This document shows positions 1 to 64,000 of a DNA stretch of 64,000 nucleotides, piece by piece (the stretch's first letter is position 1; every line of letters begins with the position of its first letter). The stretch spans positions 5,220,501 to 5,284,500 of the forward strand of contig NZ_CP097800.1 of NCBI RefSeq assembly GCF_000612545.2, in the 5' to 3' direction. This DNA comes from Streptomyces sp. PCS3-D2 (GTDB lineage Bacteria; Actinomycetota; Actinomycetes; Streptomycetales; Streptomycetaceae). A program made the translations under genes and the position numbers. The notes beneath the pieces were generated by a model, which worked only from the letters and a program-made list of their open reading frames with translations, was not told where the DNA came from and searched no databases.

Positions 1-453
1 GTGGAACGCAGCGCGGTGGCCGCGGCGGCGGAGCTGGGGGTGGCCTTCGTGCCCTACTCCCCGCTCGGCCGGGGCTTCCTGACCGGGGCCTTCACGGACG
101 CCTCAGCGGAGCTGTCGCAGGACGACTTCCGCCGCCACCAGCCGCGGTTCACCGGCGGCAACGCGAAGGCCAACGCGGCGCTGCTGGCCCCGGTCCGGGA
201 GATCGCGGCGCAGCTGGGCGCGAGTCCCGCGCAAGTCGCCCTCGCCTGGGTGCACGGGCGGGCGGCGGTGCACGGGCTGACCGTGGTCCCGATCCCGGGC
301 ACCCGTCGGGCGGAGCGACTGCGCGAGAACACCGCGGCGGCCCGGATCACGCTCACGCCGGCGCAGCTGGCGTTGCTGGAGCCGATCGCGGCGCAGGTCG
401 CGGGGGACCGCTATCCGGACATGACCTTCACCTCGGCGGCCCGGGAGGCGTAG
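1..453 (+). CDS. Aldo/keto reductase, C-terminal part
   Basis: This is the C-terminal 150 residues of an NAD(P)H-dependent aldo/keto reductase, cut by the left edge of the window, so the apparent GTG at base 1 is not a real start. The sequence shows the late barrel strands and the cofactor-binding end of the AKR family: PYSPLGRGFLTG near residue 19, the helix with QVALAWV near 78, and VPIPGTRR near 96, which binds the adenosine 2'-phosphate in family members. The closing helix has the usual LTPAQLALLEPIA pattern. It probably reduces small aldehydes or ketones in the cytoplasm; the substrate cannot be told. Confidence 0.9.
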   Translation: MERSAVAAAAELGVAFVPYSPLGRGFLTGAFTDASAELSQDDFRRHQPRFTGGNAKANAALLAPVREIAAQLGASPAQVALAWVHGRAAVHGLTVVPIPGTRRAERLRENTAAARITLTPAQLALLEPIAAQVAGDRYPDMTFTSAAREA

Positions 454-465
454 CGGCCGTCGGCC

Positions 466-552
466 TCAGGGGTGTCGGGCCCGCAGCACCGCGAAGGCGC
501 CCGAGAGGGCGAGCGCGGCCAGGACCGCCTCGATCACCGGATCGTCCGTCAC
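466..552 (-). CDS. Small hydrophobic protein coupled to GntR remnant
   Basis: A 28-codon frame starts with GTG overlapping the TGA of the GntR-type gene by four bases (GTGA), the usual sign of translational coupling. The peptide is mostly Ala/Leu/Val in the middle (VLAALALSGAFAVL) with a charged C-terminus (RARHP), so it could be a single membrane segment. I do not recognise a family. YtrA-like GntR genes are normally followed by membrane transporter genes, and this may be what is left of one. Confidence 0.35.
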   Translation of the reverse strand: MTDDPVIEAVLAALALSGAFAVLRARHP

Positions 553-875
553 GTGTCGTCCCCCTCGAAGTGTTGGTCCAGTACGGAAGTGAAGAGCGCG
601 GCCACGTCGTCTCGTTCCATCCCCGCGGCGCTCGCCCGCCGTGCCCAGTGGGCCAGTTCCCCGCGCAGGGGCGAGTCGGCCGGGGCGCCCGCCAGGGACC
701 TGTGCACGAAGGTGCCCATGCCCCGGCGGGCCTCCACCAGGCCCTCGCGCTCCAGCTTCCGATAGGCCTTGAGCACCGTGTTCGGGTTGATGGCCGTCGC
801 CTCGACGACCTCGCGCGCGGTGGGCCGGCGGATCAGGGGGTGGGCTCCGGCCGTGATCCGCCGGACACGCGCTAG
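549..875 (-). pseudogene. GntR/YtrA-type regulator lacking its N-terminus
   Basis: The frame encodes the second half of a YtrA-family winged helix: PTAREVVEATAINPN, then NTVLKAYRKLEREGLVEARRG and GTFV, followed by the short C-terminal helical tail of this family. The first roughly 35 residues, helix 1 and the YLQ(L/I)VQQ segment, are missing. Upstream the frame runs into the DUF4429 gene without any ATG, GTG or TTG near the expected place; the first start would be at 1238, inside unrelated sequence. I read it as a 5' deletion remnant. Use of a non-standard start cannot be excluded. Confidence 0.6.
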
Positions 876-1714
876 CGGGACCCGGCGGTGAAGCGGTCCC
901 GCAGGGTCGTGTACTCGCCGTCGGTCAGCAGGCCGGCCGAGTAGAGCTCGCTCAGGTGCCGGAGCCGTTCGTCCCCCGAGCGGCCGCGGGCGGCGCCGAC
1001 CGGGGTCCGGCCGCGTGTGGCGGCGAGGACGGCCGCGGCGAAGGGCAGCGACTCGTGCACCGCCCCGTAGCCCACGCCGAAGACGGCCGTCGCGAGGTCG
1101 TGGTCCGGGCGGGGGTCGGCCGGGGTCTGCTGGGGTTCCCGCAGCAGCAGCCGCAGGTGGCCGCCGGTGCCGCCGGGAGAGCGCCACTCGACGCCGGTGA
1201 GCTCGGCCAGCGGGTAGGACTGGTCGCCCGCCTTCCACTTCGTGCCGGTCGCGCCGGTGCGCGACCAGTGGAAGCCGACCGCGGAGCCGTCGAAGCCGAC
1301 CCTCGCGTCGTACGCCTTCAGCTGCAGCGGCGGCTGCGGTACGTCGACCAGGAAGCGCGGGGCCGGCTCGGCGGCCTCCGGCCCGAGTCGGGCGCGCAGG
1401 GCGGCGGCGAACGCCTCGGCCGATGCCGCCCGGTCACCGGGCAACACCATCCGGTACGGGTCGCACGCCTCCTTGAGCTGTCCGGCGGCGGCCTCCATGA
1501 GCGGGTCCGCACCCGGGCGCGGGACGGCGCGCAGGACCACCGTGTCCCGCCTTCCGGCGGCCACGGTCACGGCCGACACCGCTTCCAGGGGTATTCGGCG
1601 CGACCCCAGCGCCTGCCACAGCCTCGGTGTGCGCAGCCCCCGTGTGAAGCGGATGAGCACCGAGTCCGAGTCGAACTCCCAGACGGCATGATTTCCGGCC
1701 AGTACGTCACCCAT
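872..1714 (-). CDS. DUF4429 domain protein with C-terminal SHOCT motif
   Basis: The protein has 280 residues and two DUF4429 units: WEFDSDSVLIRFTRG near residue 10 and a second half beginning near 130 (VGFDGSAVGFHW). It ends in a SHOCT-like helix pair (RLRHLSELYSAGLLTDGEY). The start was set at the third possible ATG, because MGDVLAGNHAVWEF is where this actinobacterial family begins. It is cytoplasmic; DUF4429 resembles a PH-like beta domain, and SHOCT helices are oligomerisation tails. The gene stands alone and its 3' end abuts the GntR remnant. Function unknown. Confidence 0.85.
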   Translation of the reverse strand: MGDVLAGNHAVWEFDSDSVLIRFTRGLRTPRLWQALGSRRIPLEAVSAVTVAAGRRDTVVLRAVPRPGADPLMEAAAGQLKEACDPYRMVLPGDRAASAEAFAAALRARLGPEAAEPAPRFLVDVPQPPLQLKAYDARVGFDGSAVGFHWSRTGATGTKWKAGDQSYPLAELTGVEWRSPGGTGGHLRLLLREPQQTPADPRPDHDLATAVFGVGYGAVHESLPFAAAVLAATRGRTPVGAARGRSGDERLRHLSELYSAGLLTDGEYTTLRDRFTAGSR

Positions 1715-1780
1715 GCGCCACATGGTAAAGGGAGCCACCCCCGTGCGTCCCCCTCGATGCTGTGGCCGATTTCCGCACCT

Positions 1781-3025
1781 CTACGCGCGTCGGTCCTGCT
1801 CGGCCCCGGAAATTCCACGGCGGCACGCGTCGTCGCCGGTGGCGCACACGACGGAATCGAACGCGCCGGTTCCGATTCTGGCGAAGTTGGCCATCGACTC
1901 CGTACCTGGCGCGAAATAGCCGGTGTGGTTCCTGGCCCTGGCCGACGACAGCAGCCGCGCGCCGAACTCCGGGGACACCGGGTCGGCACCGTGGCCCACG
2001 CCGCCGACCTCCAGGTGCGGCACGTCGGCGATCCAGTCGCCCTCGTCGCGCGTCGCCCAGACGCGCGCCGACGTCCGCAGGCCCGCGACGTTCTCCGCCC
2101 GCATGCCGGGACTGCCTGCGACGACCACGTCCGTCACGCGCCGGGGCAGCTCGTGCGCGGCGACCCCGCACACCACCGACCCGTAGCTGTGGCAGAACAG
2201 CGCCACGCTGGAGTTCCCGGGCAGGGACACCGTCAGGGCCTTCAGCCGGACGGCGCCGTCGAAAGCCATCCGCCCCGTGGCGGCGTCCACACCGACCCCG
2301 GCGGGGGCGGTGTAGCCCGCCCAGGCGATGACCGCCGTCCGGCTCTTCGGCGCGGCCGTCCGCTCGGTCTCGTACAAGGCCTCGGCCATGCCGACGGGCG
2401 AGGTCAGCCGGCGCTGGGTGCGCTCGAAGGTGAGGAGGTCGGTGTCCACGCCGGGAACGATCACCGAGACCCGCTCGGCGCCGTCGAGGTCGCCGAAGAC
2501 CTCGGCCGCCCGACCGCCGCCGGTGGGGTCGAACGCGAGGATCTGGCGGCCGGGTTCGGCGAGCGAGGCGAAGCGGTGGGAGCGCCGGGCGGCCTCGGCC
2601 CGGTCGGCCGGGGTCAGCGCGACGTCGTGGCTGCGGGCCTCCTCCACCAGCCGGGCCTTCTCCAGCCCGCGCCGGTTGGCCCGGTAGCGGGTGTCGACCG
2701 GTACGCCGTCGAGGTTGCCGACGACGAGCGGGTAGCCGTCGGCGAGGCGGGCCCGCTGCGCGCCGTCGAGGCCCGCGAAGAAGCGGGCCACCGTCCGCAC
2801 GGGGGCGTCCGCCGGCGGCACCGGCCGGCCGTCCAAGTGCGCCTTGGACCAAGCGTCGAGAGCGGTGACGCGCAGCGGCGTGCCCCCCTCGGGGCGGTGC
2901 ACGGCCGTCCAGCCGGTGGTCGCCAGCATGATCAGGACGACCGTCAGCGCGAGCAGGGTGCGCAGGGCGGCCGGGCGCGGGTCGGCGCCTGGAACGGTGG
3001 AGTGGGCGAGGCCGGGCAGATTCAC
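1781..3025 (-). CDS. Membrane-anchored alpha/beta hydrolase (DUF1023-type)
   Basis: A 414-residue protein with an N-terminal membrane anchor (ALRTLLALTVVLIMLATTGW, about residues 21-40) followed by an extracytoplasmic alpha/beta hydrolase domain. The nucleophile elbow is FCHSYGSVVCG, with the catalytic Ser inside G/H-x-S-x-G. The VSVIVPGVDT strand before it and VVVAGSPGM after it match DUF1023 hydrolases. GTG 3025 was chosen because the longer frame would run into the TetR gene; it gives a clean short N-terminus before the anchor. Likely an exported esterase or lipase-like enzyme; substrate unknown. Confidence 0.8.
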   Translation of the reverse strand: MNLPGLAHSTVPGADPRPAALRTLLALTVVLIMLATTGWTAVHRPEGGTPLRVTALDAWSKAHLDGRPVPPADAPVRTVARFFAGLDGAQRARLADGYPLVVGNLDGVPVDTRYRANRRGLEKARLVEEARSHDVALTPADRAEAARRSHRFASLAEPGRQILAFDPTGGGRAAEVFGDLDGAERVSVIVPGVDTDLLTFERTQRRLTSPVGMAEALYETERTAAPKSRTAVIAWAGYTAPAGVGVDAATGRMAFDGAVRLKALTVSLPGNSSVALFCHSYGSVVCGVAAHELPRRVTDVVVAGSPGMRAENVAGLRTSARVWATRDEGDWIADVPHLEVGGVGHGADPVSPEFGARLLSSARARNHTGYFAPGTESMANFARIGTGAFDSVVCATGDDACRRGISGAEQDRRA

Positions 3026-3149
3026 TGGGACCAGCGTAGGAGACCGATTCCGGGCCTGGCGCGCCGGGTGACGGGGGTCACGCCCGACCGTGCGACCCCG
3101 CGCCGGGCGGACCGGCTGCCGCGACACCTCGGGTGAAAGATCCGAAATG

Positions 3150-3824
3150 TCACTTCGTCGGGGTGGCTCGTCGCCACCGCCCCGCCAGAGCTGGGCCGAT
3201 GCTGTCGAGATGGCTGTCCGCCAGCCGGCGGAGCGCCTGCACACTCGTCTCGTCCCCCTGTCCCCAGAGCCGCCCCGTGACCCTCATCACCCCGAAGAAC
3301 GAGGCGGCGGCCACCCGGGACCGCGGGTCGGCGTCCACGTCCAGGCCCTCCCGCGCGGCGACCAGCCGGGAGACCCGCTCCTCCAGCTCGGTGGAGCGCC
3401 GCAGGTGCACGGCGAGCAGGGCCGGGGTGGACTCGATCAGGCGGTAGCTGCGCAGGTAGAGGTCGACCGGGACCACCCCGCAGAGGGCGTCGTCGAGCGT
3501 GTCCCACGCGCAGACCAGCGCGCCCCGCATCGCCTCCAGCGGCCCCTCGGACGGCGGCCGTGCCTGCAGCTCGGCGACGAAATGCGACTCCACCAGATCC
3601 TGGACGGCGAAGACGGCCTCCTCCTTGTTGGCGAAGTAGCGGAAGAAGGTGCGCTGGGACACCGCCACCGCGGCGGTGATCTCGTCGACGGTGGTGCGCT
3701 CGTACCCCCGGGAGACGAAGAGCACGAGCGCGGCGCGCAGCAGCGCACCGCGGGTGCGCCTCTTCTTGCGTTCGCGCAGGCCGGCCACCGGCGCGGCCGG
3801 CGCCGTCCGCTCGTCGATCGCCAC
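3150..3824 (-). CDS. TetR family transcriptional regulator
   Basis: A 224-residue TetR regulator. The N-terminal HTH reads TRGALLRAALVLFVSRGYERTT, and the recognition helix region is VSQRTFFRYFANKEE. The C-terminal ligand-binding half is helical and resembles the TetR_C_17-type domain of Streptomyces regulators. GTG 3824 has a good ribosome site (AGAGGAG, about 8 bases upstream); the longer frame upstream has no such signal. It lies upstream of the hydrolase gene on the same strand with about 125 bp between, so it may control that gene or the divergent region. Confidence 0.88.
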   Translation of the reverse strand: MAIDERTAPAAPVAGLRERKKRRTRGALLRAALVLFVSRGYERTTVDEITAAVAVSQRTFFRYFANKEEAVFAVQDLVESHFVAELQARPPSEGPLEAMRGALVCAWDTLDDALCGVVPVDLYLRSYRLIESTPALLAVHLRRSTELEERVSRLVAAREGLDVDADPRSRVAAASFFGVMRVTGRLWGQGDETSVQALRRLADSHLDSIGPALAGRWRRATPTK

Positions 3825-4196
3825 CGCCGGGCTCCTCTCTGACGCCGGATGGGCGGTCAGATTACCCGTGACCCATGGCCCCGCGGCCGATTGGCGGAGC
3901 CGTTCGCGAAGGGGCGTCCGACCGGCGCCGGATGACACGTTCGGGGCGGCCGCCCGGGCCGTCGGGTGCGCCCGCGGCCCCGCTCACGGGCGCGAACGAC
4001 CCCGCCGCACCCGCTCCCGGATGGGTCAATTCCGCGCGAGTGAAGGGCCTGCCGGACGCGTGCGGAGAGCCTGTCGCCTATCAGGGTGGACCTGCCCGGC
4101 AGCCCTTCCGGCCGAGCGTCATCGCAGGTCAGCGTGGTGTCAGCGGGGCACCGGAAGCGGTCCGGGGCCCGCCCGTCCACAAGGAGTTGACCCGTC
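3825..4196. other. Divergent intergenic region without a gene
   Basis: The 372 bases separate the leftward TetR gene from the rightward inhibitor gene. Open frames here are short and lack ribosome sites. The region must hold promoters for both genes, but I could not identify convincing -35/-10 boxes. Confidence 0.5.
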
Positions 4197-4592
4197 ATGC
4201 GTACGTGTGGAACCTCCCGCATCACCACCACCCTCGCCGCGACCGCCCTGGCCCTCACCGCCCTCATCCCGACCACAGCCGGCACGGCGCACGCCGCGGG
4301 CCCGCCGGGCCTCGGGTCCTGCGCAAGCGGACAGCTGTGCCTGTGGGCGAAACCGGACTTCAAGGGCACCCGGCAGATCCACGAGCTGAGCACCCTGGAC
4401 ATCAACAGCTGCACCGCCCTGCCCGCCGGCACCAGCGCCCAGTCGCTGGTCAACCGCACCGCGCGCCCGGTCACCACCTACCAGTCGGCCGAGTGCGCGG
4501 AGACCGGCGAATTCCAGACCTACCCGGGCGACGGGGTCTGGCTGCCCCAGTCCCCCTACCAGGTACGGGCCTTCAAGGTGTGGGAGAGGTAG
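4197..4592 (+). CDS. Secreted peptidase inhibitor family I36 protein
   Basis: A 131-residue secreted protein. The signal peptide runs to about residue 33: an Arg-containing start, an Ala/Leu core and an AHA-A type cleavage site. The mature part begins GSCASGQLCLWAKPDFKG, the crystallin-like beta/gamma start seen in Streptomyces metalloproteinase inhibitors of family I36. It has four cysteines (near residues 42, 48, 72 and 97) that could form two disulphides. Start ATG 4197 follows AAGGAGTTGACCC. It is probably a small extracellular inhibitor or envelope stress protein. Confidence 0.85.
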   Translation: MRTCGTSRITTTLAATALALTALIPTTAGTAHAAGPPGLGSCASGQLCLWAKPDFKGTRQIHELSTLDINSCTALPAGTSAQSLVNRTARPVTTYQSAECAETGEFQTYPGDGVWLPQSPYQVRAFKVWER

Positions 4593-5379
4593 CGTCCCGC
4601 TGCGCCGGGGCTCCGGCCCCGGCGGCCGCGGCCGGCGGCGCGGCCTCGCCGTCCGCCGAGCCGCCCAGCCGGGCGACCTCGCCGCGCAGTGCCCGCACCT
4701 CCGCCCGGAGCTCCTGGATCGCGGCCAACTGGAGCCGTTCGGCCTGGTCGTCGCGCTCGAAGCGGGAGATGAACCACGCAGCGATGTTGGCGGTCACCAC
4801 ACCGAGCAGCGCGATCCCGGACAGCATCAGGCCCACCGCCAGGACCCGCCCAAGGCCGGTGGTGGGGGAGTGGTCGCCGTAGCCGACCGTCGTCATCGTG
4901 GTGAAGGACCACCACACGGCGTCGCCCAGATTCTTGATGTTCCCGTCGGGTGCGTCCCGCTCCGCGCTCAGCACGGCCAGCGAACCGAACATCAGCAGCC
5001 CGACGACCGAGCCGGCCACGTAGGTCGTCAGCTGGATCTGCGGGGCCATCCGGGCCCGCCGGCCCACCAGCATCAACGTGGCGACCAGCCGCAGCAGCCG
5101 CAGCGGCTGCACGAGCGGCAGCACCACGGCCGCCAGGTCCAGCCAGTGGGTCCGCACGAACCGTCCCCGATCCGCCGAGAGGGCCAGGCGCACCAGATAG
5201 TCCACGGCGAAGGCGCCCCACACCACCCACTCCACGTAGCTGCAGGCGTCGTGCACCCGCGCGCCCGCGTCCGGAGCGACGATGGGCACGGCGTACGCCA
5301 CGGCGAAGGCCGTGGCGAGGACGAGCAGCGGGGTCTGGCTCCACCGCTCCCACAGCAGCTGGCGGGATGGTTCCTTCAT
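4573..5379 (-). CDS. Voltage-gated-type potassium channel
   Basis: A 268-residue integral membrane protein of the six-segment ion transport family. Hydrophobic segments lie near residues 15-35, 45-65, 80-105, 115-138 and 175-200. The pore loop is TTMTTVGYGDHSP with the K+ selectivity signature GYG near 166-168. An Arg-rich segment (PLRLLRLVATLMLVGRRAR) resembles a reduced S4. The cytoplasmic tail is a coiled coil (LQLAAIQELRAEVRALRGEV), which in this family drives tetramerisation. The 3' end overlaps the end of the convergent I36 gene by about 20 bp. ATG 5379 is preferred; 5388 and 5397 are also possible. Confidence 0.85.
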   Translation of the reverse strand: MKEPSRQLLWERWSQTPLLVLATAFAVAYAVPIVAPDAGARVHDACSYVEWVVWGAFAVDYLVRLALSADRGRFVRTHWLDLAAVVLPLVQPLRLLRLVATLMLVGRRARMAPQIQLTTYVAGSVVGLLMFGSLAVLSAERDAPDGNIKNLGDAVWWSFTTMTTVGYGDHSPTTGLGRVLAVGLMLSGIALLGVVTANIAAWFISRFERDDQAERLQLAAIQELRAEVRALRGEVARLGGSADGEAAPPAAAAGAGAPAQRDATSPTP

Positions 5380-5515
5380 GCGGAGCATCGTAGGCAACGC
5401 CCGAAGGGGGCGGGACCTGGCCGAAGCCGGGACCCGCGCCCGGGGGACCGCACGCCGGGCGGACGCCCCGCGTGCGGTCCCTCCGTGCGGTCCCTCCGTC
5501 CGGACCCCGCTGGGG

Positions 5516-8248
5516 TCAGGCGTCGCCGCCGGCCGCGCCCGGGTCCGCCGCCGCCACGTCGAGCAGCTGGTACTTGTCGACGACCTGCTTCAGCACCGAG
5601 CGGTCCACCTTCCCCGCCCTGGCCAGCTCGGTCAGCGTCGCCAGCACCACGGACTGGGCGTCGATGTGGAAGAACCGCCGGGCCGCACCGCGGGTGTCCG
5701 CGAAGCCGAAGCCGTCCGCGCCCAGCGAGGTGTACGCGCCGGGCACCCACCGCGAGATCTGGTCCGGAACGGACCGCATCCAGTCCGAGACCGCCACGAA
5801 CGGCCCCTCCGCACCTGACAGCTTCCGCGTCACGTAGGGCACGCGCTGCTCCTCCTCGGGGTGGAGCAGGTTGTACTCCTCCACCTCGACGGCTTCGCGA
5901 CGCAGCTCGTTCCAGGAGGTCGCCGACCAGACGTCCGCCCGGACGTTCCACTCCTCGGCGAGGATCCGCTGGGCCTCCAGGGCCCACGGCACCGCCACAC
6001 CGGATGCCATCAGCTGGGCCGGGACGGCGCCCGCGGTGCCCTGCGAGACCCGGTGGATGCCCTGGAGGATGCCCTCCACGTCGACGTCCGCAGGTTCCGC
6101 CGGGTGCTGGATCGGCTCGTTGTAGACGGTCAGGTAGTAGAAGACGTCCTCGGCCTCGGGGCCGTACATCCGGCGCAGACCGTCCTGGACGATGTGCGCG
6201 ATCTCGTACCCGTACGCCGGGTCGTACGCCACACAGCCGGGGTTCGTGGAGGCCAGCAGCTGGGAGTGGCCGTCCGCGTGCTGCAGACCCTCACCCGTGA
6301 GGGTGGTCCGTCCGGCGGTCGCACCCAGCACGAAACCGCGCGCCAGCTGGTCGGCCATCTGCCAGAACTGGTCACCCGTGCGCTGGAAGCCGAACATCGA
6401 ATAGAAGACGTACACCGGGATCAGCGGTTCGCCGTGCGTCGCGTACGCCGAACCCGCGGCGATGAGCGACGCCGTGCAGCCCGCCTCGGAGATGCCGTCG
6501 TGCAGCATCTGGCCGGTCGGGGACTCCTTGTAGGCGAGCAGCAGGTCGCGGTCGACCGCCTCGTACTGCTGGCCCAGCGGGTTGTAGATCTTGGCGCTCG
6601 GGAAGAAGGCGTCCATGCCGAAGGTGCGGTACTCGTCGGGCGCGATCAGCACGAAGCGCTTGCCGATCTCCTTGTCCCGCATCAGGTCCTTCAGGATGCG
6701 GACGAAGGCCATCGTGGTGGCGATCGACTGCTGGCCCGAGCCCTTCTTGGCGGCCGCGTACGTCTTCTCGTCGGGCAGCGGGAGCGGCTCGGCACGCACC
6801 ACCCGCGTCGGCACGTAGCCGCCGTGCGCGCTGCGCTGGTCGTGCATGTACTGGATCTCGGGGGAATTGCGGCCCGGGTGGTAGTACGGCGGGGCGCCGC
6901 TCTCCAGCTGCGCGTCCGTGATCGGGATGTGCAGGCGGTCGCGGAAGCGCTTGAGGTCGTCGACCGTGAGCTTCTTCATCTGGTGCGTGGCGTTGCGGCC
7001 CTCGAAGTTCGGCCCGAGCGTCCAGCCCTTCACCGTCTGGGCCAGGATCACCGTCGGCTGGCCCTTGTGAGCCTTGGCCGCCGCGTACGCCGCGTAGACC
7101 TTCTTGTGGTCGTGACCGCCGCGACCCAGGTGCTGGATCTGGTAGTCGGTCATGTTCTCGACCATCGCGCGCAGCCGCTGGTCGCCGCCGAAGAAGTGCT
7201 CGCGGATGTAGGCACCCGACTCGGTGGCGTACGTCTGGAACTGCCCGTCGGGCGTGGAGTTCATCTTGTTGACCAGGATGCCGTCGCGGTCCTGGGCCAG
7301 CAGCGGGTCCCAGGAACGGTCCCAGATCAGCTTGATGACGTTCCAGCCGGCGCCCCGGAACTGCGACTCCAGCTCCTGGATGATCTTGCCGTTGCCGCGG
7401 ACCGGGCCGTCGAGGCGCTGCAGGTTGCAGTTCACCACGAAGGTCAGGTTGTCCAGGCCCTCGCGGGCGGCGATCGACAGCTGGCCGAGCGACTCCGGCT
7501 CGTCCATCTCACCGTCGCCCAGATACGCCCAAACGTGGGACTTGGAGGTGTCCGCGATCCCGCGCGCCTCCATGTAGCGGTTCATCCGGGCCTGGTAGAT
7601 CGCCCCCAGCGGACCGAGGCCCATCGAGACGGTCGGGAACTCCCAGAAGTCCGGCATCAGCCGCGGGTGCGGGTAGCTGGAGAGGCCGTACGGGGCCTTC
7701 GACTTCTCCTGGCGGAACGCGTCGAGCTGCTGCTCGGTCAGCCGGTCCAGGAGGAAGGCGCGGGCGTAGATGCCGGGGGAGGCGTGGCCCTGGAAGAAGA
7801 TCTGGTCACCGCCGTCGCCCTCGTCCTTGCCCCGGAAGAAGTGGTTGAAACCCACGTCGTAGAGGGAAGCGGAGGAGGCGAACGTGGCGATGTGGCCGCC
7901 GACGCCGATCCCGGGACGCTGGGCGCGCGAGACCATCACGGCCGCGTTCCACCGGGTGGCGTTCAGGACCTTGCGCTCGATCTCCTCGTTTCCGGGGAAG
8001 AACGGCTCGTCCTTGGTCGCGATCGTGTTCACGTAGTCCGTGCTGCGCATCTCGGGCACGGCCACGCGCCTCTCGCGCGCCCGCTCGATCAGCCGCAGCA
8101 TGAGGTAGCGGGCCCGTTCGCGGCCCCGCTCGTCGACCGCTGCGTCCAGGGAGTCGAGCCACTCCTGCGTCTCCTCCGGATCGAAGTCCGGGACCTGACT
8201 CGGCAGGCCGCCAATGATGATCGGATTGCGATCGGATGCGGAAGCCAC
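5516..8248 (-). CDS. aceE: Pyruvate dehydrogenase E1, homodimeric (AceE)
   Basis: A 910-residue thiamine-diphosphate enzyme of the homodimeric E1 class. It decarboxylates pyruvate and passes the acetyl group to the lipoyl arm of E2, feeding acetyl-CoA into the TCA cycle and polyketide synthesis. The N-terminus [20 protein letters not shown], the ThDP motif beginning [10 protein letters not shown] with [13 protein letters not shown] after it, and the transketolase-like middle domain are all clear. Length matches actinobacterial AceE. GTG 8248 is preceded by GAAGGAACAGC; the longer frame is not conserved. The gene is monocistronic and divergent from the DUF3052 gene. Confidence 0.97.
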
Positions 8249-8709
8249 GCTGTTCCTTCGCTGTCGGGGGAGTCGCGCCTTGGGTGCGCCGCCTCCCATG
8301 GTCTTACGCTCGGCCGTAATCGTCATCCGTACCACTGGGTAACCCCTGCGATCGGCGGGGAGATCCGGCAAGGTGCGGGCGGGTCCGGTTCCGCGGTGGG
8401 GGGTGGCGGGTGCGACCAAATCGCAACCTTACGCCCCAGCCGGTCGGCGGCCCCGGGAGGCCGTTCGTCCCTCAAACAGGTAGGAAAGTCCTCATGCGAT
8501 GCGAATGAGCTGGAATGGTGTGGGATGAATCACCAGTGGTGCACACGAGTGTGCTGAAAGTTGCGGCGAGACGGCCGTAATCGTCACCGTTTCGACGGTC
8601 TCGGCGGCCGGGTACTTGCGCGATCCGCCGCGCCCGTGTGGACTACGCCCAATGCTGCGCGTACGCGCGCCGCCGAAGACATTCACCGAACATGAGCAGG
8701 AGGCACCCC
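8249..8709. promoter_or_regulatory. aceE / DUF3052 divergent regulatory region
   Basis: These 461 bases separate two divergent genes and carry no supported gene. A 15-bp direct repeat, CGGCCGTAATCGTCA, occurs at 8311-8325 and 8572-8586. An inverted repeat CACCAGTGGTG lies at 8531-8541. AG-rich ribosome sites sit directly before each gene. The position fits control of aceE by a dimeric repressor, but no regulator can be named from sequence. Confidence 0.5.
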
Positions 8710-9138
8710 GTGAGCGCGACCGCGGACCACGCGGAGAGCCTGGCCGCCCGGCTGGGTTTCCAGTCCGAACAGGTGGTCCAGGAGATCGGCTACGACGACG
8801 ACGTCGATCAGGAATTCCGTGACCTCGTCGAGGAGCTCGTCGGCGAACTCGTCGACGAGGACTACGACGATGTCGCCGACGCGGTGCTGCTGTGGTTCCG
8901 CGAGGACGACGGCGATCTGACGGACGCGCTGGTCGATGCCACCGAGCTGGTCGAGGACGGCGCACTGATCCTGCTGCTGACCCCCAAGACGGGCCGTGAC
9001 GGCTACGTCGAGGCCAGCGACATCAGCGAGGCGGCCGAGACGGCCGGTCTCTCGCAGACCAGGAGCGTCAGCGTCGGCAAGGAATGGGCCGCCACCAAGC
9101 TGGTGACGCCCAAGACCGCCGCCAAGTCCAAGCGCTGA
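8710..9138 (+). CDS. DUF3052 domain protein
   Basis: A 142-residue acidic cytoplasmic protein of the DUF3052 family, which is nearly universal in Streptomyces beside aceE. The N-terminal half is rich in Asp/Glu (YDDDVDQEFRDLVEELVGEL). The C-terminal half has the family's beta strands (LILLLTPKTGRDGYVE) and a basic tail (KTAAKSKR). GTG 8710 follows a strong AGGAGG ribosome site. The molecular role is not established. Confidence 0.9.
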   Translation: MSATADHAESLAARLGFQSEQVVQEIGYDDDVDQEFRDLVEELVGELVDEDYDDVADAVLLWFREDDGDLTDALVDATELVEDGALILLLTPKTGRDGYVEASDISEAAETAGLSQTRSVSVGKEWAATKLVTPKTAAKSKR

Positions 9139-9169
9139 GCCGCGCCCGCTGCCGAGCGGACACGCTTCC

Positions 9170-9207
9170 ACACCCCGCCGACCAGGTGCCCCCGGTCGGC
9201 GGGGTGT
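9170..9207 (+). terminator. Terminator hairpin after DUF3052 gene
   Basis: A perfect 14-bp stem (ACACCCCGCCGACC at 9170-9183 with its complement at 9194-9207) with a 10-base loop, 31 bases after the stop codon. The T-rich tail is weak, as is common in Streptomyces. Confidence 0.7.
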
Positions 9208-9313
9208 GTGCGTTCCGCGCGTTTCACAGACCCGGGCACGCCCGGTCAGGACCTAGGCTTTGACTCACCCGAACAGCCCAATGCCGGGATGCAGGAACGA
9301 AGGGATGCGAGAG

Positions 9314-9772
9314 ATGGCGATCGAGGTCGGCGACAAGGCCCCGGACTTCGAGCTCAAGGACAACCACGGTGCCACCGTGCGGCTCTCCGATTTCCGGGGG
9401 GAGAAGGCCGTGGTGCTGCTCTTCTACCCGTTCGCGTTCACCGGTGTCTGCACCGGTGAACTCTGCGAGCTGCGCGACCAGCTTCCGCGCTTCCAGAACG
9501 ACGACGTCCAGCTCCTCGCCGTCTCCAACGACTCCGTGCCGACCCTGCGGGTCTTCGGCGAGCAGGAGGGCCTGGAGTACCCGCTGCTGTCGGACTTCTG
9601 GCCGCACGGCGAGACCTCGCGCGCCTACGGAGTCTTCGACGAGGACAAGGGCTGCGCGGTCCGCGGCACCTTCATCATCGACAAGGACGGCGTGGTGCGC
9701 TGGACTGTCGTCAACGGACTGCCCGACGCGCGTGACCTGAACGAGTACATCAAGGCGCTCGACAGCCTCTGA
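9314..9772 (+). CDS. Peroxiredoxin (AhpE/BCP-like)
   Basis: A 152-residue thioredoxin-fold peroxiredoxin that reduces peroxides with a cysteine thiol. The peroxidatic site is [14 protein letters not shown], with the active Cys at 46 and a second Cys at 51. A third Cys near 122 (KGCAVRGTF) is another candidate resolving residue. Length and the missing C-terminal extension fit AhpE- or BCP-like members rather than AhpC. ATG 9314 is chosen because GAAGGG lies about 9 bases upstream. It stands between DUF3052 and the TerD genes, a stress-related neighbourhood. Confidence 0.92.
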
Positions 9773-9825
9773 TGGCGTCCGCGCGGCTCGTCGCGCGCGG
9801 TTCCCTGCGAAAACCGCCAACGGGC

Positions 9826-9853
9826 GGGAACCCGTCACTAGGATCGAAACGTT
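9826..9853 (+). promoter_or_regulatory. Possible ECF-sigma promoter before the first TerD gene
   Basis: GGGAAC at 9826-9831 and CGTT at 9850-9853 are 18 bases apart, which resembles the GGGAA(T/C)-N18-GTT pattern of Streptomyces ECF sigma factors of the SigR/SigE type. The predicted start would leave a leader of about 50 bases before GTG 9912. The match is by eye only. Confidence 0.4.
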
Positions 9854-9911
9854 GATCCGGTAGCAACCGCACGACGGGGCACCGCCCCACACAGCAACCA
9901 ATGGAGGACCC

Positions 9912-10487
9912 GTGGGAGTCAGCCTCAGCAAGGGCGGCAACGTCTCGCTGACCAAGGCCGCGCCTAACCTGACGGCGGTCATCGTCGGTCTGGGCTGGGA
10001 CGCTCGCACCACCACCGGTGTCGACTTCGACCTCGACGCCAGCGCGATCCTGACCAACGACCAGGGCAAGGTCGCCAGCGATGCGAACTTCGTCTTCTTC
10101 AACAACCTGAAGAGCCCCGACGGCTCGGTCGAGCACACGGGTGACAACACCACCGGTGAGGGCGAGGGCGACGACGAGGCGATCAAGGTCAACCTCGCCG
10201 GCGTCCCGGGTGACGTCGCCAAGATCGTCTTCCCTGTCTCGATCTACGAGGCCGAGACCCGCCAGCAGAGCTTCGGTCAGGTCCGCAACGCCTACATCCG
10301 CGTGGTGAACCAGGCCGACAACACCGAGCTCGCCCGCTACGACCTCTCCGAGGACGCCTCGACCGAGACCGCCATGGTCTTCGGCGAGCTCTACCGCAAC
10401 GGCGCGGAGTGGAAGTTCCGCGCCATCGGTCAGGGCTACGCCTCCGGCCTGCGCGGCATCGCGCAGGACTTCGGCGTCAACGTCTGA
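9912..10487 (+). CDS. terD: TerD family stress protein
   Basis: A 191-residue TerD protein. TerD domains bind Ca2+ and are linked to tellurite resistance, phage inhibition and envelope stress. Clear signatures are [19 protein letters not shown], with Asp residues that serve as Ca2+ ligands; [22 protein letters not shown], the conserved acidic loop; and the C-terminal [18 protein letters not shown] 9912 follows an ATGGAGGACCC site. It is the first of two nearly identical tandem genes and is followed by a hairpin at 10505-10539. Confidence 0.95.
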
Positions 10488-10504
10488 GTCCGAGAAGTCC
10501 GTCC

Positions 10505-10539
10505 GTCCGGCGCCGTGCACTGTGTGTACGGCGCCGGAC
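10505..10539 (+). terminator. Hairpin between the tandem TerD genes
   Basis: A perfect 12-bp stem, GTCCGGCGCCGT with its complement at 10528-10539, has an 11-base loop and lies 17 bases after the first TerD stop. It lacks a T-tract, so it may attenuate rather than end transcription. Confidence 0.6.
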
Positions 10540-10554
10540 GTGCTTCGCGCGCAG

Positions 10555-10620
10555 CACCGCACCACCGCACCACCGCACCACCGCCACACCGAACCACCCG
10601 TCACACCGCCACACCGTCGT
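10555..10620 (+). repeat. CACCGCAC-type low-complexity repeat
   Basis: The gap between the two TerD genes is a run of imperfect CACCGCAC/CACCGCCA units, rich in C and A with almost no T. A transcript from here would be unstructured. It may simply be slippage-prone filler. Confidence 0.5.
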
Positions 10621-10637
10621 CCGGGGAGGACCACAAC

Positions 10638-11213
10638 ATGGGCGTCACACTCGCCAAGGGGGGCAATGTCTCCCTGTCCAAGGCCGCGCCGAACCTCACC
10701 AGGGTTCTGATCGGTCTCGGATGGGACGCGCGCTCGACCACGGGAGCCGATTTCGACCTCGATGCCAGCGCGCTGCTCTGCAACGGCGGCCGGGTGCTGG
10801 GGGACGAGTACTTCGTCTTCTACAACAACCTGAAGAGCCCCGACGGCTCCGTCGAACACACGGGGGACAACCTCACGGGCGAGGGTGAGGGCGACGACGA
10901 GTCGATCATCATCGACCTCACCAAGGTGCCGGCCGAGGTGGACAAGATCGTCTTTCCGGTCTCGATCCACGAGGCGGACACCCGCCGGCAGAGCTTCGGC
11001 CAGGTCAGCAATGCTTTCATCCGTGTGGTCAACCAGGCCGACGGCCAGGAACTGGCCCGCTACGACCTCTCCGAGGACGCCTCCAGCGAGACCGCGATGA
11101 TCTTCGGCGAGGTCTACCGATACGGCGGCGAATGGAAGTTCCGTGCGGTGGGGCAGGGGTACGCGTCGGGCCTGAGGGGCATCGCTCTAGACTTCGGGGT
11201 CAACGTTTCGTAA
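10638..11213 (+). CDS. terD: TerD family stress protein, second copy
   Basis: A 191-residue TerD protein highly similar to the preceding one, including [20 protein letters not shown] and [10 protein letters not shown], which points to tandem duplication. Differences cluster near residues 48-60 and at the C-terminus. ATG 10638 follows GGGGAGGACCACAAC. The stop lies only a few bases before the TerC-like gene, so those two genes are probably cotranscribed. Confidence 0.95.
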
Positions 11214-11228
11214 AGCCTTTCAAGACGC

Positions 11229-12359
11229 ATGGGGTGTCAGGTGCCAGTGGTTCTGAAAACCTTCGGCTGGTCGTTCGCCATCACGGCGCTCGGCCTCGCC
11301 TTCGCCGCGTGGCAGTGGGGGTGGGAGGCGTTCGGGGTCGTACTGATCCTGTCGATCCTCGAAATCTCGCTGTCCTTCGACAATGCGGTCGTCAATGCCG
11401 GAATCCTGAAGAAGATGAACGCCTTCTGGCAGAAGATCTTCCTCACTGTCGGCATCCTGATCGCCGTCTTCGGCATGAGGCTGGTCTTCCCGGTGGCGAT
11501 CGTCGCCATCAGTGCGAAGGTCGGCCCCATCGAGGCGATCGAGCTGGCTCTGGATCAGCCCGACCAGTACGAGGCCCTGGTCACCGACGCCCATCCGGCC
11601 ATCGCCGCGTTCGGCGGAATGTTCCTGCTGATGATCTTCCTCGACTTCATCTTCGAGGAGCGCGACCACAAGTGGCTCGCGTGGCTGGAGCGTCCGCTGG
11701 CCAAGCTCGGCAAGGTCGACATGCTGTCGGTCTGCGTCGCGCTGATCGCCCTGCTGGTCTCGGCGATGACCTTCGCCGTCAACGCCCACACCAGCACCGG
11801 CAACACCGACAAGTCCGCCACCGTGCTGCTCGCCGGCGTCGCCGGCCTGATCACCTACCTGATCGTCGGCGGCTTGTCCTCGTACTTCGAGGACAAGCTG
11901 GAGGAGGAAGAGGAGCGCGAGCACGAGGAGGAGGAGAAGGCCAAGGCCGCGGGCAAGCCCGTGTCCGCCGTCGGCCTCGCCGGCAAGGCCGCGTTCTTCC
12001 TCTTCCTCTACCTGGAGGTCCTCGACGCCTCGTTCTCCTTCGACGGGGTCATCGGTGCCTTCGCCATCACCAACCACATCTTCTGGATGGCGCTCGGCCT
12101 CGGCATCGGAGCCATGTACGTCCGTTCGCTCACGGTCTACCTGGTCCGCCAGGGCACCCTGGACGACTACGTCTTCCTGGAGCACGGCGCGCACTACGCG
12201 ATCGGTGCGCTCGCCGCCATCCTGCTCGTCACCATCCAGTACGAGATCAGCGAGATCATCACCGGCCTCATCGGCGTGGTGCTGATCGCCGCCTCCTTCT
12301 GGTCCTCGGTGCGCCGCAACAAGCGCCTGGAACTGGAGGGTTCCTCCGTCGAGGCATGA
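11229..12359 (+). CDS. TerC-like integral membrane protein (DUF475)
   Basis: A 376-residue polytopic protein of the DUF475 branch of the TerC/Alx family, thought to handle metal ions at the membrane. Motif SLSFDNAVV, near residue 52, repeats as SFSFDGVIGAFAI near 265; the acidic residues in membrane segments are typical of TerC. A charged cytoplasmic loop (EEEEEREHEEEEKAKA) splits two membrane halves. ATG 11229 gives the longest form; GTG 11241 or GTG 11247 just before VLKTFGWSF are equally plausible. It is likely the membrane part of the Ter complex. Confidence 0.9.
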   Translation: MGCQVPVVLKTFGWSFAITALGLAFAAWQWGWEAFGVVLILSILEISLSFDNAVVNAGILKKMNAFWQKIFLTVGILIAVFGMRLVFPVAIVAISAKVGPIEAIELALDQPDQYEALVTDAHPAIAAFGGMFLLMIFLDFIFEERDHKWLAWLERPLAKLGKVDMLSVCVALIALLVSAMTFAVNAHTSTGNTDKSATVLLAGVAGLITYLIVGGLSSYFEDKLEEEEEREHEEEEKAKAAGKPVSAVGLAGKAAFFLFLYLEVLDASFSFDGVIGAFAITNHIFWMALGLGIGAMYVRSLTVYLVRQGTLDDYVFLEHGAHYAIGALAAILLVTIQYEISEIITGLIGVVLIAASFWSSVRRNKRLELEGSSVEA

Positions 12360-12388
12360 CCGCGGCGTTAATGCGGAACGCTCCCTTG

Positions 12389-12432
12389 CGGGGCGGTCCA
12401 CCGGGCTCACGGGCCCGGCGGGCCGCCCCGTT
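12389..12432 (+). terminator. Terminator-like hairpin after DUF475 gene
   Basis: A long GC stem with small mismatches (GCGGGGCGG... at 12389-12406 pairing with ...CCGCCCCG at 12413-12430) and a short loop, followed by TTCTCC. It sits 30 bases past the stop. Confidence 0.6.
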
Positions 12433-12494
12433 CTCCGTAGTCCTCGCGGGGACCAGGGGATCAGACCAGGGGATCAGGACCAGGGGGGTAGGGG

Positions 12495-13235
12495 ATGGGC
12501 TTCTTCGACGGCATCATGGGCAGCCGAGCCGTGCAGTTCCAGTCGGGCAGTGCCTCGTCGAACGCGATCGAGCTGACCAAGCGACATGCGACGGTGTCGC
12601 TCACCAGGCAGGGCGCCGTCCACGGCAACCTGCGCGTCAACCTGTCCTGGCGCATGCGCACCTCGGACATCGGCGGCCGTTCCGGCCAGAGCGGCCAGCT
12701 CTTCCGCCATCCGTTCAAACTGTTCAAGCCGGACATCGTGCAGGCACACACCCAGGGCATGGTCAACGTCGACCTCGACATGGGCTGCTTGTACGAGCTG
12801 ACGGACGGCACCCGCGGCGCCGTCCAGCCGCTGGGCAACCTGCTGGGCGACCTCAACGACCCGCCGTACGTCAAGCTCAGCGGTGACGACCGGTTCGGAT
12901 CGGGTTCGGGGGAGACCCTCTACATCAACCTCGACCACGCCGACGAGATCAAGCGGATGCTCGTCTTCGTCTACATCTACGACCAGACCCCGGCCTTCGA
13001 CCGGACGCACGCCATGGTCACCCTCTATCCCGTGACCGGCCCGAGGATCGAGATCCCGCTGGACGAGCGGCACCCGCAGGCCCGCTCCTGCGCCGTCGTC
13101 TCCCTGGAGAAGGTCAAGGGCGAGCTCGTCGTCAAGCGCGAGGTGAAGTTCGTGTACGGGTTCCAGTCCGAGCTGGACCGGCTCTACGGCTGGGGGCTCC
13201 AGTGGGGGAGGGGCTACAAGAGCGCCAAGAGGTGA
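12495..13235 (+). CDS. TerA-like tellurium resistance family protein
   Basis: A 246-residue protein with a TerD-fold core typical of the TerA-like stress proteins next to TerD in actinobacteria. Features seen: ATVSLTRQGAVHGNLRVNLSWRMR near residue 36, a variable insertion with GQSGQLFRHPFKLFKP, the VDLDMGCLYEL strand, and IYDQTPAFDRTHAMVTLYP. It ends FVYGFQSELDRLYGWGLQWGRG. ATG 12495 follows a G-rich site (GGGGGGTAGGGG). It probably acts at the membrane with TerD and TerC partners. Confidence 0.85.
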   Translation: MGFFDGIMGSRAVQFQSGSASSNAIELTKRHATVSLTRQGAVHGNLRVNLSWRMRTSDIGGRSGQSGQLFRHPFKLFKPDIVQAHTQGMVNVDLDMGCLYELTDGTRGAVQPLGNLLGDLNDPPYVKLSGDDRFGSGSGETLYINLDHADEIKRMLVFVYIYDQTPAFDRTHAMVTLYPVTGPRIEIPLDERHPQARSCAVVSLEKVKGELVVKREVKFVYGFQSELDRLYGWGLQWGRGYKSAKR

Positions 13236-13328
13236 CCGCGGCCGCCCCGAGGCCTCCCGGTGCGCCCGGTCCCCCCGGCCTTCGGCAGTCCCTCCCGCGG
13301 CTGCCGGAGCGCCTCCGGGGGTGCGCTC

Positions 13329-14099
13329 TCAGCGGCGGATGAACTGGGGGCCTTGCGCCGGCAGCCGGAAGGTCGGGTCGCCGCCCGGGCCCGGAACCGG
13401 GGACACCGGCTGCGGGTAGCCGTAGGCGGGCGGGGCGGCCGGCGGGGCCTGCGTCGGCGGCGCCATAGCAGCGGTCTCGTCGGCGCCCGGACCCGCTGCG
13501 GGGGCCCCGGGTCCGGCGGCCGCGCCGGCGTCGGGCTCGGCGGCGTTCTCGTCGACCGCGATCCCGTGGTCGGTCGCCAGCCCCACCAGGCCGTCGGAGT
13601 AGCCCTCGCCGAGCGCCCGGAACTTCCATCCGTCGCCCCGGCGGTACAGCTCGCCGCAGATCAGTGCCGTCTCCGCGCCGGTCTCGGGCCGTACGTCGAA
13701 GTAGGCCAGCGGCTCGGAGCCACCGGTCGCGGTGGCGTCGTACAGCAGGATCCGCAGGTCGCGGACCCGTTGGAAGGGGACGTCCTCGGCCGAGGCGACC
13801 ACCAGGATCCGGTCCACGCTCGGGGTCACCGTGCGCAGGTCGGCCTGGACGGCATCGGTGACGGCGTCGCCCACCTGCTTCTTGCCGAGGCGCCAGACCG
13901 CTCCCGAGGGGTGCCGGGGCTGGTTGTAGAAGACGAAGTCCTCGTCCGAACGCACCCGGCCGTCCGGGCCCACCAGCAGCGCCGAGGCGTCCACGTCCGG
14001 CACCTCGGGGCCGCCGGTCCAGCGCAGCACCGCCCGGACCGCCACGGGGGCCACCGGGATGTTCGAGCCCTTCTGCATCGCGTGCGTCATGCACGTCAT
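13329..14099 (-). CDS. TerD family protein with Pro/Ala-rich tail
   Basis: A 256-residue protein. The N-terminal 165 residues are a TerD domain (VPDVDASALLVGPDGRVRSDEDFVFYNQPRH, with the final WKFRALGEGYSDGLVGLATDHG). The remaining 90 residues are Pro/Ala-rich and probably disordered (APAAGPGADETAA). Unlike the tandem TerD genes, the GDN acidic loop is replaced by WRLGKKQVGDAV, so Ca2+ binding may differ. ATG 14099 is supported by GGGAGGGCAGG right before it; ATG 14090 is the common annotated alternative. It is divergent from the enzyme operon. Confidence 0.88.
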   Translation of the reverse strand: MTCMTHAMQKGSNIPVAPVAVRAVLRWTGGPEVPDVDASALLVGPDGRVRSDEDFVFYNQPRHPSGAVWRLGKKQVGDAVTDAVQADLRTVTPSVDRILVVASAEDVPFQRVRDLRILLYDATATGGSEPLAYFDVRPETGAETALICGELYRRGDGWKFRALGEGYSDGLVGLATDHGIAVDENAAEPDAGAAAGPGAPAAGPGADETAAMAPPTQAPPAAPPAYGYPQPVSPVPGPGGDPTFRLPAQGPQFIRR

Positions 14100-14284
14100 C
14101 CTGCCCTCCCGGGGTGGAGCGGGACAATGCGGCCCCCCGTAGGGCCTTGTACCGATCGTGCGAGCTGGGCATCGTGCAAGTGGGTTACCTGAACTTCATG
14201 TGCTTGAGGAACTCTTCGTTCACGTTCGTACGTACTATTACCGGCCATGCCAGTTGGGCCGCCGAGGTTGTACGGGGGAAGCAC

Positions 14285-15451
14285 ATGCGTCACTTTGGGC
14301 ACATATCGCCCACGGTCCGTAAGGACCTCTTCCACCAGGAACCGGCGGAGTTCACCGGGACCTCACCCGCCCGTCTCCTCGCGGCGGCCCTCGGGGCCAC
14401 CCTCTACAGCCCCGCCACCCGCCCGGCGCTGGCCGCGGACATCCGCAAGCAGGCCGGCCGCGGAGTCGTCTCGATGGTCCTCTGCCTGGAGGATTCGATC
14501 AGCGACGCCGATGTCCTCGACGCCGAGAACAACCTCGTCCGCCAGTTCCGCGACCTCGACGCCGACGCCGGCGAGCTCCCGCTGCTCTTCATCCGCGTCC
14601 GCACGCCCGACCAGATACCGGACCTGGCACGCCGCCTGGGCCCCTCGATACGGCACCTGGCCGGATTCGTACTTCCGAAGTTCGACGAACGGCGCGGCAT
14701 CCCCTTCCTCGAAGCCGTCGCCGACGCGGAGGCCGTGAGCGGACGGGACCGGCTGTATGCCATGCCCGTCCTGGAGACGCCGGAACTCCTCCACCTGGAA
14801 ACCCGCGTGGAGGCCCTCGCCGGGATCTCCCGCACGGTCAACAGCCACCGCGACCGGGTCCTGGCACTGCGCCTCGGAGTCACCGACTTCTGCTCCGCCT
14901 ACGGACTGCGCCGCACCCCGGACATGACCGCCTACGACGTCCAGATCGTCGCCGGCGTCATCGCGGACGTCGTCAACGTCCTCAGCCGGGCCGACGGCAC
15001 CGGATTCACCGTGACCGGCCCCGTCTGGGAGTACTTCCGCAGCCAGCAGCGCCTCTTCAAGCCCCAGCTGCGCCGCAGCCCCTTCCTGGAGGAGGGCGTC
15101 GAGGAACTGCGCACCGCGCTGATCGAACACGACCTGGACGGACTGCTGCGCGAGATCGAGCTCGACCGGGCCAACGGGCTGCTCGGCAAGACCTGCATCC
15201 ACCCCGCCCACGTCACACCCGTGCACGCCCTGTCGGTGGTCTCCCACGAGGAGTTCTGCGACGCCGAGGACATCCTGAGGCCCGAGCGCGGCGGAGGCGG
15301 AGTGATGCGTTCGGCTTATACGAACAAAATGAACGAGATCAAGCCCCACCGGGCCTGGGCCGAGCGCACCATGCTGCGCGCCGAGGCCTTCGGTGTGGCG
15401 AAGGAGCAGGTCGGCTTCGTCGACCTGCTCACGGCCGGGCTCCAGGTGTGA
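14285..15451 (+). CDS. HpcH/HpaI aldolase, citrate lyase beta-like
   Basis: A 388-residue TIM-barrel lyase of the CitE/HpcH class. The metal and phosphate-binding parts VVSMVLCLEDSI, LLFIRVRTPDQ and YAMPVLETPELLH (catalytic Glu) are clear, and GLLGKTCIHPAHV is the class C-terminal signature. It begins the ter-associated enzyme operon. Comparative work on Ter systems links such aldolases with PRTase and HAD enzymes in making an unknown nucleoside-like metabolite. ATG 14285 follows GGGGGAAGCAC. The stop overlaps the next start (GTGA). Confidence 0.9.
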   Translation: MRHFGHISPTVRKDLFHQEPAEFTGTSPARLLAAALGATLYSPATRPALAADIRKQAGRGVVSMVLCLEDSISDADVLDAENNLVRQFRDLDADAGELPLLFIRVRTPDQIPDLARRLGPSIRHLAGFVLPKFDERRGIPFLEAVADAEAVSGRDRLYAMPVLETPELLHLETRVEALAGISRTVNSHRDRVLALRLGVTDFCSAYGLRRTPDMTAYDVQIVAGVIADVVNVLSRADGTGFTVTGPVWEYFRSQQRLFKPQLRRSPFLEEGVEELRTALIEHDLDGLLREIELDRANGLLGKTCIHPAHVTPVHALSVVSHEEFCDAEDILRPERGGGGVMRSAYTNKMNEIKPHRAWAERTMLRAEAFGVAKEQVGFVDLLTAGLQV

Positions 15452-17994
15452 GCGGGCCGGTGCCGAAGCAGACGACGAGGAAGGGCAAGACGATCGACGA
15501 GGTGTGGTCGGGTACCTGGGTCGCGGACCGGCTGGGAGTCGCCCTGCACGACTCCGAAGGGGGGCCGCGGCCCGGTCCGCGGCTGAGCCCGCGGCTGACG
15601 GACCTGCTCGGGATGGCCCTGCGGCGCAACCCCAAGCGCGCACACCTGCTGGTCTCGCAGGTGCTGGGCAAGCACGTCCCGCAGTCCCCGAGCACGGTGT
15701 ACGCCGCCGGGTTCGGGCTCGGAACACGCGTACGGGCCCTGCTCGGCGACGAGGCCGCGGCGACGGCCGTGGTCCTCGGCTACGCCGAGACCGCCACCGG
15801 GCTCGGCCACTGCGTCGCCGACGGCCTGGGATCCGCCCCGTACCTGCACTCCACCCGCCGGCCCGTCCCCGGCGTCACGGCGGCGGGCGGCTTCGAAGAG
15901 GCACACTCGCACGCCACCTCCCACCTGCTGCTGCCCGAAGACCCCGCGCTCCTCGCCGGCGACGGGCCGCTCGTCCTGGTCGACGACGAGTTCTCCACCG
16001 GCAACACCGTCCTCAACACCATCCGCGACCTGCACGCCCGTCACCCCCGCTCGCGGTACGTGGTCGTCGCCCTCGTTGACATGCGCTCCCCGGCCGACCG
16101 CGACCGGCTCACGGCCTTCGCCGCCGAGCTGGGCGCACGCGTGGACCTGATCGCCCTCGCCTCCGGCACGGTGTCCCTCCCCGACGGGGTGCTGGCCAAG
16201 GGGAAGGCGCTGGTGGAGGAGCACGAGCAGACGGACGCGGCGGACGCGGCCGGACCGGCGGGCTCCCCGCGGCCCGTCCTGCACGTCGACCTGCGGTGGC
16301 CGCACGGGCTCCCCGACGGCGGCCGGCACGGCTTCCACCCGCTGCACCGCGAGCGTCTGGAGGCCGCCCTGCCCGACCTCACCGCCCGCCTCGGGGCCGC
16401 CCTCGGCGCCGATCCCGGACGGGTCCTCGTCCTCGGCAACGAGGAGCTGATGTACGCGCCGCTGCGCCTGGCCAAGGCGCTGGAGGAGACGGGCGCGGCC
16501 CGCGAGGTCCGCTTCTCCACCACCACCCGCTCCCCGGTGCTGGCCGTGGACGACCCCGGCTACGCCATCCGCACCCGCCTCGTCTTCCCCGCCCACGACA
16601 CCCCCGCCGACGGCCCCGGCGACCGCTACGCCTACAACGTCGCCCGCCCGGCGGACGGCTCCGGCTTCGACACCGTCGTCGCCGTCGTGGACTCGGCCGG
16701 CGACACCCCCGAACTGCACACAGGACTCCTCGCCGCCCTCGCCCCGCACACCGGCCGCCTCGTCCTGGCCGTCGTCCCCTCCTACACACCGTCCACGGCG
16801 CCCCTGCCGCCGGGCACGGCCTTCAGCACCCCCGACACCCGGCAGGAGCCGACCATGCCCGAGCCGCTGCGCGGCCCCGCCTTCTCCTCCTACGCCCCCG
16901 AGGACGTCGGCTGGCTGCTCAAGGACCTCTCCGGCGTCCAGCTCGAAGCCCCCACCGAGGAGCGCGAGGAGGCCATCCAGGCCGGCGGCGCGCACTACGC
17001 CGAGTCCCTGCCCGTCGAGTACCAGCCCTCGCCCCAGTACCAGGAGCTCTACCGCAGCGCGCTGACCGCCTCCGCCGCCCGCGTCGCCCGCGCCGTCGGC
17101 ACGGTCACCGAGACCGTCCTCGCCGAACGCTCCCCCTCCCCGGTCCTGGTCTCCCTCGCCCGCGCCGGCACCCCCGTGGGCGTCCTGATGCGCCGCTGGG
17201 CCCGCGCCCGGCACGGCCTGGACCTCCCGCACTACGCCGTCTCCATCGTGCGCGGCCGCGGCATCGACGCCAACGCCCTGCGCTGGCTGGCCGCCCACCA
17301 CGATCCCGCCGACGTCGTCTTCGTCGACGGCTGGACCGGCAAGGGCGCCATCACCCGTGAGCTCAGGGACGCCCTGAAGGAGTTCCCCGGCTTCGACCCG
17401 GAGGTCGTCGTCCTCGCCGACCCCGGCTCGTGCGTGCCCACCTACGGCACCCGGGAGGACTTCCTGATCCCCTCCGCCTGCCTCAACTCCACCGTCTCCG
17501 GACTCATCTCGCGTACGGTTCTGAGGTCCGACCTGGTCGGGCCATCCGACTTCCACGGCGCGAAGTTCTACCGCGAGCTCGCCGGAGCCGACGTCTCCGC
17601 CGAATTCGTCGACGCCGTCGCCGCCCACTTCGACGACGTCGCGGACGCCGTCGACGAGGCGGTCAAGGAACTCCTCGCGGCCGACCGCACGCCGACCTGG
17701 GAGGGCTGGGCGGCGGTCGAGCGGATCAGCGAGGAGTACGGCATCCACGACGTGAACCTCGTCAAGCCCGGGGTCGGCGAGACCACCCGCGTGCTCCTGC
17801 GCCGGGTGCCCTGGAAGATCCTGGCGCAGCGCGGCGCCGGGTCCGACCTGGACCACGTACGGCTGCTCGCCGAGCAGCGCGGCGTCCCGGTGGAAGAGGC
17901 CGACGACCTGCCCTACACCTGCGTCGGGCTCATCCACCCCCGATTCACGCGCGGCGCCACCGGCGCCGACGGAAAGGCTGTAGCCACCCAGTGA
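15448..17994 (+). CDS. PRTase-StiP fusion enzyme of the ter operon
   Basis: An 848-residue two-domain protein. Residues 30-250 hold a phosphoribosyltransferase whose PRPP loop reads VLVDDEFSTGNTVLNT near 177; a TRSP-like segment follows (to about 465). From about 475 a second PRTase-related StiP domain starts (RGPAFSSYAPEDVGWLLKD) with a PRPP-like loop DVVFVDGWTGKGAIT near 630. In many bacteria these are separate genes. It may join ribose phosphate to a base-like product made by the aldolase. The start overlaps the aldolase stop, and the stop overlaps the HAD start. Confidence 0.88.
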   Translation: MSGPVPKQTTRKGKTIDEVWSGTWVADRLGVALHDSEGGPRPGPRLSPRLTDLLGMALRRNPKRAHLLVSQVLGKHVPQSPSTVYAAGFGLGTRVRALLGDEAAATAVVLGYAETATGLGHCVADGLGSAPYLHSTRRPVPGVTAAGGFEEAHSHATSHLLLPEDPALLAGDGPLVLVDDEFSTGNTVLNTIRDLHARHPRSRYVVVALVDMRSPADRDRLTAFAAELGARVDLIALASGTVSLPDGVLAKGKALVEEHEQTDAADAAGPAGSPRPVLHVDLRWPHGLPDGGRHGFHPLHRERLEAALPDLTARLGAALGADPGRVLVLGNEELMYAPLRLAKALEETGAAREVRFSTTTRSPVLAVDDPGYAIRTRLVFPAHDTPADGPGDRYAYNVARPADGSGFDTVVAVVDSAGDTPELHTGLLAALAPHTGRLVLAVVPSYTPSTAPLPPGTAFSTPDTRQEPTMPEPLRGPAFSSYAPEDVGWLLKDLSGVQLEAPTEEREEAIQAGGAHYAESLPVEYQPSPQYQELYRSALTASAARVARAVGTVTETVLAERSPSPVLVSLARAGTPVGVLMRRWARARHGLDLPHYAVSIVRGRGIDANALRWLAAHHDPADVVFVDGWTGKGAITRELRDALKEFPGFDPEVVVLADPGSCVPTYGTREDFLIPSACLNSTVSGLISRTVLRSDLVGPSDFHGAKFYRELAGADVSAEFVDAVAAHFDDVADAVDEAVKELLAADRTPTWEGWAAVERISEEYGIHDVNLVKPGVGETTRVLLRRVPWKILAQRGAGSDLDHVRLLAEQRGVPVEEADDLPYTCVGLIHPRFTRGATGADGKAVATQ

Positions 17995-18821
17995 CTGTCC
18001 TCGTAGCCAGTGACCTCGACCGTACGCTCATCTACTCGGCGGCCGCCCTCGGTCTGACCATGCCCGACCCGGTGGCCCCCCGCCTGCTCTGCGTCGAGGT
18101 CCACGAGAGCAAGCCGCTGTCCTACATGACGGAGACGGCAGCGGCGCTGCTGGCGGAGCTCACCGAGGACCCGTCCGTCGTCTTCGTCCCCACCACCACC
18201 CGCACGCGCAAGCAGTACCAGCGCATCCGCTTCCCCGGCCGCCCGGCCCGGTACGCGATCTGCGCCAACGGCGGGCAGCTCCTCGTCGACGGCGTGCCGG
18301 ACCGCGATTGGCGGCGACAGGTCGCGGCGCGCCTGGCCGAGGAGTGCGCCCCGCTGGAGGAGGTCCGCGAGCACCTGTCGTCCGTCGCCGACCCGGCGTG
18401 GCTGCGCAAGGCACGGGTGGCCGAGGACCTCTTCGCCTACCTCGTCGTCGAACGCCCCCTGGTTCCCGACGCATGGCTCAAGTCCCTGGCGGAGTGGGCC
18501 GGGCCCCGCGGCTGGACGGTCTCCCTCCAGGGCCGGAAGATCTATGCCGTGCCGCGCCCGCTCACCAAGAGCGCGGCGATGCGCGAGGTCGCCCGCAGGA
18601 CCGGGGCGACCACCACCCTCGCCGCCGGCGACTCCCTCCTGGACGCCGACCTGCTGCTGGCGGCCGACGCCGCCTGGCGCCCGGGCCACGGGGAACTGGC
18701 CGACGCGCACTGGACGGCCCCCTCGGTGACCGCGCTCGCCGAAGCGGGCGTCCTGGCCGGCGAGGAAATCGTGCGCGCATTCGCCCGCGAGGCCGGTCGG
18801 CTCGGCAGACTGGACGCATGA
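17991..18821 (+). CDS. HAD superfamily phosphatase of the ter operon
   Basis: A 276-residue HAD hydrolase. Motif I is ASDLDRTLI with the nucleophile Asp at residue 8 and general acid Asp at 10. Motif II is in VVFVPTTTRT, motif III the Lys in PLTKSAAM, and motif IV AAGDSLLDADLL. The Cof-type cap (residues 85-190) suggests a phosphosugar-like substrate. It probably removes a phosphate from the PRTase product. GTG 17991 overlaps the upstream stop by four bases, and the stop overlaps ATG 18818. Confidence 0.9.
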   Translation: MTVLVASDLDRTLIYSAAALGLTMPDPVAPRLLCVEVHESKPLSYMTETAAALLAELTEDPSVVFVPTTTRTRKQYQRIRFPGRPARYAICANGGQLLVDGVPDRDWRRQVAARLAEECAPLEEVREHLSSVADPAWLRKARVAEDLFAYLVVERPLVPDAWLKSLAEWAGPRGWTVSLQGRKIYAVPRPLTKSAAMREVARRTGATTTLAAGDSLLDADLLLAADAAWRPGHGELADAHWTAPSVTALAEAGVLAGEEIVRAFAREAGRLGRLDA

Positions 18822-19477
18822 CCAAAGGCAACAGCACGAAGATCACAGACGAGCTGTACCGCTACATGCTCGACCACAACCCCCCGCTGGACTCCGTCCA
18901 GCGGGGGCTGGTCGCGAGGACCTATGCCGCGTTCCCGGACGTCGCCGGGATGCAGTCCGCGGAGGAGCAGGGACCCCTGCTGGCCTTCCTCGTCCGCCTG
19001 ACCGGCGCCCGCCACATCGTCGAGATCGGCACCTTCACCGGCTTCTCGGCCCTGTCGATGGCCCAGGCGCTGCCCGCCGACGGCCGCCTCATCGCCTGCG
19101 ACGTCTCCGAGGAGTGGACGGCGTACGGCAGGCAGGCCTGGGAGGAGGCCGGCGTCGCCGACCGCATCGAGCTGCGCATCGCGCCGGCCCTGGAGACCCT
19201 GCGGGCGATGCCCACCGAGCCCCACATCGACATGGCCTACGTGGACGCCGACAAGGAGAGCCAGATCGCCTACTGGGAGGAGCTCGTCCCGCGGCTGCGT
19301 CCCGGCGGTCTGATCGTCACGGACAACACCCTGTTCCACGGCACGGTCCTCGACGAGTCGGCCACCGGCTCGGCGGCCGGCGTGCGCGCCTTCAACGACC
19401 ACGTCGCCGCGGATCCGCGCATGGACTCCGTCCTCCTGGCGATCTCGGACGGCCTGACGCTCTCGCGCAAGCGCTAG
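18818..19477 (+). CDS. SAM-dependent O-methyltransferase
   Basis: A 219-residue class I methyltransferase of the catechol/caffeoyl-CoA O-methyltransferase type. The SAM-binding motif is HIVEIGTFTGFSALSMA, followed by LIACDVSEEWTAYGRQAWEEAGV and DMAYVDADKESQIAYWEE, whose Asp residues bind the catalytic metal in the family. Later VTDNTLFHGTV matches the metal-ligand Asp-Asn pair. It is the last gene of the overlapping ter enzyme operon (ATGA overlap), so it may decorate that pathway's product. Confidence 0.9.
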   Translation: MTKGNSTKITDELYRYMLDHNPPLDSVQRGLVARTYAAFPDVAGMQSAEEQGPLLAFLVRLTGARHIVEIGTFTGFSALSMAQALPADGRLIACDVSEEWTAYGRQAWEEAGVADRIELRIAPALETLRAMPTEPHIDMAYVDADKESQIAYWEELVPRLRPGGLIVTDNTLFHGTVLDESATGSAAGVRAFNDHVAADPRMDSVLLAISDGLTLSRKR

Positions 19478-19500
19478 ACGGGCGCCGGCAGGCAGCAGCG

Positions 19501-19728
19501 TCAGCCGCAGCCGCCGCCACCGCAGCAGCCCCCGCCCGCCCCGCCCATGGGGCGCGCGGCCGCGGCCGCGGGCGCGCGGCCCGCCCCGCCCACGGCGACG
19601 GCGGACAGCAGCTTCACGGTGTCGGCGTGCCCGGCCGGGCAGTCGGCAGGGGCGGAGGACTCGGCCATGGGGCGGCTGACCTCAAAGGTGTCGTCGCAGG
19701 TCCGGCAGCGGAATTCGTAACGAGGCAT
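19501..19728 (-). CDS. FmdB family zinc ribbon protein
   Basis: A 75-residue protein that begins MPRYEFRCRTCDDTFEV, the FmdB zinc-ribbon start with the first CxxC. The second Cys pair is incomplete (APADCPAGH, one Cys and a His). The C-terminal third is a low-complexity run of Gly and Cys (GGGCCGGGGCG). It probably binds zinc and acts as a small regulator or chaperone. GTG 19734 two codons upstream could also start it. It is convergent with the methyltransferase gene. Confidence 0.85.
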   Translation of the reverse strand: MPRYEFRCRTCDDTFEVSRPMAESSAPADCPAGHADTVKLLSAVAVGGAGRAPAAAAARPMGGAGGGCCGGGGCG

Positions 19729-19829
19729 GCGCACAGGCTAAGCGCGCGCGGCGCCCGCGCGCTACGACTCCCGGCCGGCTCGCACACGGTGTCGGGGCCG
19801 GCCGGTGGGACGCGGGACGGCGTGTGGGA

Positions 19830-19978
19830 AGGAGAGGACGGCGGTGGTCGGGGGCTACCCCGGGCGGGTCGGTGCCGGTGCGACGCCCGGCGGGTCGGCG
19901 CCGGTGCCGCGGCGGGTGGGCGGGCGCCGCAGCGGGTGGGCGGGCGCCGCGGCGGGTGGGTCGGCGCCGTCCCCCGAC
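19830..19978. repeat. GC-rich degenerate tandem repeat
   Basis: The spacer carries several imperfect units of GGCGGGTGGGCGGGCGCCGC and GGTCGGCGCCGGTGC in tandem. Open frames through it are compositional only. It separates the FmdB and DUF4383 genes and may be prone to slippage. Confidence 0.6.
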
Positions 19979-19980
19979 AC

Positions 19981-20712
19981 CTAGACGGCGTCGGGCCGCG
20001 CGAGCTGCCCGCGCGCCAGCCTCGCCCGGTCCTCCCGGGCCGCCTGCTCCGGGTGACGGGCCCGCCAGTACGGATTGTCGTGCGGCAGCGCGCTGCCCAC
20101 CCGCCCGTACATCCCGAACCACATCAGCATCACGCCGACGACGAAGCTGAACAGCACGTTCTGGATCTGGAAGGCCAGGAAGTTCAGCCCGGTGTCGAGC
20201 AGCGCCAGGTTCACGAACCCGCTCGCGATGAACAACACGCCCAGCACGATGTTCAGCGTCGAGGCGAAGGTCCCGCCCAGCACCATCCCGACGATGAGCA
20301 GCCCGCCGATGCAGATCGACAGGACACTCAGCGCACCGTTGGTGTTCAACGCGAGCACCGTGTCCCCGCCCGTGTCGAAGAACCCGATCCGGTCGATCAG
20401 GCCCAGGATCCCGAAGACCACCAGCAACAGACCGGTCAGCCCCGCCCCGACCCGGTACACCTGGCTGAGCTTGTGATCGATGGGCAGGTGCTCGTCGAGC
20501 CGGGCATTGACGGGATGCAGAACGCGCTGCACCCGCCGCGCCATCGGGTGCGGATCCTGCGGTACGCGGGGCTCGTACGGCTCGTGGGCCACGTAGGGCG
20601 CATAGTGCTCATGGGGCTCGGTGCACCCGTACGCCGCATGCGGCGCATACGGCTGCTGGGACACCGGGGGTGCCTGGGACGCATGCGGCTTGTGGAAGGT
20701 GTGGGCAGCCAT
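19981..20712 (-). CDS. DUF4383 integral membrane protein
   Basis: A 243-residue protein. The first 60 residues are rich in His, Tyr and Pro (HTFHKPHASQAPP, EPHEHYAPY) and may bind metal. Then four membrane segments follow at about 85-110, 125-150, 155-175 and 185-205, matching DUF4383 (GLIDRIGFFDTGGDTVLALNTN between segments). The tail is charged. ATG 20712 follows GAGGAGGCCTCC. Function unknown. Confidence 0.85.
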   Translation of the reverse strand: MAAHTFHKPHASQAPPVSQQPYAPHAAYGCTEPHEHYAPYVAHEPYEPRVPQDPHPMARRVQRVLHPVNARLDEHLPIDHKLSQVYRVGAGLTGLLLVVFGILGLIDRIGFFDTGGDTVLALNTNGALSVLSICIGGLLIVGMVLGGTFASTLNIVLGVLFIASGFVNLALLDTGLNFLAFQIQNVLFSFVVGVMLMWFGMYGRVGSALPHDNPYWRARHPEQAAREDRARLARGQLARPDAV

Positions 20713-20853
20713 GGAGGCCTCCTCTGCTCCGTCCCGCACCCTCCAGCATCCGTCGCCGGACGCCCCACGACAAGCGCGACCCAGAACACCGGCGCGACAA
20801 GCGCCACGGGGCCGCGGAGCCGCGAAGGCAGGGGCGGAGCAGACCCGCCCGCG

Positions 20854-22098
20854 CTAGCCGTGGGCGAGCTCCTCCCGGATGCCGGTCACCACCCGGTTCA
20901 CGGAAGCCCGGACGGCCTCCATCTCCTGGAGGAACGCCCAGTAGTCCGGATGCCTGCCCTCCAGCCCGTCCAGCGCCCGGCCCACCCGCGCCACCGCATC
21001 GTCCAGCGGCCGGGCGTGCCGCGGATCCGGCACACTGCGCCCCGCCATCGCCAGCCGCTGGGCGTCCCGGATCGCGAACCGGGTCCGATCCACCTCCGCC
21101 TGCGGATCCCGCGCCACCGCCTCCAGCCGCGTCAGCCGGTCCTGCGCCGCCGACACCGCCTCGTCCGTCGCCTCCAGCGCACCGCGGACCGCCTCGATCA
21201 GCGCCCCCACGTCCGCCCAGCGCTGCTCGTCCCGGGCCGCGCCCGCCTCCCGCAGCTGCTCCTCGGCCCGGGACACACTCCGTACCGCCTCGTCCGGCAC
21301 CTGCTGGAGGTCCTGCCAGCACGCCGCACTGAACCGCCGCCGCAACTCGCTCAGCACCGGATCCACCCGTTCCGCCCGATTGCGCAGCGCCTGCGCCCGG
21401 GTCCGCAGGCTCACCAGCCGCCGGTCGATCTCCGCCGCCCGCTCCGGCAGCCGCGCCGCCTCCGCCCGTATGGCCTCCGCGTCCCGCAGGATCCGGTCGG
21501 CGCGCCGCACCGTCTCCTGCACCCCGTGCTGTGCCGCGCCCTGGTTCAGCTTGGTCAGCTCCGGCCCCAGCGCCGCCAGCCGCGCCGCGAGGTCGTCGGC
21601 CCGCATCCCCTTGGCCCGCACGGCGTCCAGCGCATCACTGGCCCCGATCAGCGCGGCCCTGGCCCGCTCCCGCGCCGGCGCGACCCGCGCGAGCTGCGTC
21701 TCGGCCTTGTCCAGCAACGGCTGCAGGCTCTGCGCGAACCGCTCCAGCTCCCCCTTGACCCGCACGAGTTCATCACGGGCACGCGTCAGCTGATCCCGCG
21801 CACGCGTGGCCACCGCGGCCTCCAGCTCCGCCCGGTCCAGGTCGTGCGCGTCGACCGCCTCGATGTAGACGTGGCTGACCTGGTCGATGCGCTGCCCGAG
21901 CGCGGCGAAACCCTCGGTCGCCTGCCGTGCCGCGGGCGACCCGTCCGCCGCGGCGATGGTCTCGATCGAGATCCGCAGATCCCGCTGCGCCGTGTCCAGC
22001 TCGTAGAACGCGGCCGCGGCGGCATCCTTGGCCGCCTGCGCATCCGCCCGCCGACTCTCGTCCCGCCCACCGAACCACCGCCGGGATGCCGTCGTCAC
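20854..22098 (-). CDS. Coiled-coil protein of unknown function
   Basis: A 414-residue protein that is almost entirely alpha-helical. It is rich in Ala, Arg, Glu and Leu with heptad patterns and no membrane segment or signal peptide. It has a few Trp in the N-terminus (ASRRWFGGRDES). GTG 22098 is preferred because GGGAGAGGGACT lies directly before it; ATG 22125 would add nine residues. It is the last chromosomal gene before the tRNA and resembles conserved Streptomyces coiled-coil proteins; I know no function. Confidence 0.8.
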   Translation of the reverse strand: MTTASRRWFGGRDESRRADAQAAKDAAAAAFYELDTAQRDLRISIETIAAADGSPAARQATEGFAALGQRIDQVSHVYIEAVDAHDLDRAELEAAVATRARDQLTRARDELVRVKGELERFAQSLQPLLDKAETQLARVAPARERARAALIGASDALDAVRAKGMRADDLAARLAALGPELTKLNQGAAQHGVQETVRRADRILRDAEAIRAEAARLPERAAEIDRRLVSLRTRAQALRNRAERVDPVLSELRRRFSAACWQDLQQVPDEAVRSVSRAEEQLREAGAARDEQRWADVGALIEAVRGALEATDEAVSAAQDRLTRLEAVARDPQAEVDRTRFAIRDAQRLAMAGRSVPDPRHARPLDDAVARVGRALDGLEGRHPDYWAFLQEMEAVRASVNRVVTGIREELAHG

Positions 22099-22202
22099 AG
22101 TCCCTCTCCCGTACGTGTCCGCCATGCCCCGGTCCATTCTCCCCCACGGGAACGGGTTTGCGTGGGGGGTGTGCCCGCCATGTAGGCTGTCCACTCATCC
22201 AC

Positions 22203-22274
22203 GGGTGCGTAGCTCAGGGGTAGAGCGCTGCTCTTACAAAGCAGATGTCGGCGGTTCGAAACCGTCCGCGCCCA
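22203..22274 (+). tRNA. tRNA-Val(UAC)
   Basis: A complete cloverleaf can be drawn: acceptor GGGTGCG with CGCGCCC (one G-U pair), D arm GCTC..GAGC, anticodon stem CTGCT/AGCAG with loop CTTACAA (anticodon UAC, codon GUA), a five-base variable loop and TpsiC loop TTCGAAA. Discriminator is A and the CCA end is not encoded (ACCG follows). Phage-type genes begin right after it, so its 3' end is the probable attachment site. Confidence 0.95.
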
Positions 22275-22300
22275 CCGTGCCTGACCAGGCACTTCTTATC
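22240..22300 (+). other. Probable prophage attachment site (attL)
   Basis: The change from chromosomal to phage gene content takes place at the 3' end of the tRNA-Val gene, a common target of actinophage integrases. The TpsiC arm and the bases after it are the likely core. The matching attR copy is outside the window, so the exact core cannot be fixed. The TGGGGACAAACTGGGGACAA direct repeat at 22355-22374 may be an arm-type site. Confidence 0.5.
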
Positions 22301-22301
22301 G

Positions 22302-22338
22302 AACGGGCTCCAGGAGATCTCTCCTGGAGCCCGTTTTG
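22302..22338 (+). terminator. Rho-independent terminator after tRNA-Val
   Basis: A perfect stem of about 15 bp, AACGGGCTCCAGGAG paired with CTCCTGGAGCCCGTT, has a four-base loop and is followed by TTTTGTCTTT. It ends the tRNA transcript in the rightward direction. Confidence 0.85.
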
Positions 22339-22607
22339 TCTTTCCCTGGGGACAAACTGGGGACAAGGCGGATCGCAGGCCACCCTGGGGACACCGCCCG
22401 ACCTCGGGTGACCCCGGGTGACATCAGTTCCCCCCGCCCGCCGATGCCGCCCCTGCGGTTCTTGCCGCACTCGAAGCGATCGCGCCGCGCGAGCAGTCTT
22501 GCAACGGCCCTGGTCGGAGGCCGCCAGGCCCCGCCCGTTCGAAGCCCTGAGGTCTGCTCAGGGTTCGCAACCGTCGTCTACATCGCCCTTCGGGATGACA
22601 TCAGCGC
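22339..22607. other. Intergenic prophage left end
   Basis: Between the terminator and the first phage gene I see no supported gene. The stretch has the GGGGACAA repeats and two similar pieces, GGGTGACATCAG near 22420 and GGATGACATCAG near 22595. No integrase remnant can be recognised. Confidence 0.5.
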
Positions 22608-23639
22608 CTAGACCGGGAGGACCATGCGCTGCTGGCCCGGGTGCCACACGCACTCGGCGTACAGGCGGTTGTAGTCGTGCTCGGCCCCTTCGTCGGTGGC
22701 GTTGCAGGGTTCACGTCGGCCGGCCACGGCTCGGTAGTAGAAGCCGTACTCCTCGCACTCGTCGGTGCCCGGCCAGCGGCCGGACCAGATGGTGAGGCAG
22801 GTGGTGCCCGGGTGGCAGTAGCCGCGCTGGCGGCCTGTGAGCGCGCAGCGAGCGACGTCGCAGAGGTTCGTGTGCAGGGTGCCGGGTTGGGCGTGGCACG
22901 CGGGGCAGGTGTCTGCGTCCGGGCTGGCTTCGTGGGGTGCGGTGGCGAGTTCTCCGAGCCAGAGGGATCGGAGTCGCTGGTTGACGTCGTGGTCGTCGGC
23001 GACGGAGTGGAGCTTCAGGGCGCGGTGGAGGAGTTCACGGAGGTGGAGGGTGGGGAGTTGGGCGAGGGCCCAGTGGAGGGTCAGGTCGCCGGTGGAACGG
23101 CGGGTGATCCAGCGGGTGTGGGTTCGGCTGCGGGTTGTGGCGGTGAGTTTTATGTGAGGGTTCGTGGTGAGACGGCTGATTCGGGCACCGTTCTTTTCGA
23201 GCCATTTATTCGCCGTGTCTGCGTGCAGTTTGATCAGGGTTCGGCGTGCTATGTCCGGATCTTCCGCCGCTTCCCGGCTCAGGTCGACGACGAAGCCGTC
23301 TTGGCGGTCGTAGTGGACCCGGGCGGGCTTGGCCTGGGGGCGGTCGTCGACGAGGCGGAGGGCGTGGGGTGTGCCGAGGATCGCGAAAGTCTCGCCGTCG
23401 CGCAGGACCTTGGTGGGGTTGGTCGGGGCCTGCTCGCAGAGCTTGGTCAGCTCTCGGTAGACCCAGTGCTTGCGGCGGGTGACGAGGGCGCGGGCGTCAT
23501 CGTCGGTGAGGCTGTGCGGGCCGCGGACGGTGATGCCCTCGCGGGGGGTGACGGTGAGGTCGGTGGTGGTGCGGTTGCTGGTCTTGATGGTGATGGTGAT
23601 GCCGCCGTGGTTGGCGGTGCGGGTGGTCTTGCCGGTCAT
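22608..23639 (-). CDS. YgjP-like domain fused to a zinc-binding phage domain
   Basis: A 343-residue protein. Residues 1-200 follow the YgjP/DUF45 metallo-hydrolase plan (VTPREGITVRGPHSL, the KLHADTANKWLEKNGARI helix, LTLHWALAQLP). At the usual HExxH site it reads LRELLHRA, so the first zinc His is replaced by Arg and the enzyme may be inactive. Residues 230-310 form a Cys/His-rich module (CPACHAQPGTLHTNLCDVARC, a later GYCHPGTTC and WSGRWPGTDECEEYGFY) seen alone in actinophages. ATG 23639. It is the leftmost phage gene. Function unknown. Confidence 0.75.
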   Translation of the reverse strand: MTGKTTRTANHGGITITIKTSNRTTTDLTVTPREGITVRGPHSLTDDDARALVTRRKHWVYRELTKLCEQAPTNPTKVLRDGETFAILGTPHALRLVDDRPQAKPARVHYDRQDGFVVDLSREAAEDPDIARRTLIKLHADTANKWLEKNGARISRLTTNPHIKLTATTRSRTHTRWITRRSTGDLTLHWALAQLPTLHLRELLHRALKLHSVADDHDVNQRLRSLWLGELATAPHEASPDADTCPACHAQPGTLHTNLCDVARCALTGRQRGYCHPGTTCLTIWSGRWPGTDECEEYGFYYRAVAGRREPCNATDEGAEHDYNRLYAECVWHPGQQRMVLPV

Positions 23640-23685
23640 GGCTGGGGGTCTTTCTGGTTGACGGGGTGGCGGTGCGACCGACACC

Positions 23686-23722
23686 CCGTAACTGAATTCT
23701 GCTATCCATGAGGGGTGGGTGG
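23686..23722 (-). promoter_or_regulatory. Degenerate copy of the phage promoter/operator box
   Basis: Read leftward, GGATAGCAGAATTCAGTTA matches the GATAGTAGAATTTAGATA core of the five strong boxes with a few changes, but no TTGAC is found at the -35 position. It lies just upstream of the leftmost phage gene, so it may be a weak promoter or an operator only. Confidence 0.5.
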
Positions 23723-23739
23723 GTGTACGCACCCACCCC
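23712..23739 (-). terminator. Hairpin after the ParB-like gene
   Basis: GGGGTGGGTG at 23712-23721 pairs with CACCCACCCC at 23730-23739. It sits 11 bases beyond the stop of the ParB-like gene and directly before the degenerate promoter box, so it may close that operon. Confidence 0.55.
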
Positions 23740-23749
23740 GGGGGGCGTC

Positions 23750-25291
23750 CTACTTCTTCTGCCGGGCGGGCCGGTACCGCTTCAGGCCGTCGGCGAGGAC
23801 TTCGGCTTCTACCTCGCTGAGGGTGTAGCCCTGGCCCTTCAGGAAGCTCAGCCAGGTCACGCAGTTCTCATCGACGTTCCGCCAGGCGCCGTCGTGCATG
23901 TTCTCGCTCTCGAACATGGCCGCCACCTGGGCCAGCAGCAGCCTCCACCGCCGGGACTTCGGTGTGGTCGCGATGAGCTTGGCGTAGGGGCCCTTCACCC
24001 GGTTCCACTGGTTGCGGTCCTTGTTGGGGTCCGGGATGCCGAGGAACGCGGAGATGAGTTCGGTCTTCGGGTTGCTGGCGTGGCGGCCGTAGTAGACGGA
24101 GGTGCCGGTGATCACGCTGAGGATCAGGGTCCATGTGGTGTCGTCCGCCTCGCCGTTGGCCGCGCACATTTTGGTGATGAACTCCCAGCGGACCGTTCGG
24201 GCCGTACGCCACGCCTTGTTGTAGCGGATGACCTTGCGGCGCGCGTCCAGCTCCTCGGGGGTGGACTTGCCCTTCTTGCTGGCGGCAGCGGCTTCGTCGG
24301 TCAGCTCGTGCCTGTACCGCTTCCAGTCGGTGCAGACCCACTCCACCTCGACCTCGCCGGGGGCCAAGGCTGCGGCATGACCTGGGCACTTGGCGTGGTG
24401 CTCGGCCGTCATCGGGTTGCCGATGCCGGTCACCAGGTCGGTCAGGAGGCGGGACTTGTCGTTCTCCCGGTGCGCCCGCCAGACCACGATCTGGATGCCC
24501 TGCTCGGCCAGCTCCCTGACGATGCGCTCCCGTTCCTGCTGCTCGTGCTGCGTCTGCCGCAGCTCGGCCAGGGCGTGGGCCCAGTTGCCCCGCTTGTCGT
24601 CTCCCTCCCTGATGTCGCGGCTCTTGGCGCGCTGGAGCTTGGACAGGGCGCCGGGGACCTCTTCCACGGTCTGGAAGTCGGCCATCTCCACCAGGTCGAA
24701 GTCGGCGGTGGTTGCCTCGCGGAGGGCCTTGTCGCTGAGCTTGGCGGCCTGCGGGGCTGCGGTGATCTCCTCAGGTGTGATTCCCAGGGCGCGGGCGGCC
24801 CGCTCCCGCTTGAGCTTGCCCACCGGCATCAGGGCCAGCTGTTCGGCAGCGTCGAGAACGTCGAGGGTTGATGCTTCGCGGCGGTGGACGTTCTCGATCA
24901 CGGACAGGGCCAGCGCCTCGTCGTCCGCGTCGCGCAGGTCCTCGCGGACGATGGCGGGCACCATCTGCACGGGCTCGCCGGCCGCGACGGCCTTCTCCGC
25001 TGCGATCAGGGCGGCCTTCATCCGGCGCTGCCCGAAGACGACGCCGAGCAGTCCGTCCTGTGCGCCGGTCTGCGGCCGCAGCAGCAGCGGGGTGTGGACG
25101 CCGAATTCGAGGACGGAGTCGATAAGCGCCGGGTCGGGTTCGGTGCCGTTGTCGTCGTCGCCCCGCCGCTTGCGGTGGTTGTAGGGGTCGATGATGAGGT
25201 CGCGGGGGTCCACCCATACGAATTCCCCGGTGAAGGCGGTGGTGGTCTCCTGTACGTGGTCGGTGGTGGGCTCGATGGCGGTCGCGGTCAT
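23750..25291 (-). CDS. ParB/Spo0J-like nuclease domain protein
   Basis: A 513-residue protein with an N-terminal ParB-like nuclease domain: WVDPRDLIIDPYNHRKR near residue 26, a middle VVFGQRRMKAALIAAEKA (the G-x-R-R box that binds nucleotide in ParB), and MVPAIVREDLRDADDEALALSVIEN before the HTH-like part. The 300-residue C-terminal half is helical and phage-specific with Trp-rich patches. Such proteins in phages take roles from plasmid-style partition to DNA modification and nicking. ATG 25291 follows GAGGGAGCCGAA. It is the last gene of the first leftward operon. Confidence 0.85.
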   Translation of the reverse strand: MTATAIEPTTDHVQETTTAFTGEFVWVDPRDLIIDPYNHRKRRGDDDNGTEPDPALIDSVLEFGVHTPLLLRPQTGAQDGLLGVVFGQRRMKAALIAAEKAVAAGEPVQMVPAIVREDLRDADDEALALSVIENVHRREASTLDVLDAAEQLALMPVGKLKRERAARALGITPEEITAAPQAAKLSDKALREATTADFDLVEMADFQTVEEVPGALSKLQRAKSRDIREGDDKRGNWAHALAELRQTQHEQQERERIVRELAEQGIQIVVWRAHRENDKSRLLTDLVTGIGNPMTAEHHAKCPGHAAALAPGEVEVEWVCTDWKRYRHELTDEAAAASKKGKSTPEELDARRKVIRYNKAWRTARTVRWEFITKMCAANGEADDTTWTLILSVITGTSVYYGRHASNPKTELISAFLGIPDPNKDRNQWNRVKGPYAKLIATTPKSRRWRLLLAQVAAMFESENMHDGAWRNVDENCVTWLSFLKGQGYTLSEVEAEVLADGLKRYRPARQKK

Positions 25292-25355
25292 TTCGGCTCC
25301 CTCGGAAGTGGGGTGCGGGCGGTGGGTTCGCCCGCACCCCGGTGGTCTGGGTGGG

Positions 25356-25982
25356 TCACGCAGTGGTGGAGGCCTTGGCCTTGCGGGGCGTGGTCCGTCG
25401 CGGGGTGGTCTTCTTCGCGGCCGCCGGCGGGGTGCTCGCGGCGGCCTTCTTCGCACGGGGCCGCGCCTTGGGCGCCGGTGCGGCCTTGGGGGGCTCCTGT
25501 GCCTGGGGCTCACTGGCGGCCGGTGTGGGGTCGGGCTGGTCGGCCTTCGTCGGTGTGGGCTGCGGCGCGTCCGGTTCGGTGTGCTGCTGCTCGCCGGTCG
25601 CGGGGGTCTCGTCCGGCGCGGCGTCCTTCGGCGGGTGAGGGGTTCCGTTCTGGCGGAGCTTGGGGCGGTGGCCGTCCATCGCGGGCAGGAGGCGGGTGGT
25701 GATGACGTCCATGAGGCTGCCGTCGACGGAGGTGTCCTCGCGGAAGGTGACGCCGGCGTGGTAGGTGGGTTCGCCGTCGATCTGGACGTAGGTCTGTGCG
25801 GCGGCGCCGTCCCACAGGTGCCTGATGCCGAGGACCGTGCCGGTGGTGTGGCCGTACTGGATCGTCTTCGGGTCGGGGGTGGTCTCGATGCGGGTCCAGT
25901 CCGGTCCGAGCCGGTCGGCGAGGGGCTCGGCCAGGAGGAGCAGGTTGATCAGGGTGATCCGGGCGGTGGTGTCTGCGGGCAT
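25356..25982 (-). CDS. Phage protein with Pro/Ala/Lys-rich tail
   Basis: A 208-residue protein. The first 110 residues are folded (ADTTARITLINLLLLAEPLADR; DWTRIETTPDPKTIQYGHTTG). The rest is a long disordered tail with Pro-Thr repeats and a Lys/Ala/Arg-rich end like histone H1 (KAAASTPPAAAKKTTPRR), which suggests nucleic-acid binding. ATG 25982 has the prophage's recurring leader CTCTTGGAG seven bases upstream. Between the ParB-like gene and a small unknown gene. No family recognised. Confidence 0.7.
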   Translation of the reverse strand: MPADTTARITLINLLLLAEPLADRLGPDWTRIETTPDPKTIQYGHTTGTVLGIRHLWDGAAAQTYVQIDGEPTYHAGVTFREDTSVDGSLMDVITTRLLPAMDGHRPKLRQNGTPHPPKDAAPDETPATGEQQHTEPDAPQPTPTKADQPDPTPAASEPQAQEPPKAAPAPKARPRAKKAAASTPPAAAKKTTPRRTTPRKAKASTTA

Positions 25983-26016
25983 GGTCGTTCTCCAAGAGAT
26001 GTGGTGCGGGTGAGGG

Positions 26017-26379
26017 TTACGGGCGGTTGCAGGCTTCGCGGATCAGCGCGGCAGCGTCTTCGGGGAGGCTGGTGATCGTGTCGGTGGCGCTGAGGTAGCC
26101 GATGAACAGGACTTCGCCTGCGACCGGTTGTGTGATCTGGGATTCGAGTGCGTCAGAGGCGGCGGCTGCCCACGGGTTGAGAGGCTGGCCTGCGCGGTGG
26201 ACGCGGGCGAGGACGACGATGCTCGGGCCTTCCGGGCGCTCGATGTGCTCGACGGCCTCGGCGCTGTCGAACAGAGCGCGGCCGACGACCCTGTACTGCT
26301 GGCTTCGGTCGGCGCCGAGGTCGTATTCGCGGACCTGGCCGTCGAGGGCGATGCGCAGGGCGGTGGTGGTGTCGGTCAT
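26017..26379 (-). CDS. Small phage protein, first gene of the ParB operon
   Basis: A 120-residue soluble protein with no domain I recognise. It alternates beta strands (LRIALDGQVREYDLG, PSIVVLARVHRAGQ) and ends in a helix with a Cys (LIREACNRP). ATG 26379 is preceded by AGGAGGAGCC. Its start is about 50 bases below the strong promoter box at 26431-26458. Confidence 0.7.
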   Translation of the reverse strand: MTDTTTALRIALDGQVREYDLGADRSQQYRVVGRALFDSAEAVEHIERPEGPSIVVLARVHRAGQPLNPWAAAASDALESQITQPVAGEVLFIGYLSATDTITSLPEDAAALIREACNRP

Positions 26380-26430
26380 GGCTCCTCCTGTGGTTGTCGG
26401 CCTTGGGTGCCCCCCTCAGCTCATATCTAA

Positions 26431-26458
26431 ATTCTACTATCTACGAGGGGGGCGTCAA
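26431..26458 (-). promoter_or_regulatory. Phage promoter box 1
   Basis: Read leftward: -35 TTGACG (26453-26458), 16-base spacer, -10 TAGAAT (26431-26436), within a conserved TAGATAGTAGAATTTAGATA core that carries TAGATA twice, 14 bases apart. It stands upstream of the operon 26379 to 23750. Confidence 0.8.
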
Positions 26459-26490
26459 GCTCGTTCATGCAGGTCAGGGCGGGGGTGGGG

Positions 26491-27276
26491 CTAGGTCATG
26501 CACCAGCCGGAATCGCATCCGGGGTCGAATGGCAGCTCGTCCTGCGCCGCGCGGATCGCGTCGGCCAGCGGGCGGGCGGTGCGGGTCAGGAACACCTCAT
26601 CCCGGCCGAGCGCCGCACGCCGCGCGTTCAGTGTCTCCTCGAGGTCGCACGCCCGGCCGAACAGGTTGGGTCGATCCCTGGCCAGCTCCGACCAGCCCGC
26701 CAGCGTCTTCAGCGGGCAAAACCAGCAGGCCGACTTCGGCGGGGCCTCCAGGCCCTCGTCCGCGATCAACCCCAGGCAGTCCGTCCGCCGCATCCGCAGA
26801 TCCAGCAGCGGGTACGTCACCTCCTCGTACGGCTCGACCCGCCGCGAGGTGGCCCGGCCGATCTCGTCCAAGGAGATCCCGACGCCGACCTCCGCCGGTG
26901 CCCCACGGTGCGCCCCGTTGGCGCGCAGCCACCTCCCTGTCACCTTGATCTTGTGGTCCCGGGTGCAACCGCGGGTGCCCGGCGCCCCGTTGCTCATCCG
27001 TACCGGGATCGGCAGCGACCTGGACCCGGGCCGCATCAGTCGCTCCCACAGGGTTTCCCGCCGTCCGGCGGTCTGCCGGTGAAGGACGTGCAGGCGAAGG
27101 CCGTGCGCGCGGGCGTAGGGTGCGGCGACCCGCTCGATGTAGTCCAGGGTGCGTGGGTCCTCGCTGTCGTCGCCGACGTTGGCGAAGAGGAAGTCGCGGT
27201 GCGGGATCTCCCCGCGGGCAGCCAGCACCATCAGGCCGGTGCTCTGGACGCCCCCGCCATAGCTGACCGCCTTCAC
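26491..27276 (-). CDS. PAPS-reductase-like protein (DndC-like family)
   Basis: A 261-residue protein of the adenine-nucleotide alpha hydrolase/PAPS reductase fold. The PP-loop is SYGGGVQSTGL at residues 5-15, a phage variant of SGGxDS; VGDDSEDPRTLDYI follows. Cysteines at CTRDHK, CLG, CWFC and CDSGWC could hold a cluster or zinc, as in DndC and related sulfur-transfer enzymes. The reaction is unknown; candidates are ATP-dependent activation for DNA or tRNA thiolation. GTG 27276 overlaps the stop of the methylase-like gene (GTGA), so the two are coupled. Confidence 0.85.
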   Translation of the reverse strand: MKAVSYGGGVQSTGLMVLAARGEIPHRDFLFANVGDDSEDPRTLDYIERVAAPYARAHGLRLHVLHRQTAGRRETLWERLMRPGSRSLPIPVRMSNGAPGTRGCTRDHKIKVTGRWLRANGAHRGAPAEVGVGISLDEIGRATSRRVEPYEEVTYPLLDLRMRRTDCLGLIADEGLEAPPKSACWFCPLKTLAGWSELARDRPNLFGRACDLEETLNARRAALGRDEVFLTRTARPLADAIRAAQDELPFDPGCDSGWCMT

Positions 27277-28349
27277 GCGGCCACCGCCGACTCCAGCAGC
27301 GCCTGTGTCTGGCGGATGGCGGCGATCATGCGCGCCGCGCCCATCACCTGGTCGCGGTGTGCGATCACGGCTTGGGCGTGCGCGCGGGCGTCCTCGACAG
27401 CTCGGGGGTTGGCCAGGGAGTCATCGCAGGCCACCACCACGTGCGGGCCCAGACCCCACACGATCGCGTTCACGGCCCCGCAGGCCGCCGCGATCGGGTC
27501 CACGTCGACCATGGACCACTGGAAGTCGGCCGGGTCGAAGCCGCGCCAGCGAACGGCCTGGGCGGCGGCGCGCAGCATGCCGCCGCTCCCGCCGGCCGGA
27601 TCATGGATGTGCTGGCCTGTCGCAGCGCCCCGGGCCGCGACGGCGAGCTCGGCAGAGAACGCGCTCAGCGTCGCCTCCGCGACCACGTCCGTCACGGTCG
27701 GCGGGGTGTGGAACTCGCCCAAGCCCTGTCGGGCGCCGTTGCTCCGGAGCAGCATGATCACGTGAGACAGGGCGTCGGTTCGCGACCGGTCGATCGGGTC
27801 GGCGTGTCCCGTCAGGTCGAAGATCCCGGCCTTCAGGGCAGCCTGGGTGACCACCTTGACGCAGTATGCACGGTGGTCGTCGATCTCGTCCGGCGCGTTC
27901 AACCACTCGTGCAGGACGCGCGCCCGGTCGATCAGGTCGGGGCGGGCCTGCCAGTTCACAGCCCATATCTGCTGGTACATCTCGATCAGCTCGTGCGGCT
28001 TCTGGGCGAGGATCTGCGCCTTGAGGTCGGGGCCGTTGGGGTCACCCTGCCTGACCAGGGAGAGGGCGGCGACCAGGCCGATGGGCACGGCGATGTCCGG
28101 GCCACCGTGTGCGCGGTTCCATGCGTCCGCGACGGCCTCGCCGAGTGCGGCAGCGGTGCGGTGTGCTTGGTCGTCAGACATCCGCTGACGGCCGGCGGGC
28201 TTCGCGCGCGGGGCTGGAGTCGAAGCTGTGGCGGCCGTAGGGCGGACTGTCGCAGCGGGCGGTGCCGTGCGAGAGGGGGCAGGGGCGGGCTTCGAAGGCT
28301 CGTCTGGCTCGGAGGTGAGCGCGGCGAACAGGTCAAGTTGCAGGTCCAT
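27273..28349 (-). CDS. N6-adenine methylase-like protein, degenerate
   Basis: A 358-residue protein. A disordered, Pro/Ala-rich N-terminus (to about residue 55) is followed by an HsdM-like helical region and a Rossmann domain: GEFHTPPTVTDVVAE, then IHDPAGGSGGMLRAAAQ (motif I, usually DPACGSG) and WSMVDVDPIAAACGAVN. Where the catalytic NPPF/Y motif should be, the sequence reads CDDSLANPRAVEDA, and the protein ends about 35 residues later. So it can probably bind SAM and DNA but not methylate. ATG 28349 follows AAGGAGTCACG. First gene after promoter box 2. Confidence 0.8.
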   Translation of the reverse strand: MDLQLDLFAALTSEPDEPSKPAPAPSRTAPPAATVRPTAATASTPAPRAKPAGRQRMSDDQAHRTAAALGEAVADAWNRAHGGPDIAVPIGLVAALSLVRQGDPNGPDLKAQILAQKPHELIEMYQQIWAVNWQARPDLIDRARVLHEWLNAPDEIDDHRAYCVKVVTQAALKAGIFDLTGHADPIDRSRTDALSHVIMLLRSNGARQGLGEFHTPPTVTDVVAEATLSAFSAELAVAARGAATGQHIHDPAGGSGGMLRAAAQAVRWRGFDPADFQWSMVDVDPIAAACGAVNAIVWGLGPHVVVACDDSLANPRAVEDARAHAQAVIAHRDQVMGAARMIAAIRQTQALLESAVAA

Positions 28350-28445
28350 CGTGACTCCTTCGGGGGTGCCGGAACTGGGCGACCCGCCCCGCGGAGGTGC
28401 GGGACGGGTCGGGATCGAGGGGTGGCCCCCTCTCAGTGTATCTAA

Positions 28446-28473
28446 ATTCTACTATCTATAGGGGTGGGGTCAA
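28446..28473 (-). promoter_or_regulatory. Phage promoter box 2
   Basis: Leftward -35 TTGACC (28468-28473), 16-base spacer, -10 TAGAAT (28446-28451), inside the TAGATAGTAGAATTTAGATA core identical to box 1. It precedes the methylase-like and PAPS-reductase-like genes and overlaps the end of the preceding operon's terminator area. Confidence 0.8.
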
Positions 28474-28476
28474 CTC

Positions 28477-28498
28477 CCCTCCGCCGCGCGGCGGAGGG
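28477..28498 (-). terminator. Perfect inverted repeat ending the 30055-28501 operon
   Basis: CCCTCCGCCGC and GCGGCGGAGGG form a perfect 22-base palindrome two bases after the stop codon at 28501 and three bases before promoter box 2. It fits a terminator that separates two operons. Confidence 0.75.
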
Positions 28499-28500
28499 CC

Positions 28501-29082
28501 TCAGCCGTTGTCGAGCCAGAGGAGGCCGTACGGGGTCCGAAGCAGCGTCGTCATCGCGGCCTTGTGTACATCGGCGCCGAGCTCCTGCCAGTTCACCTCA
28601 TCGAAGCCGTCGCGATAGGCCTCGACGTCCACGCAGTGCGGCTGATCGGCGGCCGTCATCACCTGGGCCAGGCTTTCGCCGAACCCGATGACCTGCTCGC
28701 GCATCTCCTGGTGGATGCCCTCCAGGTGATCGCGCCACCGGTCTCCGCGCCGCTCCCACGCGGCGGCGATACCCGGTCGCCAGCCGCGAAAGGGCGACAC
28801 CCCGCCAGCTTCCAGCAGGGCGGCCCACGCGATCGCCCTTTCCCGGTGGAGTAGCTGCGGCAGGTAGGTCAACTCGTACAGGTGCGCGCCCTGCCAGAAG
28901 CTCGGATCCACGAGGGGCGCGTCGCGGGCGGCTGCCAGTGCCGTCTGAGCCTCAGCCCACCGCTCCGTGCGCAGGCGCCGGGAAGGGATCAGGGTCCGGT
29001 ACTCGTGCGCCGTCGCAGGGTTTCGGACTCGGGCGAGCCACGCCCCGCCGGCCGTGAAATGCGGCTGGTCGCTGACGTTCAC
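28501..29082 (-). CDS. Phage protein of unknown function
   Basis: A 193-residue soluble protein, acidic and rich in Trp and Ala (FWQGAHLYELTYLPQLLHRERAIAW). I do not recognise it. GTG 29082 overlaps the stop of the preceding gene by four bases, so it is translationally coupled and is the last gene of its operon. Confidence 0.65.
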   Translation of the reverse strand: MNVSDQPHFTAGGAWLARVRNPATAHEYRTLIPSRRLRTERWAEAQTALAAARDAPLVDPSFWQGAHLYELTYLPQLLHRERAIAWAALLEAGGVSPFRGWRPGIAAAWERRGDRWRDHLEGIHQEMREQVIGFGESLAQVMTAADQPHCVDVEAYRDGFDEVNWQELGADVHKAAMTTLLRTPYGLLWLDNG

Positions 29083-29549
29083 AGGATTCCTCGCAGGTGC
29101 TCCGGCGCGACCGACCGCTCCCAGCGGTCGAACTCGGGCCGCCACATGCGCAGTTCTCGTAGATGCATTGCGGCCTGCGAGGCGTGCCCTGCGCGCTCGG
29201 CCTCGGTCAGGGGTGCTTCGACGCGCGCGCCGCACCACCCAGCCGGCCACGTGGGTCGGGTGGACTGCGGGGCGGCCATCGCCAGATGCCAGTCCAAGTT
29301 GGCGATCAGGGTGTTCGTGGTCTGCGCGGAGATGGGGTCGGCGTCCATGTGGTTGATGAAGTCGGGGTGCGCGGGGGTGACGTGGAAGCTGGCCCGCGCC
29401 GAGTCGGCGGGCATCTCCACCCAGACCTTCTGTCCGTACAGGGGGTGATCGCTCGTGTGGACGACGTACCGGTTCATGGCCAGGCAGGTGCCTTCGGTCC
29501 TCGACAGGTACAGGACGGAGACGCGGTCTCCGATCTTGAACGGCTTCAT
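29079..29549 (-). CDS. Phage protein with SH3-like N-terminus
   Basis: A 156-residue protein. The start KPFKIGDRVSVLYLSRTEG looks like a small beta-barrel (SH3/KOW-like), and the second half is helical (EAERAGHASQAAMHLRELRMW). ATG 29549 has GAAAGGCGG upstream; a longer frame to 29576 would overlap the previous gene. Function unknown. Confidence 0.65.
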   Translation of the reverse strand: MKPFKIGDRVSVLYLSRTEGTCLAMNRYVVHTSDHPLYGQKVWVEMPADSARASFHVTPAHPDFINHMDADPISAQTTNTLIANLDWHLAMAAPQSTRPTWPAGWCGARVEAPLTEAERAGHASQAAMHLRELRMWRPEFDRWERSVAPEHLRGIL

Positions 29550-29572
29550 CGTGCCGCCTTTCGTGGGGGTGG

Positions 29573-30055
29573 TCACGAGCGGGGGAAGGCGCGCTGTGCG
29601 GCGCGGCCGCGGCGGGCTGTGGCTGTGCAGGGCCCCAGGAGTCGTTCAGCAAGGAAGAGGGCTTGCTCGCGGGCGCCGTCGGCGTGCGCCGAGCCGAGGA
29701 GTAGGGCGGCCTCGTGGAACGCCTCGGCGCTCAGGGTGTGCGGCTGGGCGCAGCCGCAGCTGCCCGTGGCGGTCCTTCCGAGCTGGTCGAGCCGTTCCGC
29801 GATTTCGGCGACGGGGATGCATCCCGCGTGGCGGCGCTTCGGTCGGGCGCGGCGGAGGTGGCTGTAGAAGCGCAGGCCGTCCCAGTCGCACAGCAGGCAC
29901 TTCACCGGCCACAGCACGTCCGAGCCCGGGTATCCGCCCCGGGGTGCCCAGCCCAGTTCGCTGATTCGGGCCAGCGCCATCGCGGCGGAGGTGATGTTGC
30001 GGGTGCTGGGCGGGAGTTCGTGCAGGTACTGGCCCAGGTAGCCGTCATCGGTCAT
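29573..30055 (-). CDS. Phage zinc-finger-like protein
   Basis: A 160-residue protein with scattered Cys/His: CLLCDWDG near residue 53, HAGCIP near 76, and GSCGCAQPH near 98. CxxC plus the later His/Cys may form a zinc site. The N-terminal LPPSTRNITSAAMALARISELG could be a helical DNA- or protein-binding part. ATG 30055 follows GAAGGAGTGGAGACC. First gene after promoter box 3. No family recognised. Confidence 0.65.
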   Translation of the reverse strand: MTDDGYLGQYLHELPPSTRNITSAAMALARISELGWAPRGGYPGSDVLWPVKCLLCDWDGLRFYSHLRRARPKRRHAGCIPVAEIAERLDQLGRTATGSCGCAQPHTLSAEAFHEAALLLGSAHADGAREQALFLAERLLGPCTATARRGRAAQRAFPRS

Positions 30056-30122
30056 GGTCTCCACTCCTTCGTGGTCGTCGGGGCGGTGAGGGGGGTAGGG
30101 CACCCCCTCACCGCATATCTAA

Positions 30123-30150
30123 ATTCTACTATCTATCGAGGTGGGGTCAA
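30123..30150 (-). promoter_or_regulatory. Phage promoter box 3
   Basis: Leftward -35 TTGACC (30145-30150), 16-base spacer, -10 TAGAAT (30123-30128), with the TAGATAGTAGAATTTAGATA core. It drives the 30055, 29549 and 29082 genes. Confidence 0.8.
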
Positions 30151-30176
30151 CCTTCTGCCCTTCCCCGGGCGGGGGG

Positions 30177-31616
30177 CTATCCGACCAGGGGCAGGAGCGG
30201 GGCCGCCGCCGTCTCCACGGTCGGCTTGGCGGGCTCCCCGGGCGCAGCCTCCGGCTTCGGCTGGATGGCCCGCACGAACCCGCTCCGGTCGCGGGACAGC
30301 GTCCAGTCGCCCTCGCCGCACACGTAGCCGCGCTCGTCGAGGATCCTCGCGATCTCGTCCTGGAGCGGGCGGGACCAGACCGACCGGTGAAACTTCGTGT
30401 CTTCCCTGGCCGTGATCGTCACCGGCTCGAAGTCCTTGTGGGGACGGCTGTTGCCGTTCCACCACGTCAGGGTCGCCTCGGCCCCGCCGAGCGGGCAGGT
30501 GACGTAGACCTTCTTCGCCAGCTTCGGGTCGCTGCTGGCCTTCTTCGCCTTCGGCTTCGGCATCGCCGCCCGGGCCTCACGGACGGCGCTGGCCGGCTGC
30601 TCCTCCGATGCGGCGTGGGCGGCCTTCGTGCCGGGGACCTTCCCGTCGGCGAGGAAGGCCAGCATCGCAGCCTCGGGGCAGCGGGCCCGGACCTTGGTGT
30701 AGTCGGCCGGGTGCGTCCAGACCTGCCCGCGCTCGGTGGCGTCCTCCAGCGACATCACCTGCTTCGGGGCGAGCCTGAGGTTCCACGCGACGCTCAGCGT
30801 CTTGGAGTTGACCCGCTTCACCTGGTACCAGGAGCCCAGGTACATGACATAGTCGCCCGGGGCGAAGTCGTCCGCCGTCCAGATCTTCACGCCCTCGGCC
30901 TTCGCCTTCTCGACGACCTCCTCCCAGTGCTCGATCTCCTTGCGCAGGTCCCGGATGTGGCGGGCGTGCCGGTCGGCCGAATCCCAGCCCTTCTCGACGG
31001 CCTCCTCGCGGTACCGCTCCTGCTGGCGGAGTTCGGCCCCCAGCTTCTCCAGGCGCCTCAAGGTCCGGTACGGGTTGTTCCGGTGCTCCTTGTAGGCGTC
31101 GGCGGCCTCCGCCCGGCCCGCCCAGTAGCTCGCCTTCTTGCCCTCCTCGATCGAGGCCCGCATGTTGCCGTGCATGCGCTCCTGGTCGCGGCGGGCGCGG
31201 TGCTCGCTGTGGTGGCCGACGAGGATGGGCTGGCCGAACTCGAACCGCCGGCTGATGTCGTGGGCTGCGCCCCGGCGGGCGTCGGAGGCCGCGGCGGCGC
31301 GGCCCGCGCGGTCGCTGAACCGCTCGGCCCGCTCCTCGGCGCGCTCCTCGCGGGCGGCCTCGATCTCGGCGAACGTGCGGTTGTCGTTCTCGTCAATTTC
31401 GATCTTGACCTCATGGCCTGCCGCCCGGAGGGCTTCAGCCGCTCGGTTGATCTGCCAGTGCTGCGCCTCCTTGTCTCGGGAGCCGCGGATGTAGATGCCG
31501 ACGTTCCGGGAGTAGCGGAAGCCGTGCTGCCGGACGATCTCGTAGACGCCGTCTCCCTTGCGGGAGCCGTGGAGGATCGTGCCGTCGGCGCGGGTGTGTT
31601 CGATCTCGATGGTCAT
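30177..31616 (-). CDS. DUF3560 domain protein
   Basis: A 479-residue protein. The N-terminal 240 residues are a DUF3560 region: IEIEHTRADGTILHGSRKGDG, GFRYSRNVGIYIRGSRDK, then a long charged coiled coil (EIEAAREERAEERAERFSDRAGRA) with HDISRRFEFGQPILVGHHSE. The middle has a beta segment (YVMYLGSWYQVKRVNSKTL), and the end is disordered. DUF3560 proteins are widespread in plasmids and phages; biochemistry unknown. ATG 31616. Last gene of the operon that begins at promoter box 4. Confidence 0.8.
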   Translation of the reverse strand: MTIEIEHTRADGTILHGSRKGDGVYEIVRQHGFRYSRNVGIYIRGSRDKEAQHWQINRAAEALRAAGHEVKIEIDENDNRTFAEIEAAREERAEERAERFSDRAGRAAAASDARRGAAHDISRRFEFGQPILVGHHSEHRARRDQERMHGNMRASIEEGKKASYWAGRAEAADAYKEHRNNPYRTLRRLEKLGAELRQQERYREEAVEKGWDSADRHARHIRDLRKEIEHWEEVVEKAKAEGVKIWTADDFAPGDYVMYLGSWYQVKRVNSKTLSVAWNLRLAPKQVMSLEDATERGQVWTHPADYTKVRARCPEAAMLAFLADGKVPGTKAAHAASEEQPASAVREARAAMPKPKAKKASSDPKLAKKVYVTCPLGGAEATLTWWNGNSRPHKDFEPVTITAREDTKFHRSVWSRPLQDEIARILDERGYVCGEGDWTLSRDRSGFVRAIQPKPEAAPGEPAKPTVETAAAPLLPLVG

Positions 31617-31632
31617 GACGGTGCAGGTCCTT

Positions 31633-31833
31633 TCAGGTGCGGATGAGCCGGGCAAGGGGGTGCCACCCGGCGTACAGGGCGTCGATGAGCGGGTCGTGGG
31701 CGACGAGCAGGCAGACGGGACCTGTGGCGCCCGTTGCGGTCTCGATCACCTCGAAGGCTGCGGCTGTGTCCGTTCGATCGCGGACCGGGGTGTTGTCTGC
31801 CTGGCGCAGCCAAACGCTGGCGCCGCTACTCAT
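31633..31833 (-). CDS. Small phage protein
   Basis: A 66-residue protein with a beta/alpha pattern (TGPVCLLVAHDPLIDALYAGW). ATG 31833 overlaps the preceding stop (ATGA). It is too short to assign. Confidence 0.6.
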   Translation of the reverse strand: MSSGASVWLRQADNTPVRDRTDTAAAFEVIETATGATGPVCLLVAHDPLIDALYAGWHPLARLIRT

Positions 31834-32288
31834 ATCCACCGGCCCTGGATGCGCTGGGCGAGCAGCAGCGTGGCAACGAGGGAGACCGCGTTCTCGTCCC
31901 GGTCGAAGGCCAGCGACTGGGCGGCCATGAAGGCAGGAGTGGCCACGTGGACGAAGTTGGTGCGCTCGGCCACACCGCTTGCGGCTGCCTCCGCTGCCGC
32001 GTCGGAGAAGTACCCGGCGTAGCGGGCCGCATCGTCGTCGGCCTCCCCCGTGAAACGCCCCCGGGCCTCCCACGCAGCCTGGAGCAGCAGGATCCGGCGG
32101 AGCTCAGGGGTGGCCCGCTCCCACATCCACAGGACGCCTCCCTGCGTGGCGAGTTCGAGTGGCGAACGGTGCTCGGCCGGCGCGCGGAGGAGGTTCGCTG
32201 TGACGATCAAGGCTGTGCGGGTGGCGAGGAGGTCGAACACGTCATGCTCCAGGTCTTCGTGGAAGTAGTGGTGAGACGGCCTGGTCAT
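31830..32288 (-). CDS. Helical phage protein
   Basis: A 152-residue protein, mostly helical, Ala-rich. N-terminal SHHYFHEDLEHDVFDLLATRTALIVTANLLR could contact DNA or another protein. ATG 32288 overlaps the stop of the 32593 gene (ATGA). No family recognised; part of the box-4 operon. Confidence 0.65.
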   Translation of the reverse strand: MTRPSHHYFHEDLEHDVFDLLATRTALIVTANLLRAPAEHRSPLELATQGGVLWMWERATPELRRILLLQAAWEARGRFTGEADDDAARYAGYFSDAAAEAAASGVAERTNFVHVATPAFMAAQSLAFDRDENAVSLVATLLLAQRIQGRWI

Positions 32289-32593
32289 CGACGCCGTCCG
32301 GTGTGGGCGGCCTGGTGCACCGAGCGGGAGGCCTCCGTCAGGATCCGTGCGTCGTGGTGGCGGCCCAGGATGAGCAGGGCGCCGACCTCGAACATCGTGA
32401 GCCAGGCGCAAGCGGAGACAGCCGCGGCGAACTCCTCGTAGGTCTGGCCGCTCTTGTGCGGCGGCCGTCGCCGCCAGGCGCTCTGGGTCACCCTGTGCGC
32501 CAGGTTGGCCGCTGCTGCGGTCTGCTTGGGGCTGAGGTTCAGGGCCCCGATGATCTCGGCGGTACCGAGAAGGGGAAGGTTCTTGAAGGACAT
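32285..32593 (-). CDS. Small helical phage protein
   Basis: A 102-residue protein with a possible HTH at the N-terminus (IGALNLSPKQTAAAANLAHRV), followed by YEEFAAAVSACAWLTMFEVGALLILGRHHD. The leader CACCTCTTGGATAACCC just before ATG 32593 is the recurring prophage leader. It is the first of three overlapping genes. Confidence 0.65.
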   Translation of the reverse strand: MSFKNLPLLGTAEIIGALNLSPKQTAAAANLAHRVTQSAWRRRPPHKSGQTYEEFAAAVSACAWLTMFEVGALLILGRHHDARILTEASRSVHQAAHTGRRR

Positions 32594-32650
32594 GGGTTAT
32601 CCAAGAGGTGTAGCGGGGCGCCCGCGAGAGCGCCCCAGCGCGGGTGACGG

Positions 32651-32956
32651 TCAGTGGGAAGCCCAGCCGAAGAACAGCCAGCCGTCCTGGCCGTCGTCGA
32701 GAACGACCGGCAGCGCGCCGGCCGGGCCGCGCTTGTCGGAGATGCGGCGGTCCGCGTTCAGCAGCTGGGAGGCGCGCACGTACGCCTTGTCCGCGCTGGT
32801 GCGAGGTTCGTCGAAGGCCAGGTAGGTGTCCTTTTCGGCGATGCTGCCGGTGTAGCCGCCGCGGCCGTGCTCGTAGAGGGCGGCATCCCGAGCGGCGTGA
32901 AACGCCTGCTCGACGTCTGGGCCGGCTTCGATGTGGTCGAAGTCAACAGCTCCCAT
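32651..32956 (-). CDS. Small phage protein
   Basis: A 101-residue acidic protein (VDFDHIEAGPDVEQAFHAARDAALYE) with a Trp/Phe-rich C-terminus (WLFFGWASH). ATG 32956 has AAAGGGAGACAGCC before it. I do not recognise it. Confidence 0.65.
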   Translation of the reverse strand: MGAVDFDHIEAGPDVEQAFHAARDAALYEHGRGGYTGSIAEKDTYLAFDEPRTSADKAYVRASQLLNADRRISDKRGPAGALPVVLDDGQDGWLFFGWASH

Positions 32957-33031
32957 GGCTGTCTCCCTTTCGGTTTTGGGGTGGGTTGGCATGGCGCGGC
33001 CCGCCCCCGGCGGGGCGGGCCAAGGGGGCGC

Positions 33032-33397
33032 TCAGCGGATGCGGACGCGGATTCGGTTGGTCCGGAGGGGGCTTGCAGGGCGGCGACGGCAGACCGGCGT
33101 GGTTCGCACGTCGTGCAGGAGCTGATCCACCGGGTTGAGGATCGGTGCGGGCGCTGCGGCGACCTGTGCCACGGCGTCGTCGAGGCAGGTGGTCCGCACG
33201 TGGGGGAACTGCTGGTTCCAGCGGCTCATGGCCTCCCCGTCGGCGGGGTCCAGGCCCGCTTCGAGGGCGAAGGCCTCCCACTCCAGCGCCATCGCGACTG
33301 CGGCCCAGGTCAGGGCGACCTCGGCCTGGACCTCGCTGATCGCGTAATCGCGGGAGACGGCCAGCACGCTAATGGGGTCGGTCATCGGGGTGTGCAT
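33032..33397 (-). CDS. Small phage protein, first gene of the DUF3560 operon
   Basis: A 121-residue protein with a helical acidic N-terminus (SEVQAEVALTWAAVAMALEW) and a basic C-terminus (CRRRPASPLRTNRIRVRIR) that could bind nucleic acid. ATG 33397 follows GGAAGGATCGCG. It lies just below promoter box 4. Function unknown. Confidence 0.65.
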   Translation of the reverse strand: MHTPMTDPISVLAVSRDYAISEVQAEVALTWAAVAMALEWEAFALEAGLDPADGEAMSRWNQQFPHVRTTCLDDAVAQVAAAPAPILNPVDQLLHDVRTTPVCRRRPASPLRTNRIRVRIR

Positions 33398-33450
33398 CGC
33401 GATCCTTCCGGTTGGAGTGGGTCGGGGCTTCCCCCCTCCCTCGTATCTAA

Positions 33451-33478
33451 ATTCTACTACCTTCAGTGGGGGTGTCAA
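33451..33478 (-). promoter_or_regulatory. Phage promoter box 4
   Basis: Leftward -35 TTGACA (33473-33478), 16-base spacer, -10 TAGAAT (33451-33456). The core is AGGTAGTAGAATTTAGATA; the first TAGATA is altered relative to boxes 1-3. The consensus -35 suggests it is strong. It drives six genes down to 30177. Confidence 0.8.
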
Positions 33479-33507
33479 CATAAAACCGCAGGTCAAGGGG
33501 GGTGGCG

Positions 33508-33975
33508 CTAGCCCTTCATTGCGAGTGGGCGGCGGGCGCTCCTCGCCCCGCGCTTGCGAATCGTCGCCGCGCCGGCCGCCCGTGACTCCGACCGCTGGGC
33601 CGTGACGCGGCACTGCCCGCACAGCGGCTCCCCGGCCCTCCGGTGACCGCGCACGCCGCTGGGCTCGCCGCAAACGCCCGCGCGCGAGACGAGGGACTTC
33701 GGCAGCGGCGGGGCACCTAGGGCGCGCGCCGCTTCCTGCCCGTTGATCCACAGCCGCGCCGCGCAGACGCCATCGAACTGCGACCCCTTCGGCCGGACTC
33801 GGTCGTAGCACTCCTTGAGCACGGGGCAGTCGAGGCAGGCGCGCACCAGCGGCTCGGCCGTCTTCGCCAGCTTCTCGGCAGGCTCCTCGGCCTGGCCGGC
33901 GGTGAAGATGTAGCTCTCGGAGCCGGCGCAGGCGGCCTGCTCCAGCCAGGTGGTGGCGGCGGTCGAGTTGATCAC
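33508..33975 (-). CDS. WhiB-like [4Fe-4S] transcription regulator
   Basis: A 155-residue Wbl protein. The four cluster cysteines are at AACAG (about residue 16) and CLDCPVLKEC (47, 50, 56). The Wbl turn motif G(V/I)WGG is replaced by FDGVCAARLW. A basic tail (TIRKRGARSARR) would contact DNA. Phage Wbl proteins can compete with host WhiB proteins for the primary sigma factor. GTG 33975 follows AAGAAGGACCTGTC. It is the last gene of the operon that starts at box 5. Confidence 0.85.
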   Translation of the reverse strand: MINSTAATTWLEQAACAGSESYIFTAGQAEEPAEKLAKTAEPLVRACLDCPVLKECYDRVRPKGSQFDGVCAARLWINGQEAARALGAPPLPKSLVSRAGVCGEPSGVRGHRRAGEPLCGQCRVTAQRSESRAAGAATIRKRGARSARRPLAMKG

Positions 33976-34001
33976 GACAGGTCCTTCTTGGGGTCGGGCG
34001 G

Positions 34002-34523
34002 TCAGAACAGAGGTGGCTGAGGCCGCGGAGTCGGGAGGATGGCGTCCTTCGCGGCCTGGGCGCGCAGCTCGAACGCGAAGGCCGTACGGGCCCACGGCTC
34101 GTAGAAGTGCATCCGCCAGGCGTCCGCGTCGCGGAACGGTGCCGGGCCGGGGAGGTAGGAGCGGCGGTGCTCCGTCTCGACGGTGACCGCCTGGCGCAGC
34201 GCGCCGTACCGGACGGGGGTTAGGTGCTCGTCAACCAGCTGGGACACCTGGCGCCAGCTGACGTCGCCGGTGCGCGCGCCGTTGGTGGCGTCCACCGCGT
34301 ACCTGAATCCGCCCGGCCGCCAGGTCCAGCTGCACACGGCTCCCGCGTCCGGCTCGCCGGGCAGCCTGCGCAGGCGCATCCCCTGCTCCCCGCGCTCCCG
34401 AAGCAGCTGGCCAGCCCGCAAAGCCCGTGAGTCGGTGAACGGCAGGTCCGCGAACTCCAGCAGCTGGGCGGGGTTGAAGAAGTCCCGCGAGGCCATGGCC
34501 AGGTCGTTGTCGGTCAGTTTCAT
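34002..34523 (-). CDS. Phage protein of unknown function
   Basis: A 173-residue protein. N-terminus KLTDNDLAMASRDFFNPAQLLEFADLPFTD and a beta-rich part (CSWTWRPGGFRYAVDATNG), then a helical end. Position between the WhiB-like gene and the replication genes suggests a role in DNA metabolism or regulation. ATG 34523 may be coupled to a small frame upstream (TGATG). Confidence 0.65.
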   Translation of the reverse strand: MKLTDNDLAMASRDFFNPAQLLEFADLPFTDSRALRAGQLLRERGEQGMRLRRLPGEPDAGAVCSWTWRPGGFRYAVDATNGARTGDVSWRQVSQLVDEHLTPVRYGALRQAVTVETEHRRSYLPGPAPFRDADAWRMHFYEPWARTAFAFELRAQAAKDAILPTPRPQPPLF

Positions 34524-34684
34524 CAGGGGCGTCCAGTGCCGGGGGGTGTCGATGACCCATGTGGGTAAATAGATGATGGCCTATTTCTGGCCCGTGCAAG
34601 CGCGACAGACTGGAGGTGCCAGTAGCGGCAGCGTTGATGCGGGCGCCGCATGGGCCTGCCGGGGCAGCCAAGTGACTCGGTCAC
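34523..34684 (-). CDS. Possible small basic phage protein
   Basis: A 53-codon frame starts at GTG 34684 with CTGGAGATACC before it and ends with TGATG, sharing a base with the next start. The peptide is basic and Pro-rich (GRPMRRPHQRCRYWH). It fills an otherwise empty 230-bp gap. Composition alone could create it, so the call is weak. Confidence 0.3.
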   Translation of the reverse strand: MTESLGCPGRPMRRPHQRCRYWHLQSVALARARNRPSSIYPHGSSTPPGTGRP

Positions 34685-34759
34685 GGTATCTCCAGGAGGT
34701 TGCAGGTCGCACGTCAGGAAGCGGGCCATTGCGGCGTCAGAATACAGAAAGACGGTGGC

Positions 34760-35605
34760 CTATTTCTCCTGCTGCGTCTTGATGGCCGTCTCGCCGCGCT
34801 TGGCCCGGATCTCGGAGATCGCCTGACGCGCAACGTCCGAGAGCGTCGAGAACGGCTTCGCCCCCTCCGAAATCACCTGGGCATCCCGAGCACGCTGCCG
34901 GGCCTGCGCCGCCTTCCGCGCCGAAGACTCCTCGGCCTCACGGAGCTGACGAGGGCTCGTACCGCAGCCCCGGCACCCGCGGCCCGCCCCATCGGGATGC
35001 ACCCGGCACCCACCGCCGGCCGCAGGCCGTGCCGGTCCGTCTTCTCGGACAGCGGCAGCAGGTCCCCCCGCTGCGCCAGCTGCGGGGGTTAGGGGGTTCT
35101 TCTCTGAGTACTGACTCTGGTTACTACCTATAACCCCGGGCGAACCATGGCTCGGAGAACCGGACACTGGAGAACCGACCCCCGAAAACCCGGTTTCGGT
35201 GGCGTCCGGCGATCCGCCCTCGCTCGCGTCCGGGGCCGCCGCCGTCTGCTCCCGCTTGCGGCGCCGTTCCAACCGCTTCGCCTCCAGCTTCCGGAACTCC
35301 TCGGCCGCCCAGTCCTGCGCCTGGTCATACACCTCCGTGATCCGCCGCAGGGTGCCATCCGTCATCCGCTCCGTCACGACCCGGTAGTAGCCCGCGTCCT
35401 TCAGCTCCCGCAGGGCCGTGCGGACCGCCTCCACGCCCTCCTTGCCCGCCTTGGCGATCCTGTCGGCCGCCACCTTCCACGTGTCCGGTTTCGCCAGCAG
35501 GTAGGCGAGGATGCCGCGCGCACGGAACGACAGGCGGGCGTCCTCAAGGGTGGCGGTCGGCAGCACCGTGTAGCCGCTGCTGAGGTGGCGGCGAAGGATG
35601 GTCAC
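34760..35605 (-). CDS. HTH replication-type protein (DnaD/initiator-like)
   Basis: A 281-residue protein. Residues 10-90 form a winged helix with the phage initiator pattern YTVLPTATLEDARLSFRARGILAYLLAKPDTWKV and a recognition part VEAVRTALRELKDAGYYRV. The middle is a Ser/Pro/Gly linker; a short Cys/His cluster follows (GGGCRVHPDGAGRGCRGCGTSP), and the end is a coiled coil. Such proteins start phage replication with a helicase loader. GTG 35605 follows TCTGGAGATCTTCC. The stop codon lies inside a recurring AAATAGGCC repeat. Confidence 0.75.
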   Translation of the reverse strand: MTILRRHLSSGYTVLPTATLEDARLSFRARGILAYLLAKPDTWKVAADRIAKAGKEGVEAVRTALRELKDAGYYRVVTERMTDGTLRRITEVYDQAQDWAAEEFRKLEAKRLERRRKREQTAAAPDASEGGSPDATETGFSGVGSPVSGSPSHGSPGVIGSNQSQYSEKNPLTPAAGAAGGPAAAVREDGPARPAAGGGCRVHPDGAGRGCRGCGTSPRQLREAEESSARKAAQARQRARDAQVISEGAKPFSTLSDVARQAISEIRAKRGETAIKTQQEK

Positions 35606-35686
35606 GGAAGATCTCCAGAAGGTGTTGTGCGGGTCGAACGGGAGCCGGGCGGCCCAACCCGGTCAGATGCGGGCCGCCCGGCGGTC

Positions 35687-36829
35687 TCAGGCGGCCTTAC
35701 GGGCCGCGGAGACCTTGATCGAGCGGGATGTCTGAGCGGCAGCACGGCGGACCGGCACCACGAGGCCGGCGCGGCGCAGGATCTTCACCATGGCCTCGGC
35801 GTCGGGCACCATCGGCACGACCAGGTCGGCATCCTCGAACAGCGCGACCATGGCGGGCACGTCGGTCTCGTCCCTGTCGTTGCCGCCGCTCCAACCAAGG
35901 TGGTTGGCGCCGTAGTTGCCCTCCGGGGAGGCGGCCAACATCTCGCGCAGTTTCTTCTTCTCGTTGTTGGCGGCCCGCCACCGCTCGTGCGCCTTGACGT
36001 ACGCGGCCAGCGCAGCGGCCCGGTCAGCGTCGTCGTGGACCAACGCAGTCTGCGCAGGGTCCCCCGGAGCTACCTCAGGCCAGCAGGCGGTGATGAAGGG
36101 GCAGTTGTCGCACACCTTCGACAGTCCCGGGCCGTCGTGGTCGCGGCGCAGTTCCTCGGGACTGCCTGCCTCGAGGACGCGCTCCACCCACCAGCGGGCC
36201 TGCTCCGCAAGCCACAGGTCGAAGGGGAACTCCTGCACGTGCTCCTCGCCGGTGTCACGGCACACGAACCTGAACCGGATCCGCTGCACATCCAGTGGGC
36301 CCAGCCGGTGCAGGTACCGCTGGCCGGGAATGTCGGCGAACCCGACCTCGCGCAGCAGCAACGCGTACAGCAGGACCTGCCGCATCTCCGCTGCCGTCGG
36401 CCCGAACCGCACGACACGGTCCCAGATCCGGGCGGACTTGGTCTTCACGTCCTCCACCGTCAGCTCCTCGGCCGGCACGAGCGGCCGATGCCGCTTCGGC
36501 ACACGGGCAGCAGCCTCCGCGTCCAGGTGGACGGCGTCGATGTGCCCGCGGAGCACGTCGTTGGCGACGACGCGTTCGACCAGCCACCCGTACTCGCGCC
36601 GGGCGTCCTCCAGCAGGCCCCGGTGGATGTACGTGCCGAGGATCGCCGCCCGCTTGTCGGCGTAGGGGTTGTCTCGTTCGGTGCCGGCGAGGATGTACCC
36701 GGCGCGGCGCTGGCAGATCGTGTCGGAGGCGCCCAGCTGGGTCTGGACCGAGCGGGGCCGCCGAGCATCAGCGTCGTGGGCGGCGCCCCAGATCGACCCA
36801 GGCAGGGCGGCCGTCGTCATCGTGGTCAT
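35687..36829 (-). CDS. PD-(D/E)XK nuclease (Cas4/RecB-like exonuclease)
   Basis: A 380-residue nuclease. The fold is shown by LGTYIHRGLLEDARREYGW (the early helix), GHIDAVHLDAE (motif II Asp) and ELTVEDVKTKSARIWD (the E-V-K catalytic motif). The following AEMRQVLLYALLL helix is typical of RecB-like nucleases. A CDNCPFITACW cluster near 245 resembles the iron-sulphur cysteines of Cas4/AddB. ATG 36829 carries the leader CACCTCTTGGAG. It adjoins a RecA-like ATPase, so the pair probably performs recombination. Confidence 0.85.
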   Translation of the reverse strand: MTTMTTAALPGSIWGAAHDADARRPRSVQTQLGASDTICQRRAGYILAGTERDNPYADKRAAILGTYIHRGLLEDARREYGWLVERVVANDVLRGHIDAVHLDAEAAARVPKRHRPLVPAEELTVEDVKTKSARIWDRVVRFGPTAAEMRQVLLYALLLREVGFADIPGQRYLHRLGPLDVQRIRFRFVCRDTGEEHVQEFPFDLWLAEQARWWVERVLEAGSPEELRRDHDGPGLSKVCDNCPFITACWPEVAPGDPAQTALVHDDADRAAALAAYVKAHERWRAANNEKKKLREMLAASPEGNYGANHLGWSGGNDRDETDVPAMVALFEDADLVVPMVPDAEAMVKILRRAGLVVPVRRAAAQTSRSIKVSAARKAA

Positions 36830-36903
36830 GCACTACTCCAAGAGGTGGGTGGGGTCCGCCCGAGGCGAGCGGACCCCACGGGATGCCGAGGAAGGGGGTC
36901 GGC

Positions 36904-38001
36904 TCAGGCGGCCGCGTCGAACTCGGCGGATGCCTCCGCCTCATCGCGGATCTGCGCGGCAGCAGCGCGCAGCCGGGCGGCGTCGCTGGTCGGGTCGTCC
37001 AGCTTCTTCGGGTTGCTGAGTTCAGAGGCCCTGCGCTCGATCGCGTTGCGGATGATCGCCAGCTCCTCGCGGTCGAGACCGGACTCCTTCTCTGCGTCCC
37101 ACCACAGCTTCTTCAGGGCCTCGACACCGGTCTCCGCGGCAGCCTTCACCTTCGGCTCCCACACCTGGGCCAGGTCGCCCGTCAGCTCCGGCGTGGCCCT
37201 GGGCTGCGTGTGGATCGAGCAACCCATGAGCCCGAAGACCAAGTGCTCGATGCTGAAGTCCGGCACGTGCATGGGCTTCTTCGCGCTCCGGGGGACGGTG
37301 AACTTCAACGAGCGGGCGCCGACGATCTGCGGGTCCACCTCCCGGCGCAGCCGCACCCACACCGTGGCGTCGTACGCCAAGGACTTCTGCCCCTCGACCC
37401 GCCAGTCCGTGGCCTTCGCGCGAGGGATGGGCTCGCCCCGCTCATCCAGGGCCGCGACCTCCTTGCCGCGCGCAAGGAGGATCACGATGCCGGGCATCGT
37501 GCGCACCAGGTACATGACCCGCGCCCACCTCTCGCCCGCGTCGTTCCAGAGGTTCATGGTGGGCTTGATCTCGGCGTCCGGGTCGGCCTCCAGCTTCTTC
37601 CGGCCGGCCAGGGACCGCTGCGCCCGGACCTGGGTCCAGTTCACGAGCATGCGCCACAGGTTCGACACCGAGTCGATGACCAGAACGACCGGCTTCTCCT
37701 TCGCCCGGGCGGCACGTACGGCCTCGGCGTGGACCGCTTCGATCTGGCCGAGGATGTCACGGTAGGAGCCGTTGTGGTCGATCAGCTCGTAGTCCGCGCC
37801 GGGCACGTTGATGTACTCGTCGGCGGTCTCCTCGCCCAGCTCCAGCCAGTACGCCTGACCGGTCTTGTCCGATCCGGTGAACGCGGCGGCGGTGTGGGAC
37901 TTGCCCGCCTTCTCTTCGCCCTCGACGAGGATCACAGGCCAGGGGATCACACCGGTGGGCTTCCGGGTGCGGAGCTTGGGAGGGGAAGACAGGTTGGACA
38001 T
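36904..38001 (-). CDS. RecA/Sak4-like recombination ATPase
   Basis: A 365-residue P-loop ATPase. Walker A is LVEGEEKAGKSHTAAAF near residue 27-43, Walker B VVLVIDSVSNLW near 106. It lacks RecA's C-terminal domain and matches phage Sak4-like single-strand annealing ATPases in layout, ending in a charged helical tail. ATG 38001 is preceded by CACCTCTTGGAG and GTG 38004 is possible. The neighbouring RecB-like nuclease suggests a phage recombination pair. Confidence 0.85.
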   Translation of the reverse strand: MSNLSSPPKLRTRKPTGVIPWPVILVEGEEKAGKSHTAAAFTGSDKTGQAYWLELGEETADEYINVPGADYELIDHNGSYRDILGQIEAVHAEAVRAARAKEKPVVLVIDSVSNLWRMLVNWTQVRAQRSLAGRKKLEADPDAEIKPTMNLWNDAGERWARVMYLVRTMPGIVILLARGKEVAALDERGEPIPRAKATDWRVEGQKSLAYDATVWVRLRREVDPQIVGARSLKFTVPRSAKKPMHVPDFSIEHLVFGLMGCSIHTQPRATPELTGDLAQVWEPKVKAAAETGVEALKKLWWDAEKESGLDREELAIIRNAIERRASELSNPKKLDDPTSDAARLRAAAAQIRDEAEASAEFDAAA

Positions 38002-38020
38002 CACATCTCCAAGAGGTGTT

Positions 38021-38042
38021 TTAGATGGTGGCCTATTTCAGG
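38021..38042 (-). repeat. AAATAGGCCACCATCT repeat, copies near the recombination genes
   Basis: Read leftward, GAAATAGGCCACCATCTA occurs here between the small 38038 gene and the RecA-like gene. Near-identical copies lie at 38391-38412, 34567-34588 (with an AAATAG/CTATTT inverted repeat) and 34752-34768. Three of four are just upstream of a start; the role may be operator or translational. Confidence 0.6.
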
Positions 38043-38379
38043 CACTGCGAAGGCCGCGCAGCTCGAAGACGGAACCCCACTCCGGGCGCTGCTCCAAGAG
38101 CAGACGGACGTAGCGACTGCGGTAGTTGTTGTTCAGCTTCCAGGTGTCACCCCGGGTGGCGCGGCCGTACTCGTACCGCAGGACCTCGAACAGCATCCCG
38201 ATGCCCACTCGTTGCAGGCCCCGCTCCACGCAGTCGGCGGTCATGGCCTCCAGCTTCGCCAGAATCCAGGGGTTGAGCTCGTGGAACGCCTCGAACCGCT
38301 CCTGAATGCTCAGGTTCCCGCCGGCCGGGTCGGGCTGTCGCAGTGGAGCCATCGGTAGTTCGAGCTGCGTGGAAAGCAT
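38038..38379 (-). CDS. Phage protein, first gene of the recombination operon
   Basis: A 113-residue protein of a family often met in actinophages: SIQERFEAFHELNPWILAKLEAM, then GLQRVGIGMLFEVLRYEYGRA and NNNYRSRYVRLLLEQRPEW. It may be a DNA-binding or Holliday-junction related accessory. ATG 38379 follows GGAGGGATC. First gene after promoter box 5. Function unknown. Confidence 0.75.
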   Translation of the reverse strand: MLSTQLELPMAPLRQPDPAGGNLSIQERFEAFHELNPWILAKLEAMTADCVERGLQRVGIGMLFEVLRYEYGRATRGDTWKLNNNYRSRYVRLLLEQRPEWGSVFELRGLRSA

Positions 38380-38461
38380 GATCCCTCCGGAGATAGATGG
38401 TGGCCTATTTCTACGTCATGAGCGCGGCGTGTTCCAAGTGAACTCGGCGGCCGATAACTAA

Positions 38462-38489
38462 ATTCTACTACCTCTTGTGGGGGTGTCAA
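38462..38489 (-). promoter_or_regulatory. Phage promoter box 5
   Basis: Leftward -35 TTGACA (38484-38489), 16-base spacer, -10 TAGAAT (38462-38467); core AGGTAGTAGAATTTAGTTA. It starts the operon from 38379 to 33508 that holds the replication and recombination genes. Confidence 0.8.
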
Positions 38490-38505
38490 TCACCGTAAAT
38501 GCAGC

Positions 38506-38537
38506 GAGGGCCCCAGGCGCGCTGGCCTGGAGCCCTC
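38506..38537 (-). terminator. Hairpin after the 39160-38561 gene
   Basis: GAGGG-CCCCAGG pairs with CCTGG-AGCCCTC with one bulge and a 9-base loop. It lies 24 bases past the stop at 38561 and just before promoter box 5. Confidence 0.65.
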
Positions 38538-38560
38538 AACTGCACCTTGGAGCGGCGCCG

Positions 38561-39160
38561 TTACGAATCCACCGGCGCCGCGCCCCCCTCCGCGGCCTTC
38601 TTGCCGCGCTCCTTGATCATCGAGCCAGGCCCTGCGTACCGACCCGTCTTCAGATCCTCGACGACCTCAGCCCGGAGCTTCCACTCGCCCGGGTTCCGCT
38701 TCGCGTCCTTCGACACCTGCTCCGTGTGCTCCGCACCCGCAAGGATCGTCTCCAGCAGCCACAGCGGCGACCCGGACAGTTCGTAGTCAGCCGGCGGCAG
38801 CATCCCCTGGGCGCTCTTCGTCGCCTGGCTCGCCTTCACCGGATCCACGCCGAACACCTCGGCGACCTCCTGAAGGCCGACCACGCACGGCAGCTCACCC
38901 TTCGACTTCGGCCGGACCCCGGCGCCCTGAGCCTGCTCGATGGTCTCCAGCCGGCCAACGTCAAGCTGCCGACCCCGCCCGCCCGCAGGCAGGGCAAGAT
39001 CCACCACCAGGCCGCCAGGCCAGAACGGCTTCCCCGAGACGATCACCGCGTCCTCGTAGGAGAGCGTCCCCCTTGGAATCCACCGGTCGCTGACGGCCGT
39101 CGGCGCGATGTTGTACACATGCGCGATCTCCTTGCGGCCCATCACCAGCGGCTTAGCCAC
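38561..39160 (-). CDS. DNA-binding protein with two HTH units
   Basis: A 199-residue protein. Two helix-turn-helix units of MerR/excisionase type are seen: MGRKEIAHVYNIAPTAVSDRWIPRGTL (residues 7-33) and VVGLQEVAEVFGVDPVKASQATKS (about 93-116). Each is followed by a short wing (DAVIVSGKPFW; YELSGSPLWLL). The C-terminus is charged. GTG 39160 follows GAGAGGAGGGGTTGTT. It stands at the head of the leftward early region, opposite the CoiA-like gene, a suitable place for an antirepressor or early regulator. Confidence 0.75.
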   Translation of the reverse strand: MAKPLVMGRKEIAHVYNIAPTAVSDRWIPRGTLSYEDAVIVSGKPFWPGGLVVDLALPAGGRGRQLDVGRLETIEQAQGAGVRPKSKGELPCVVGLQEVAEVFGVDPVKASQATKSAQGMLPPADYELSGSPLWLLETILAGAEHTEQVSKDAKRNPGEWKLRAEVVEDLKTGRYAGPGSMIKERGKKAAEGGAAPVDS

Positions 39161-39179
39161 AACAACCCCTCCTCTCTCC

Positions 39180-39215
39180 TATGTCTGCGATAGCAGAATA
39201 CGGGTATGGGAGGGG
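39180..39215 (+). promoter_or_regulatory. Operator-like copy of the promoter core, reverse orientation
   Basis: GATAGCAGAATACGGGTA at 39189-39206, read rightward, matches the core of the boxes and of the degenerate copy at 23686, but has no TTGAC upstream. It lies in the divergent region between the HTH gene and the CoiA-like gene. Confidence 0.4.
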
Positions 39216-39256
39216 TGCCCGCGGCTCGGGCCGCCCGAGCGTGCCGCTCCCCCCGA

Positions 39257-39325
39257 TAGACTGGGGTCACACTTTCCAAGAGGTGTACGGAAGCCCCCGC
39301 CATCTGCCGATGCCCGGGGGCTTTC
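39257..39325 (+). ncRNA. Candidate short transcript ending in a terminator
   Basis: A TAGACT -10-like box (39257-39262) is followed by GGGGTCAC, a TCCAAGAGGTG segment and, at 39291-39322, a hairpin AAGCCCCCG/CGGGGGCTT followed by TCCC. A transcript of about 55 bases would form. No -35 box is clear. It could be a leader, an antisense or a small RNA. Confidence 0.35.
39291..39325 (+). terminator. Terminator in the divergent regulatory region
   Basis: AAGCCCCCG at 39291-39299 and CGGGGGCTT at 39314-39322 form a perfect 9-bp stem with a 14-base loop and a short T-run. It lies in front of the CoiA-like gene. Confidence 0.65.
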
Positions 39326-39516
39326 CCGTTGGTTTTCGCGACCGGCTGGAACGTTTCCTCTTCTGCCCATTTTCGAGGCGCAGCCGTACCGGCCGGATGC
39401 CGGGCTGGCTCCGTCCGGCGGTCGGCTGCAAACCAGCATGACCTTGCCTGGTCCTCTACTCCCACGGCGACAGGTGCGGCACGCTGCTGTCTCGGAGCGA
39501 GTTGGAGGGGGCGGCC

Positions 39517-40698
39517 GTGGCGATCCGTGCTGTGCACGAACAGTGGGGCGCGGTTTTCGCGCACTTACCCGACCTGGGATGCGGTCGGGACTGGGCGGAG
39601 GTCTGGAAGGTCCGTCCACTTGCCCCGTTGAGCTGCGACGAGTGCCGCCATCCGATGTACGCGAAGGTCTCCTCCAGCAGCCTGCGATTCTTCGCCCACG
39701 CGCCGGGCGCCCCAAAATGCGCGCTGGCCGAGGAGTCGCCGGCCCATCACCTCCTCAAGCTGGAACTCGCCGCCGCCGCACGCGATGCCGGAGCGTACGC
39801 CGAGTTGGAGGTCCGCGGCCCGGACGGAGCGTGGCGGGCCGACGTGCTGGCGAGCGACCCGGCCGGAACCTGGACGATAGCCCTGGAGGCTCAGCTCTCA
39901 CCCATCACGCCCGATGACATCACCGCCCGCACGGAACGAATGCTCGAGGACGGAGTGTCCTCGGTGTGGTTCAGCGACCGGGTGAGGGTCCCGTGGTTCG
40001 GCGCGGTGCCGTGGGCTGGTCTGGAGACCGTGGACGGCGTGCTGGCAATCAAGGATGGGCTGGCGAAGTTCTCGGGGAAACAGTGGGAGGCAGGCCCCCG
40101 AGGCGTGCCCGTCGCGGAGTTCCTGCGCTGGGTGTTCGCGAGGCGGGTGGTACCGCACCGGCGAGCCACCCCTGTCCGCAGTCCGCTGTCTGCCACTTGG
40201 CACGTCCTCTGGACGGCGCCGCAGTACGCCACGGCGGAGACCGACTACCTGGAGGTCAAGAGGCGGCGCAAGCGGGAGCAGGAGGAGCAAGAGCGCGCAA
40301 GCCGGGCCCGGCGGCACCAAGAGCAGCAACTGGAAATGCAGAAGGTCCAGGAGCGAGCCAGGGCAGAAGGTGGGCACCAAGCCGCTGTCCAAGCCCTCCT
40401 CGCCCGGCAGGCCGCCTTGGGGATACCGGCTGCTAAGTTCGTCCATCGGGCGACCGGCCGCTACCCCTTCGTCGCCGACAAGGGCGAACCTCAGTACGCC
40501 ATGGGCGTTCCCGTCTACCTCGGACTCACCCCGTACGGCGTCGTCTGCCCGGTGGCCGGCAGGGTAGCCGCCGTGCGAGACCGCCTCGCCCCGCTTGTCG
40601 TCTTCGTTGCCTCCGAAGGGGAGCGGCAGCGCATCGCGGCACAGGCCAGACCCGGGCAACGGATCGAGGTCCTGAAGGGCACCGACCAGCCGTCGTGA
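39517..40698 (+). CDS. CoiA-like competence/nuclease family protein
   Basis: A 393-residue protein. Residues 30-130 carry the CoiA-like plan: CDECRHPMYAKVSSSSLRFFAHA (zinc-type CxxC), CALAEESPAHHLLKLELA, then a nuclease-like core with VRGPDGAWRADVLASD and IALEAQLSPITPDD (E..D..ExQ). A charged coiled coil (RRRKREQEEQERASRA) follows, and a beta C-terminus. GTG 39517 has GGAGGGG before it; TTG 39502 is possible. CoiA promotes recombination of incoming DNA in Bacillus. Here the rightward gene faces the early region, so it could be a cargo nuclease. Confidence 0.75.
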   Translation: MAIRAVHEQWGAVFAHLPDLGCGRDWAEVWKVRPLAPLSCDECRHPMYAKVSSSSLRFFAHAPGAPKCALAEESPAHHLLKLELAAAARDAGAYAELEVRGPDGAWRADVLASDPAGTWTIALEAQLSPITPDDITARTERMLEDGVSSVWFSDRVRVPWFGAVPWAGLETVDGVLAIKDGLAKFSGKQWEAGPRGVPVAEFLRWVFARRVVPHRRATPVRSPLSATWHVLWTAPQYATAETDYLEVKRRRKREQEEQERASRARRHQEQQLEMQKVQERARAEGGHQAAVQALLARQAALGIPAAKFVHRATGRYPFVADKGEPQYAMGVPVYLGLTPYGVVCPVAGRVAAVRDRLAPLVVFVASEGERQRIAAQARPGQRIEVLKGTDQPS

Positions 40699-40840
40699 CC
40701 GCGCGCGAGGGCGCAGGCACGACAGCAGCGTCGCGGCCCACCTGCCCGAGGCGGAGAAGGCGGTGCGGCCGAACCACCAGAGCACCCGGGCGTTCGCCGG
40801 GCACCGGCCGCGAGCACACCTAGGCCCCGCAGGGGATGGC

Positions 40841-41299
40841 TCAGGCGGTCTGCCGATCTCGGCCGAGGTGGCCCATGGCCCAGGCGCGCTTGATGGCGTA
40901 TGTCGGCTTGTAGGTGGCATCCAGCGCAGCCAGAAGGTCACCGTACGTATCGCGAAGGCGGTGCTCCGGCCACGAGACCAGAGCCTTCATCTCGACCACC
41001 GTCCGCCCGTCTGCGAGGAAGCCCAGCACCTGGAGCTGGTCCTCCGACAGCTCCACCGGATCCTCGGCGGCCGGCCGGGTCAACTGCTCGGTGGCGTAGG
41101 TGCTGTGGACCAGTGCCGTCGTGCGCGCGGAGCCGGTCTTCAGACGTGCAAACTTCAGCCTGGACTGCACTGCCGCGGGCGTGACTCCCAGCCGTTTCGC
41201 AATGGCTGCGATCTTCAGGCCGTCGGCGGCCAGGTCGACGGTCTCGAGCTCCCGTTCAGTCAGCCGGAAGCCTTCCCCGGGTGTCGCCTGCCCGCTCAC
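40841..41299 (-). CDS. Tandem LuxR-type HTH protein
   Basis: A 152-residue protein with a LuxR/GerE-like HTH at residues 11-55 (LTERELETVDLAADGLKIAAIAKRLGVTPAAVQSRL) and a second, more divergent HTH around 84-130 (LSEDQLQVLGFLADGRTVVEMKAL). There is no receiver or ligand-binding domain. GTG 41299 overlaps the stop of the DUF5999 gene. It ends a four-gene leftward regulatory operon. Confidence 0.75.
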   Translation of the reverse strand: MSGQATPGEGFRLTERELETVDLAADGLKIAAIAKRLGVTPAAVQSRLKFARLKTGSARTTALVHSTYATEQLTRPAAEDPVELSEDQLQVLGFLADGRTVVEMKALVSWPEHRLRDTYGDLLAALDATYKPTYAIKRAWAMGHLGRDRQTA

Positions 41300-41517
41300 G
41301 CCGCGACCCTCGTGATGTCGGTCGGCCGGTGAGGGGCGACGCTGCTGCCGTCAGGAAGGAGCTGTCCGGTGTCCTCGAAGAGCAACACGCCGTTGCAGAG
41401 GAGGCTCCACCCCTGCTCCGGGTGCGGCGCAACGACCTTGGCGGCCCCCCAGCCGCTGTCGTCGGCCCGCGGGCACGGCGGAGAATGCAGGCAGGTCGGA
41501 GACTGGGACTGTTCCAC
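41296..41517 (-). CDS. DUF5999 family protein
   Basis: A 73-residue protein with two Cys in the N-terminus (CLHSPPCPRADD) and the typical Streptomyces DUF5999 end: VVAPHPEQGWSLLCNGVLLFEDTGQLLPDG. It is normally a chromosomal Streptomyces gene near developmental or regulatory loci. GTG 41517 follows AGGGAACTCC. Coupled to the LuxR-type gene. Confidence 0.8.
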   Translation of the reverse strand: MEQSQSPTCLHSPPCPRADDSGWGAAKVVAPHPEQGWSLLCNGVLLFEDTGQLLPDGSSVAPHRPTDITRVAA

Positions 41518-41600
41518 GGAGTTCCCTCTGGTCAGGCCGCCCGCTCCAGGGCGGCGGTGTACTTGGAAGCCGCCCGCGTAGCGCCGGGAAGGGGCACGGC

Positions 41601-42179
41601 CTACGCGGGCGGCGGCTTCAGCACGGTGGGCGGTCGTACCGGCCTCCGAGGCAGGGGGGCGTTCAACCGCGGAGCGGCGGCAGGGTCGGGCACGCCGCCA
41701 TGGTGCTGCGGCAGCGGTGGCCACTCCGGCCTTCCTCCGTTGGCGACGGACAGCGCCGCGCGCAGCAAGCTCGGGCCTACGAGCCGGTTGCGGTCCCAGG
41801 GCCGAACCCAAAAGGGCCCCGGCGGGGCAGACCGACCAACCGGCGGCATCACCACTCGCCCTCTGGCCACGCAGCGGCCGAACTCGCCCTCCCACCGTGC
41901 TGCTGTGCCGGGAGGAACGAGCCAATACCGAAACGGCCGGCCGGGGTCGTCGACGACCGGGCCGCACCCGTCCTGCCAGGTGTCCATGAGCGTGAGCGCC
42001 AGATCGGAGCGTCGCCCGCGAGGCGTGACCACAACTTCGAAGGTTCGGGGTCCGAGCCGGAGCTCCACCTCGCCGCTGGTCTCCTGGTTCAGAAGCCGAC
42101 GGAGAGCAGCAGCCAGTTCGTCGGTATCAGACGCTGGTGCACTCGGAGGGACGGCTAACACTTCGGCGGGCAGGGTCAT
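41601..42179 (-). CDS. Unknown protein of the ATP-binding regulatory operon
   Basis: A 192-residue protein with a beta-rich core (EVELRLGPRTFEVVVTPRGRRSD), an acidic turn, and a Pro-rich C-terminus (PLPRRPVRPPTVLKPPP). ATG 42179 overlaps the ATP-binding protein's stop (ATGA). This kind of partner often follows RsbW-like kinases in Streptomyces; its job is unknown. Confidence 0.65.
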   Translation of the reverse strand: MTLPAEVLAVPPSAPASDTDELAAALRRLLNQETSGEVELRLGPRTFEVVVTPRGRRSDLALTLMDTWQDGCGPVVDDPGRPFRYWLVPPGTAARWEGEFGRCVARGRVVMPPVGRSAPPGPFWVRPWDRNRLVGPSLLRAALSVANGGRPEWPPLPQHHGGVPDPAAAPRLNAPLPRRPVRPPTVLKPPPA

Positions 42180-42793
42180 GCCGCTGCCCGCAGCCCGGCT
42201 GAAGCCAGAAGGCACCAAGCGGTGCCGTCGGCCGACAGGCCCCAGTACCCGCGGTGCACACGAGCGAGGTGATCAACGAGGAACAGGCCACGCCTGCCCT
42301 GGTCGTCCGGCTCCACCATCGGGTACACGGGAACGTACGGGCCGCCGCCGGCCACCGCCACCGTGAACGTGCTGGATCCAGCGATCAGTTGAACACGGAT
42401 GACTTCGTCGGTGCCGTGCATGAGTTCACTCGTGTAGAGCTCGCTCGCGATCAACTCGGCTGCTTCCACCACGTCTTCTTCAACACCCCAGCGACGCAGG
42501 CAAGACGTTGTGAACCGCCGGATGTCCTGCACGTGACGGGCATCCTCCCGGCTGTACGAGCCGGGGCCAGCCGGCCGAGCGCATCCGACCGCAGCCTCTG
42601 CTCCATCACGGAATGCTTCAGCTCGAGGAACCTCCGCACGCCGGGCGACGGAGAACGGCAAGGGCGGCAGCCGGTCCGGAACCGGGGAATCGCCCAGGCG
42701 AAGCACGGTCGGCACCTCGGCGTCGAGCAGGCGATGCCCTGCACTCTCCGGCGCGGAGCGCGCCACCTCACGGAACGTGGTCATGGAACCCAT
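42176..42793 (-). CDS. RsbW-like ATP-binding (HATPase) regulator
   Basis: A 205-residue protein with a GHKL ATPase core in its C-terminal half: VEEDVVEAAELIASELYTSELMHG (N-box, with the usual N-A replaced by T-S), FTVAVAGGGPYVPVYP, then GRRGLFLVDHLARVHRGYWG. It resembles the anti-sigma kinases paired with XRE regulators in Streptomyces. The N-terminal 90 residues are not conserved with the family. ATG 42793 or 42784 may start it. It is divergent from the XRE gene. Confidence 0.75.
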   Translation of the reverse strand: MGSMTTFREVARSAPESAGHRLLDAEVPTVLRLGDSPVPDRLPPLPFSVARRAEVPRAEAFRDGAEAAVGCARPAGPGSYSREDARHVQDIRRFTTSCLRRWGVEEDVVEAAELIASELYTSELMHGTDEVIRVQLIAGSSTFTVAVAGGGPYVPVYPMVEPDDQGRRGLFLVDHLARVHRGYWGLSADGTAWCLLASAGLRAAA

Positions 42794-42810
42794 CGCACCG
42801 CCCTGCCGAG

Positions 42811-42880
42811 GAGGGGAACAGGGGAAGGAAGAGGGGGAAAAACTCGTCAAGGGGGAACCTGAGGGGGAAACCACGGCCCA
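42811..42880. repeat. AGGGGGAA repeats between divergent regulators
   Basis: Five GGGG(G)AA units begin at 42813, 42821, 42833, 42850 and 42863 in the 120-bp gap between the ATP-binding and XRE genes. Spacing of 17 and 13 bases among the last three could place binding sites on one face of the helix. Confidence 0.5.
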
Positions 42881-42915
42881 TGATGGGGACACACCCACCA
42901 ACAGAGGGCACACTC

Positions 42916-44160
42916 ATGCCAGCAGACTTCGGCCACCTGCTCCTCCAGCTCCGCCTTGACGCCAGACGCACCCAGGAGCAGCAGGCGGCCGCGATCAACG
43001 CGGTATCCGGTCGGGAGACCATGACGCGCCGTGAGATCAACCGCTACGAGCACGGCGAGAACATCCCGACCAACCACACCCTGGCCCACATCGCGGTGGC
43101 GTGCGGGTTACCCCCCGAGCAACTTCTGCGGGAAGCAGCTGCCGCCCGCGAGCGGCGCCGAAACCCGTCCCGCCGTGAGGCGGAGGAAGGAGTCGACGTG
43201 CTGAACCGTCGTACGCTGATGGGCGGCGCCCTCGTCGGTGTCGCTGCAGCCGCCGAACCGTGGGGTCGTCTCGCTCACGCCCTCGGTAGAGGCGCCCGAA
43301 TCGACGGGGACTCTGCGGACACGTTGGCCCGGCGGGCAAGCGCCCTGCACATCAGCGAACATCACCTGACCGCTCAGCAGCTTCGCGGCCAGGTCGAATC
43401 GCATCTCGACGCCATCACCGCCGCGCTTCCCCGAGCAGGCCAACACGAACGGGCCCTCACCGTCGCCGCCGGCGAGACAGCAGCACTCGCCGGGTGGGTG
43501 GCCTGGGACCTGGGAGATCACCGGACCGCGCACGCCTACTACAAGGTGACCGCCGACTGCGCCGAGGCCGCAGGCCACCCCCCGCTGCGTGCCCTCGCGC
43601 TCGGCTACGCCAGCTACGGGACCAACACTCCCGGCCAAGCGGTCGAGCTTCTTGCCAAGGCCGCCCAGGACGTTCGAGGTCCCGGAAATGGCGCGGCCGC
43701 CGCCTGGATCCACGCCCGGCACGCGGAAGAAGCCGCGAACACCGGCGACGACACGGCCGCTCTCCGCGCGCTCGACCGCGCCCGCATCGCTTACGACTTC
43801 GCCGACTACACCGCCGAACAGGCATGGGTGCAGTTCATGACCCCCGCCCGGATGGACTCGCTCGTGCTCTCCGTGTACGGGCAGCTCGGCCACCAGCAGC
43901 TCGCGGAGACAGCAGCCGACACCATGCAGCGCCTCGGCAGGGACCTGTCCGACTCAGGAGTCGTCATCCTCGGCGAACTCGCCCACGCACTCCTACAGGG
44001 AGGCGACATCGGCCACGGCGCCCATGTGGCGTACCAGTTTGCGGCCGCGGCTCACCTGCGCCCCACCACCATGGGCCGGGCCCGCGCCGCCGCTGTCGCC
44101 GCGCGACTGCCCCACTCGGAGCGCGACCTCGCCCATCACCTGCAAGAGCTCGCCGCCTGA
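42916..44160 (+). CDS. XRE-type regulator with helical-repeat C-domain
   Basis: A 414-residue protein. The XRE HTH covers residues 5-68 (LLLQLRLDARRTQEQQAAAIN; RREINRYEHGENIPTNHTLAHIAVACGL). A linker contains a hydrophobic stretch (LMGGALVGVAAAAEP) that looks like a Tat-type segment but probably is not used. The C-terminal 280 residues form TPR-like helical repeats (YASYGTNTPGQAVELLAKAAQ). Such regulators in Streptomyces sense partner peptides or proteins. In this prophage it could be the lysogeny regulator. Confidence 0.8.
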   Translation: MPADFGHLLLQLRLDARRTQEQQAAAINAVSGRETMTRREINRYEHGENIPTNHTLAHIAVACGLPPEQLLREAAAARERRRNPSRREAEEGVDVLNRRTLMGGALVGVAAAAEPWGRLAHALGRGARIDGDSADTLARRASALHISEHHLTAQQLRGQVESHLDAITAALPRAGQHERALTVAAGETAALAGWVAWDLGDHRTAHAYYKVTADCAEAAGHPPLRALALGYASYGTNTPGQAVELLAKAAQDVRGPGNGAAAAWIHARHAEEAANTGDDTAALRALDRARIAYDFADYTAEQAWVQFMTPARMDSLVLSVYGQLGHQQLAETAADTMQRLGRDLSDSGVVILGELAHALLQGGDIGHGAHVAYQFAAAAHLRPTTMGRARAAAVAARLPHSERDLAHHLQELAA

Positions 44161-44210
44161 ATCGGGCCCGGCCCCGCACCCCGGCGCCGGTGAGGGGCCG
44201 AGACGGCCGA

Positions 44211-44537
44211 CTAGCGCGGGGTGGTCTCCTCAACCACCCACTTCAGGTACGCCTCCGAGCCGCCGGTAACCGGCACGGTGACCCACTCAGGCACCTCATA
44301 GGGGTGCTCCCGAGCCACCCACGCCTCCAGCTCGGGGAGCCGGCTCGCCGTGGTCTTGAACGAGAGCCGCCACTCCTGCGCCTTCTCGATCTTCCCCTGC
44401 CACCAGTACGTGGCGCTGAACGGGCCGTCGACGTGACAGCAGGCCGCCAGCCTGGCCTCAACAGCCCCCTGCACCAGGGCCTGCGCCCGGGTCTCGTCGT
44501 CAATGGATGTCTGTGCGATCACGATCTCGCTCGCCAT
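44211..44537 (-). CDS. cutA: CutA-like divalent cation tolerance protein
   Basis: A 108-residue CutA protein: VIAQTSIDDETRAQALVQGAVEARLAACCHVDGPFSATYWWQGKIE, then FKTTASRLPELEAWVAREHPYEVPEWVTVPVTGGSEAYLKWV. The Cys of AACC and the conserved YWW and HPYEVPE motifs are present. CutA forms trimers that bind copper; the role is poorly known. It is usually chromosomal, so its place inside the prophage is unusual. ATG 44537. Confidence 0.92.
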   Translation of the reverse strand: MASEIVIAQTSIDDETRAQALVQGAVEARLAACCHVDGPFSATYWWQGKIEKAQEWRLSFKTTASRLPELEAWVAREHPYEVPEWVTVPVTGGSEAYLKWVVEETTPR

Positions 44538-44644
44538 GCGGCCCCTCCTGGTTGGTCTACCCCGACCCTACCCAGCGGGCCCGAGCCGCAGCGGCCGGAT
44601 ACGGCTGGAGGGGGCCCGGCCGCCGCCGGACCCCCTCGGGGCCG

Positions 44645-44920
44645 TTACTCCACTGCTCGCACCGGGCTTGACCGGCCGGGCTCAGGCTCAACCGTTGGCC
44701 GCTCCTGCTCATACAGCCAGCGCGGCAGGAGCCGCTGAACCACCGGCAGCGCCATGACGCGCGTGACGGCACCGGCCACTGCGAGAGCCACCGCCACGCC
44801 GGCCGCCGACTGCGGGAGGCCGGAGGCGTCCACGATCAGCGGTAGACCGGCGGCCAGACCCAGCAGGGTCTGGAACACGGTGCGTACCGTCCTCTGGTTC
44901 GCATCGGAGACCCGGCTCAC
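44645..44920 (-). CDS. Holin-like small membrane protein
   Basis: A 91-residue protein with two membrane segments (VFQTLLGLAAGLPLIV, residues 15-30; AAGVAVALAVAGAVTRVMAL, 39-58) and a charged tail. Position right after the amidase gene with a GTGA overlap, small size and topology suit a holin. No family motif was recognised. Confidence 0.7.
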   Translation of the reverse strand: MSRVSDANQRTVRTVFQTLLGLAAGLPLIVDASGLPQSAAGVAVALAVAGAVTRVMALPVVQRLLPRWLYEQERPTVEPEPGRSSPVRAVE

Positions 44921-45672
44921 TTCGGCACCACCAGCTTCTGCCCCGGGTGGATCACGTACGGAGACGAGATGTTGTTCGCCTTCGCCAGCGCCTGCCACGA
45001 GACGCCGAGCTCCTGCCCAATGCCGGAGAGGGTGTCGCCGTCCCGCACCGTGTACGTAGTGCTGCCCCCGCCGCCGGGCTTCCCCGCGAGGCGGGCACCG
45101 ATGCGCTGGCGCAGCCCCGACATGCTGAAGCCCCGAGGATCGACCTTGCCCGGCTGCCACTCCTTGTGGCCGATCACGCTGGCCGAGCCCCACTTGTGGG
45201 CGCGGCAGATCGCCGCGGACACCTTCTCGATGGCCTCCAGTTGCGCTCCCGGCCACGGATCTTCGCCGTCGCCCAGGTTCTCGCACTCGAAGCCGTAGAA
45301 CGAGGTGTTGCCATCGGCATCACTTTCGTTCGCCGCCGGCAGCGCCCGCTCTGCGATCACCGCGTCCAGGACGTCGGAGTCCCCGGCCCCGGCATGATTC
45401 GCCCGCCCGTTGCCGATCAGGTAGACCGTGCCGTCCTTCGCGATGACACCGTGACAGAGCGGGCCCGGGAGGCCGGCGTATCCGTTCTCGCAGATGCTGA
45501 CCGTGTTGGCGGTGCCGGACGTCACCGTGTGGTGGATCATCACGCCGCGGACAGGACCCCACGGGCCCTTGTGGTTCCGGTTGTGGGTGCGCCAACCGGG
45601 GCGCTCGACGACGCGCACGCCTTCGGCGCGCAGCGCCGCCACGAGTGCATCAGCACTCAGCGGTGTAGCCAT
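44917..45672 (-). CDS. Endolysin: amidase_2 domain with C-terminal LysM
   Basis: A 251-residue endolysin. Residues 20-190 form an N-acetylmuramoyl-L-alanine amidase (PGRP type): VRGVMIHHTVTSG with zinc His48, SFYGFECENLGDG, and VIGHKEWQPGKVDPRG with His169 and Asp178 as ligands. A Gly linker leads to one LysM module (TYTVRDGDTLSGIGQELGV... NISSPYVIHPGQKLVVP), which binds peptidoglycan. It cuts cell-wall peptide links at lysis. ATG 45672 is preferred; TTG 45708 would add 12 residues. The gene overlaps the holin-like gene by four bases. Confidence 0.93.
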   Translation of the reverse strand: MATPLSADALVAALRAEGVRVVERPGWRTHNRNHKGPWGPVRGVMIHHTVTSGTANTVSICENGYAGLPGPLCHGVIAKDGTVYLIGNGRANHAGAGDSDVLDAVIAERALPAANESDADGNTSFYGFECENLGDGEDPWPGAQLEAIEKVSAAICRAHKWGSASVIGHKEWQPGKVDPRGFSMSGLRQRIGARLAGKPGGGGSTTYTVRDGDTLSGIGQELGVSWQALAKANNISSPYVIHPGQKLVVPK

Positions 45673-45729
45673 GTTCGGATCTCGGATTCTCCCCGCGCCC
45701 AAGATCAAAAGAGGTAGGCGGAGCTCGCG

Positions 45730-46095
45730 TCAGCGAGCCGAGCCCTGCGTGACCAGCCACAGCTGGAGCACCATCAGCAGAAGCGGCGCCACGAAAGACG
45801 AGAGCACCAGACGGCGGGTTGCCGCTGCCTGCGCCTGGTCCTCGCGGCGCTGCTGCTCCGTCCGCTCGGCTACCTGGTCGTGCTCGCCGCGGAGCCCCGC
45901 AAGAGCCGTCTCGACGGCTCCGATGCGCTGCTCCGTCGCCCGCTGGTCAGCCCGGTACACATCCTGGGTGACCACCTGATCGAGCCGGGCCGCCAGGTGG
46001 GCGAGGTCTCCTCGCAGGTCCTCGCGGAGCTGCGAGACCGCGCGGTGCAGCTCCCACAGCGTCGGTTCTGCGCTCGGCGGCACGGACACGGACAT
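45730..46095 (-). CDS. Coiled-coil membrane protein in the lysis cassette
   Basis: A 121-residue protein with a long coiled coil (residues 12-95; LREDLRGDLAHLAARLDQVVTQD, QQRREDQAQAAATRR) and a single C-terminal membrane segment (LVLSSFVAPLLLMVLQLWLV). Such tail-anchored proteins next to the endolysin may be second holins, spanin-like proteins or control lysis timing. ATG 46095 follows CAGGAGAGTG. Confidence 0.7.
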   Translation of the reverse strand: MSVSVPPSAEPTLWELHRAVSQLREDLRGDLAHLAARLDQVVTQDVYRADQRATEQRIGAVETALAGLRGEHDQVAERTEQQRREDQAQAAATRRLVLSSFVAPLLLMVLQLWLVTQGSAR

Positions 46096-46221
46096 CACTC
46101 TCCTGACGGCCCCGCGCGCCTGAAGTCGATCGTACGTGCGCGGACAGGACGCCCTTGTCGTCTCCCCAGTCCGGTCAAAACCCGTGCGCTGGGAAGGCGG
46201 GATGATGCAAGACTGCCGACC

Positions 46222-47268
46222 ATGGTGGTGCCGCAGACGGACCCGATGGCAAGAGCGATGATCGCCGGCGGAGTGGATTACCGGCCTTGGGATGGGCAAG
46301 GGCTCCGCGATGACGAGTGCTTCTTGTGTACGCGTCCGATCCCATCGGGCTCGGGCTCCGTGGAGGACGTGATCCCGCGCTGGCTTCAACGGGGGATGAT
46401 GCCGCCCGGCCACCCTCGGCCGAAGATCGAGCTCCCGAACCTGACGCCGATCACCGCTGACAAGGTCAAGATTCCGGCATGTCGGCCGTGCAACAACGAG
46501 CACCTGAGCCGCATTGAGAACACGGTCCGGGAGGCCTTTGCGGCGGGTGCCGAAGCGGTTGCTGCCCTGCCGGAGGCCACCATGAGAATCTGGCTGGGCA
46601 AGATCCTCTACGGGCTTCGGCGCAATGACATGCGCCTGCGTGCGGACCGCCGAGACCGGAACTCGCCCAGCCTGGCGGAAACTGGGGACTTGGAGCAGGC
46701 GGCCGATCTGCACCTGCTCCTCCAAGAAGCGCGGGGCGTTGTTCGTACGCGTCCCGGGCACTCCACGATCATGGTCTTCGAGTCCCAGGCGGACGGCTGC
46801 AACGTCTGCGACTTCGACCTTGCCGTGGCGATCGGCTGGCCGTACGCAGTCATGATCAGGATGGGCGCCGTGACGGTCATGGGGGCGGTGGCGGATGGCG
46901 GCGCGCTGGGCATCCTCAACAAGGCCGCGGCGTTCGCCGTCACGGCCGAGCTGGCCCTTCACGCACTCCAAGCCAGGGCCCTGTGGGCGCTCTTCGTCTA
47001 CCACGCGGCTGTGCTGCGTCAGACCTCGGTTCCGGTCCGCTACGCGGTTGGCGACGGCCAGGTCTGGGTTGATCGAGTACCAGGTGGAAAGCCCGAGTTC
47101 GATCACGCGGGTGCACCCGCCTCACCTGACCTGATCTTGCAGAACCTCATCAACACGTCGGCGGACGTGCTGCGGGCCCACGGGGGCCCGCAGGGCTTGC
47201 TGCTCCTCCCGGACGGATCGCCGCGCGCCATGCCGTCCGAACACGGTGTGCGGAAGCTCGGCCTGTAA
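46222..47268 (+). CDS. HNH-like zinc protein, likely moron
   Basis: A 348-residue protein read opposite to all nearby phage structural genes. The N-terminal 90 residues have an HNH-like zinc site: DECFLCTRPIPSG, GSVEDVIPRWLQRG, PNLTPITADKVKIPACRPCNNEHLSRIEN (two CxxC pairs with Asn and His). The C-terminal 250 residues have a hydrophobic beta region (GWPYAVMIRMGAVTVMGAVADGGALG) and no known domain. Orientation and independent placement suggest a lysogenically expressed gene, perhaps for defence. ATG 46222. Confidence 0.7.
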   Translation: MVVPQTDPMARAMIAGGVDYRPWDGQGLRDDECFLCTRPIPSGSGSVEDVIPRWLQRGMMPPGHPRPKIELPNLTPITADKVKIPACRPCNNEHLSRIENTVREAFAAGAEAVAALPEATMRIWLGKILYGLRRNDMRLRADRRDRNSPSLAETGDLEQAADLHLLLQEARGVVRTRPGHSTIMVFESQADGCNVCDFDLAVAIGWPYAVMIRMGAVTVMGAVADGGALGILNKAAAFAVTAELALHALQARALWALFVYHAAVLRQTSVPVRYAVGDGQVWVDRVPGGKPEFDHAGAPASPDLILQNLINTSADVLRAHGGPQGLLLLPDGSPRAMPSEHGVRKLGL

Positions 47269-47319
47269 GGCGCCGACGCGCGGGGGCGGGCCCAGAGGTC
47301 TCCTGGGCCCGCCCCGGGG

Positions 47320-50300
47320 CTACTTCACGAAAGTCACCTTCAGCTGTGGGGGGTACTGCTGCCCGACGCCGTGAGCCCTTCCGTAGAAGGTGCTGTCCGT
47401 GTTGTTCGGGTCGAGGGCGATGCCTTTCCACTTCGTTTCGTCGAAGATCGACGTCACGTCGATCCACCGCCCTTCGTTGCGGCGGAAGGACACCGTCATT
47501 GATTGGGCGTCGCTGCTGAAGGTGCTGGGCCGCGACCCGTGGCTGTGGGCCTTGATCACTGCGGATCCGCCCGCCGCGTAGTACCAGTGCTCGAAGTAGA
47601 CGAACAGCAACGCCTTCTCGATCTTTGCGCCGCTCAGGTCGGTGCTCAGCGAGGCGGGGAAGCCCACAAGGCTTGCCGTCAGACCGTTGGTGCTCGAGTA
47701 GTAGCCCTGGAGCATCTGGTTGCCGTGGTAGCTGCTGTACGAGCCCCTGTTGGTGTACGTGCCGGACCAGGCGGCGCTGTAGGTCTTCTCGTACCGCTGG
47801 GTGGCCGGCTTCGTCGGCTCGGTGCCGCCGCCCGAGCCGCCGCGGTTGAGCTCGCCGGTGTTCGTGATCGCCCGACCTACGTCCTCGACGTACATGAGGG
47901 CGGGAAAACCGGCCCCGCCGAAGAGGGAGACGGTCCCACCCGCGCCATAGCGCCACTGGAACGTGCTGAGGAATCGGTGCGTGCCGGCGCCCAGTGCGGC
48001 CCCGGACGCCAGGTATTCCAGCCGCAGCCGTTGCCAGCCGCCACCGACCGGGAAGACCGCGCTCTGGAGCTGGCGAGACGTAACGGTCGGCGCAGCCGTA
48101 CCGCCGTCTCGGAGGAACAGCAGCAGCTCCCCGCCACCGGCCGAAGGGTCCGCGTAGGCGTCGACAACTATGCGGTACTGACGATCTGCCTGAATGCGTA
48201 CGGGGAGTTCGACGTAGCCGGTCTCGGTCCCCATGTCGGCCTGGACCCCGGCGGTCGAGGTGTGCACGGCGACCATTCCGCGGGCGAGCTCGGACAGCTG
48301 GGTATCCAGCTTCTCGCCGTTGACGGAGAGGACGCCGGCCACGGACAGGTCGTTGAAGGCGCCGTGCCCGTTCTCGTTGATGGTCGCCACGGGCGTGCCC
48401 TCGTTGGTGATCGTCAGGTACTGCGGGCGACCCGTGACCAGAGAGATCGACTCCTCGCCGGTCGGGTCGAACAGCCTCAGCCCCTCCGGGGAGATCTCCG
48501 CTCGTGAACCGCCGCCCCCGGACGACATCACGAGGCGAATCACCACGTTGTCGAAGGTCACGCTTCCGGCCGTGCCGTCATTGGCGCCGAGGCGCAGACG
48601 ACCCGTGACGGTCTGCGGGGGCGCGACCGAGGAAGGGCTGCCCGCCATGTACTGCCAGCCCTTGCCCGCCATGCCGGACGGCCCGGTGAGTGTGCTGTAC
48701 CCGAGTGTCGTTCCGGCCGCGTCCTCCCACCGGACGTACACGGTGAAGTTCCGGCCGACCCAGTCCGCGCTGACCTGGTAGTCGACCGCCATCCACACCC
48801 GCATCCCAGGAGTCGCCTCGAACAGGCCCAAGGTGTGGGTCCGGTCCGTGGCAGTCGCCGCGGTGCAGTCCGCGCGGATCGCCTTCGGGGTGTCCCGGCC
48901 CGGGGTGACGATGCTCCACCCACCGGTCGGTGCGACCCGCTTGGCCGCGACCTCGCCCTCGAAGCTGGCGTCCGCGACCAGGTTCCCGTCGATGCCCAGG
49001 GCGATCTTGTCGGCCGTGATCGACCCGGCCTTGATGTGGACGGCCTCCACCGCCCCCGCCGCGATCGCGGTGGCCGTCACCGAGTTCGCGGCCAGCTTCT
49101 CCGCGGTGATCGCCAAAGCGGCCACCTTGTCCGCCGTGATCGCCTTGGCCGCGATCTTCTCGCCGGTGATGGCCAGCGCAGCGAGCTTGTCCGTCGTGAT
49201 GGCACCGGCGAACACCTTCGGGGCTGTGACCGCGCCGTCCGCGATCTGCACCCCGGGCAGGATCGGCCGCAAGGCGGCGTTGTCCCACCACACCGCGCCG
49301 GCCGTCGCCGCACCGGACTCCAGGCGTATACGGGCCCGCACCGCCTCGGCGGGGGCTGTCAGAGTCGCAGACAACCGGCCCCACTGGGACCGCAGAGGGC
49401 TGGTGGCGCGCGCTTTGCCGTAGCCGAGGATCTTGCCGTCTCCGGCCTCCCAGCGGGCATGGAAGCTGATCTCCGTGCCTGCCCAGTCGTCCGACACCCA
49501 GTAGTCGACGGCCAGGTACAGCTGGTCGGTGGGCGTGGCGGGCAGCACCGTGAGGTCCACCGCCCGGTACACGGCCGTGGCTGAGGTGGCGTCGATCCGC
49601 AGCGACGAGGCCGAGCCGTTCCCTCGGGTCTTGTCCACGGTCGCCCAGGGCAGGGCCGCGGTCAGAGCCAGCGTCTGCGGGCCCTCGAACGACGGGTCGG
49701 CGAGGACGTTCGCGGTGCCGACGATGGTCATCTTGTCCGCGGTGATCGCACCGGCGACCACGTGCCCGGCGGCTACGGAGGCGGCCTGGAGCTCGCGGCC
49801 GCTGATCGTGTCGGCGGCCACCTTGCCCGCGGTCACCGAGTCGGTGGCCAGAGCAGCTGTGGTCACGCTGCCCGCGACGAGGTTGGAGCTGTCCACGATG
49901 CCGGTCTTCAGCACCTCGACCGTGACCGCGTCCACCTGCATCACGCCGGTCGCCGAAGCTGCCCCGGTGCGCGAGGAGTCGAAGTTGAGCCAGAGGTAGG
50001 GCGCGACGAACCGCACGTCGGCGTGCAGCCTGCCCGGCGCCCGCGGATCCGGTGTGGCCCCGCCGCCCACGGCCGCACCTGCCTCACCTCGCCCGCGCAC
50101 GTAGCCGGTGAAGACTTTCCACCCGTCGCCGACGGTCGGAGTTCCCCGAGAGGCGGCGCAGTACACGTGCGCTTCGACGCTGTTCGCGCCGGTGCGGTTG
50201 ACCATGGTGGTGCCGTCGGCGGCCAACCCGAGCAGCCCCACGTACACGGTGTCCGTGCCGGCGTCCGAGGAGCTGAGCGTCCGGATCCGGGCGGACACCC

Positions 50301-51222
50301 GATACAGGCTGTCCGGGTCGTACGGGATCGGCGTCGAACCGCGGACCACCGCGAAGCCCGTCGCCTGCCCGACGGTGCGGCCGGTGGGCGCATCGACCAC
50401 ACCGGTCAGGTGCTCCCACTTGCCGCCGGTCCCGATGCCCAGTGGCTTCCACGCGGCCGCGTCCCCGAGCGCGTCCACGTAGTGCTGGGTGATGCCGTCG
50501 GCCAGGGCTCCGCCCAAGGCGTTCAAGGTGACGGCGCCGGCGCCGAGCTTGTCGCTGGTGACGGCTGCCTTGGCGAGCTTGGCTGCGAGCACCGCCCCGT
50601 CCGCGAGGGCGGCCGACTTCACCGCGCCCACCGCGATCTTCGTGTCCGTGACGGCCTTCTCGGCCAGCTTGATGTCCGACACGATCCCGTCGAGGAGGTC
50701 TTGTCCCACAGCCTGCCGGGCCGCTGCGGCGACAGCGGCTGACGGGTCACTCGGCTTGCCCGAGGTGCTGACCGCGACCAGGCGCACATGCCGGGGCTCG
50801 TAGTCGGACACTGCGATCGTCACCGATGCCCCGGAGGCAGCCTCGATCGTCGCGGCCGGGTTGCGCACGTCCACCGGATCGGCGGCTGAGCCCAGCAGGT
50901 GCACCTGCACCCGGCCGAGGTTGAGGGGCGCGGTGGCCGCGTCCACGAAGCCGCCGTCCCAGGTGACGCGAAGCCCACCAAGGACCGGGGTCACACGAGG
51001 GGCGCTCGGTGCCGGCGGGGGCGGCCCGTTGAAGGTGGCCACGCCCGTCGTGCCATCGAACTGCACGCCGACGCTGCCCGTGAGGACTCCGTCCTCGTCG
51101 TACACCTCGATCGAACCCGCCTCGACCGACGAGTACGCCAGGGATGCCGTCCGAGAACCGCGGCTGAGCTGCCGCTCCACATCGGCCAGCCGGGACACGA
51201 TCTGCGTCAGGTTGCTCGCCAT
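47320..51222 (-). CDS. Tail fibre / receptor-binding protein
   Basis: A 1300-residue tail protein. Residues 10-180 are beta-rich (FnIII-like; PSAPRVTPVLGGLRVTWDGG). Then come runs of ITADKLAA-like repeats, at about residues 180-250, 445-495 and 660-740, as in phage fibre shafts. Two carbohydrate-binding-like beta-sandwich units sit near 505-650 (NVLADPSFEG start) and 744-900 (NLVADASFEG start). The C-terminal 150 residues (about 1150-1300) form another beta-rich domain (RYEKTYSAAWSGTYTNRGS) common at actinophage fibre ends. ATG 51222. It likely binds host surface sugars. Confidence 0.85.
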   Translation of the reverse strand: MASNLTQIVSRLADVERQLSRGSRTASLAYSSVEAGSIEVYDEDGVLTGSVGVQFDGTTGVATFNGPPPPAPSAPRVTPVLGGLRVTWDGGFVDAATAPLNLGRVQVHLLGSAADPVDVRNPAATIEAASGASVTIAVSDYEPRHVRLVAVSTSGKPSDPSAAVAAAARQAVGQDLLDGIVSDIKLAEKAVTDTKIAVGAVKSAALADGAVLAAKLAKAAVTSDKLGAGAVTLNALGGALADGITQHYVDALGDAAAWKPLGIGTGGKWEHLTGVVDAPTGRTVGQATGFAVVRGSTPIPYDPDSLYRVSARIRTLSSSDAGTDTVYVGLLGLAADGTTMVNRTGANSVEAHVYCAASRGTPTVGDGWKVFTGYVRGRGEAGAAVGGGATPDPRAPGRLHADVRFVAPYLWLNFDSSRTGAASATGVMQVDAVTVEVLKTGIVDSSNLVAGSVTTAALATDSVTAGKVAADTISGRELQAASVAAGHVVAGAITADKMTIVGTANVLADPSFEGPQTLALTAALPWATVDKTRGNGSASSLRIDATSATAVYRAVDLTVLPATPTDQLYLAVDYWVSDDWAGTEISFHARWEAGDGKILGYGKARATSPLRSQWGRLSATLTAPAEAVRARIRLESGAATAGAVWWDNAALRPILPGVQIADGAVTAPKVFAGAITTDKLAALAITGEKIAAKAITADKVAALAITAEKLAANSVTATAIAAGAVEAVHIKAGSITADKIALGIDGNLVADASFEGEVAAKRVAPTGGWSIVTPGRDTPKAIRADCTAATATDRTHTLGLFEATPGMRVWMAVDYQVSADWVGRNFTVYVRWEDAAGTTLGYSTLTGPSGMAGKGWQYMAGSPSSVAPPQTVTGRLRLGANDGTAGSVTFDNVVIRLVMSSGGGGSRAEISPEGLRLFDPTGEESISLVTGRPQYLTITNEGTPVATINENGHGAFNDLSVAGVLSVNGEKLDTQLSELARGMVAVHTSTAGVQADMGTETGYVELPVRIQADRQYRIVVDAYADPSAGGGELLLFLRDGGTAAPTVTSRQLQSAVFPVGGGWQRLRLEYLASGAALGAGTHRFLSTFQWRYGAGGTVSLFGGAGFPALMYVEDVGRAITNTGELNRGGSGGGTEPTKPATQRYEKTYSAAWSGTYTNRGSYSSYHGNQMLQGYYSSTNGLTASLVGFPASLSTDLSGAKIEKALLFVYFEHWYYAAGGSAVIKAHSHGSRPSTFSSDAQSMTVSFRRNEGRWIDVTSIFDETKWKGIALDPNNTDSTFYGRAHGVGQQYPPQLKVTFVK

Positions 51223-51224
51223 CG

Positions 51225-52313
51225 TCAGCCCCCGTACACGAAGCGGTCGGACCGGGCCAGCGACAGTGTGACCCGCTCGGGCTCCTCGCCCTCCGGCGGC
51301 CGGATGGACCAGCCGGTGACGCGGCACCATCCGGACCAGTTCGCCCACTCGTCATGGATGCGCACCCGCACGTCGTCGCCGATCTGCCACGACCCGATCC
51401 GGGCCGCCGGGTGGTCGATCACGTGCAGCTCCTCCACCTCTCCCATCACCTGGCGGGCCGTCCGCTCCCGGCGGGCGCGGGCCGCGAGCCGGTCGTTCCC
51501 CTTCTCGTTCGGTACCTCGAGGACGCGCTCCAGGCGCAGCCTGCCGTTGCGGACCGCTTCGACCGCACGCCGCCGCCCCCGGCCCTCCCCGGCACCGAGC
51601 GCGATGACGACCTGGGCGTACTCGTCGCCGTCGTACGTGACCGGGGTCGTCTCCGCGACGTTCACGCCGGAGCTGAAGGACAGGTCATGGCGGCGGGTGC
51701 CCAGGCGCGGCCAGCCGAGCTGGATGCGACCCACGGGCCGGTCTCCGGAGAGCACGGTGGTCTCCGTCCACTCCGGGCCGCCGTCCACCTCCGTCATGTC
51801 CTCGACGATGTCGCCGAGCACCGGGGCCTCCCACCACTCCGAGCGGAACGGCTCCGTCGGGGTGCCGACCTTCGCTTTGCTGACCGTCGGCTCCACCTGC
51901 ACGCCGAGGTCACCGTCCGGCTGGTCCTGGGCGTACGCCCAGACGTCCCGGATCACCTGGCACGGGTCGGCGTACGTGTACGGGCCGCGCCCATCGAGCT
52001 CACCGTGTACGTCGTGGCGGCGGTGCAGGTAGGAGCCCCAGCCGGCCGCTTCCAGCGGGTACGCGCCGCCCTCCGGCTCGGCACGCCAGATCAGCCCGCC
52101 CCACAGCAGGGTGTCGTCCCGCTCGACGGTCAGCACCGTGTTCCCGGGGCTGATATGCGAGCCGAGCAGGTGCCGGAACGGGACCGGCACGCGCCCGGAG
52201 AAGTCACCGGGCTCATCGAGACGCAGCCCAAACTCGACGTCGGTCAGCGGCAGGTCCGGTACGACCAGGCCGCCGGTGAGGGCGTCACGGACCTGGTAGC
52301 GGTAGGCGGGCAT
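51225..52313 (-). CDS. ReqiPepy6 Gp37-like tail protein
   Basis: A 362-residue minor tail protein of the Gp37-like family found in siphoviruses of Rhodococcus and Streptomyces. It shows YQVRDALTGGLVVPDLPLTDVEFG at the start, SHISPGNTVLTVERDDTLLWGGLIWRAE, and a C-terminal VRVRIHDEWANWSGWCRVTGW. It probably forms part of the tail tip between the distal tail protein and fibre. ATG 52313 overlaps the preceding stop (TGATG). Confidence 0.85.
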   Translation of the reverse strand: MPAYRYQVRDALTGGLVVPDLPLTDVEFGLRLDEPGDFSGRVPVPFRHLLGSHISPGNTVLTVERDDTLLWGGLIWRAEPEGGAYPLEAAGWGSYLHRRHDVHGELDGRGPYTYADPCQVIRDVWAYAQDQPDGDLGVQVEPTVSKAKVGTPTEPFRSEWWEAPVLGDIVEDMTEVDGGPEWTETTVLSGDRPVGRIQLGWPRLGTRRHDLSFSSGVNVAETTPVTYDGDEYAQVVIALGAGEGRGRRRAVEAVRNGRLRLERVLEVPNEKGNDRLAARARRERTARQVMGEVEELHVIDHPAARIGSWQIGDDVRVRIHDEWANWSGWCRVTGWSIRPPEGEEPERVTLSLARSDRFVYGG

Positions 52314-53248
52314 CAGGTGCCCTCCTCGAACTCGATGTCGGCGATGACCGTGGTCACGACGTCGGCCTGAAGCGACCCGGCGTTGTCCTTCGAGAGGAAG
52401 ACGAGGCCCTGAAGTGGCTGCGTGGTGCCGCGCATGTCTGCTGGGATGCTGATGGTGTCCGCCGCGATCGCGTTGATCCGCACGGACCCGTCGGTCCCCT
52501 TGGTGCTGCCGTCGTCGATCTGGATGGACTGGCCCTGGACGGAGCCAAGCCGGAAGGCTGTGGATCCCCAGATGCTGCCCAGCACCTGAAGACCCGAGAC
52601 GGTCATGACGATGCGGGCGCGCACCGCCCACTTCGGCACGCGGATGTTGAACCGGCTCGCCGGTGGCCAGTCCGCCCAGCTCCCGCTGTTGCCTGCCCAG
52701 TTCTGGTCACCGCTGGGGGAAGCGGTGTGCAGCTGCCGCTCCTTGCGCGGGTTCGCGATCGTGCGGACGTCGCGGATCATCCCGTCCGTGATGACCTTGG
52801 TGTTGGCCGGCATGTCGATCCGGGCCAGGGCGATGGCGGTCATGCCCGCGGGCGGCGTCGTCGTGTTTGCGGACACGTTCGGGATCACGTGGAAGTAGCC
52901 GATGTCGTCCCGCTCGGGGTCGCGGACGCCCTCGTACTCCGGGTCTTCCACCCGCAGCACGAGCAGGTCAGACCGCGGCGAGACCCCAGTGGGCGCGACC
53001 GGCACGCTCTGGAAGCCCACGTTGTACTGCGTGTAGGAGCCCTGCCCCCAGGCGACGGCGCCCCGGATGACGGCCGAGCCGTCTCCCACCCGGACACCTG
53101 CACCGGGGGTCGCAAGCTGGCTGACCCGCAGGTCGTCGGACTCGGTGATGCCCTGTGCGCCGTGGCTGAGGTCGCGGACCATCATCCGGAAGGCGCGGGC
53201 AGCGTGGGTGCCGCCGTGGACGAGCAGCGGCGGGTTGATCAACGTCAT
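52313..53248 (-). CDS. Minor tail / upper baseplate protein
   Basis: A 311-residue protein. The N-terminus is beta-rich with a conserved start (LINPPLLVHGGTHAARAFRMMVRDLSHGAQGI). The middle has FHVIPNVSANTTTPPAGMTAIALARIDMP, and the end is a jelly-roll-like part. Position between distal tail and Gp37-like genes suggests a baseplate component. ATG 53248. Confidence 0.75.
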   Translation of the reverse strand: MTLINPPLLVHGGTHAARAFRMMVRDLSHGAQGITESDDLRVSQLATPGAGVRVGDGSAVIRGAVAWGQGSYTQYNVGFQSVPVAPTGVSPRSDLLVLRVEDPEYEGVRDPERDDIGYFHVIPNVSANTTTPPAGMTAIALARIDMPANTKVITDGMIRDVRTIANPRKERQLHTASPSGDQNWAGNSGSWADWPPASRFNIRVPKWAVRARIVMTVSGLQVLGSIWGSTAFRLGSVQGQSIQIDDGSTKGTDGSVRINAIAADTISIPADMRGTTQPLQGLVFLSKDNAGSLQADVVTTVIADIEFEEGT

Positions 53249-53263
53249 GGGCGGTCCTTGCAG

Positions 53264-54157
53264 TTAGAGGGCGATGTGCGCGCTGCGCCAGGTCACGGCC
53301 AGGCGGGAGGCGGAGGAGTAACCACGGGCGGTCCACCACAACTCGGTGGAGCCCGTCGGGATCTGGAAGCCGTCGAGTCGGGAGTCACCCGACAGGGAAG
53401 AGGCGACGTTCTCGCTGCCGTTGCGAAGCGCCCACCGCGTGCCCGGCCGGGTCTCGATGTCGATGCGTTCGCCGGTCGCCAGCGACACGCCCAGTTCCAG
53501 CAGCGCGCCGGTCTTCGGCATGTAGATCCGCGGGCTGATCACCGGCCCGGTGATCCGGATGGTCGGCCAGGCCGGCATGTCGCCGTCGTTGCGCACCATG
53601 CCGCGCCGCTCCTGTGGCACGGACGTGCCCGTATTCACCGGCGCCTTCACCGGTGCCTTGAGGCCGCCCAGGCCCCGGGAAGACAGCGACAGGGTCAGCG
53701 CCGACACCGTGTCGCCGTGGAAGTACGGGTCGGTCGCCGCGAACTCCACGTCCAGCGGGACCCAGCCGAAGGCGGCCTGCTCCCAGGACGGCTCAAGGCG
53801 ACGCAGCCGACCGAACAGGACGCGGGTGGGGCTTCCCGGCCACTTGATCCGCAGCGGCATGTTCGCCCCGGGGGCGGTCCGCACCGACGCCGCGTCGGCC
53901 GCCTCCTGGAGGTCAGCGAGGATCTGCCGGGCGGCGGCCGGGTCGCCGGGCGTCTTGATCGCGCAGTCGATGCGGACCGTACGGGCGTCGTACCAGTCGG
54001 ACCCGGCCCACGCCCCGTCCGCGCCCGGCCGCGGGACCAGCTCGCCGCGCACCGGCGCCCTGCCCAGGCCCTCAACCTCGGCAATCGGGATGGACGTGCC
54101 GTGACCGAGGACCACGCCGCCGATTTCGATCTGGAAGTCCTTCAAGGCGGTGCTCAT
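53264..54157 (-). CDS. Distal tail protein (Dit-like)
   Basis: A 297-residue tail protein located directly after the tape measure gene, as Dit genes are. N-terminal ring domain (FQIEIGGVVLGHGTSIPIAEVEGLG, YDARTVRIDCAIKT), the middle FGRLRRLEPSWEQAAFGWVPLDVEFAATDPYFHG typical of siphoviral tail domain proteins, and a C-terminal galectin-like domain (FQIPTGSTELWWTARGY). ATG 54157 overlaps the tape measure stop (ATGA). Confidence 0.8.
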   Translation of the reverse strand: MSTALKDFQIEIGGVVLGHGTSIPIAEVEGLGRAPVRGELVPRPGADGAWAGSDWYDARTVRIDCAIKTPGDPAAARQILADLQEAADAASVRTAPGANMPLRIKWPGSPTRVLFGRLRRLEPSWEQAAFGWVPLDVEFAATDPYFHGDTVSALTLSLSSRGLGGLKAPVKAPVNTGTSVPQERRGMVRNDGDMPAWPTIRITGPVISPRIYMPKTGALLELGVSLATGERIDIETRPGTRWALRNGSENVASSLSGDSRLDGFQIPTGSTELWWTARGYSSASRLAVTWRSAHIAL

Positions 54158-57100
54158 CGCAGGCCGCCCCTCTTCGCGCGGCGCAGTTGGTACGCCACCG
54201 AAGCCGCGATGTCGCTGGCGGTCGCAGCCGCCTTCGACACGTGGATGGTCTGCGTGCCGATCGCCGGGGCCTGCTGCACCACCACGACCTGCGGCCGGCC
54301 CGCGCCCGCGTCGACCAGACGCTGAGGCGTCAGGCCATAGCCGAAGCGTCCGGCCGTCTCGGCCAGGACGTCCGTGGCCCGGCTCCGCTTCGATGCCGCG
54401 TGCGGGATGAACGATTCTGCAACCGTCTCACCCTCGGCGAACTTGATCAGGCCCCGGCCCGACCCGCGGAAGATCCCTGGCTCCCAGATGCCGCCGTTGG
54501 CGTAGGACAGGCCGCGGTTCGCCCGCGCCAGATCGGCCAAGAACCGCTCGGCCCGCGAACCGACACCGCGCAGCTGGCTGGTGGCCAGGTTGGCGACCTC
54601 GATCAGCCGGTCTTCCTCTATTCCCGTCGACTCGGCGACGTAGTGGATGCCGCGGCCGGTGGACAGCGCGGCGATGATCTTCACCAGGTCGGAGAGCTGG
54701 TCCCCGGACAGCGCCTTGTCGGCGGCCCGAGACGCCTTGTCTGCCTCGGCGGCCTTCTTCGGGTCCTTTACCGCCTGCTCGGCCAGCTTCTCCGCGGCCT
54801 CGTCGCCCTGCTCAGCAAGGCGGGCGGCGAGGGAGCCGTAACCGGCGGCGGCGAGCTTGGCCAGGTTGGACTGGAAGGCGTCGGCGTTCTTGACGGCGTT
54901 GCCCAGCTGGCGGGCGTAGTCGGCCAGAGACACTCGGGCGGCGCCGGACAGCTTCTTCAGCTGCTCCGCCATCTCGTTGATGTACTTCGTCGAGCCCTTC
55001 GCCATCTTCGCGGTGAGCTCGATGCCGTCCTCGCCCATCTCCTCCAGGGCATCGGCCACGTCCTGGCCGGCGCGGGAGGCGATCGTGGCCAGGTCGGAGC
55101 GCCACCGCTCCGTCTTCGCAGCAGACTCCCGCAGGTTCTTCTCGAACAGCGCCAGGTCGAAGGTCTCCTTGCCCTTCTTGTCCTTCCGCATGGACTTCGA
55201 CCGCAGGCCCGAGCCGCTGCCCCAGCTCGGCGACGGGGAAGGCTGGTAGCTCCAGTCCGACAGGCCCCCGCCCGCGAAGTAGCTGATCTCCCCGCCGAAG
55301 CGGCGCGCGACTTCCCCGAGGATCGCCTTCGACCTGGTGCGCTTGCTGCTGGCCAGCGGAATGTAGGCCTCGCCCTGCGTCTCCGGTTCCGCCCACACCC
55401 GCCAGGCCCCGGCCGGGGCGATCTGCGCCACGTGCTGCTCCGAGCGGACACCGCCGTCGGCGTAGTACGACACGACCCCGCCGTCCGCCTCGAACCGGTA
55501 GCCGTCCGCCCAGGGGCCGGGTCCCCGCGAACCGGAGGTCCGCCAGATGTCGTTATGGACAGTGGTGATCGTCACCGTGCGCCCGGTGAGGGAGTTGATC
55601 GCGCCCTGGATCGCGCTGACGTTGCCCGTGGCGGTGCCCGTGGGCACGGAGACGTTCACGTTCTTCGAGCCCGGGATCTCGGTGATCTTGAAGCCCAGGT
55701 CGGTGAGCTGCTGGCGGGCGCCCTCCGTCGGCGCGGCCACTGTGACGTACTTCGCGCCGGGCACGCTGCCGATGGCGCTCTTGACCGCCTCCAGGCTCGC
55801 GATCGTCGCGGACGTGCCCGCGCTGGTCTGGATGTGCTTGGACCCCGGCGTGGCGCTGATCTTCGCGATCAGCGCGTCCAGGTCCGCGCGGGCCAGATCG
55901 GTCGGCGCGCTGACCTGCACCGTCCGGTCCTTCAGATCGGTGATCTTGAAGCCCAGCTTCTCCAGCTCGGCGCGCGCTTCGTTCGACAGGGTGGAGATGG
56001 TGACGGTCTTCTTGTCCGGCGTCGCCTTCAGCGCCTGCTGGACCGCCATCAGCTCGGCCATCGACGCGTCCATGCCGGCGGTCTGGAGGAGGATGGACAC
56101 CTTCTCGGGGACGAGGCCCGCCTTGTCGGCCAGGTTCGCGGCCTGCTCGGCGGTCAGGCCGAAGCCCTGCGCCGTGGAGATCGCCGAATCCCGGGCGGTG
56201 GCCATCTGCTTCTGCGCAGCCTCAAGCGCCTCCGGCACGGACTTCCCGTTGGCCTCGGCGAACTGGTAGGCGGCGAGCGCGGCATCGGCACTGTTCGTGG
56301 ACAGACCTTGGAGGAGGTCGTACAGCTTCTGCCCGTTGCGGGTGACGGTGGACAGCGAACCGTCCATGTTCAGAAGGACCTTGCCGTACCCCTCGGCGTG
56401 GTCCACGCCGCCCTTCAGGGCCTCGCTAGCGTCCGACACGGAGCGGTTCAGCCTGGCTTCGGCCGCGGACAGGTTCACCGACCCGCCGGCCAGGATGTTC
56501 AGCGCGTCGTGCAGGGCGCGGGCTCGCGAGTCGGCGTCAGCGGTGGTGTCGGACAGGCGCCGCATAGCGTCGGAGAACTTCCCGAAGGGGCCCACGGAAT
56601 CGGCGGCGGACTTCGCCCCCGACGCCTGTGCGTCCGCCAGGTTCTTCGCGTCGGTCACGGCCTGAGACATCTCGCCCTTGACCGACCCCAGGGCTCGTGC
56701 CGCCTGGTCGTAGCTCTTGCCGGTCTCGGTGAACTGCCACTTCCCGACGCGGCCCTGGGTGACGAACTCCCGGTTGGCTGCGGCCGTCTCCCGCAGCCGG
56801 TTCTGGAGGGCGTTGAGGCCGCCGTCTTGGCCGAGGTAGGCGTCCGTGAGCTGCCGGGCAGAGACGCCCACCTTGCCCATGACGTCGACCAGCCGCGCCT
56901 TGCCGTCGAGGACCTTGGCCTCCATGACGGCCTGCGCGGCGACGGCACGCACGTTGTCGTTGACCGCGCCGTTCGACTCCCGCAGCGCCTGCGAAAGGCT
57001 GCTGATCCGAGACTGGTGCTCGGCCGCCGCCTGTGCCGCCTTCTGCTGGTGGGAGGCAAGCATGGACAGGCCGACGCCGGCCGCCGCGATCGCGACGCCC

Positions 57101-59118
57101 CACGGCCCGCCCAGCGCGCCCATGAGCCCGCGGGCCGCACCGCCGAGGCCGACACCGATGGACCGGGCCAGGCCCTGAGCGGGGCCCTCGGCCGCACGGA
57201 ACGCGGCGCTCATCTGTCCGAGGATCGGGATGCGCGTCTGGAGCACGGCCATGTGCTGACCGATGCGGCTGACGGACTGGCCCTGCCGCTCGGCCAGCGC
57301 CGACTGCACACGCATTTGGTCGCCCCACGACCGGTAAGCGCCGACGAGCGGTCCGGACACGGTTCCGGCCAGGCGGCTCATGACGGGGGCGACTCGGTTG
57401 GCCATCAGCATGGCGATGATCGCGGTCTGGACGGGGCCGGGCAGCGCGCCGAAGGCCTGCACGAGCCAGCCCACGCCCTGGCCGATAGGCCCCAGGACCT
57501 CGGAGAGCCCGGACGCACCGGCGCTGGCGAGGTTCAGGGCGGTGGTGACGATGTCCAGGGCGGTCGCCCCGGCCCCGGCCTCGCCGGTGACCTCGGCCAG
57601 CGCCTCCGCGACGGGCGCCAGGCCCTCGCCCAGGTTCTCGAGGATGTCCAGCCCGGCGCGGCCGGCGTTGACGACTACGTTGATGGCGGACGCGAGAGCG
57701 TCGAAGGCGAGGTCCTTCAGGGGACCGCCCAGACCGCCGGCGGCGTCCCGAATGACGTCGAAGCCCTCCGCGATGGCCGCGGACGCCGACGGCTTCGCCA
57801 GCGTGTAGAGGTCGTGCAGGTAGTCCAGGCCGCCGGCCAGCGCGGGCGTGGCCGCGCCGAGCCCGGACGTGAGCAGGCGGGTGACCTTCTCCAGGCCCGG
57901 CGCGGCGGAGGTGTAGAGGACCTGGCCCGTCGTCTTCCACTGGCTCTTCAGCTGGGTCACCGCACCGGCCAGCCCCTTGGTCTGGGAAGCGGCGATCTCA
58001 CCGGCCGCGCCCGTGCGGCCGATCGCGGTCCGCATCTGGTCGAACGCCTCGGTGCCCTGATGCGCCAGCGCCAGCGCGCCCTGCAAGGCCGGCTTGCCGA
58101 CGACCTTCGACATCGCCGCGGCGAAGTCCTTGTCGCTGAGCCGGTGCCCTGCCTGCTCGAACCCCTCGACGATCCCGCGGAGACCCTTGAAGTTCCCCTG
58201 CGCGTCCCAGGCTTCGATGCCCAGCTCGGCCAGGCCCTCCTTCATCCGCTTGGTCGGGGCGGCCAGGTTGGTGAAGATGCCGCGCAGGGACGTTCCTGCC
58301 TTGGACCCGAGGATGCCGGAGCGGGCAAGCATGGCCACGGCCGTCGCGGTGTCCTCGATGGACACCCCGAGCTGCGCAGCGACCGGCCCGGTGTAGGACA
58401 TCGCGTAGTAGATGTCCTTCAGACCACCGGACGCCGCGTTCGCGCCGGCCGCAAGGACGTCGGCTGCGCGTCCCGCGAAGTTCGAGCTCAGCCCGAACTG
58501 ATCCATGACGTCCCCGAGATACTTGGCGGCGTCAGCGGCGGAAAGGTTGTCGGCCGCCGCCAGCTGCATGGCAGCGCGCCCGTTCGCGATAGACGAGGTG
58601 GCCGTCTGGCCCGCTTTGGCCAGCTCGAGCATGGCGTCCGCGGCCTTCGCCGCCGAGGTGCCGGGGATGGTGAGGTCGGAGCCGAGCTCGCGGGCCTTGG
58701 CCGCGGCCATCACCATCTCTTGGCCGGACGCGCCGGTGACGGCACCCCACTTCTGGATGGCGCGCTGGTACTCGTTGCCCTCCTTGGCTATCTCCGCGAG
58801 CCCATGGACGATGCCACCGCCGACGACCAGGTTCCGGAGGTGGTGGGCCTCCTGTCGGGCACCGAGCAGACCGCGGCGCAGCTGCCGCATCGACGCGTCG
58901 CCGTCCGCACCGACCTGCCGCAGGCCCCTGCGGGCGGCGTCGGAGTCGGCGGCGATGCCGCGCAGCCCGGAGGCGCCGGAGCCGACGCGACCGAGAGTCC
59001 GATGGATCGCGTCGACATCGCGGCCGAGGGAGCGCAGGGCGCCGGAGGCGCCTCGGATGCTGGAGAGCAGGTTCGCGGCGTCAGCGCGCATCTGCACGCT
59101 GAGCGTGTAGGACGACAC
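54154..59118 (-). CDS. Tail tape measure protein
   Basis: A 1654-residue tape measure protein. Residues 80-400 carry a TP901-type core (WGAVTGASGQEMVMAAAKARELGSDLTIPGTSAAKAADAMLELAKAG; LKDIYYAMSYTGPVAAQLGVS). Membrane-like segments near residues 580-600 (PVQTAIIAMLMANRVAPVM) and 670-695 (GPWGVAIAAAGVGLSML). Repeats LGFKIT(D/E) near 1050 and 1130. At the family rule of 0.15 nm per residue the tail would be about 250 nm. GTG 59118; RBS weak. Confidence 0.93.
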   Translation of the reverse strand: MSSYTLSVQMRADAANLLSSIRGASGALRSLGRDVDAIHRTLGRVGSGASGLRGIAADSDAARRGLRQVGADGDASMRQLRRGLLGARQEAHHLRNLVVGGGIVHGLAEIAKEGNEYQRAIQKWGAVTGASGQEMVMAAAKARELGSDLTIPGTSAAKAADAMLELAKAGQTATSSIANGRAAMQLAAADNLSAADAAKYLGDVMDQFGLSSNFAGRAADVLAAGANAASGGLKDIYYAMSYTGPVAAQLGVSIEDTATAVAMLARSGILGSKAGTSLRGIFTNLAAPTKRMKEGLAELGIEAWDAQGNFKGLRGIVEGFEQAGHRLSDKDFAAAMSKVVGKPALQGALALAHQGTEAFDQMRTAIGRTGAAGEIAASQTKGLAGAVTQLKSQWKTTGQVLYTSAAPGLEKVTRLLTSGLGAATPALAGGLDYLHDLYTLAKPSASAAIAEGFDVIRDAAGGLGGPLKDLAFDALASAINVVVNAGRAGLDILENLGEGLAPVAEALAEVTGEAGAGATALDIVTTALNLASAGASGLSEVLGPIGQGVGWLVQAFGALPGPVQTAIIAMLMANRVAPVMSRLAGTVSGPLVGAYRSWGDQMRVQSALAERQGQSVSRIGQHMAVLQTRIPILGQMSAAFRAAEGPAQGLARSIGVGLGGAARGLMGALGGPWGVAIAAAGVGLSMLASHQQKAAQAAAEHQSRISSLSQALRESNGAVNDNVRAVAAQAVMEAKVLDGKARLVDVMGKVGVSARQLTDAYLGQDGGLNALQNRLRETAAANREFVTQGRVGKWQFTETGKSYDQAARALGSVKGEMSQAVTDAKNLADAQASGAKSAADSVGPFGKFSDAMRRLSDTTADADSRARALHDALNILAGGSVNLSAAEARLNRSVSDASEALKGGVDHAEGYGKVLLNMDGSLSTVTRNGQKLYDLLQGLSTNSADAALAAYQFAEANGKSVPEALEAAQKQMATARDSAISTAQGFGLTAEQAANLADKAGLVPEKVSILLQTAGMDASMAELMAVQQALKATPDKKTVTISTLSNEARAELEKLGFKITDLKDRTVQVSAPTDLARADLDALIAKISATPGSKHIQTSAGTSATIASLEAVKSAIGSVPGAKYVTVAAPTEGARQQLTDLGFKITEIPGSKNVNVSVPTGTATGNVSAIQGAINSLTGRTVTITTVHNDIWRTSGSRGPGPWADGYRFEADGGVVSYYADGGVRSEQHVAQIAPAGAWRVWAEPETQGEAYIPLASSKRTRSKAILGEVARRFGGEISYFAGGGLSDWSYQPSPSPSWGSGSGLRSKSMRKDKKGKETFDLALFEKNLRESAAKTERWRSDLATIASRAGQDVADALEEMGEDGIELTAKMAKGSTKYINEMAEQLKKLSGAARVSLADYARQLGNAVKNADAFQSNLAKLAAAGYGSLAARLAEQGDEAAEKLAEQAVKDPKKAAEADKASRAADKALSGDQLSDLVKIIAALSTGRGIHYVAESTGIEEDRLIEVANLATSQLRGVGSRAERFLADLARANRGLSYANGGIWEPGIFRGSGRGLIKFAEGETVAESFIPHAASKRSRATDVLAETAGRFGYGLTPQRLVDAGAGRPQVVVVQQAPAIGTQTIHVSKAAATASDIAASVAYQLRRAKRGGLR

Positions 59119-59224
59119 CGGTCCGGTGCCCTTACTCCCCGCGCCCGTTCGGTTGCGCCCCTGCCGCCCCACACGGCACGTGCCGGCCGGAGCCCGCACG
59201 CTGGTGAAGATCAGCGTACGGGCG

Positions 59225-59584
59225 TCAGCGGGAGGCCTGCTGCTCCTCCCAAGCCCGGCGCGGGACGAGGCCGATCCGGACGCCGTACCCGTCGGGGCCT
59301 TCGGGAACGGTCTGCTGCTCGGTGGCGATCAGCTCGCACCCCACGCACCGGACCGTGGTGGTGACGTACGCGAACCGGTCTCCGCCGTGCTGCTCGTCCC
59401 ATTCGGCGGCCCGGGTGCCGCACTGCTCGCACACGCTGCGCCGGTACGCCTCGTACGCCAGGGCCTTGACCCGGTCGGACTCCGACCACCGGCCGTCTCC
59501 CGCGCCGACGAAGTACGAGTGCGGGATGCGGTAGCGGTCGCACAGCTCCAGCTCGGAGCGGAGGCGCTCGTCAGCGATCAGCCT
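59225..59584 (-). CDS. Tail assembly chaperone, frameshift extension (GT-type)
   Basis: This is the -1 frame reached from the upstream chaperone gene by slippage at GGGAAAA (59590-59584). The extension adds about 119 residues: RLIADERLRSELELCDRY at the join, YRIPHSYFVGAGDGRWSESD, then a zinc-type pattern CEQCGTRAAEW ... CVGCEL. It has no start codon of its own with a ribosome site near the join. In lambda and many siphoviruses such fusion (gpGT) recruits tape measure and tail tube proteins. Confidence 0.85.
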   Translation of the reverse strand, partial: RLIADERLRSELELCDRYRIPHSYFVGAGDGRWSESDRVKALAYEAYRRSVCEQCGTRAAEWDEQHGGDRFAYVTTTVRCVGCELIATEQQTVPEGPDGYGVRIGLVPRRAWEEQQASR

Positions 59585-60159
59585 TTTCCCAGCTCCGAGG
59601 CCGTCGCGCGGTTGATCTGCTGCGCCTGCCAGGCCGCCGCGAACAGGCTGTTGGACTCTGCGACGGGCCAGCCGTCCAGGAGGTCCTGGGCTTCCTGCAC
59701 GGTCATGCCCTCGACTTCGCGGCCGTCGTCGTCGCGCTCGACATGAGCCGCGGAGACCAGCGCGGCGGGGAAGCTCGTCGGGTTCCAGGCGTCGCCGTCC
59801 TCGGCCTGGTCCTCCGTAGGCGGATGCTGCCGTATCAGCCCATCCAGTGTCGGACGGGGCAGCGCCCGGAAGGACAGCGTGACCGACACCTCGTCGAAGG
59901 CTTCCTGCGCGGCGACGAGCTCGGCCTCTGCCGCCTCCAGCTCCTTCTGCTCGCCGCCGGTTTCGGCATCAGCCAGCCGAAGCCGGGCAACGTCAAGCTT
60001 CGCCCGGTCCAGGCGCTGCTTGGCCGCCATGTCGTCGCACAGCTGAAGGACCTGCTCGGGAAGCTGGCGGGCTCGGAGCCGGGCGAGTTTCCGCGCCCAG
60101 TGGTCGTCGCGGCCGGTGGCCGGCGCGGTCGTCGGTTCGGTGGGGGTGGTGCTGGTCAT
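59578..60159 (-). CDS. Tail assembly chaperone (G-type)
   Basis: A 193-residue acidic, helical protein between tail tube and tape measure genes. N-terminus ARKLARLRARQLPEQVLQLCDD, a coiled coil (LDRAKLDVARLRLADAETGGEQKELEAAEAEL), the conserved VTLSFRALPRPTLDGLIRQHP and the end QAQQINRATASELGKG. Its last codons lie in the heptamer G-GGA-AAA (59590-59584), where ribosomes can slip -1 to make the longer fusion. ATG 60159 follows GGAGCTCCCG. Confidence 0.85.
   Translation of the reverse strand: MTSTTPTEPTTAPATGRDDHWARKLARLRARQLPEQVLQLCDDMAAKQRLDRAKLDVARLRLADAETGGEQKELEAAEAELVAAQEAFDEVSVTLSFRALPRPTLDGLIRQHPPTEDQAEDGDAWNPTSFPAALVSAAHVERDDDGREVEGMTVQEAQDLLDGWPVAESNSLFAAAWQAQQINRATASELGKG
59584..59590 (-). 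other. Programmed -1 ribosomal frameshift site
   Basis: Read leftward the heptamer is GGGAAAA in zero frame CTG-GGA-AAA, six bases before the TGA stop. It fits X-XXY-YYZ. The -1 frame stays open for 119 codons. It lies between the two chaperone frames, the usual place in siphoviruses. Confidence 0.85.
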
Positions 60160-60231
60160 CGGGAGCTCCGTGTTGGGGAGGTCCTGGCCGGGCGAAGAGC
60201 GCCGCCCGGCCAGGAAAGGAGGGCGGGGCGG

Positions 60232-60720
60232 TTACGGCTTCGGCGCGGCGGCCGGTACGGGCGCGTCCTGGAGCGGCTTCTCCGTGATCGAAAAGGCCAC
60301 GGTGAACTTGGCGGCCTCGTTGTCCACGCTGTACTGCGGGGACCGGGAGCCGATACGGACGGGGAAAACGTCCATCGACCGGGAGCCGGGGACGTCGCCC
60401 TTACGGAGGAAGACCACCCAGCCGGTGGAGTCCTTCGTGAGCAGCTGCTCAATCTCGTCCGCGACCTTGTCCTCGTAGAAGCCGAGGGACGAGTCGTCGG
60501 CCTGGTCGACGCCCGGGATCTTCGACTCGAACGTGGACCCCAGGTCGGGGGTCTCGATCGCCTGGTTCGACAGCGACCAGCCGTCGATCGCCGCAACCGC
60601 GTTCGTCAGGTCGGTGCCGGCGGTCAGCTCCGCCCGAGTAGGAAGGTGGCCAAGGTCTTTGACCGTCTTCAGCCACAGGATGCGCGTTACGCCGCGGCGC
60701 GAGTATTTCTGGATCTGCAA
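60232..60720 (-). CDS. Major tail tube protein
   Basis: A 162-residue protein with a tail tube plan: short beta strands at the start (IQKYSRRGVTRILWLKTV), DGWSLSNQAIETPDLGSTFESKIPG near 47-70, and WVVFLRKGDVPGSRSMDVFPVRIGSRSP. Position upstream of the chaperone pair supports it. No ATG or GTG fits, so TTG 60720 is the best start, without a strong ribosome site. Confidence 0.8.
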   Translation of the reverse strand: MQIQKYSRRGVTRILWLKTVKDLGHLPTRAELTAGTDLTNAVAAIDGWSLSNQAIETPDLGSTFESKIPGVDQADDSSLGFYEDKVADEIEQLLTKDSTGWVVFLRKGDVPGSRSMDVFPVRIGSRSPQYSVDNEAAKFTVAFSITEKPLQDAPVPAAAPKP

Positions 60721-60950
60721 GGTCTGCTGTCCGATTCCGGGACGGCAGCCGCACGTCAGGTAGGCCCCCGTCCCTCGACGATGTCGGGGAACCGGCCCAC
60801 CCGGTTGTCGGGTTGGGCGTCCGCGCGGGGGCCTCCGCGGTGAGGGTGGGACCCGTCGGTGACCAGCGAGCCCTACCTGATTAGCCTACTGGCGTCCAAA
60901 TGACGGTCGGATCAGCCTCAACTTGGCCGCCGGAACGCTAGGATCGCCAT
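60721..60950. other. Divergent gap in the tail module
   Basis: The gap between the leftward tail tube gene and the rightward 60951 gene holds a GC-rich imperfect inverted repeat (AGGCCCCCGTCC with GCGGGGGCCTCC, 60762-60836) and an A/T-richer stretch (CTACCTGATTAGCCTAC) that is a candidate promoter. No gene supported. Confidence 0.5.
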
Positions 60951-61628
60951 GTGACCGATCACGGCCCGCACACGGAGCAGACGGCGCCCGCCAGGGCGGC
61001 CGTGGGCTGCGTCCTCGTCGCCGTTGAGTCGGACTGGACAGCCGCCGAGACGACACACCTCGTCAGGTCTGCGCGCTGGCTTTCGGAACAGCGCGTCACC
61101 CCGCTCGCTGTATCGCCTGGGGTAGGCCGCCGTGCCGCAGCCCTTCAGCTCTTGCAGGTAACAACGCTTATCAGCCACGGCGTTGACGTAGAGCTGAAAG
61201 ACCGCAGGGTCCGCGACCTTCGCGCTGAAGGCTGGACCATCGACGGGCCGCCCCCTCCCGTACTCACCACACTGCCGACGCCCATTCCGCCGGACAGCCA
61301 GGGACCGCCGAGCAGCCTGGCGCTACCTGCTCTGGAGCAGCCGCACGTACTCGATCTCTTCCAGAGCCAGTTGGTCCGCACACTGCAACGAATGTCCAGC
61401 GCCGACCTCGCAAGGCTCCGCCGCAAGCTCGCCCGTCTGAAGCGGCAGATCCAGAGGGTCCTGGACCGGTTGCTGGGGGGCGTCGGCTACGAGTTCGTCT
61501 CCTACGTACCACCCCACGACACATCGCCATGTGGACTGCCCAGGATGGCTTCCCCTGAGATCCCACGCGGGCCACAGCCCGGTCTCCACCTCGATGCCCC
61601 AGTACACCCCTGGGCGCTCGCTGCCTGA
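60951..61628 (+). CDS. Unknown rightward protein in the tail module
   Basis: A 225-residue protein with an alpha/beta N-terminus (CVLVAVESDWTAAETTHLVRSARWL) and a basic helical segment in the second half (LARLRRKLARLKRQIQRVLDRL), which could bind nucleic acid. The C-terminus is Pro-rich. It runs against the structural operon, so it is probably a moron. GTG 60951; no good ribosome site, so it may be leaderless. Confidence 0.6.
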   Translation: MTDHGPHTEQTAPARAAVGCVLVAVESDWTAAETTHLVRSARWLSEQRVTPLAVSPGVGRRAAALQLLQVTTLISHGVDVELKDRRVRDLRAEGWTIDGPPPPVLTTLPTPIPPDSQGPPSSLALPALEQPHVLDLFQSQLVRTLQRMSSADLARLRRKLARLKRQIQRVLDRLLGGVGYEFVSYVPPHDTSPCGLPRMASPEIPRGPQPGLHLDAPVHPWALAA

Positions 61629-61676
61629 TCTCCGGAACAGGCGGCTGCTGCGCCTGTTCATCGACCTGGAGTTCCA

Positions 61677-61916
61677 GTGCAGCTCATCAACATCACCGTG
61701 TCCGCGATCGCGGAGAACGGAACGGAATCGACCCTCATCGCACTCGGTGCGGCGGTCCTCGGGCCGCCCGTGACAAAGCGGCTCGTCGGCCTCACGCGGG
61801 AGTTCTGGGGGCCCAAGGTGACGCGGCTCCGCCGGGTGATCGCGGACCGTGTGGCGCCCCCCGAGCCCGCCGAAGACCGGACCGAGGAGGTCGTCCACCT
61901 CTCCGAGCGCGTCTGA
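61677..61916 (+). CDS. Small rightward protein in the tail module
   Basis: A 79-residue protein with one hydrophobic stretch (STLIALGAAVLGPPV) and a charged C-terminal half (RLRRVIADRVAPPEPAEDRTEE). GTG 61677 follows CTGGAGTTCCA. Probably cotranscribed with the 60951 gene. Could be membrane associated. Function unknown. Confidence 0.55.
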   Translation: MQLINITVSAIAENGTESTLIALGAAVLGPPVTKRLVGLTREFWGPKVTRLRRVIADRVAPPEPAEDRTEEVVHLSERV

Positions 61917-61964
61917 CCCAGTTCGTGAGGGCGGGGGCCGTCGCGGCTCCCGCCCCCGCGCATC

Positions 61965-62396
61965 TCACTCCGAAGCGGTGGCGCTGACCTGGTACCGCTG
62001 GACGCACGTCGCGAAGTCCCCTGTCGCGGAAGGGTCTGCCCCCTCATCCACGATGAGCTCGCGAGCCCAAATCCTGCTGCCCTGCACACTGAGCGGCTGC
62101 TGCCACTCACCGGCTGCCGTCCGGCCGAGGAACCCGTGGCGTACGCCGTCGGCCAGCCATTCCGCCTGATCGACGCGGGCGCCCACGATGGTCACCTGGT
62201 AGGTGAGATGGGCGTCCTCCCCGGCGTCGGAGAACGGTGCTCCGTCCACGGGTCCCCCCAGCGGGTAGAGGACGGTGTACGGCAGCGGCGCCGGCCGCCC
62301 GTCCACCAGGGGTAGCGAGCCGAGCCCGCACGGCCTTCTGGTTGCCGTGACCAGCATGGCCCGGACCGCAGCTGTGATCGGGGCGCGGTCGATCAT
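61965..62396 (-). CDS. Tail terminator / completion protein
   Basis: A 143-residue protein of the siphoviral tail terminator type: RAPITAAVRAMLVTATRRPCG helix, PYTVLYPLGGPVDGAPFSDAGEDAHLTYQVTIVG (the beta core that caps the tail tube). Position between HK97 gp10-like gene and tail tube supports it. ATG 62396 overlaps the previous stop (ATGA). Confidence 0.78.
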   Translation of the reverse strand: MIDRAPITAAVRAMLVTATRRPCGLGSLPLVDGRPAPLPYTVLYPLGGPVDGAPFSDAGEDAHLTYQVTIVGARVDQAEWLADGVRHGFLGRTAAGEWQQPLSVQGSRIWARELIVDEGADPSATGDFATCVQRYQVSATASE

Positions 62397-62632
62397 TCCG
62401 GGCCTCCGGCGAAGTGCGCGGCGGCCGGTCCTTCGATCGAGAGGACGCCGTACCGGCACAGGCCGAGCGCGTCCCACTCTGTGACGCCCGGCGTCGTGAT
62501 GATGGACAAGGCGCGTTCGCCGTCGCCGTCCAGCATCTCGGCGACGATCACGGCCCGGGACAGGATCCCTCGCTCGTGCCCGCCCAGGACTTCGGTCAGC
62601 GCCATCTCAACGTCGGTGGACAGCTCGCTCAC
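62393..62632 (-). CDS. Small connector-module protein
   Basis: A 79-residue acidic protein (ELSTDVEMALTEVLGGHERGILSRAVIVAEMLDGDGER, then ITTPGVTEWDALGLCRYGV) of a type common in actinophage head-tail modules. It overlaps both neighbours by four bases. Function unknown. Confidence 0.7.
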   Translation of the reverse strand: MSELSTDVEMALTEVLGGHERGILSRAVIVAEMLDGDGERALSIITTPGVTEWDALGLCRYGVLSIEGPAAAHFAGGPE

Positions 62633-63039
62633 AGGGCACGCTCCACAGCCGCACCGAGGAGCCGCACGACGGTCGGTCCCGTGGCTTCCAGGGCAGGCCC
62701 GGCGTGCGGGAATGGCGGCTGGGCGTACCGGCGGCCGAGGGAGTCCGTGCCGACGAAGCCGTACTCCAGCCGCCGGGCCTGCGGGGCGCTGGTGCCGACC
62801 TCCGCGACCCACACCGGGCCGCCGCCGTGGACCTCCGACCGCCACGATGCGCGGTACTGGCCGGTGATCACCCGCGGGCCCGGACGGCCGGAAGCGCGGG
62901 CCCGGACCGCTGCGACGATCGCCGCCGCGCTGAAACGCACCGCGGCCTCGGACTCGCCGCGCAGCACCAGCGCGCCCTGGTCGAGAGCAGCCGCAAGGGC
63001 GGCGGGGTGGTTGAAGGAGCCGGCCTTCTTCTTGCTCAC
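62629..63039 (-). CDS. HK97 gp10-like head-tail connector protein
   Basis: A 136-residue protein. SEAAVRFSAAAIVAAVRARASGRPGPRVITGQYRASWRSEV and a C-terminal RRLEYGFVGTDSLGRRYAQPPFPHAGPALEAT match the gp10 family (tail completion). GTG 63039 overlaps the preceding stop (GTGA). Confidence 0.85.
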   Translation of the reverse strand: MSKKKAGSFNHPAALAAALDQGALVLRGESEAAVRFSAAAIVAAVRARASGRPGPRVITGQYRASWRSEVHGGGPVWVAEVGTSAPQARRLEYGFVGTDSLGRRYAQPPFPHAGPALEATGPTVVRLLGAAVERAL

Positions 63040-63446
63040 GATGCGCTCCGGTCGCGCTGCTCCAGCCACACCGTCCGCAGCACCGGGAAGGAGGACACCT
63101 CGCCCAGCGTGGTCACCTCGTACGTACGGCCCACGGCCTGGGTGTCACGGGCCTCCTTCACCAGCACCTCGTCGTGGTCCTCCAGCTCCGCGGCCTCCAG
63201 CGGCAGGAGCAGCCGGTACCCGGCCCGGATCTCCTCCTCCCACGCCCCGTCTCGGCCCCGGGAGCGGATCTTCTCCTGCTGCGGGTACAGCCCGGCCTTG
63301 CCCTCGTACACGATGAGGGGGGCGGCCGGGACGAGCGCACCGGTCGCCGGGTCCAGGACGTCTTCCCCGCCAACCCGGATCACACGGACCTTGTCCGGCA
63401 TCATGTGGCGCTCGGCGAAGAGGGCGATGCCGCGAGCGTTAAGCAC
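63036..63446 (-). CDS. DUF6093 connector-module protein
   Basis: A 136-residue protein resembling DUF6093: ERHMMPDKVRVIRVGGEDVLDPATG, YEGKAGLYPQQEK, RLLLPLEAAELEDHDEVLV. It probably acts as a head-tail stopper protein. GTG 63446 lies inside the end of the upstream gene (8-base overlap). Confidence 0.8.
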   Translation of the reverse strand: MLNARGIALFAERHMMPDKVRVIRVGGEDVLDPATGALVPAAPLIVYEGKAGLYPQQEKIRSRGRDGAWEEEIRAGYRLLLPLEAAELEDHDEVLVKEARDTQAVGRTYEVTTLGEVSSFPVLRTVWLEQRDRSAS

Positions 63447-63807
63447 TGGCAGCCCACTCCCGCAGCTGTGCCAGGACCCCGCGGGTCAGCTCGCCAGGCT
63501 GGCCGTCGAGGTCATCGCGGTTCAGCACGGCCTCGTCGAGCTTCTGCCACTGCACCGCATCCAGGAACTGGATCACAACGTGCCGCAGATCCGCCGGCTC
63601 GGCCATCACCTCTGCGAGACCGTCGAAACCGAACCCCTGCCACTCGGTCTTCACGTACAGGGTGACTTCCGGGGCCTCGCCCGGGGCCTGCATGACCCTG
63701 TAGACCTCCACAGCCGCAGAGACGTCTTGGCCGTCGAGCTCGATCACCGGAGGCTCATCGTGGGGTGCGGCGATCCGAATGCGACGGGACCGATCGAAGT
63801 TGCTCAT
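63439..63807 (-). CDS. Unknown protein of the head-tail module
   Basis: A 122-residue protein with beta strands (VIELDGQDVSAAVEVYRVMQAPGEAPEVTLYVK) and an acidic helix. Position just upstream of the DUF6093 gene suggests a structural part. ATG 63807; ribosome site weak. Confidence 0.7.
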   Translation of the reverse strand: MSNFDRSRRIRIAAPHDEPPVIELDGQDVSAAVEVYRVMQAPGEAPEVTLYVKTEWQGFGFDGLAEVMAEPADLRHVVIQFLDAVQWQKLDEAVLNRDDLDGQPGELTRGVLAQLREWAASA

Positions 63808-63889
63808 GGTCTGGACACTAGGTGTGCGAAACGCACGCCAACCTGGTCGTTCCCATACGACCGACCCAAGGGCTGATGATCCTGGACCG

Positions 63890-64000
63890 GTGAAAACGGA
63901 ACACCTCATTGCCCTCTGGGGGTGGCCCGTGGCCCTCCTGACCGCCTTCGCGGCGACCGCCCTCGGCGTTCACCTCAACGCCCGCGCGACGCAGCGGCGA
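63890..64000 (+). CDS. Membrane protein start, cut by window edge
   Basis: A rightward frame from GTG 63890 with a single N-terminal membrane segment (LIALWGWPVALLTAFAATALGV) continues past the window. It again faces the structural operon. Only 37 residues are visible. It may be another moron. Confidence 0.5.
   Translation, partial: MKTEHLIALWGWPVALLTAFAATALGVHLNARATQRR

Follow-up and report, generated by a model that had tools for sequence, protein, structure and literature searches.

The window, a 64,000-nucleotide stretch of Streptomyces sp. PCS3-D2 DNA, takes in the left half of an approximately 80-kb prophage, in which nearly identical promoter-like boxes stand before one leftward operon after another. 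The question is whether these boxes form one regulon and, if so, which protein reads them and with what effect. A reading made from the sequence alone (the sequence-only reading) had proposed that one repressor shuts five operons at once, and had named an XRE, HTH or WhiB-like protein as the candidate.

The prophage and its boxes

The left edge of the prophage (attL) is a tRNA-Val gene on the plus strand (22203..22276), and a 47-bp exact repeat of it at approximately 102068-102114 (extended coordinates) is the other border. A search of the named-phage collection with positions 22300-42000 did not return a near-identical DNA match. We found no description of this family of Streptomyces prophages, which now gains a testable candidate for a master regulator.

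All five boxes that had been reported are present and exact on the minus strand. They stand before g42-g41-g40 (38455..38489, TTGACA-N16-TAGAAT plus the core), g36-g35-g34-g33-(g32)-g31 (33444..33478), g30-g29-g28 (30116..30150), g27-g26 (28439..28473, N6 methylase-like and PAPS reductase-like) and g25-g24-g23 (26424..26458, with g23 ParB-like). The head of the first boxed operon, g42 (38038..38379, minus strand, 113 aa), has relatives in all seven of the other elements described below. The products of its operon are, in order, a protein of no assigned function, a RecA-like AAA protein and a PD-(D/E)XK protein. The start of g27 is probably at 28349, because its orthologues in three related prophages (G226, G337 and G380, 349-352 aa) start 95-97 nt from the box.

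These five are part of a larger set. Eight boxes, all in one direction, are spread over about 70 kb of the prophage, and two of them are outside the window, near 92.4 and 94.3 kb (extended coordinates). Two degenerate copies had also been reported. The one near 23686 is a decayed box before g22 (YgjP-like; 23689..23723, minus strand, 18.9 bits) in the orthologous position: it retains the core as TAGCAGAATTCAGTTA, but the -35 is gone and the first T of the -10 is replaced by C. Its orthologues in G226, G337 and G380 have a full -35. The copy at 39189 also exists but differs in nature: it is a reversed core that lacks a -35, and we return to it below.

Most boxes consist of TTGAC, 16 bp, TAGAAT, a C-run and an asymmetric core that overlies the -10. 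Promoters of the HrdB-type housekeeping sigma factor have the consensus TTGACN, 16-18 bp and a TAGRRT-like -10, and start transcription about 7 nt after the -10; all five boxes in the window have this consensus. The pattern TTGAC-N17-TAGAAT matches the window five times, each time perfectly, while shuffled sequences searched with up to two mismatches gave a mean of 1.39 and none of 100 shuffles reached five. A generic sigma-70 scan of 22500-40000 returned five promoters, which are the five boxes (shuffle mean 0.8).

Terminator-like hairpins had been claimed before at least two boxes. There are G+C-rich inverted repeats before two of them (28477-28498 and 38506-38537), but the terminator scan found no hairpin with a T-run at either place. 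The leader of the g30-g29-g28 box has a possible 12-bp hairpin (30083-30114). As a feature common to all boxes we rejected leader hairpins: only 24 of 60 leaders had a z below -1, and such hairpins therefore belong to some operons.

Specificity of the box

The same box in hundreds of copies across the chromosome would have spoken against a prophage regulon. In the 7.63-Mb genome the 13-base core has six exact matches and eight with at most one mismatch; all eight are on the minus strand and seven are in the prophage. The reversed pattern, used as a control on the same genome, had no matches.

Outside this genome, single box-like copies elsewhere in the genus (TAGTAGAAGTTAGTT, TAGTAGAATTTCGCT) were set aside: the loci inspected show different conserved flanks and lack both the -35 and the C-run. 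In viral contigs the 16-base core gave 69 stretches; 64 were set aside for a G+C of 0.45 or less without individual reading, and of the remaining five two, on one contig, are true boxes. Saccharomonospora phage PIS 136 had no site above 8 bits in 45001-94870.

The same boxes in related prophages

A search in related phages had been suggested as a check, and it found the same boxes at orthologous places in seven other prophages of the genus. Together the eight elements have 64 boxes, 7-9 per element, nearly all before the same operon heads. The matrix was trained on 54 of the 64 boxes, which had been picked by the core plus upstream GAC and CCC, and it found no sites on reversed sequences. Over the 64 boxes, TTGAC is exact in 41, T[TGA]GAC is present in 55 and TAGAAT is exact in 59. 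The g103 boxes have a weaker -35, which is TGGACA in seven elements and TAGACA in the remaining one. Within the boxed block (g22-g42) the proteins are 29-86% identical to those of the window, while the core is nearly invariant. That the boxes form one prophage regulon is strongly supported by their specificity for the phage, their orthologous positions in the eight prophages and a flavour that unrelated operons of one element have in common.

The core is asymmetric, and the C and G arms around it do not covary. We considered a 42-bp dyad operator, with the C-run as one arm and a downstream G-run as the other, and rejected it, as 1597 of 2000 shuffles of the partners paired as well as the arms that belong to one box.

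The boxes differ slightly between elements, and these differences bear on the question of the reader. A two-way test covered 55 of the 64 boxes; it left out six that had no head gene assigned and three that scored 30 bits or less. The two bases directly before the -10 were unlike in 11.8% of comparisons between different operons of one element, but in 32.7% of comparisons between elements at the same operon, a result reached in 0 of 500 permutations. The -35 and C-run part follows the operon and not the element. Bases that change in concert at operons without relation to each other suggest a single reader encoded by the element, and we regard one phage-encoded reader for all boxes as well supported by the sequences. 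Two elements are mixed: IMG2802, which has a box stretch in common with S. aureocirculatus contigs, goes with TAG as well as GAG boxes, and IMG2933 has three different flanks.

A candidate reader, g43

The gene g43 (38561..39160, minus strand) codes for a 199-aa protein, probably a tandem winged-helix DNA-binding protein. The AF2 model, of moderate quality only (pLDDT 68), has two HTH-plus-wing units, the first of them of low confidence in its second half, with residues 26-36 and 48-55 below 50. We found no convincing match of g43 to a solved structure or Pfam family, and no relative in the named-phage collection at E 0.01. The faint matches of the g43 family are to NCBIfam HTH_BldC (E 0.013, 15.3 bits against a cut-off of 77), to HTH_17 (E 0.064, one of six sequences) and to PDB 6amk (E 1.2), which we take to be BldC; the curated cut-off for membership in the BldC/MerR (HTH_17) family is not reached.

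The site that had been read as a degenerate box lies about 35 bp before the g43 start. It is a reversed operator-type core, GATAGCAGAATACGG (39189..39203, plus strand; TAGCAGAAT on that strand), without the -35 TTGAC and the C-run and with a C where the promoter has T. The eight elements have 14 occurrences of [TG]AGNAGAAT that are not part of a box. Eight of these occurrences are one per element, reversed and 34-43 bp from the g43 start; five others are inside genes and one is in the cargo of G090. In all eight elements the T/G flavour of the g43 site is that of the boxes, and the site has C at the T that a promoter requires. By inspection, the reversed site is present in 16 of 16 core-family elements, including those of GAG and GTTAG flavour. 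With a matrix made from each element's own boxes, at most 21 of 2000 random windows score as high as the g43 site in 17 of 21 elements, a set that includes six distant elements with two other cores; no matching site was found at g43 in the other four (G338, G024, G176 and G006).

Residues of g43 also follow the flavour. Those that discriminate GAG from TAG elements are concentrated in HTH1 (8 of 24 columns, compared with 14 of 160; Fisher p 0.0025, with the limits of HTH1 set after the discriminating columns were known), and all four changes from one single residue to another fall within it. HTH2 has no significant relation to the base after the -10 (p 0.22). Shared ancestry confounds this covariation between box flavour and protein residues.

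Proposed explanation

We propose that the boxes serve a temperate Streptomyces phage as early promoters and are fitted to the housekeeping sigma factor of the host. A single asymmetric operator ([T/G]AG-N-AGAAT plus flanks) would overlie these promoters, centred on the -10. The g43 protein would bind it, and would also bind the reversed operator at its own start, which would therefore mean autoregulation. Sitting on the -10, the protein would keep RNA polymerase out, and so it alone would silence seven or eight operons together. We put the chance that g43 reads all of the boxes and controls its own gene, probably as a repressor, at slightly better than even. From its gene content the boxed block appears to hold early/replication genes. 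The core on the -10 of a full promoter favours repression, which might take place in the lysogen or in the shut-off of early genes during lytic growth. The earlier idea of one repressor for all operons is supported as to one regulon and one phage-encoded reader; its likeliest reader is g43 and none of the proteins it named, and repression itself is our inference.

A bolder version seems to us possible, but less likely than not. Here g43 would belong to a new family of phage regulators, tandem winged helices in a single chain, unrelated to known immunity repressors. The family would have retained 7-9 private promoters while its specificity changed at least four times (TAG, GAG, GTTAG, GCCTATAG, TGCATATAG), with the promoters and the autoregulatory site kept in step, and each HTH would sit on one side of the -10, so that the protein would compete with the sigma factor for the same bases.

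Alternative readers

Of the alternatives, we think most of one in which g43 activates the boxes or assists initiation at them, guiding the RNA polymerase of the host to the phage promoters once the cell is infected, though we give it roughly one chance in five. The apparently early or replicative nature of the boxed operons, the 16-bp spacer, the weak -35 of the g103 boxes and the BldC-like and MerR-like faint matches would all fit, and proteins of these kinds include activators. However, most boxes have the full TTGAC and TAGAAT and should need no activator, the recognised core sits on the -10, and g43 has the reversed site near its own start.

Almost as plausible, but still unlikely, is that the boxes are read by another conserved phage protein, such as g108 or the ParB-like g103 or g23, and that g43 is one more target. 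A box precedes g103 too, and its product carries ParB_N and HTH_ParB domains; in RK2, the ParB-family protein KorB represses through dispersed operators. The GAG set is also separated by residues of g23 (81 of 389 columns), g108 (53 of 242), g101 (20 of 78) and g109 (10 of 55), which is why we keep such a reader among the candidates. Against it, the core is not palindromic, the discriminating residues cluster in HTH1 of g43 with few in neighbouring genes (1 of 329 in g41, 7 of 261 in g40), and no reversed site like that of g43 was found at g103 or g23 in the eight elements.

The presumed immunity repressor (XRE) at the integrase end, one of the proteins named earlier, is a less probable reader again. 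Immunity repressors with dispersed operators are known in L5-clade phages, and the presumed repressors here are either of type A, with an HTH_3 domain (160-168 aa; G000, G226, G337, G380), or of type B, XRE-like by eye (266-270 aa; G036, G048, G090, G156). But the two types have no similarity at 1e-5 and yet occur in phages with almost the same box. The HTH gene at 42916-44160 fared no better: a search at 1e-5 found no relative in the stretches taken from the seven other elements. A WhiB-like protein may read the boxes, but g37 has no relative in two elements. The phage sigma-like g45 was dropped because it has relatives in only two of the seven other elements. A palindrome, AGTGATATCACT, was also examined and rejected: its three copies in G156 are all in cargo and none is at the repressor.

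Least probable of all is that the boxes are plain host-type promoters conserved by recent descent or promoter strength: TTGAC-N16-TAGAAT does fit the housekeeping consensus, but the core is nearly invariant beside such diverged proteins, the flanks change together by element, and the reversed copy persists at g43 without promoter parts.

Significance and comparison with known systems

If g43 is the reader, about eight natural targets per genome and several natural specificity variants would make this a system to study how a regulator and its dispersed sites change specificity jointly without loss of control. In our judgement, the boxes and g43 could also supply orthogonal repressor-promoter pairs for Streptomyces.

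The sequence-only reading contrasted the boxes with a single pL/pR system. The contrast is fair, as lambda has operators at pL/pR only and here there are eight boxes over about 70 kb and two repressor types with one box, but dispersed operators are already known from L5-clade phages and from phiC31. phiC31 (Lomovskayavirus) is also a Streptomyces phage with dispersed repeats before many operons. In AJ006589 we found 16 copies of a palindromic repeat around TCACGTGA, presumably the CIR operators, and, on the plus strand, 11 of GGTTGCCGACTCCC when up to two mismatches were allowed. These are two separate repeat families, one palindromic and the other without a conserved -10, whereas the prophage core is asymmetric. 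The window's box gave one poor match only in phiC31 with up to five mismatches.

BldC, a MerR-like regulator of Streptomyces, matches the g43 family faintly and far below the family cut-off; in the model, g43 appears to have two BldC-like units in one chain. TraN of plasmid pIP501 is a monomer of two winged helices and a repressor that also controls its own promoter (PMC10877727). As an analogy, it resembles the modelled g43 in domains and proposed autoregulation, and it differs in having few sites and in the kind of element.

The nearest parallel is the L5 clade (cluster A) of mycobacteriophages. A small repressor with two DNA-binding domains, Rep (L5 gp71, Bxb1 gp69), reads asymmetric dispersed sites there, some of them in promoters, and the motif flavours are lineage-specific and track the repressor (PMC9283540, PMC6550527). 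The putative reader g43, with its two predicted winged helices, would be the counterpart of that repressor. The prophages share the asymmetric dispersed sites and also flavour by element, with HTH1 residues that track TAG and GAG, subject to the confounding by ancestry and the two mixed elements. They differ in having 7-9 promoter sites plus one reversed site, against more than 20 dispersed sites, most of them outside promoters, in the L5 clade; none of the prophage sites is recognised as a stoperator, and the prophages carry a separate presumed immunity repressor. Aligned with Bxb1 gp69, the g43 family (11 sequences) gave an hhalign probability of 27% over a 16-residue HTH stretch only, and g42 and g40 had no similarity to gp70 and gp69 of D29. 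Homology was thus not found, but by analogy the g43-box system may well work like the L5 stoperator system, which would make it a regulatory system of a kind that is already known.

Boxes in the window and its prophage

The five boxes described in the sequence-only reading, each a promoter-like TTGAC-16 bp-TAGAAT element with a C-run and an asymmetric core over the -10, are present in the window. TTGAC-N17-TAGAAT has five zero-mismatch places there, and none of 100 dinucleotide shuffles had at least five matches with two mismatches permitted. A consensus promoter scan of 22500-40000 returned exactly the five boxes (0.8 in shuffles). Across the 7,628,241 bases of the genome, six places match the core TAGTAGAATTTAG exactly and eight match it at one mismatch or fewer, so the box is not one with hundreds of chromosomal copies, an outcome that would have refuted the sequence-only reading. 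All eight matches are on the minus strand and seven are inside one prophage; the control gave 0. The original observation is right and understated.

The edge of this prophage is a tRNA-Val (22203-22276), and a 47-base part of it, reaching its 3' end, is repeated exactly at about 102068-102114 in extended coordinates, which continue the numbering past the window end. A tyrosine integrase (100129-101748, extended) adjoins the end with the repeat, and endolysin and tail genes lie between the tRNA-Val and its repeat. From these features we conclude that the prophage is about 80 kb long and that its left half lies in the window. It has eight boxes, all on the minus strand, at 23689, 26424, 28439, 30116, 33444 and 38455 and, adjoining the repressor end, at 92424 and 94334 in extended coordinates (12424 and 14334 of locus L086); positions are the lowest coordinate of the 16-base core. 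The boxes stand ahead of a replication-like block and of a small-gene block adjoining the repressor end, and a matrix scan of the structural block between the two found zero boxes.

A box set shared by related prophages

At one mismatch or fewer, TAGTAGAATTTAGNT occurs in 40 of 393 genomes of the genus, with at least three matches in eight, the window's own included. A longer-pattern scan of 84,980 species genomes gave 28 stretches, 27 in Streptomyces and one in a MAG that has the look of a chance match. The eight elements (the window's prophage and seven relatives) are prophages with common genes in largely the same order; three lie on two contigs each, and the examined stretch of G048 has no relatives of most of the structural genes.

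We aligned 54 boxes, having excluded beforehand five of the 59 core matches for lack of GAC and CCC upstream. The consensus TTGAC[A/C]-CCCCC-N8-A-[T/G]AG-TAGAAT-TTAGATA is followed by a G-rich leader. Scanning 1.18 Mb with a matrix built from the aligned boxes gave 64 sites above 12 bits, including the 54 on which it was trained, and no site in reversed sequences. There are 7-9 boxes per element, and for 58 of the 64 the operon that follows begins with one of eight head genes common to the elements (g42, g36, g30, g27, g25/g24, g22, g103 and g101, named by the genes of the window's prophage). TTGAC is exact in 41/64 boxes and TAGAAT in 59/64. At the eight g103 and six g101 boxes the -35 is TGGACA, not TTGACA, the sole exception being TAGACA at g103 of G036; this suggests a second promoter class for the boxes adjoining the repressor end.

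Several gene-level features of the prophage are worth recording. Genes for a CoiA-nuclease-like protein (39517-40698), an HTH regulator (42916-44160), CutA1 (44211-44537) and an unknown protein (46369-47268) have no relative at 1e-5 in any of the seven related prophages and are likely passengers. A 306-aa protein beside the tyrosine integrase (98546-99466 extended, L086 18546-19466, minus strand) is kept in six of the seven; its likeness to a serine-integrase-like PHROG is confined to the C-terminal half of that PHROG. There are two WhiB-like genes. The one at 33508-33975 matches WhiB PHROGs, and the one at about 94.45-94.78 kb (extended, L086), directly upstream of the ParB-like g103, was recognised by its cysteine pattern alone (C-x16-C-x2-C-x5-C).

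Flavour of the boxes

By flavour we mean the bases just before the -10. The two-way comparison was restricted to boxes that have an assigned head gene and score more than 30 bits, 55 of the 64. The -35 and C-run vary by operon, with a mean difference of 0.138 for the same operon across elements vs 0.207 across operons within an element. For the two bases directly preceding the -10 the pattern is reversed, with 0.118 within an element vs 0.327 at the same operon of other elements (0/500 permutations as large), and the bases after the -10 likewise follow the element (0.275 vs 0.307, 0/500 permutations). GAG is found at 16/16 boxes of G090 and G156; the other six elements have TAG at 47 of 48 boxes and AAG at one.

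Distant phages, found via g43, keep the layout, with an altered core in their copies: TAGTAGAATAAT in G447, GAGTAGAATT in G343, GTTAGTAGAATA in G339, and ATATAGAATAG or a near-variant in G285, G318, G011, G312 and G358. G277, G026, G321 and G324, in which the first helix-turn-helix of g43 (HTH1) resembles that of the ATATAGAATAG group, each have this core or a close variant at one or two places; for three of the four, the loci viewed were of about 3.5 kb. A strict one-flavour rule does not hold in IMG2802 and IMG2933, which have mixed boxes; IMG2802 has a box stretch in common, without a difference, with S. aureocirculatus contigs, which carry GAG and TAG. That one regulator serves all boxes, as first proposed, is well supported.

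The candidate reader

One conceivable reader of the shared box is the putative immunity repressor, encoded at the end of the prophage that has the integrase. This protein comes in two types with no similarity at 1e-5, one of 160-168 aa in four elements (HTH_3 in a family search) and one of 266-270 aa in four, and is therefore a poor candidate for a common box. Judging from sequence comparison, the most likely regulator is instead g43 (38561-39160, minus strand, 199 aa), which precedes the g42 box, rather than the XRE, HTH or WhiB-like protein named in the sequence-only reading.

Relatives of g43 are present in 7/7 other elements. Apart from the boxes, the eight elements contain 14 occurrences of [TG]AGNAGAAT: five within genes, one in G090 cargo, and eight reversed near g43, one per element. 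The reversed site lies 34-43 bp from the g43 start and has the T/G flavour of the element's boxes in 8/8. It has C at the position of the first T of the box -10, also in 8/8, so it is not a box-type promoter in its own direction. In the wider core family it was seen by inspection in 16/16 elements (29 elements viewed, 13 distant), with GAG in G156, G090, G343 and IMG2802 and GTTAG in G339 and IMG2933. With each element's own-box matrix, no more than 21 of 2000 random windows scored as high as the g43 site in 17 of 21 elements, and G338, G024, G176 and G006 did not pass; the test is conservative because random windows may include boxes. Reversed sites at g43 would be the trace expected from an autoregulated reader.

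We also compared g43 residues between three GAG and nine TAG phages. Separating columns make up 8/24 of HTH1 vs 14/160 elsewhere (Fisher p 0.0025; the HTH1 limits, residues 8-31, were chosen after the columns were seen), and 4/4 strictly separating columns are in HTH1. Such columns number 1/329 in g41 and 7/261 in g40, both linked to g43. Ancestry confounds this apparent link between residues and flavour: separating columns are also frequent in g23 (81/389), g108 (53/242), g101 (20/78) and g109 (10/55). Trees of g43, g41, g40 and g23 did not break the linkage. For the second helix-turn-helix of g43, the association with the base that follows the -10 fell short of significance (p 0.22).

g43 matches PHROG 597 'DNA binding protein' (E 3e-5), with no convincing match in Pfam, NCBIfam or PDB. 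In an AlphaFold2 model from six sequences (mean pLDDT 68, pTM 0.66), each half contains a helix-turn-helix together with strands; within the first unit, pLDDT is below 50 at residues 26-36 and 48-55.

Proposed action

Because the promoter parts of the boxes agree with the consensus of host housekeeping promoters, they should work without activation. The recognised bases would run from the spacer end across the -10 toward the start site, and a protein sitting on them would exclude polymerase. Taken together, these two points make repression the most likely action, and the box regulator is likely a repressor. The reversed site at g43 would give negative autoregulation. Repression could help hold lysogeny, or it could silence the early genes at a late stage of infection.

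Other repeated motifs

A second dispersed motif, AGAAATAGGCC, occurs at 38402, 38030, 34757 and 34578 (minus strand) and at about 11647 of L086, with one mismatch at two of the five places. It is often 23-55 nt ahead of start codons. Its 3' part is element-specific (often ACCATCTA in the window's prophage, ACTAC in G337, GCTG or GCTACT in G036/G048), and the scanned portions of G090 and G156 have zero exact copies. About 10 nt before TTGAC, TGACCTGC is found at 8/8 g25 boxes and 6/9 g36 boxes (about 26470 and 33490 in the window, the same places in relatives), and is kept although the genes upstream of the boxes are unrelated. A ribosome-site-like leader repeat with self-complementary ends, ACCTCTTGGA(G), is found throughout the elements and distant relatives, up to seven copies per 20-kb stretch. 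The palindrome AGTGATATCACT has three copies in the cargo of the G156 element (G156:C387 at about 32965, 85849 and 96453; L129, L158), and none was seen in the other seven elements. Sequences like TAGTAGAAGTTAGTT and TAGTAGAATTTCGCT, found in many genomes of the genus (L096, L098-L105, L108-L113 and others), were rejected as boxes; they are unrelated single copies with conserved flanks.

Comparison with known systems

The literature we searched, with little coverage of subscription journals, held no account of the box or of this phage family. In phiC31 we counted a palindromic repeat at 16 places and a second repeat with 11 copies on the plus strand and, at two mismatches, two more on the minus strand. 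Ingham and co-workers reportedly showed in the 1990s that the palindromic repeats serve as repressor sites (CIRs) and the other repeat as lytic early promoters. TraN of pIP501 is a self-controlling repressor with two winged helices (PMC10877727). g43 and the Bxb1 Rep showed no homology past a 16-residue HTH stretch. The L5-clade repressor is a monomer that has two DNA-binding domains and acts at more than 20 asymmetric dispersed sites, the motifs varying by lineage together with the repressor (PMC9283540, PMC6550527). Compared with the L5 clade, these prophages differ in the number and placement of sites.
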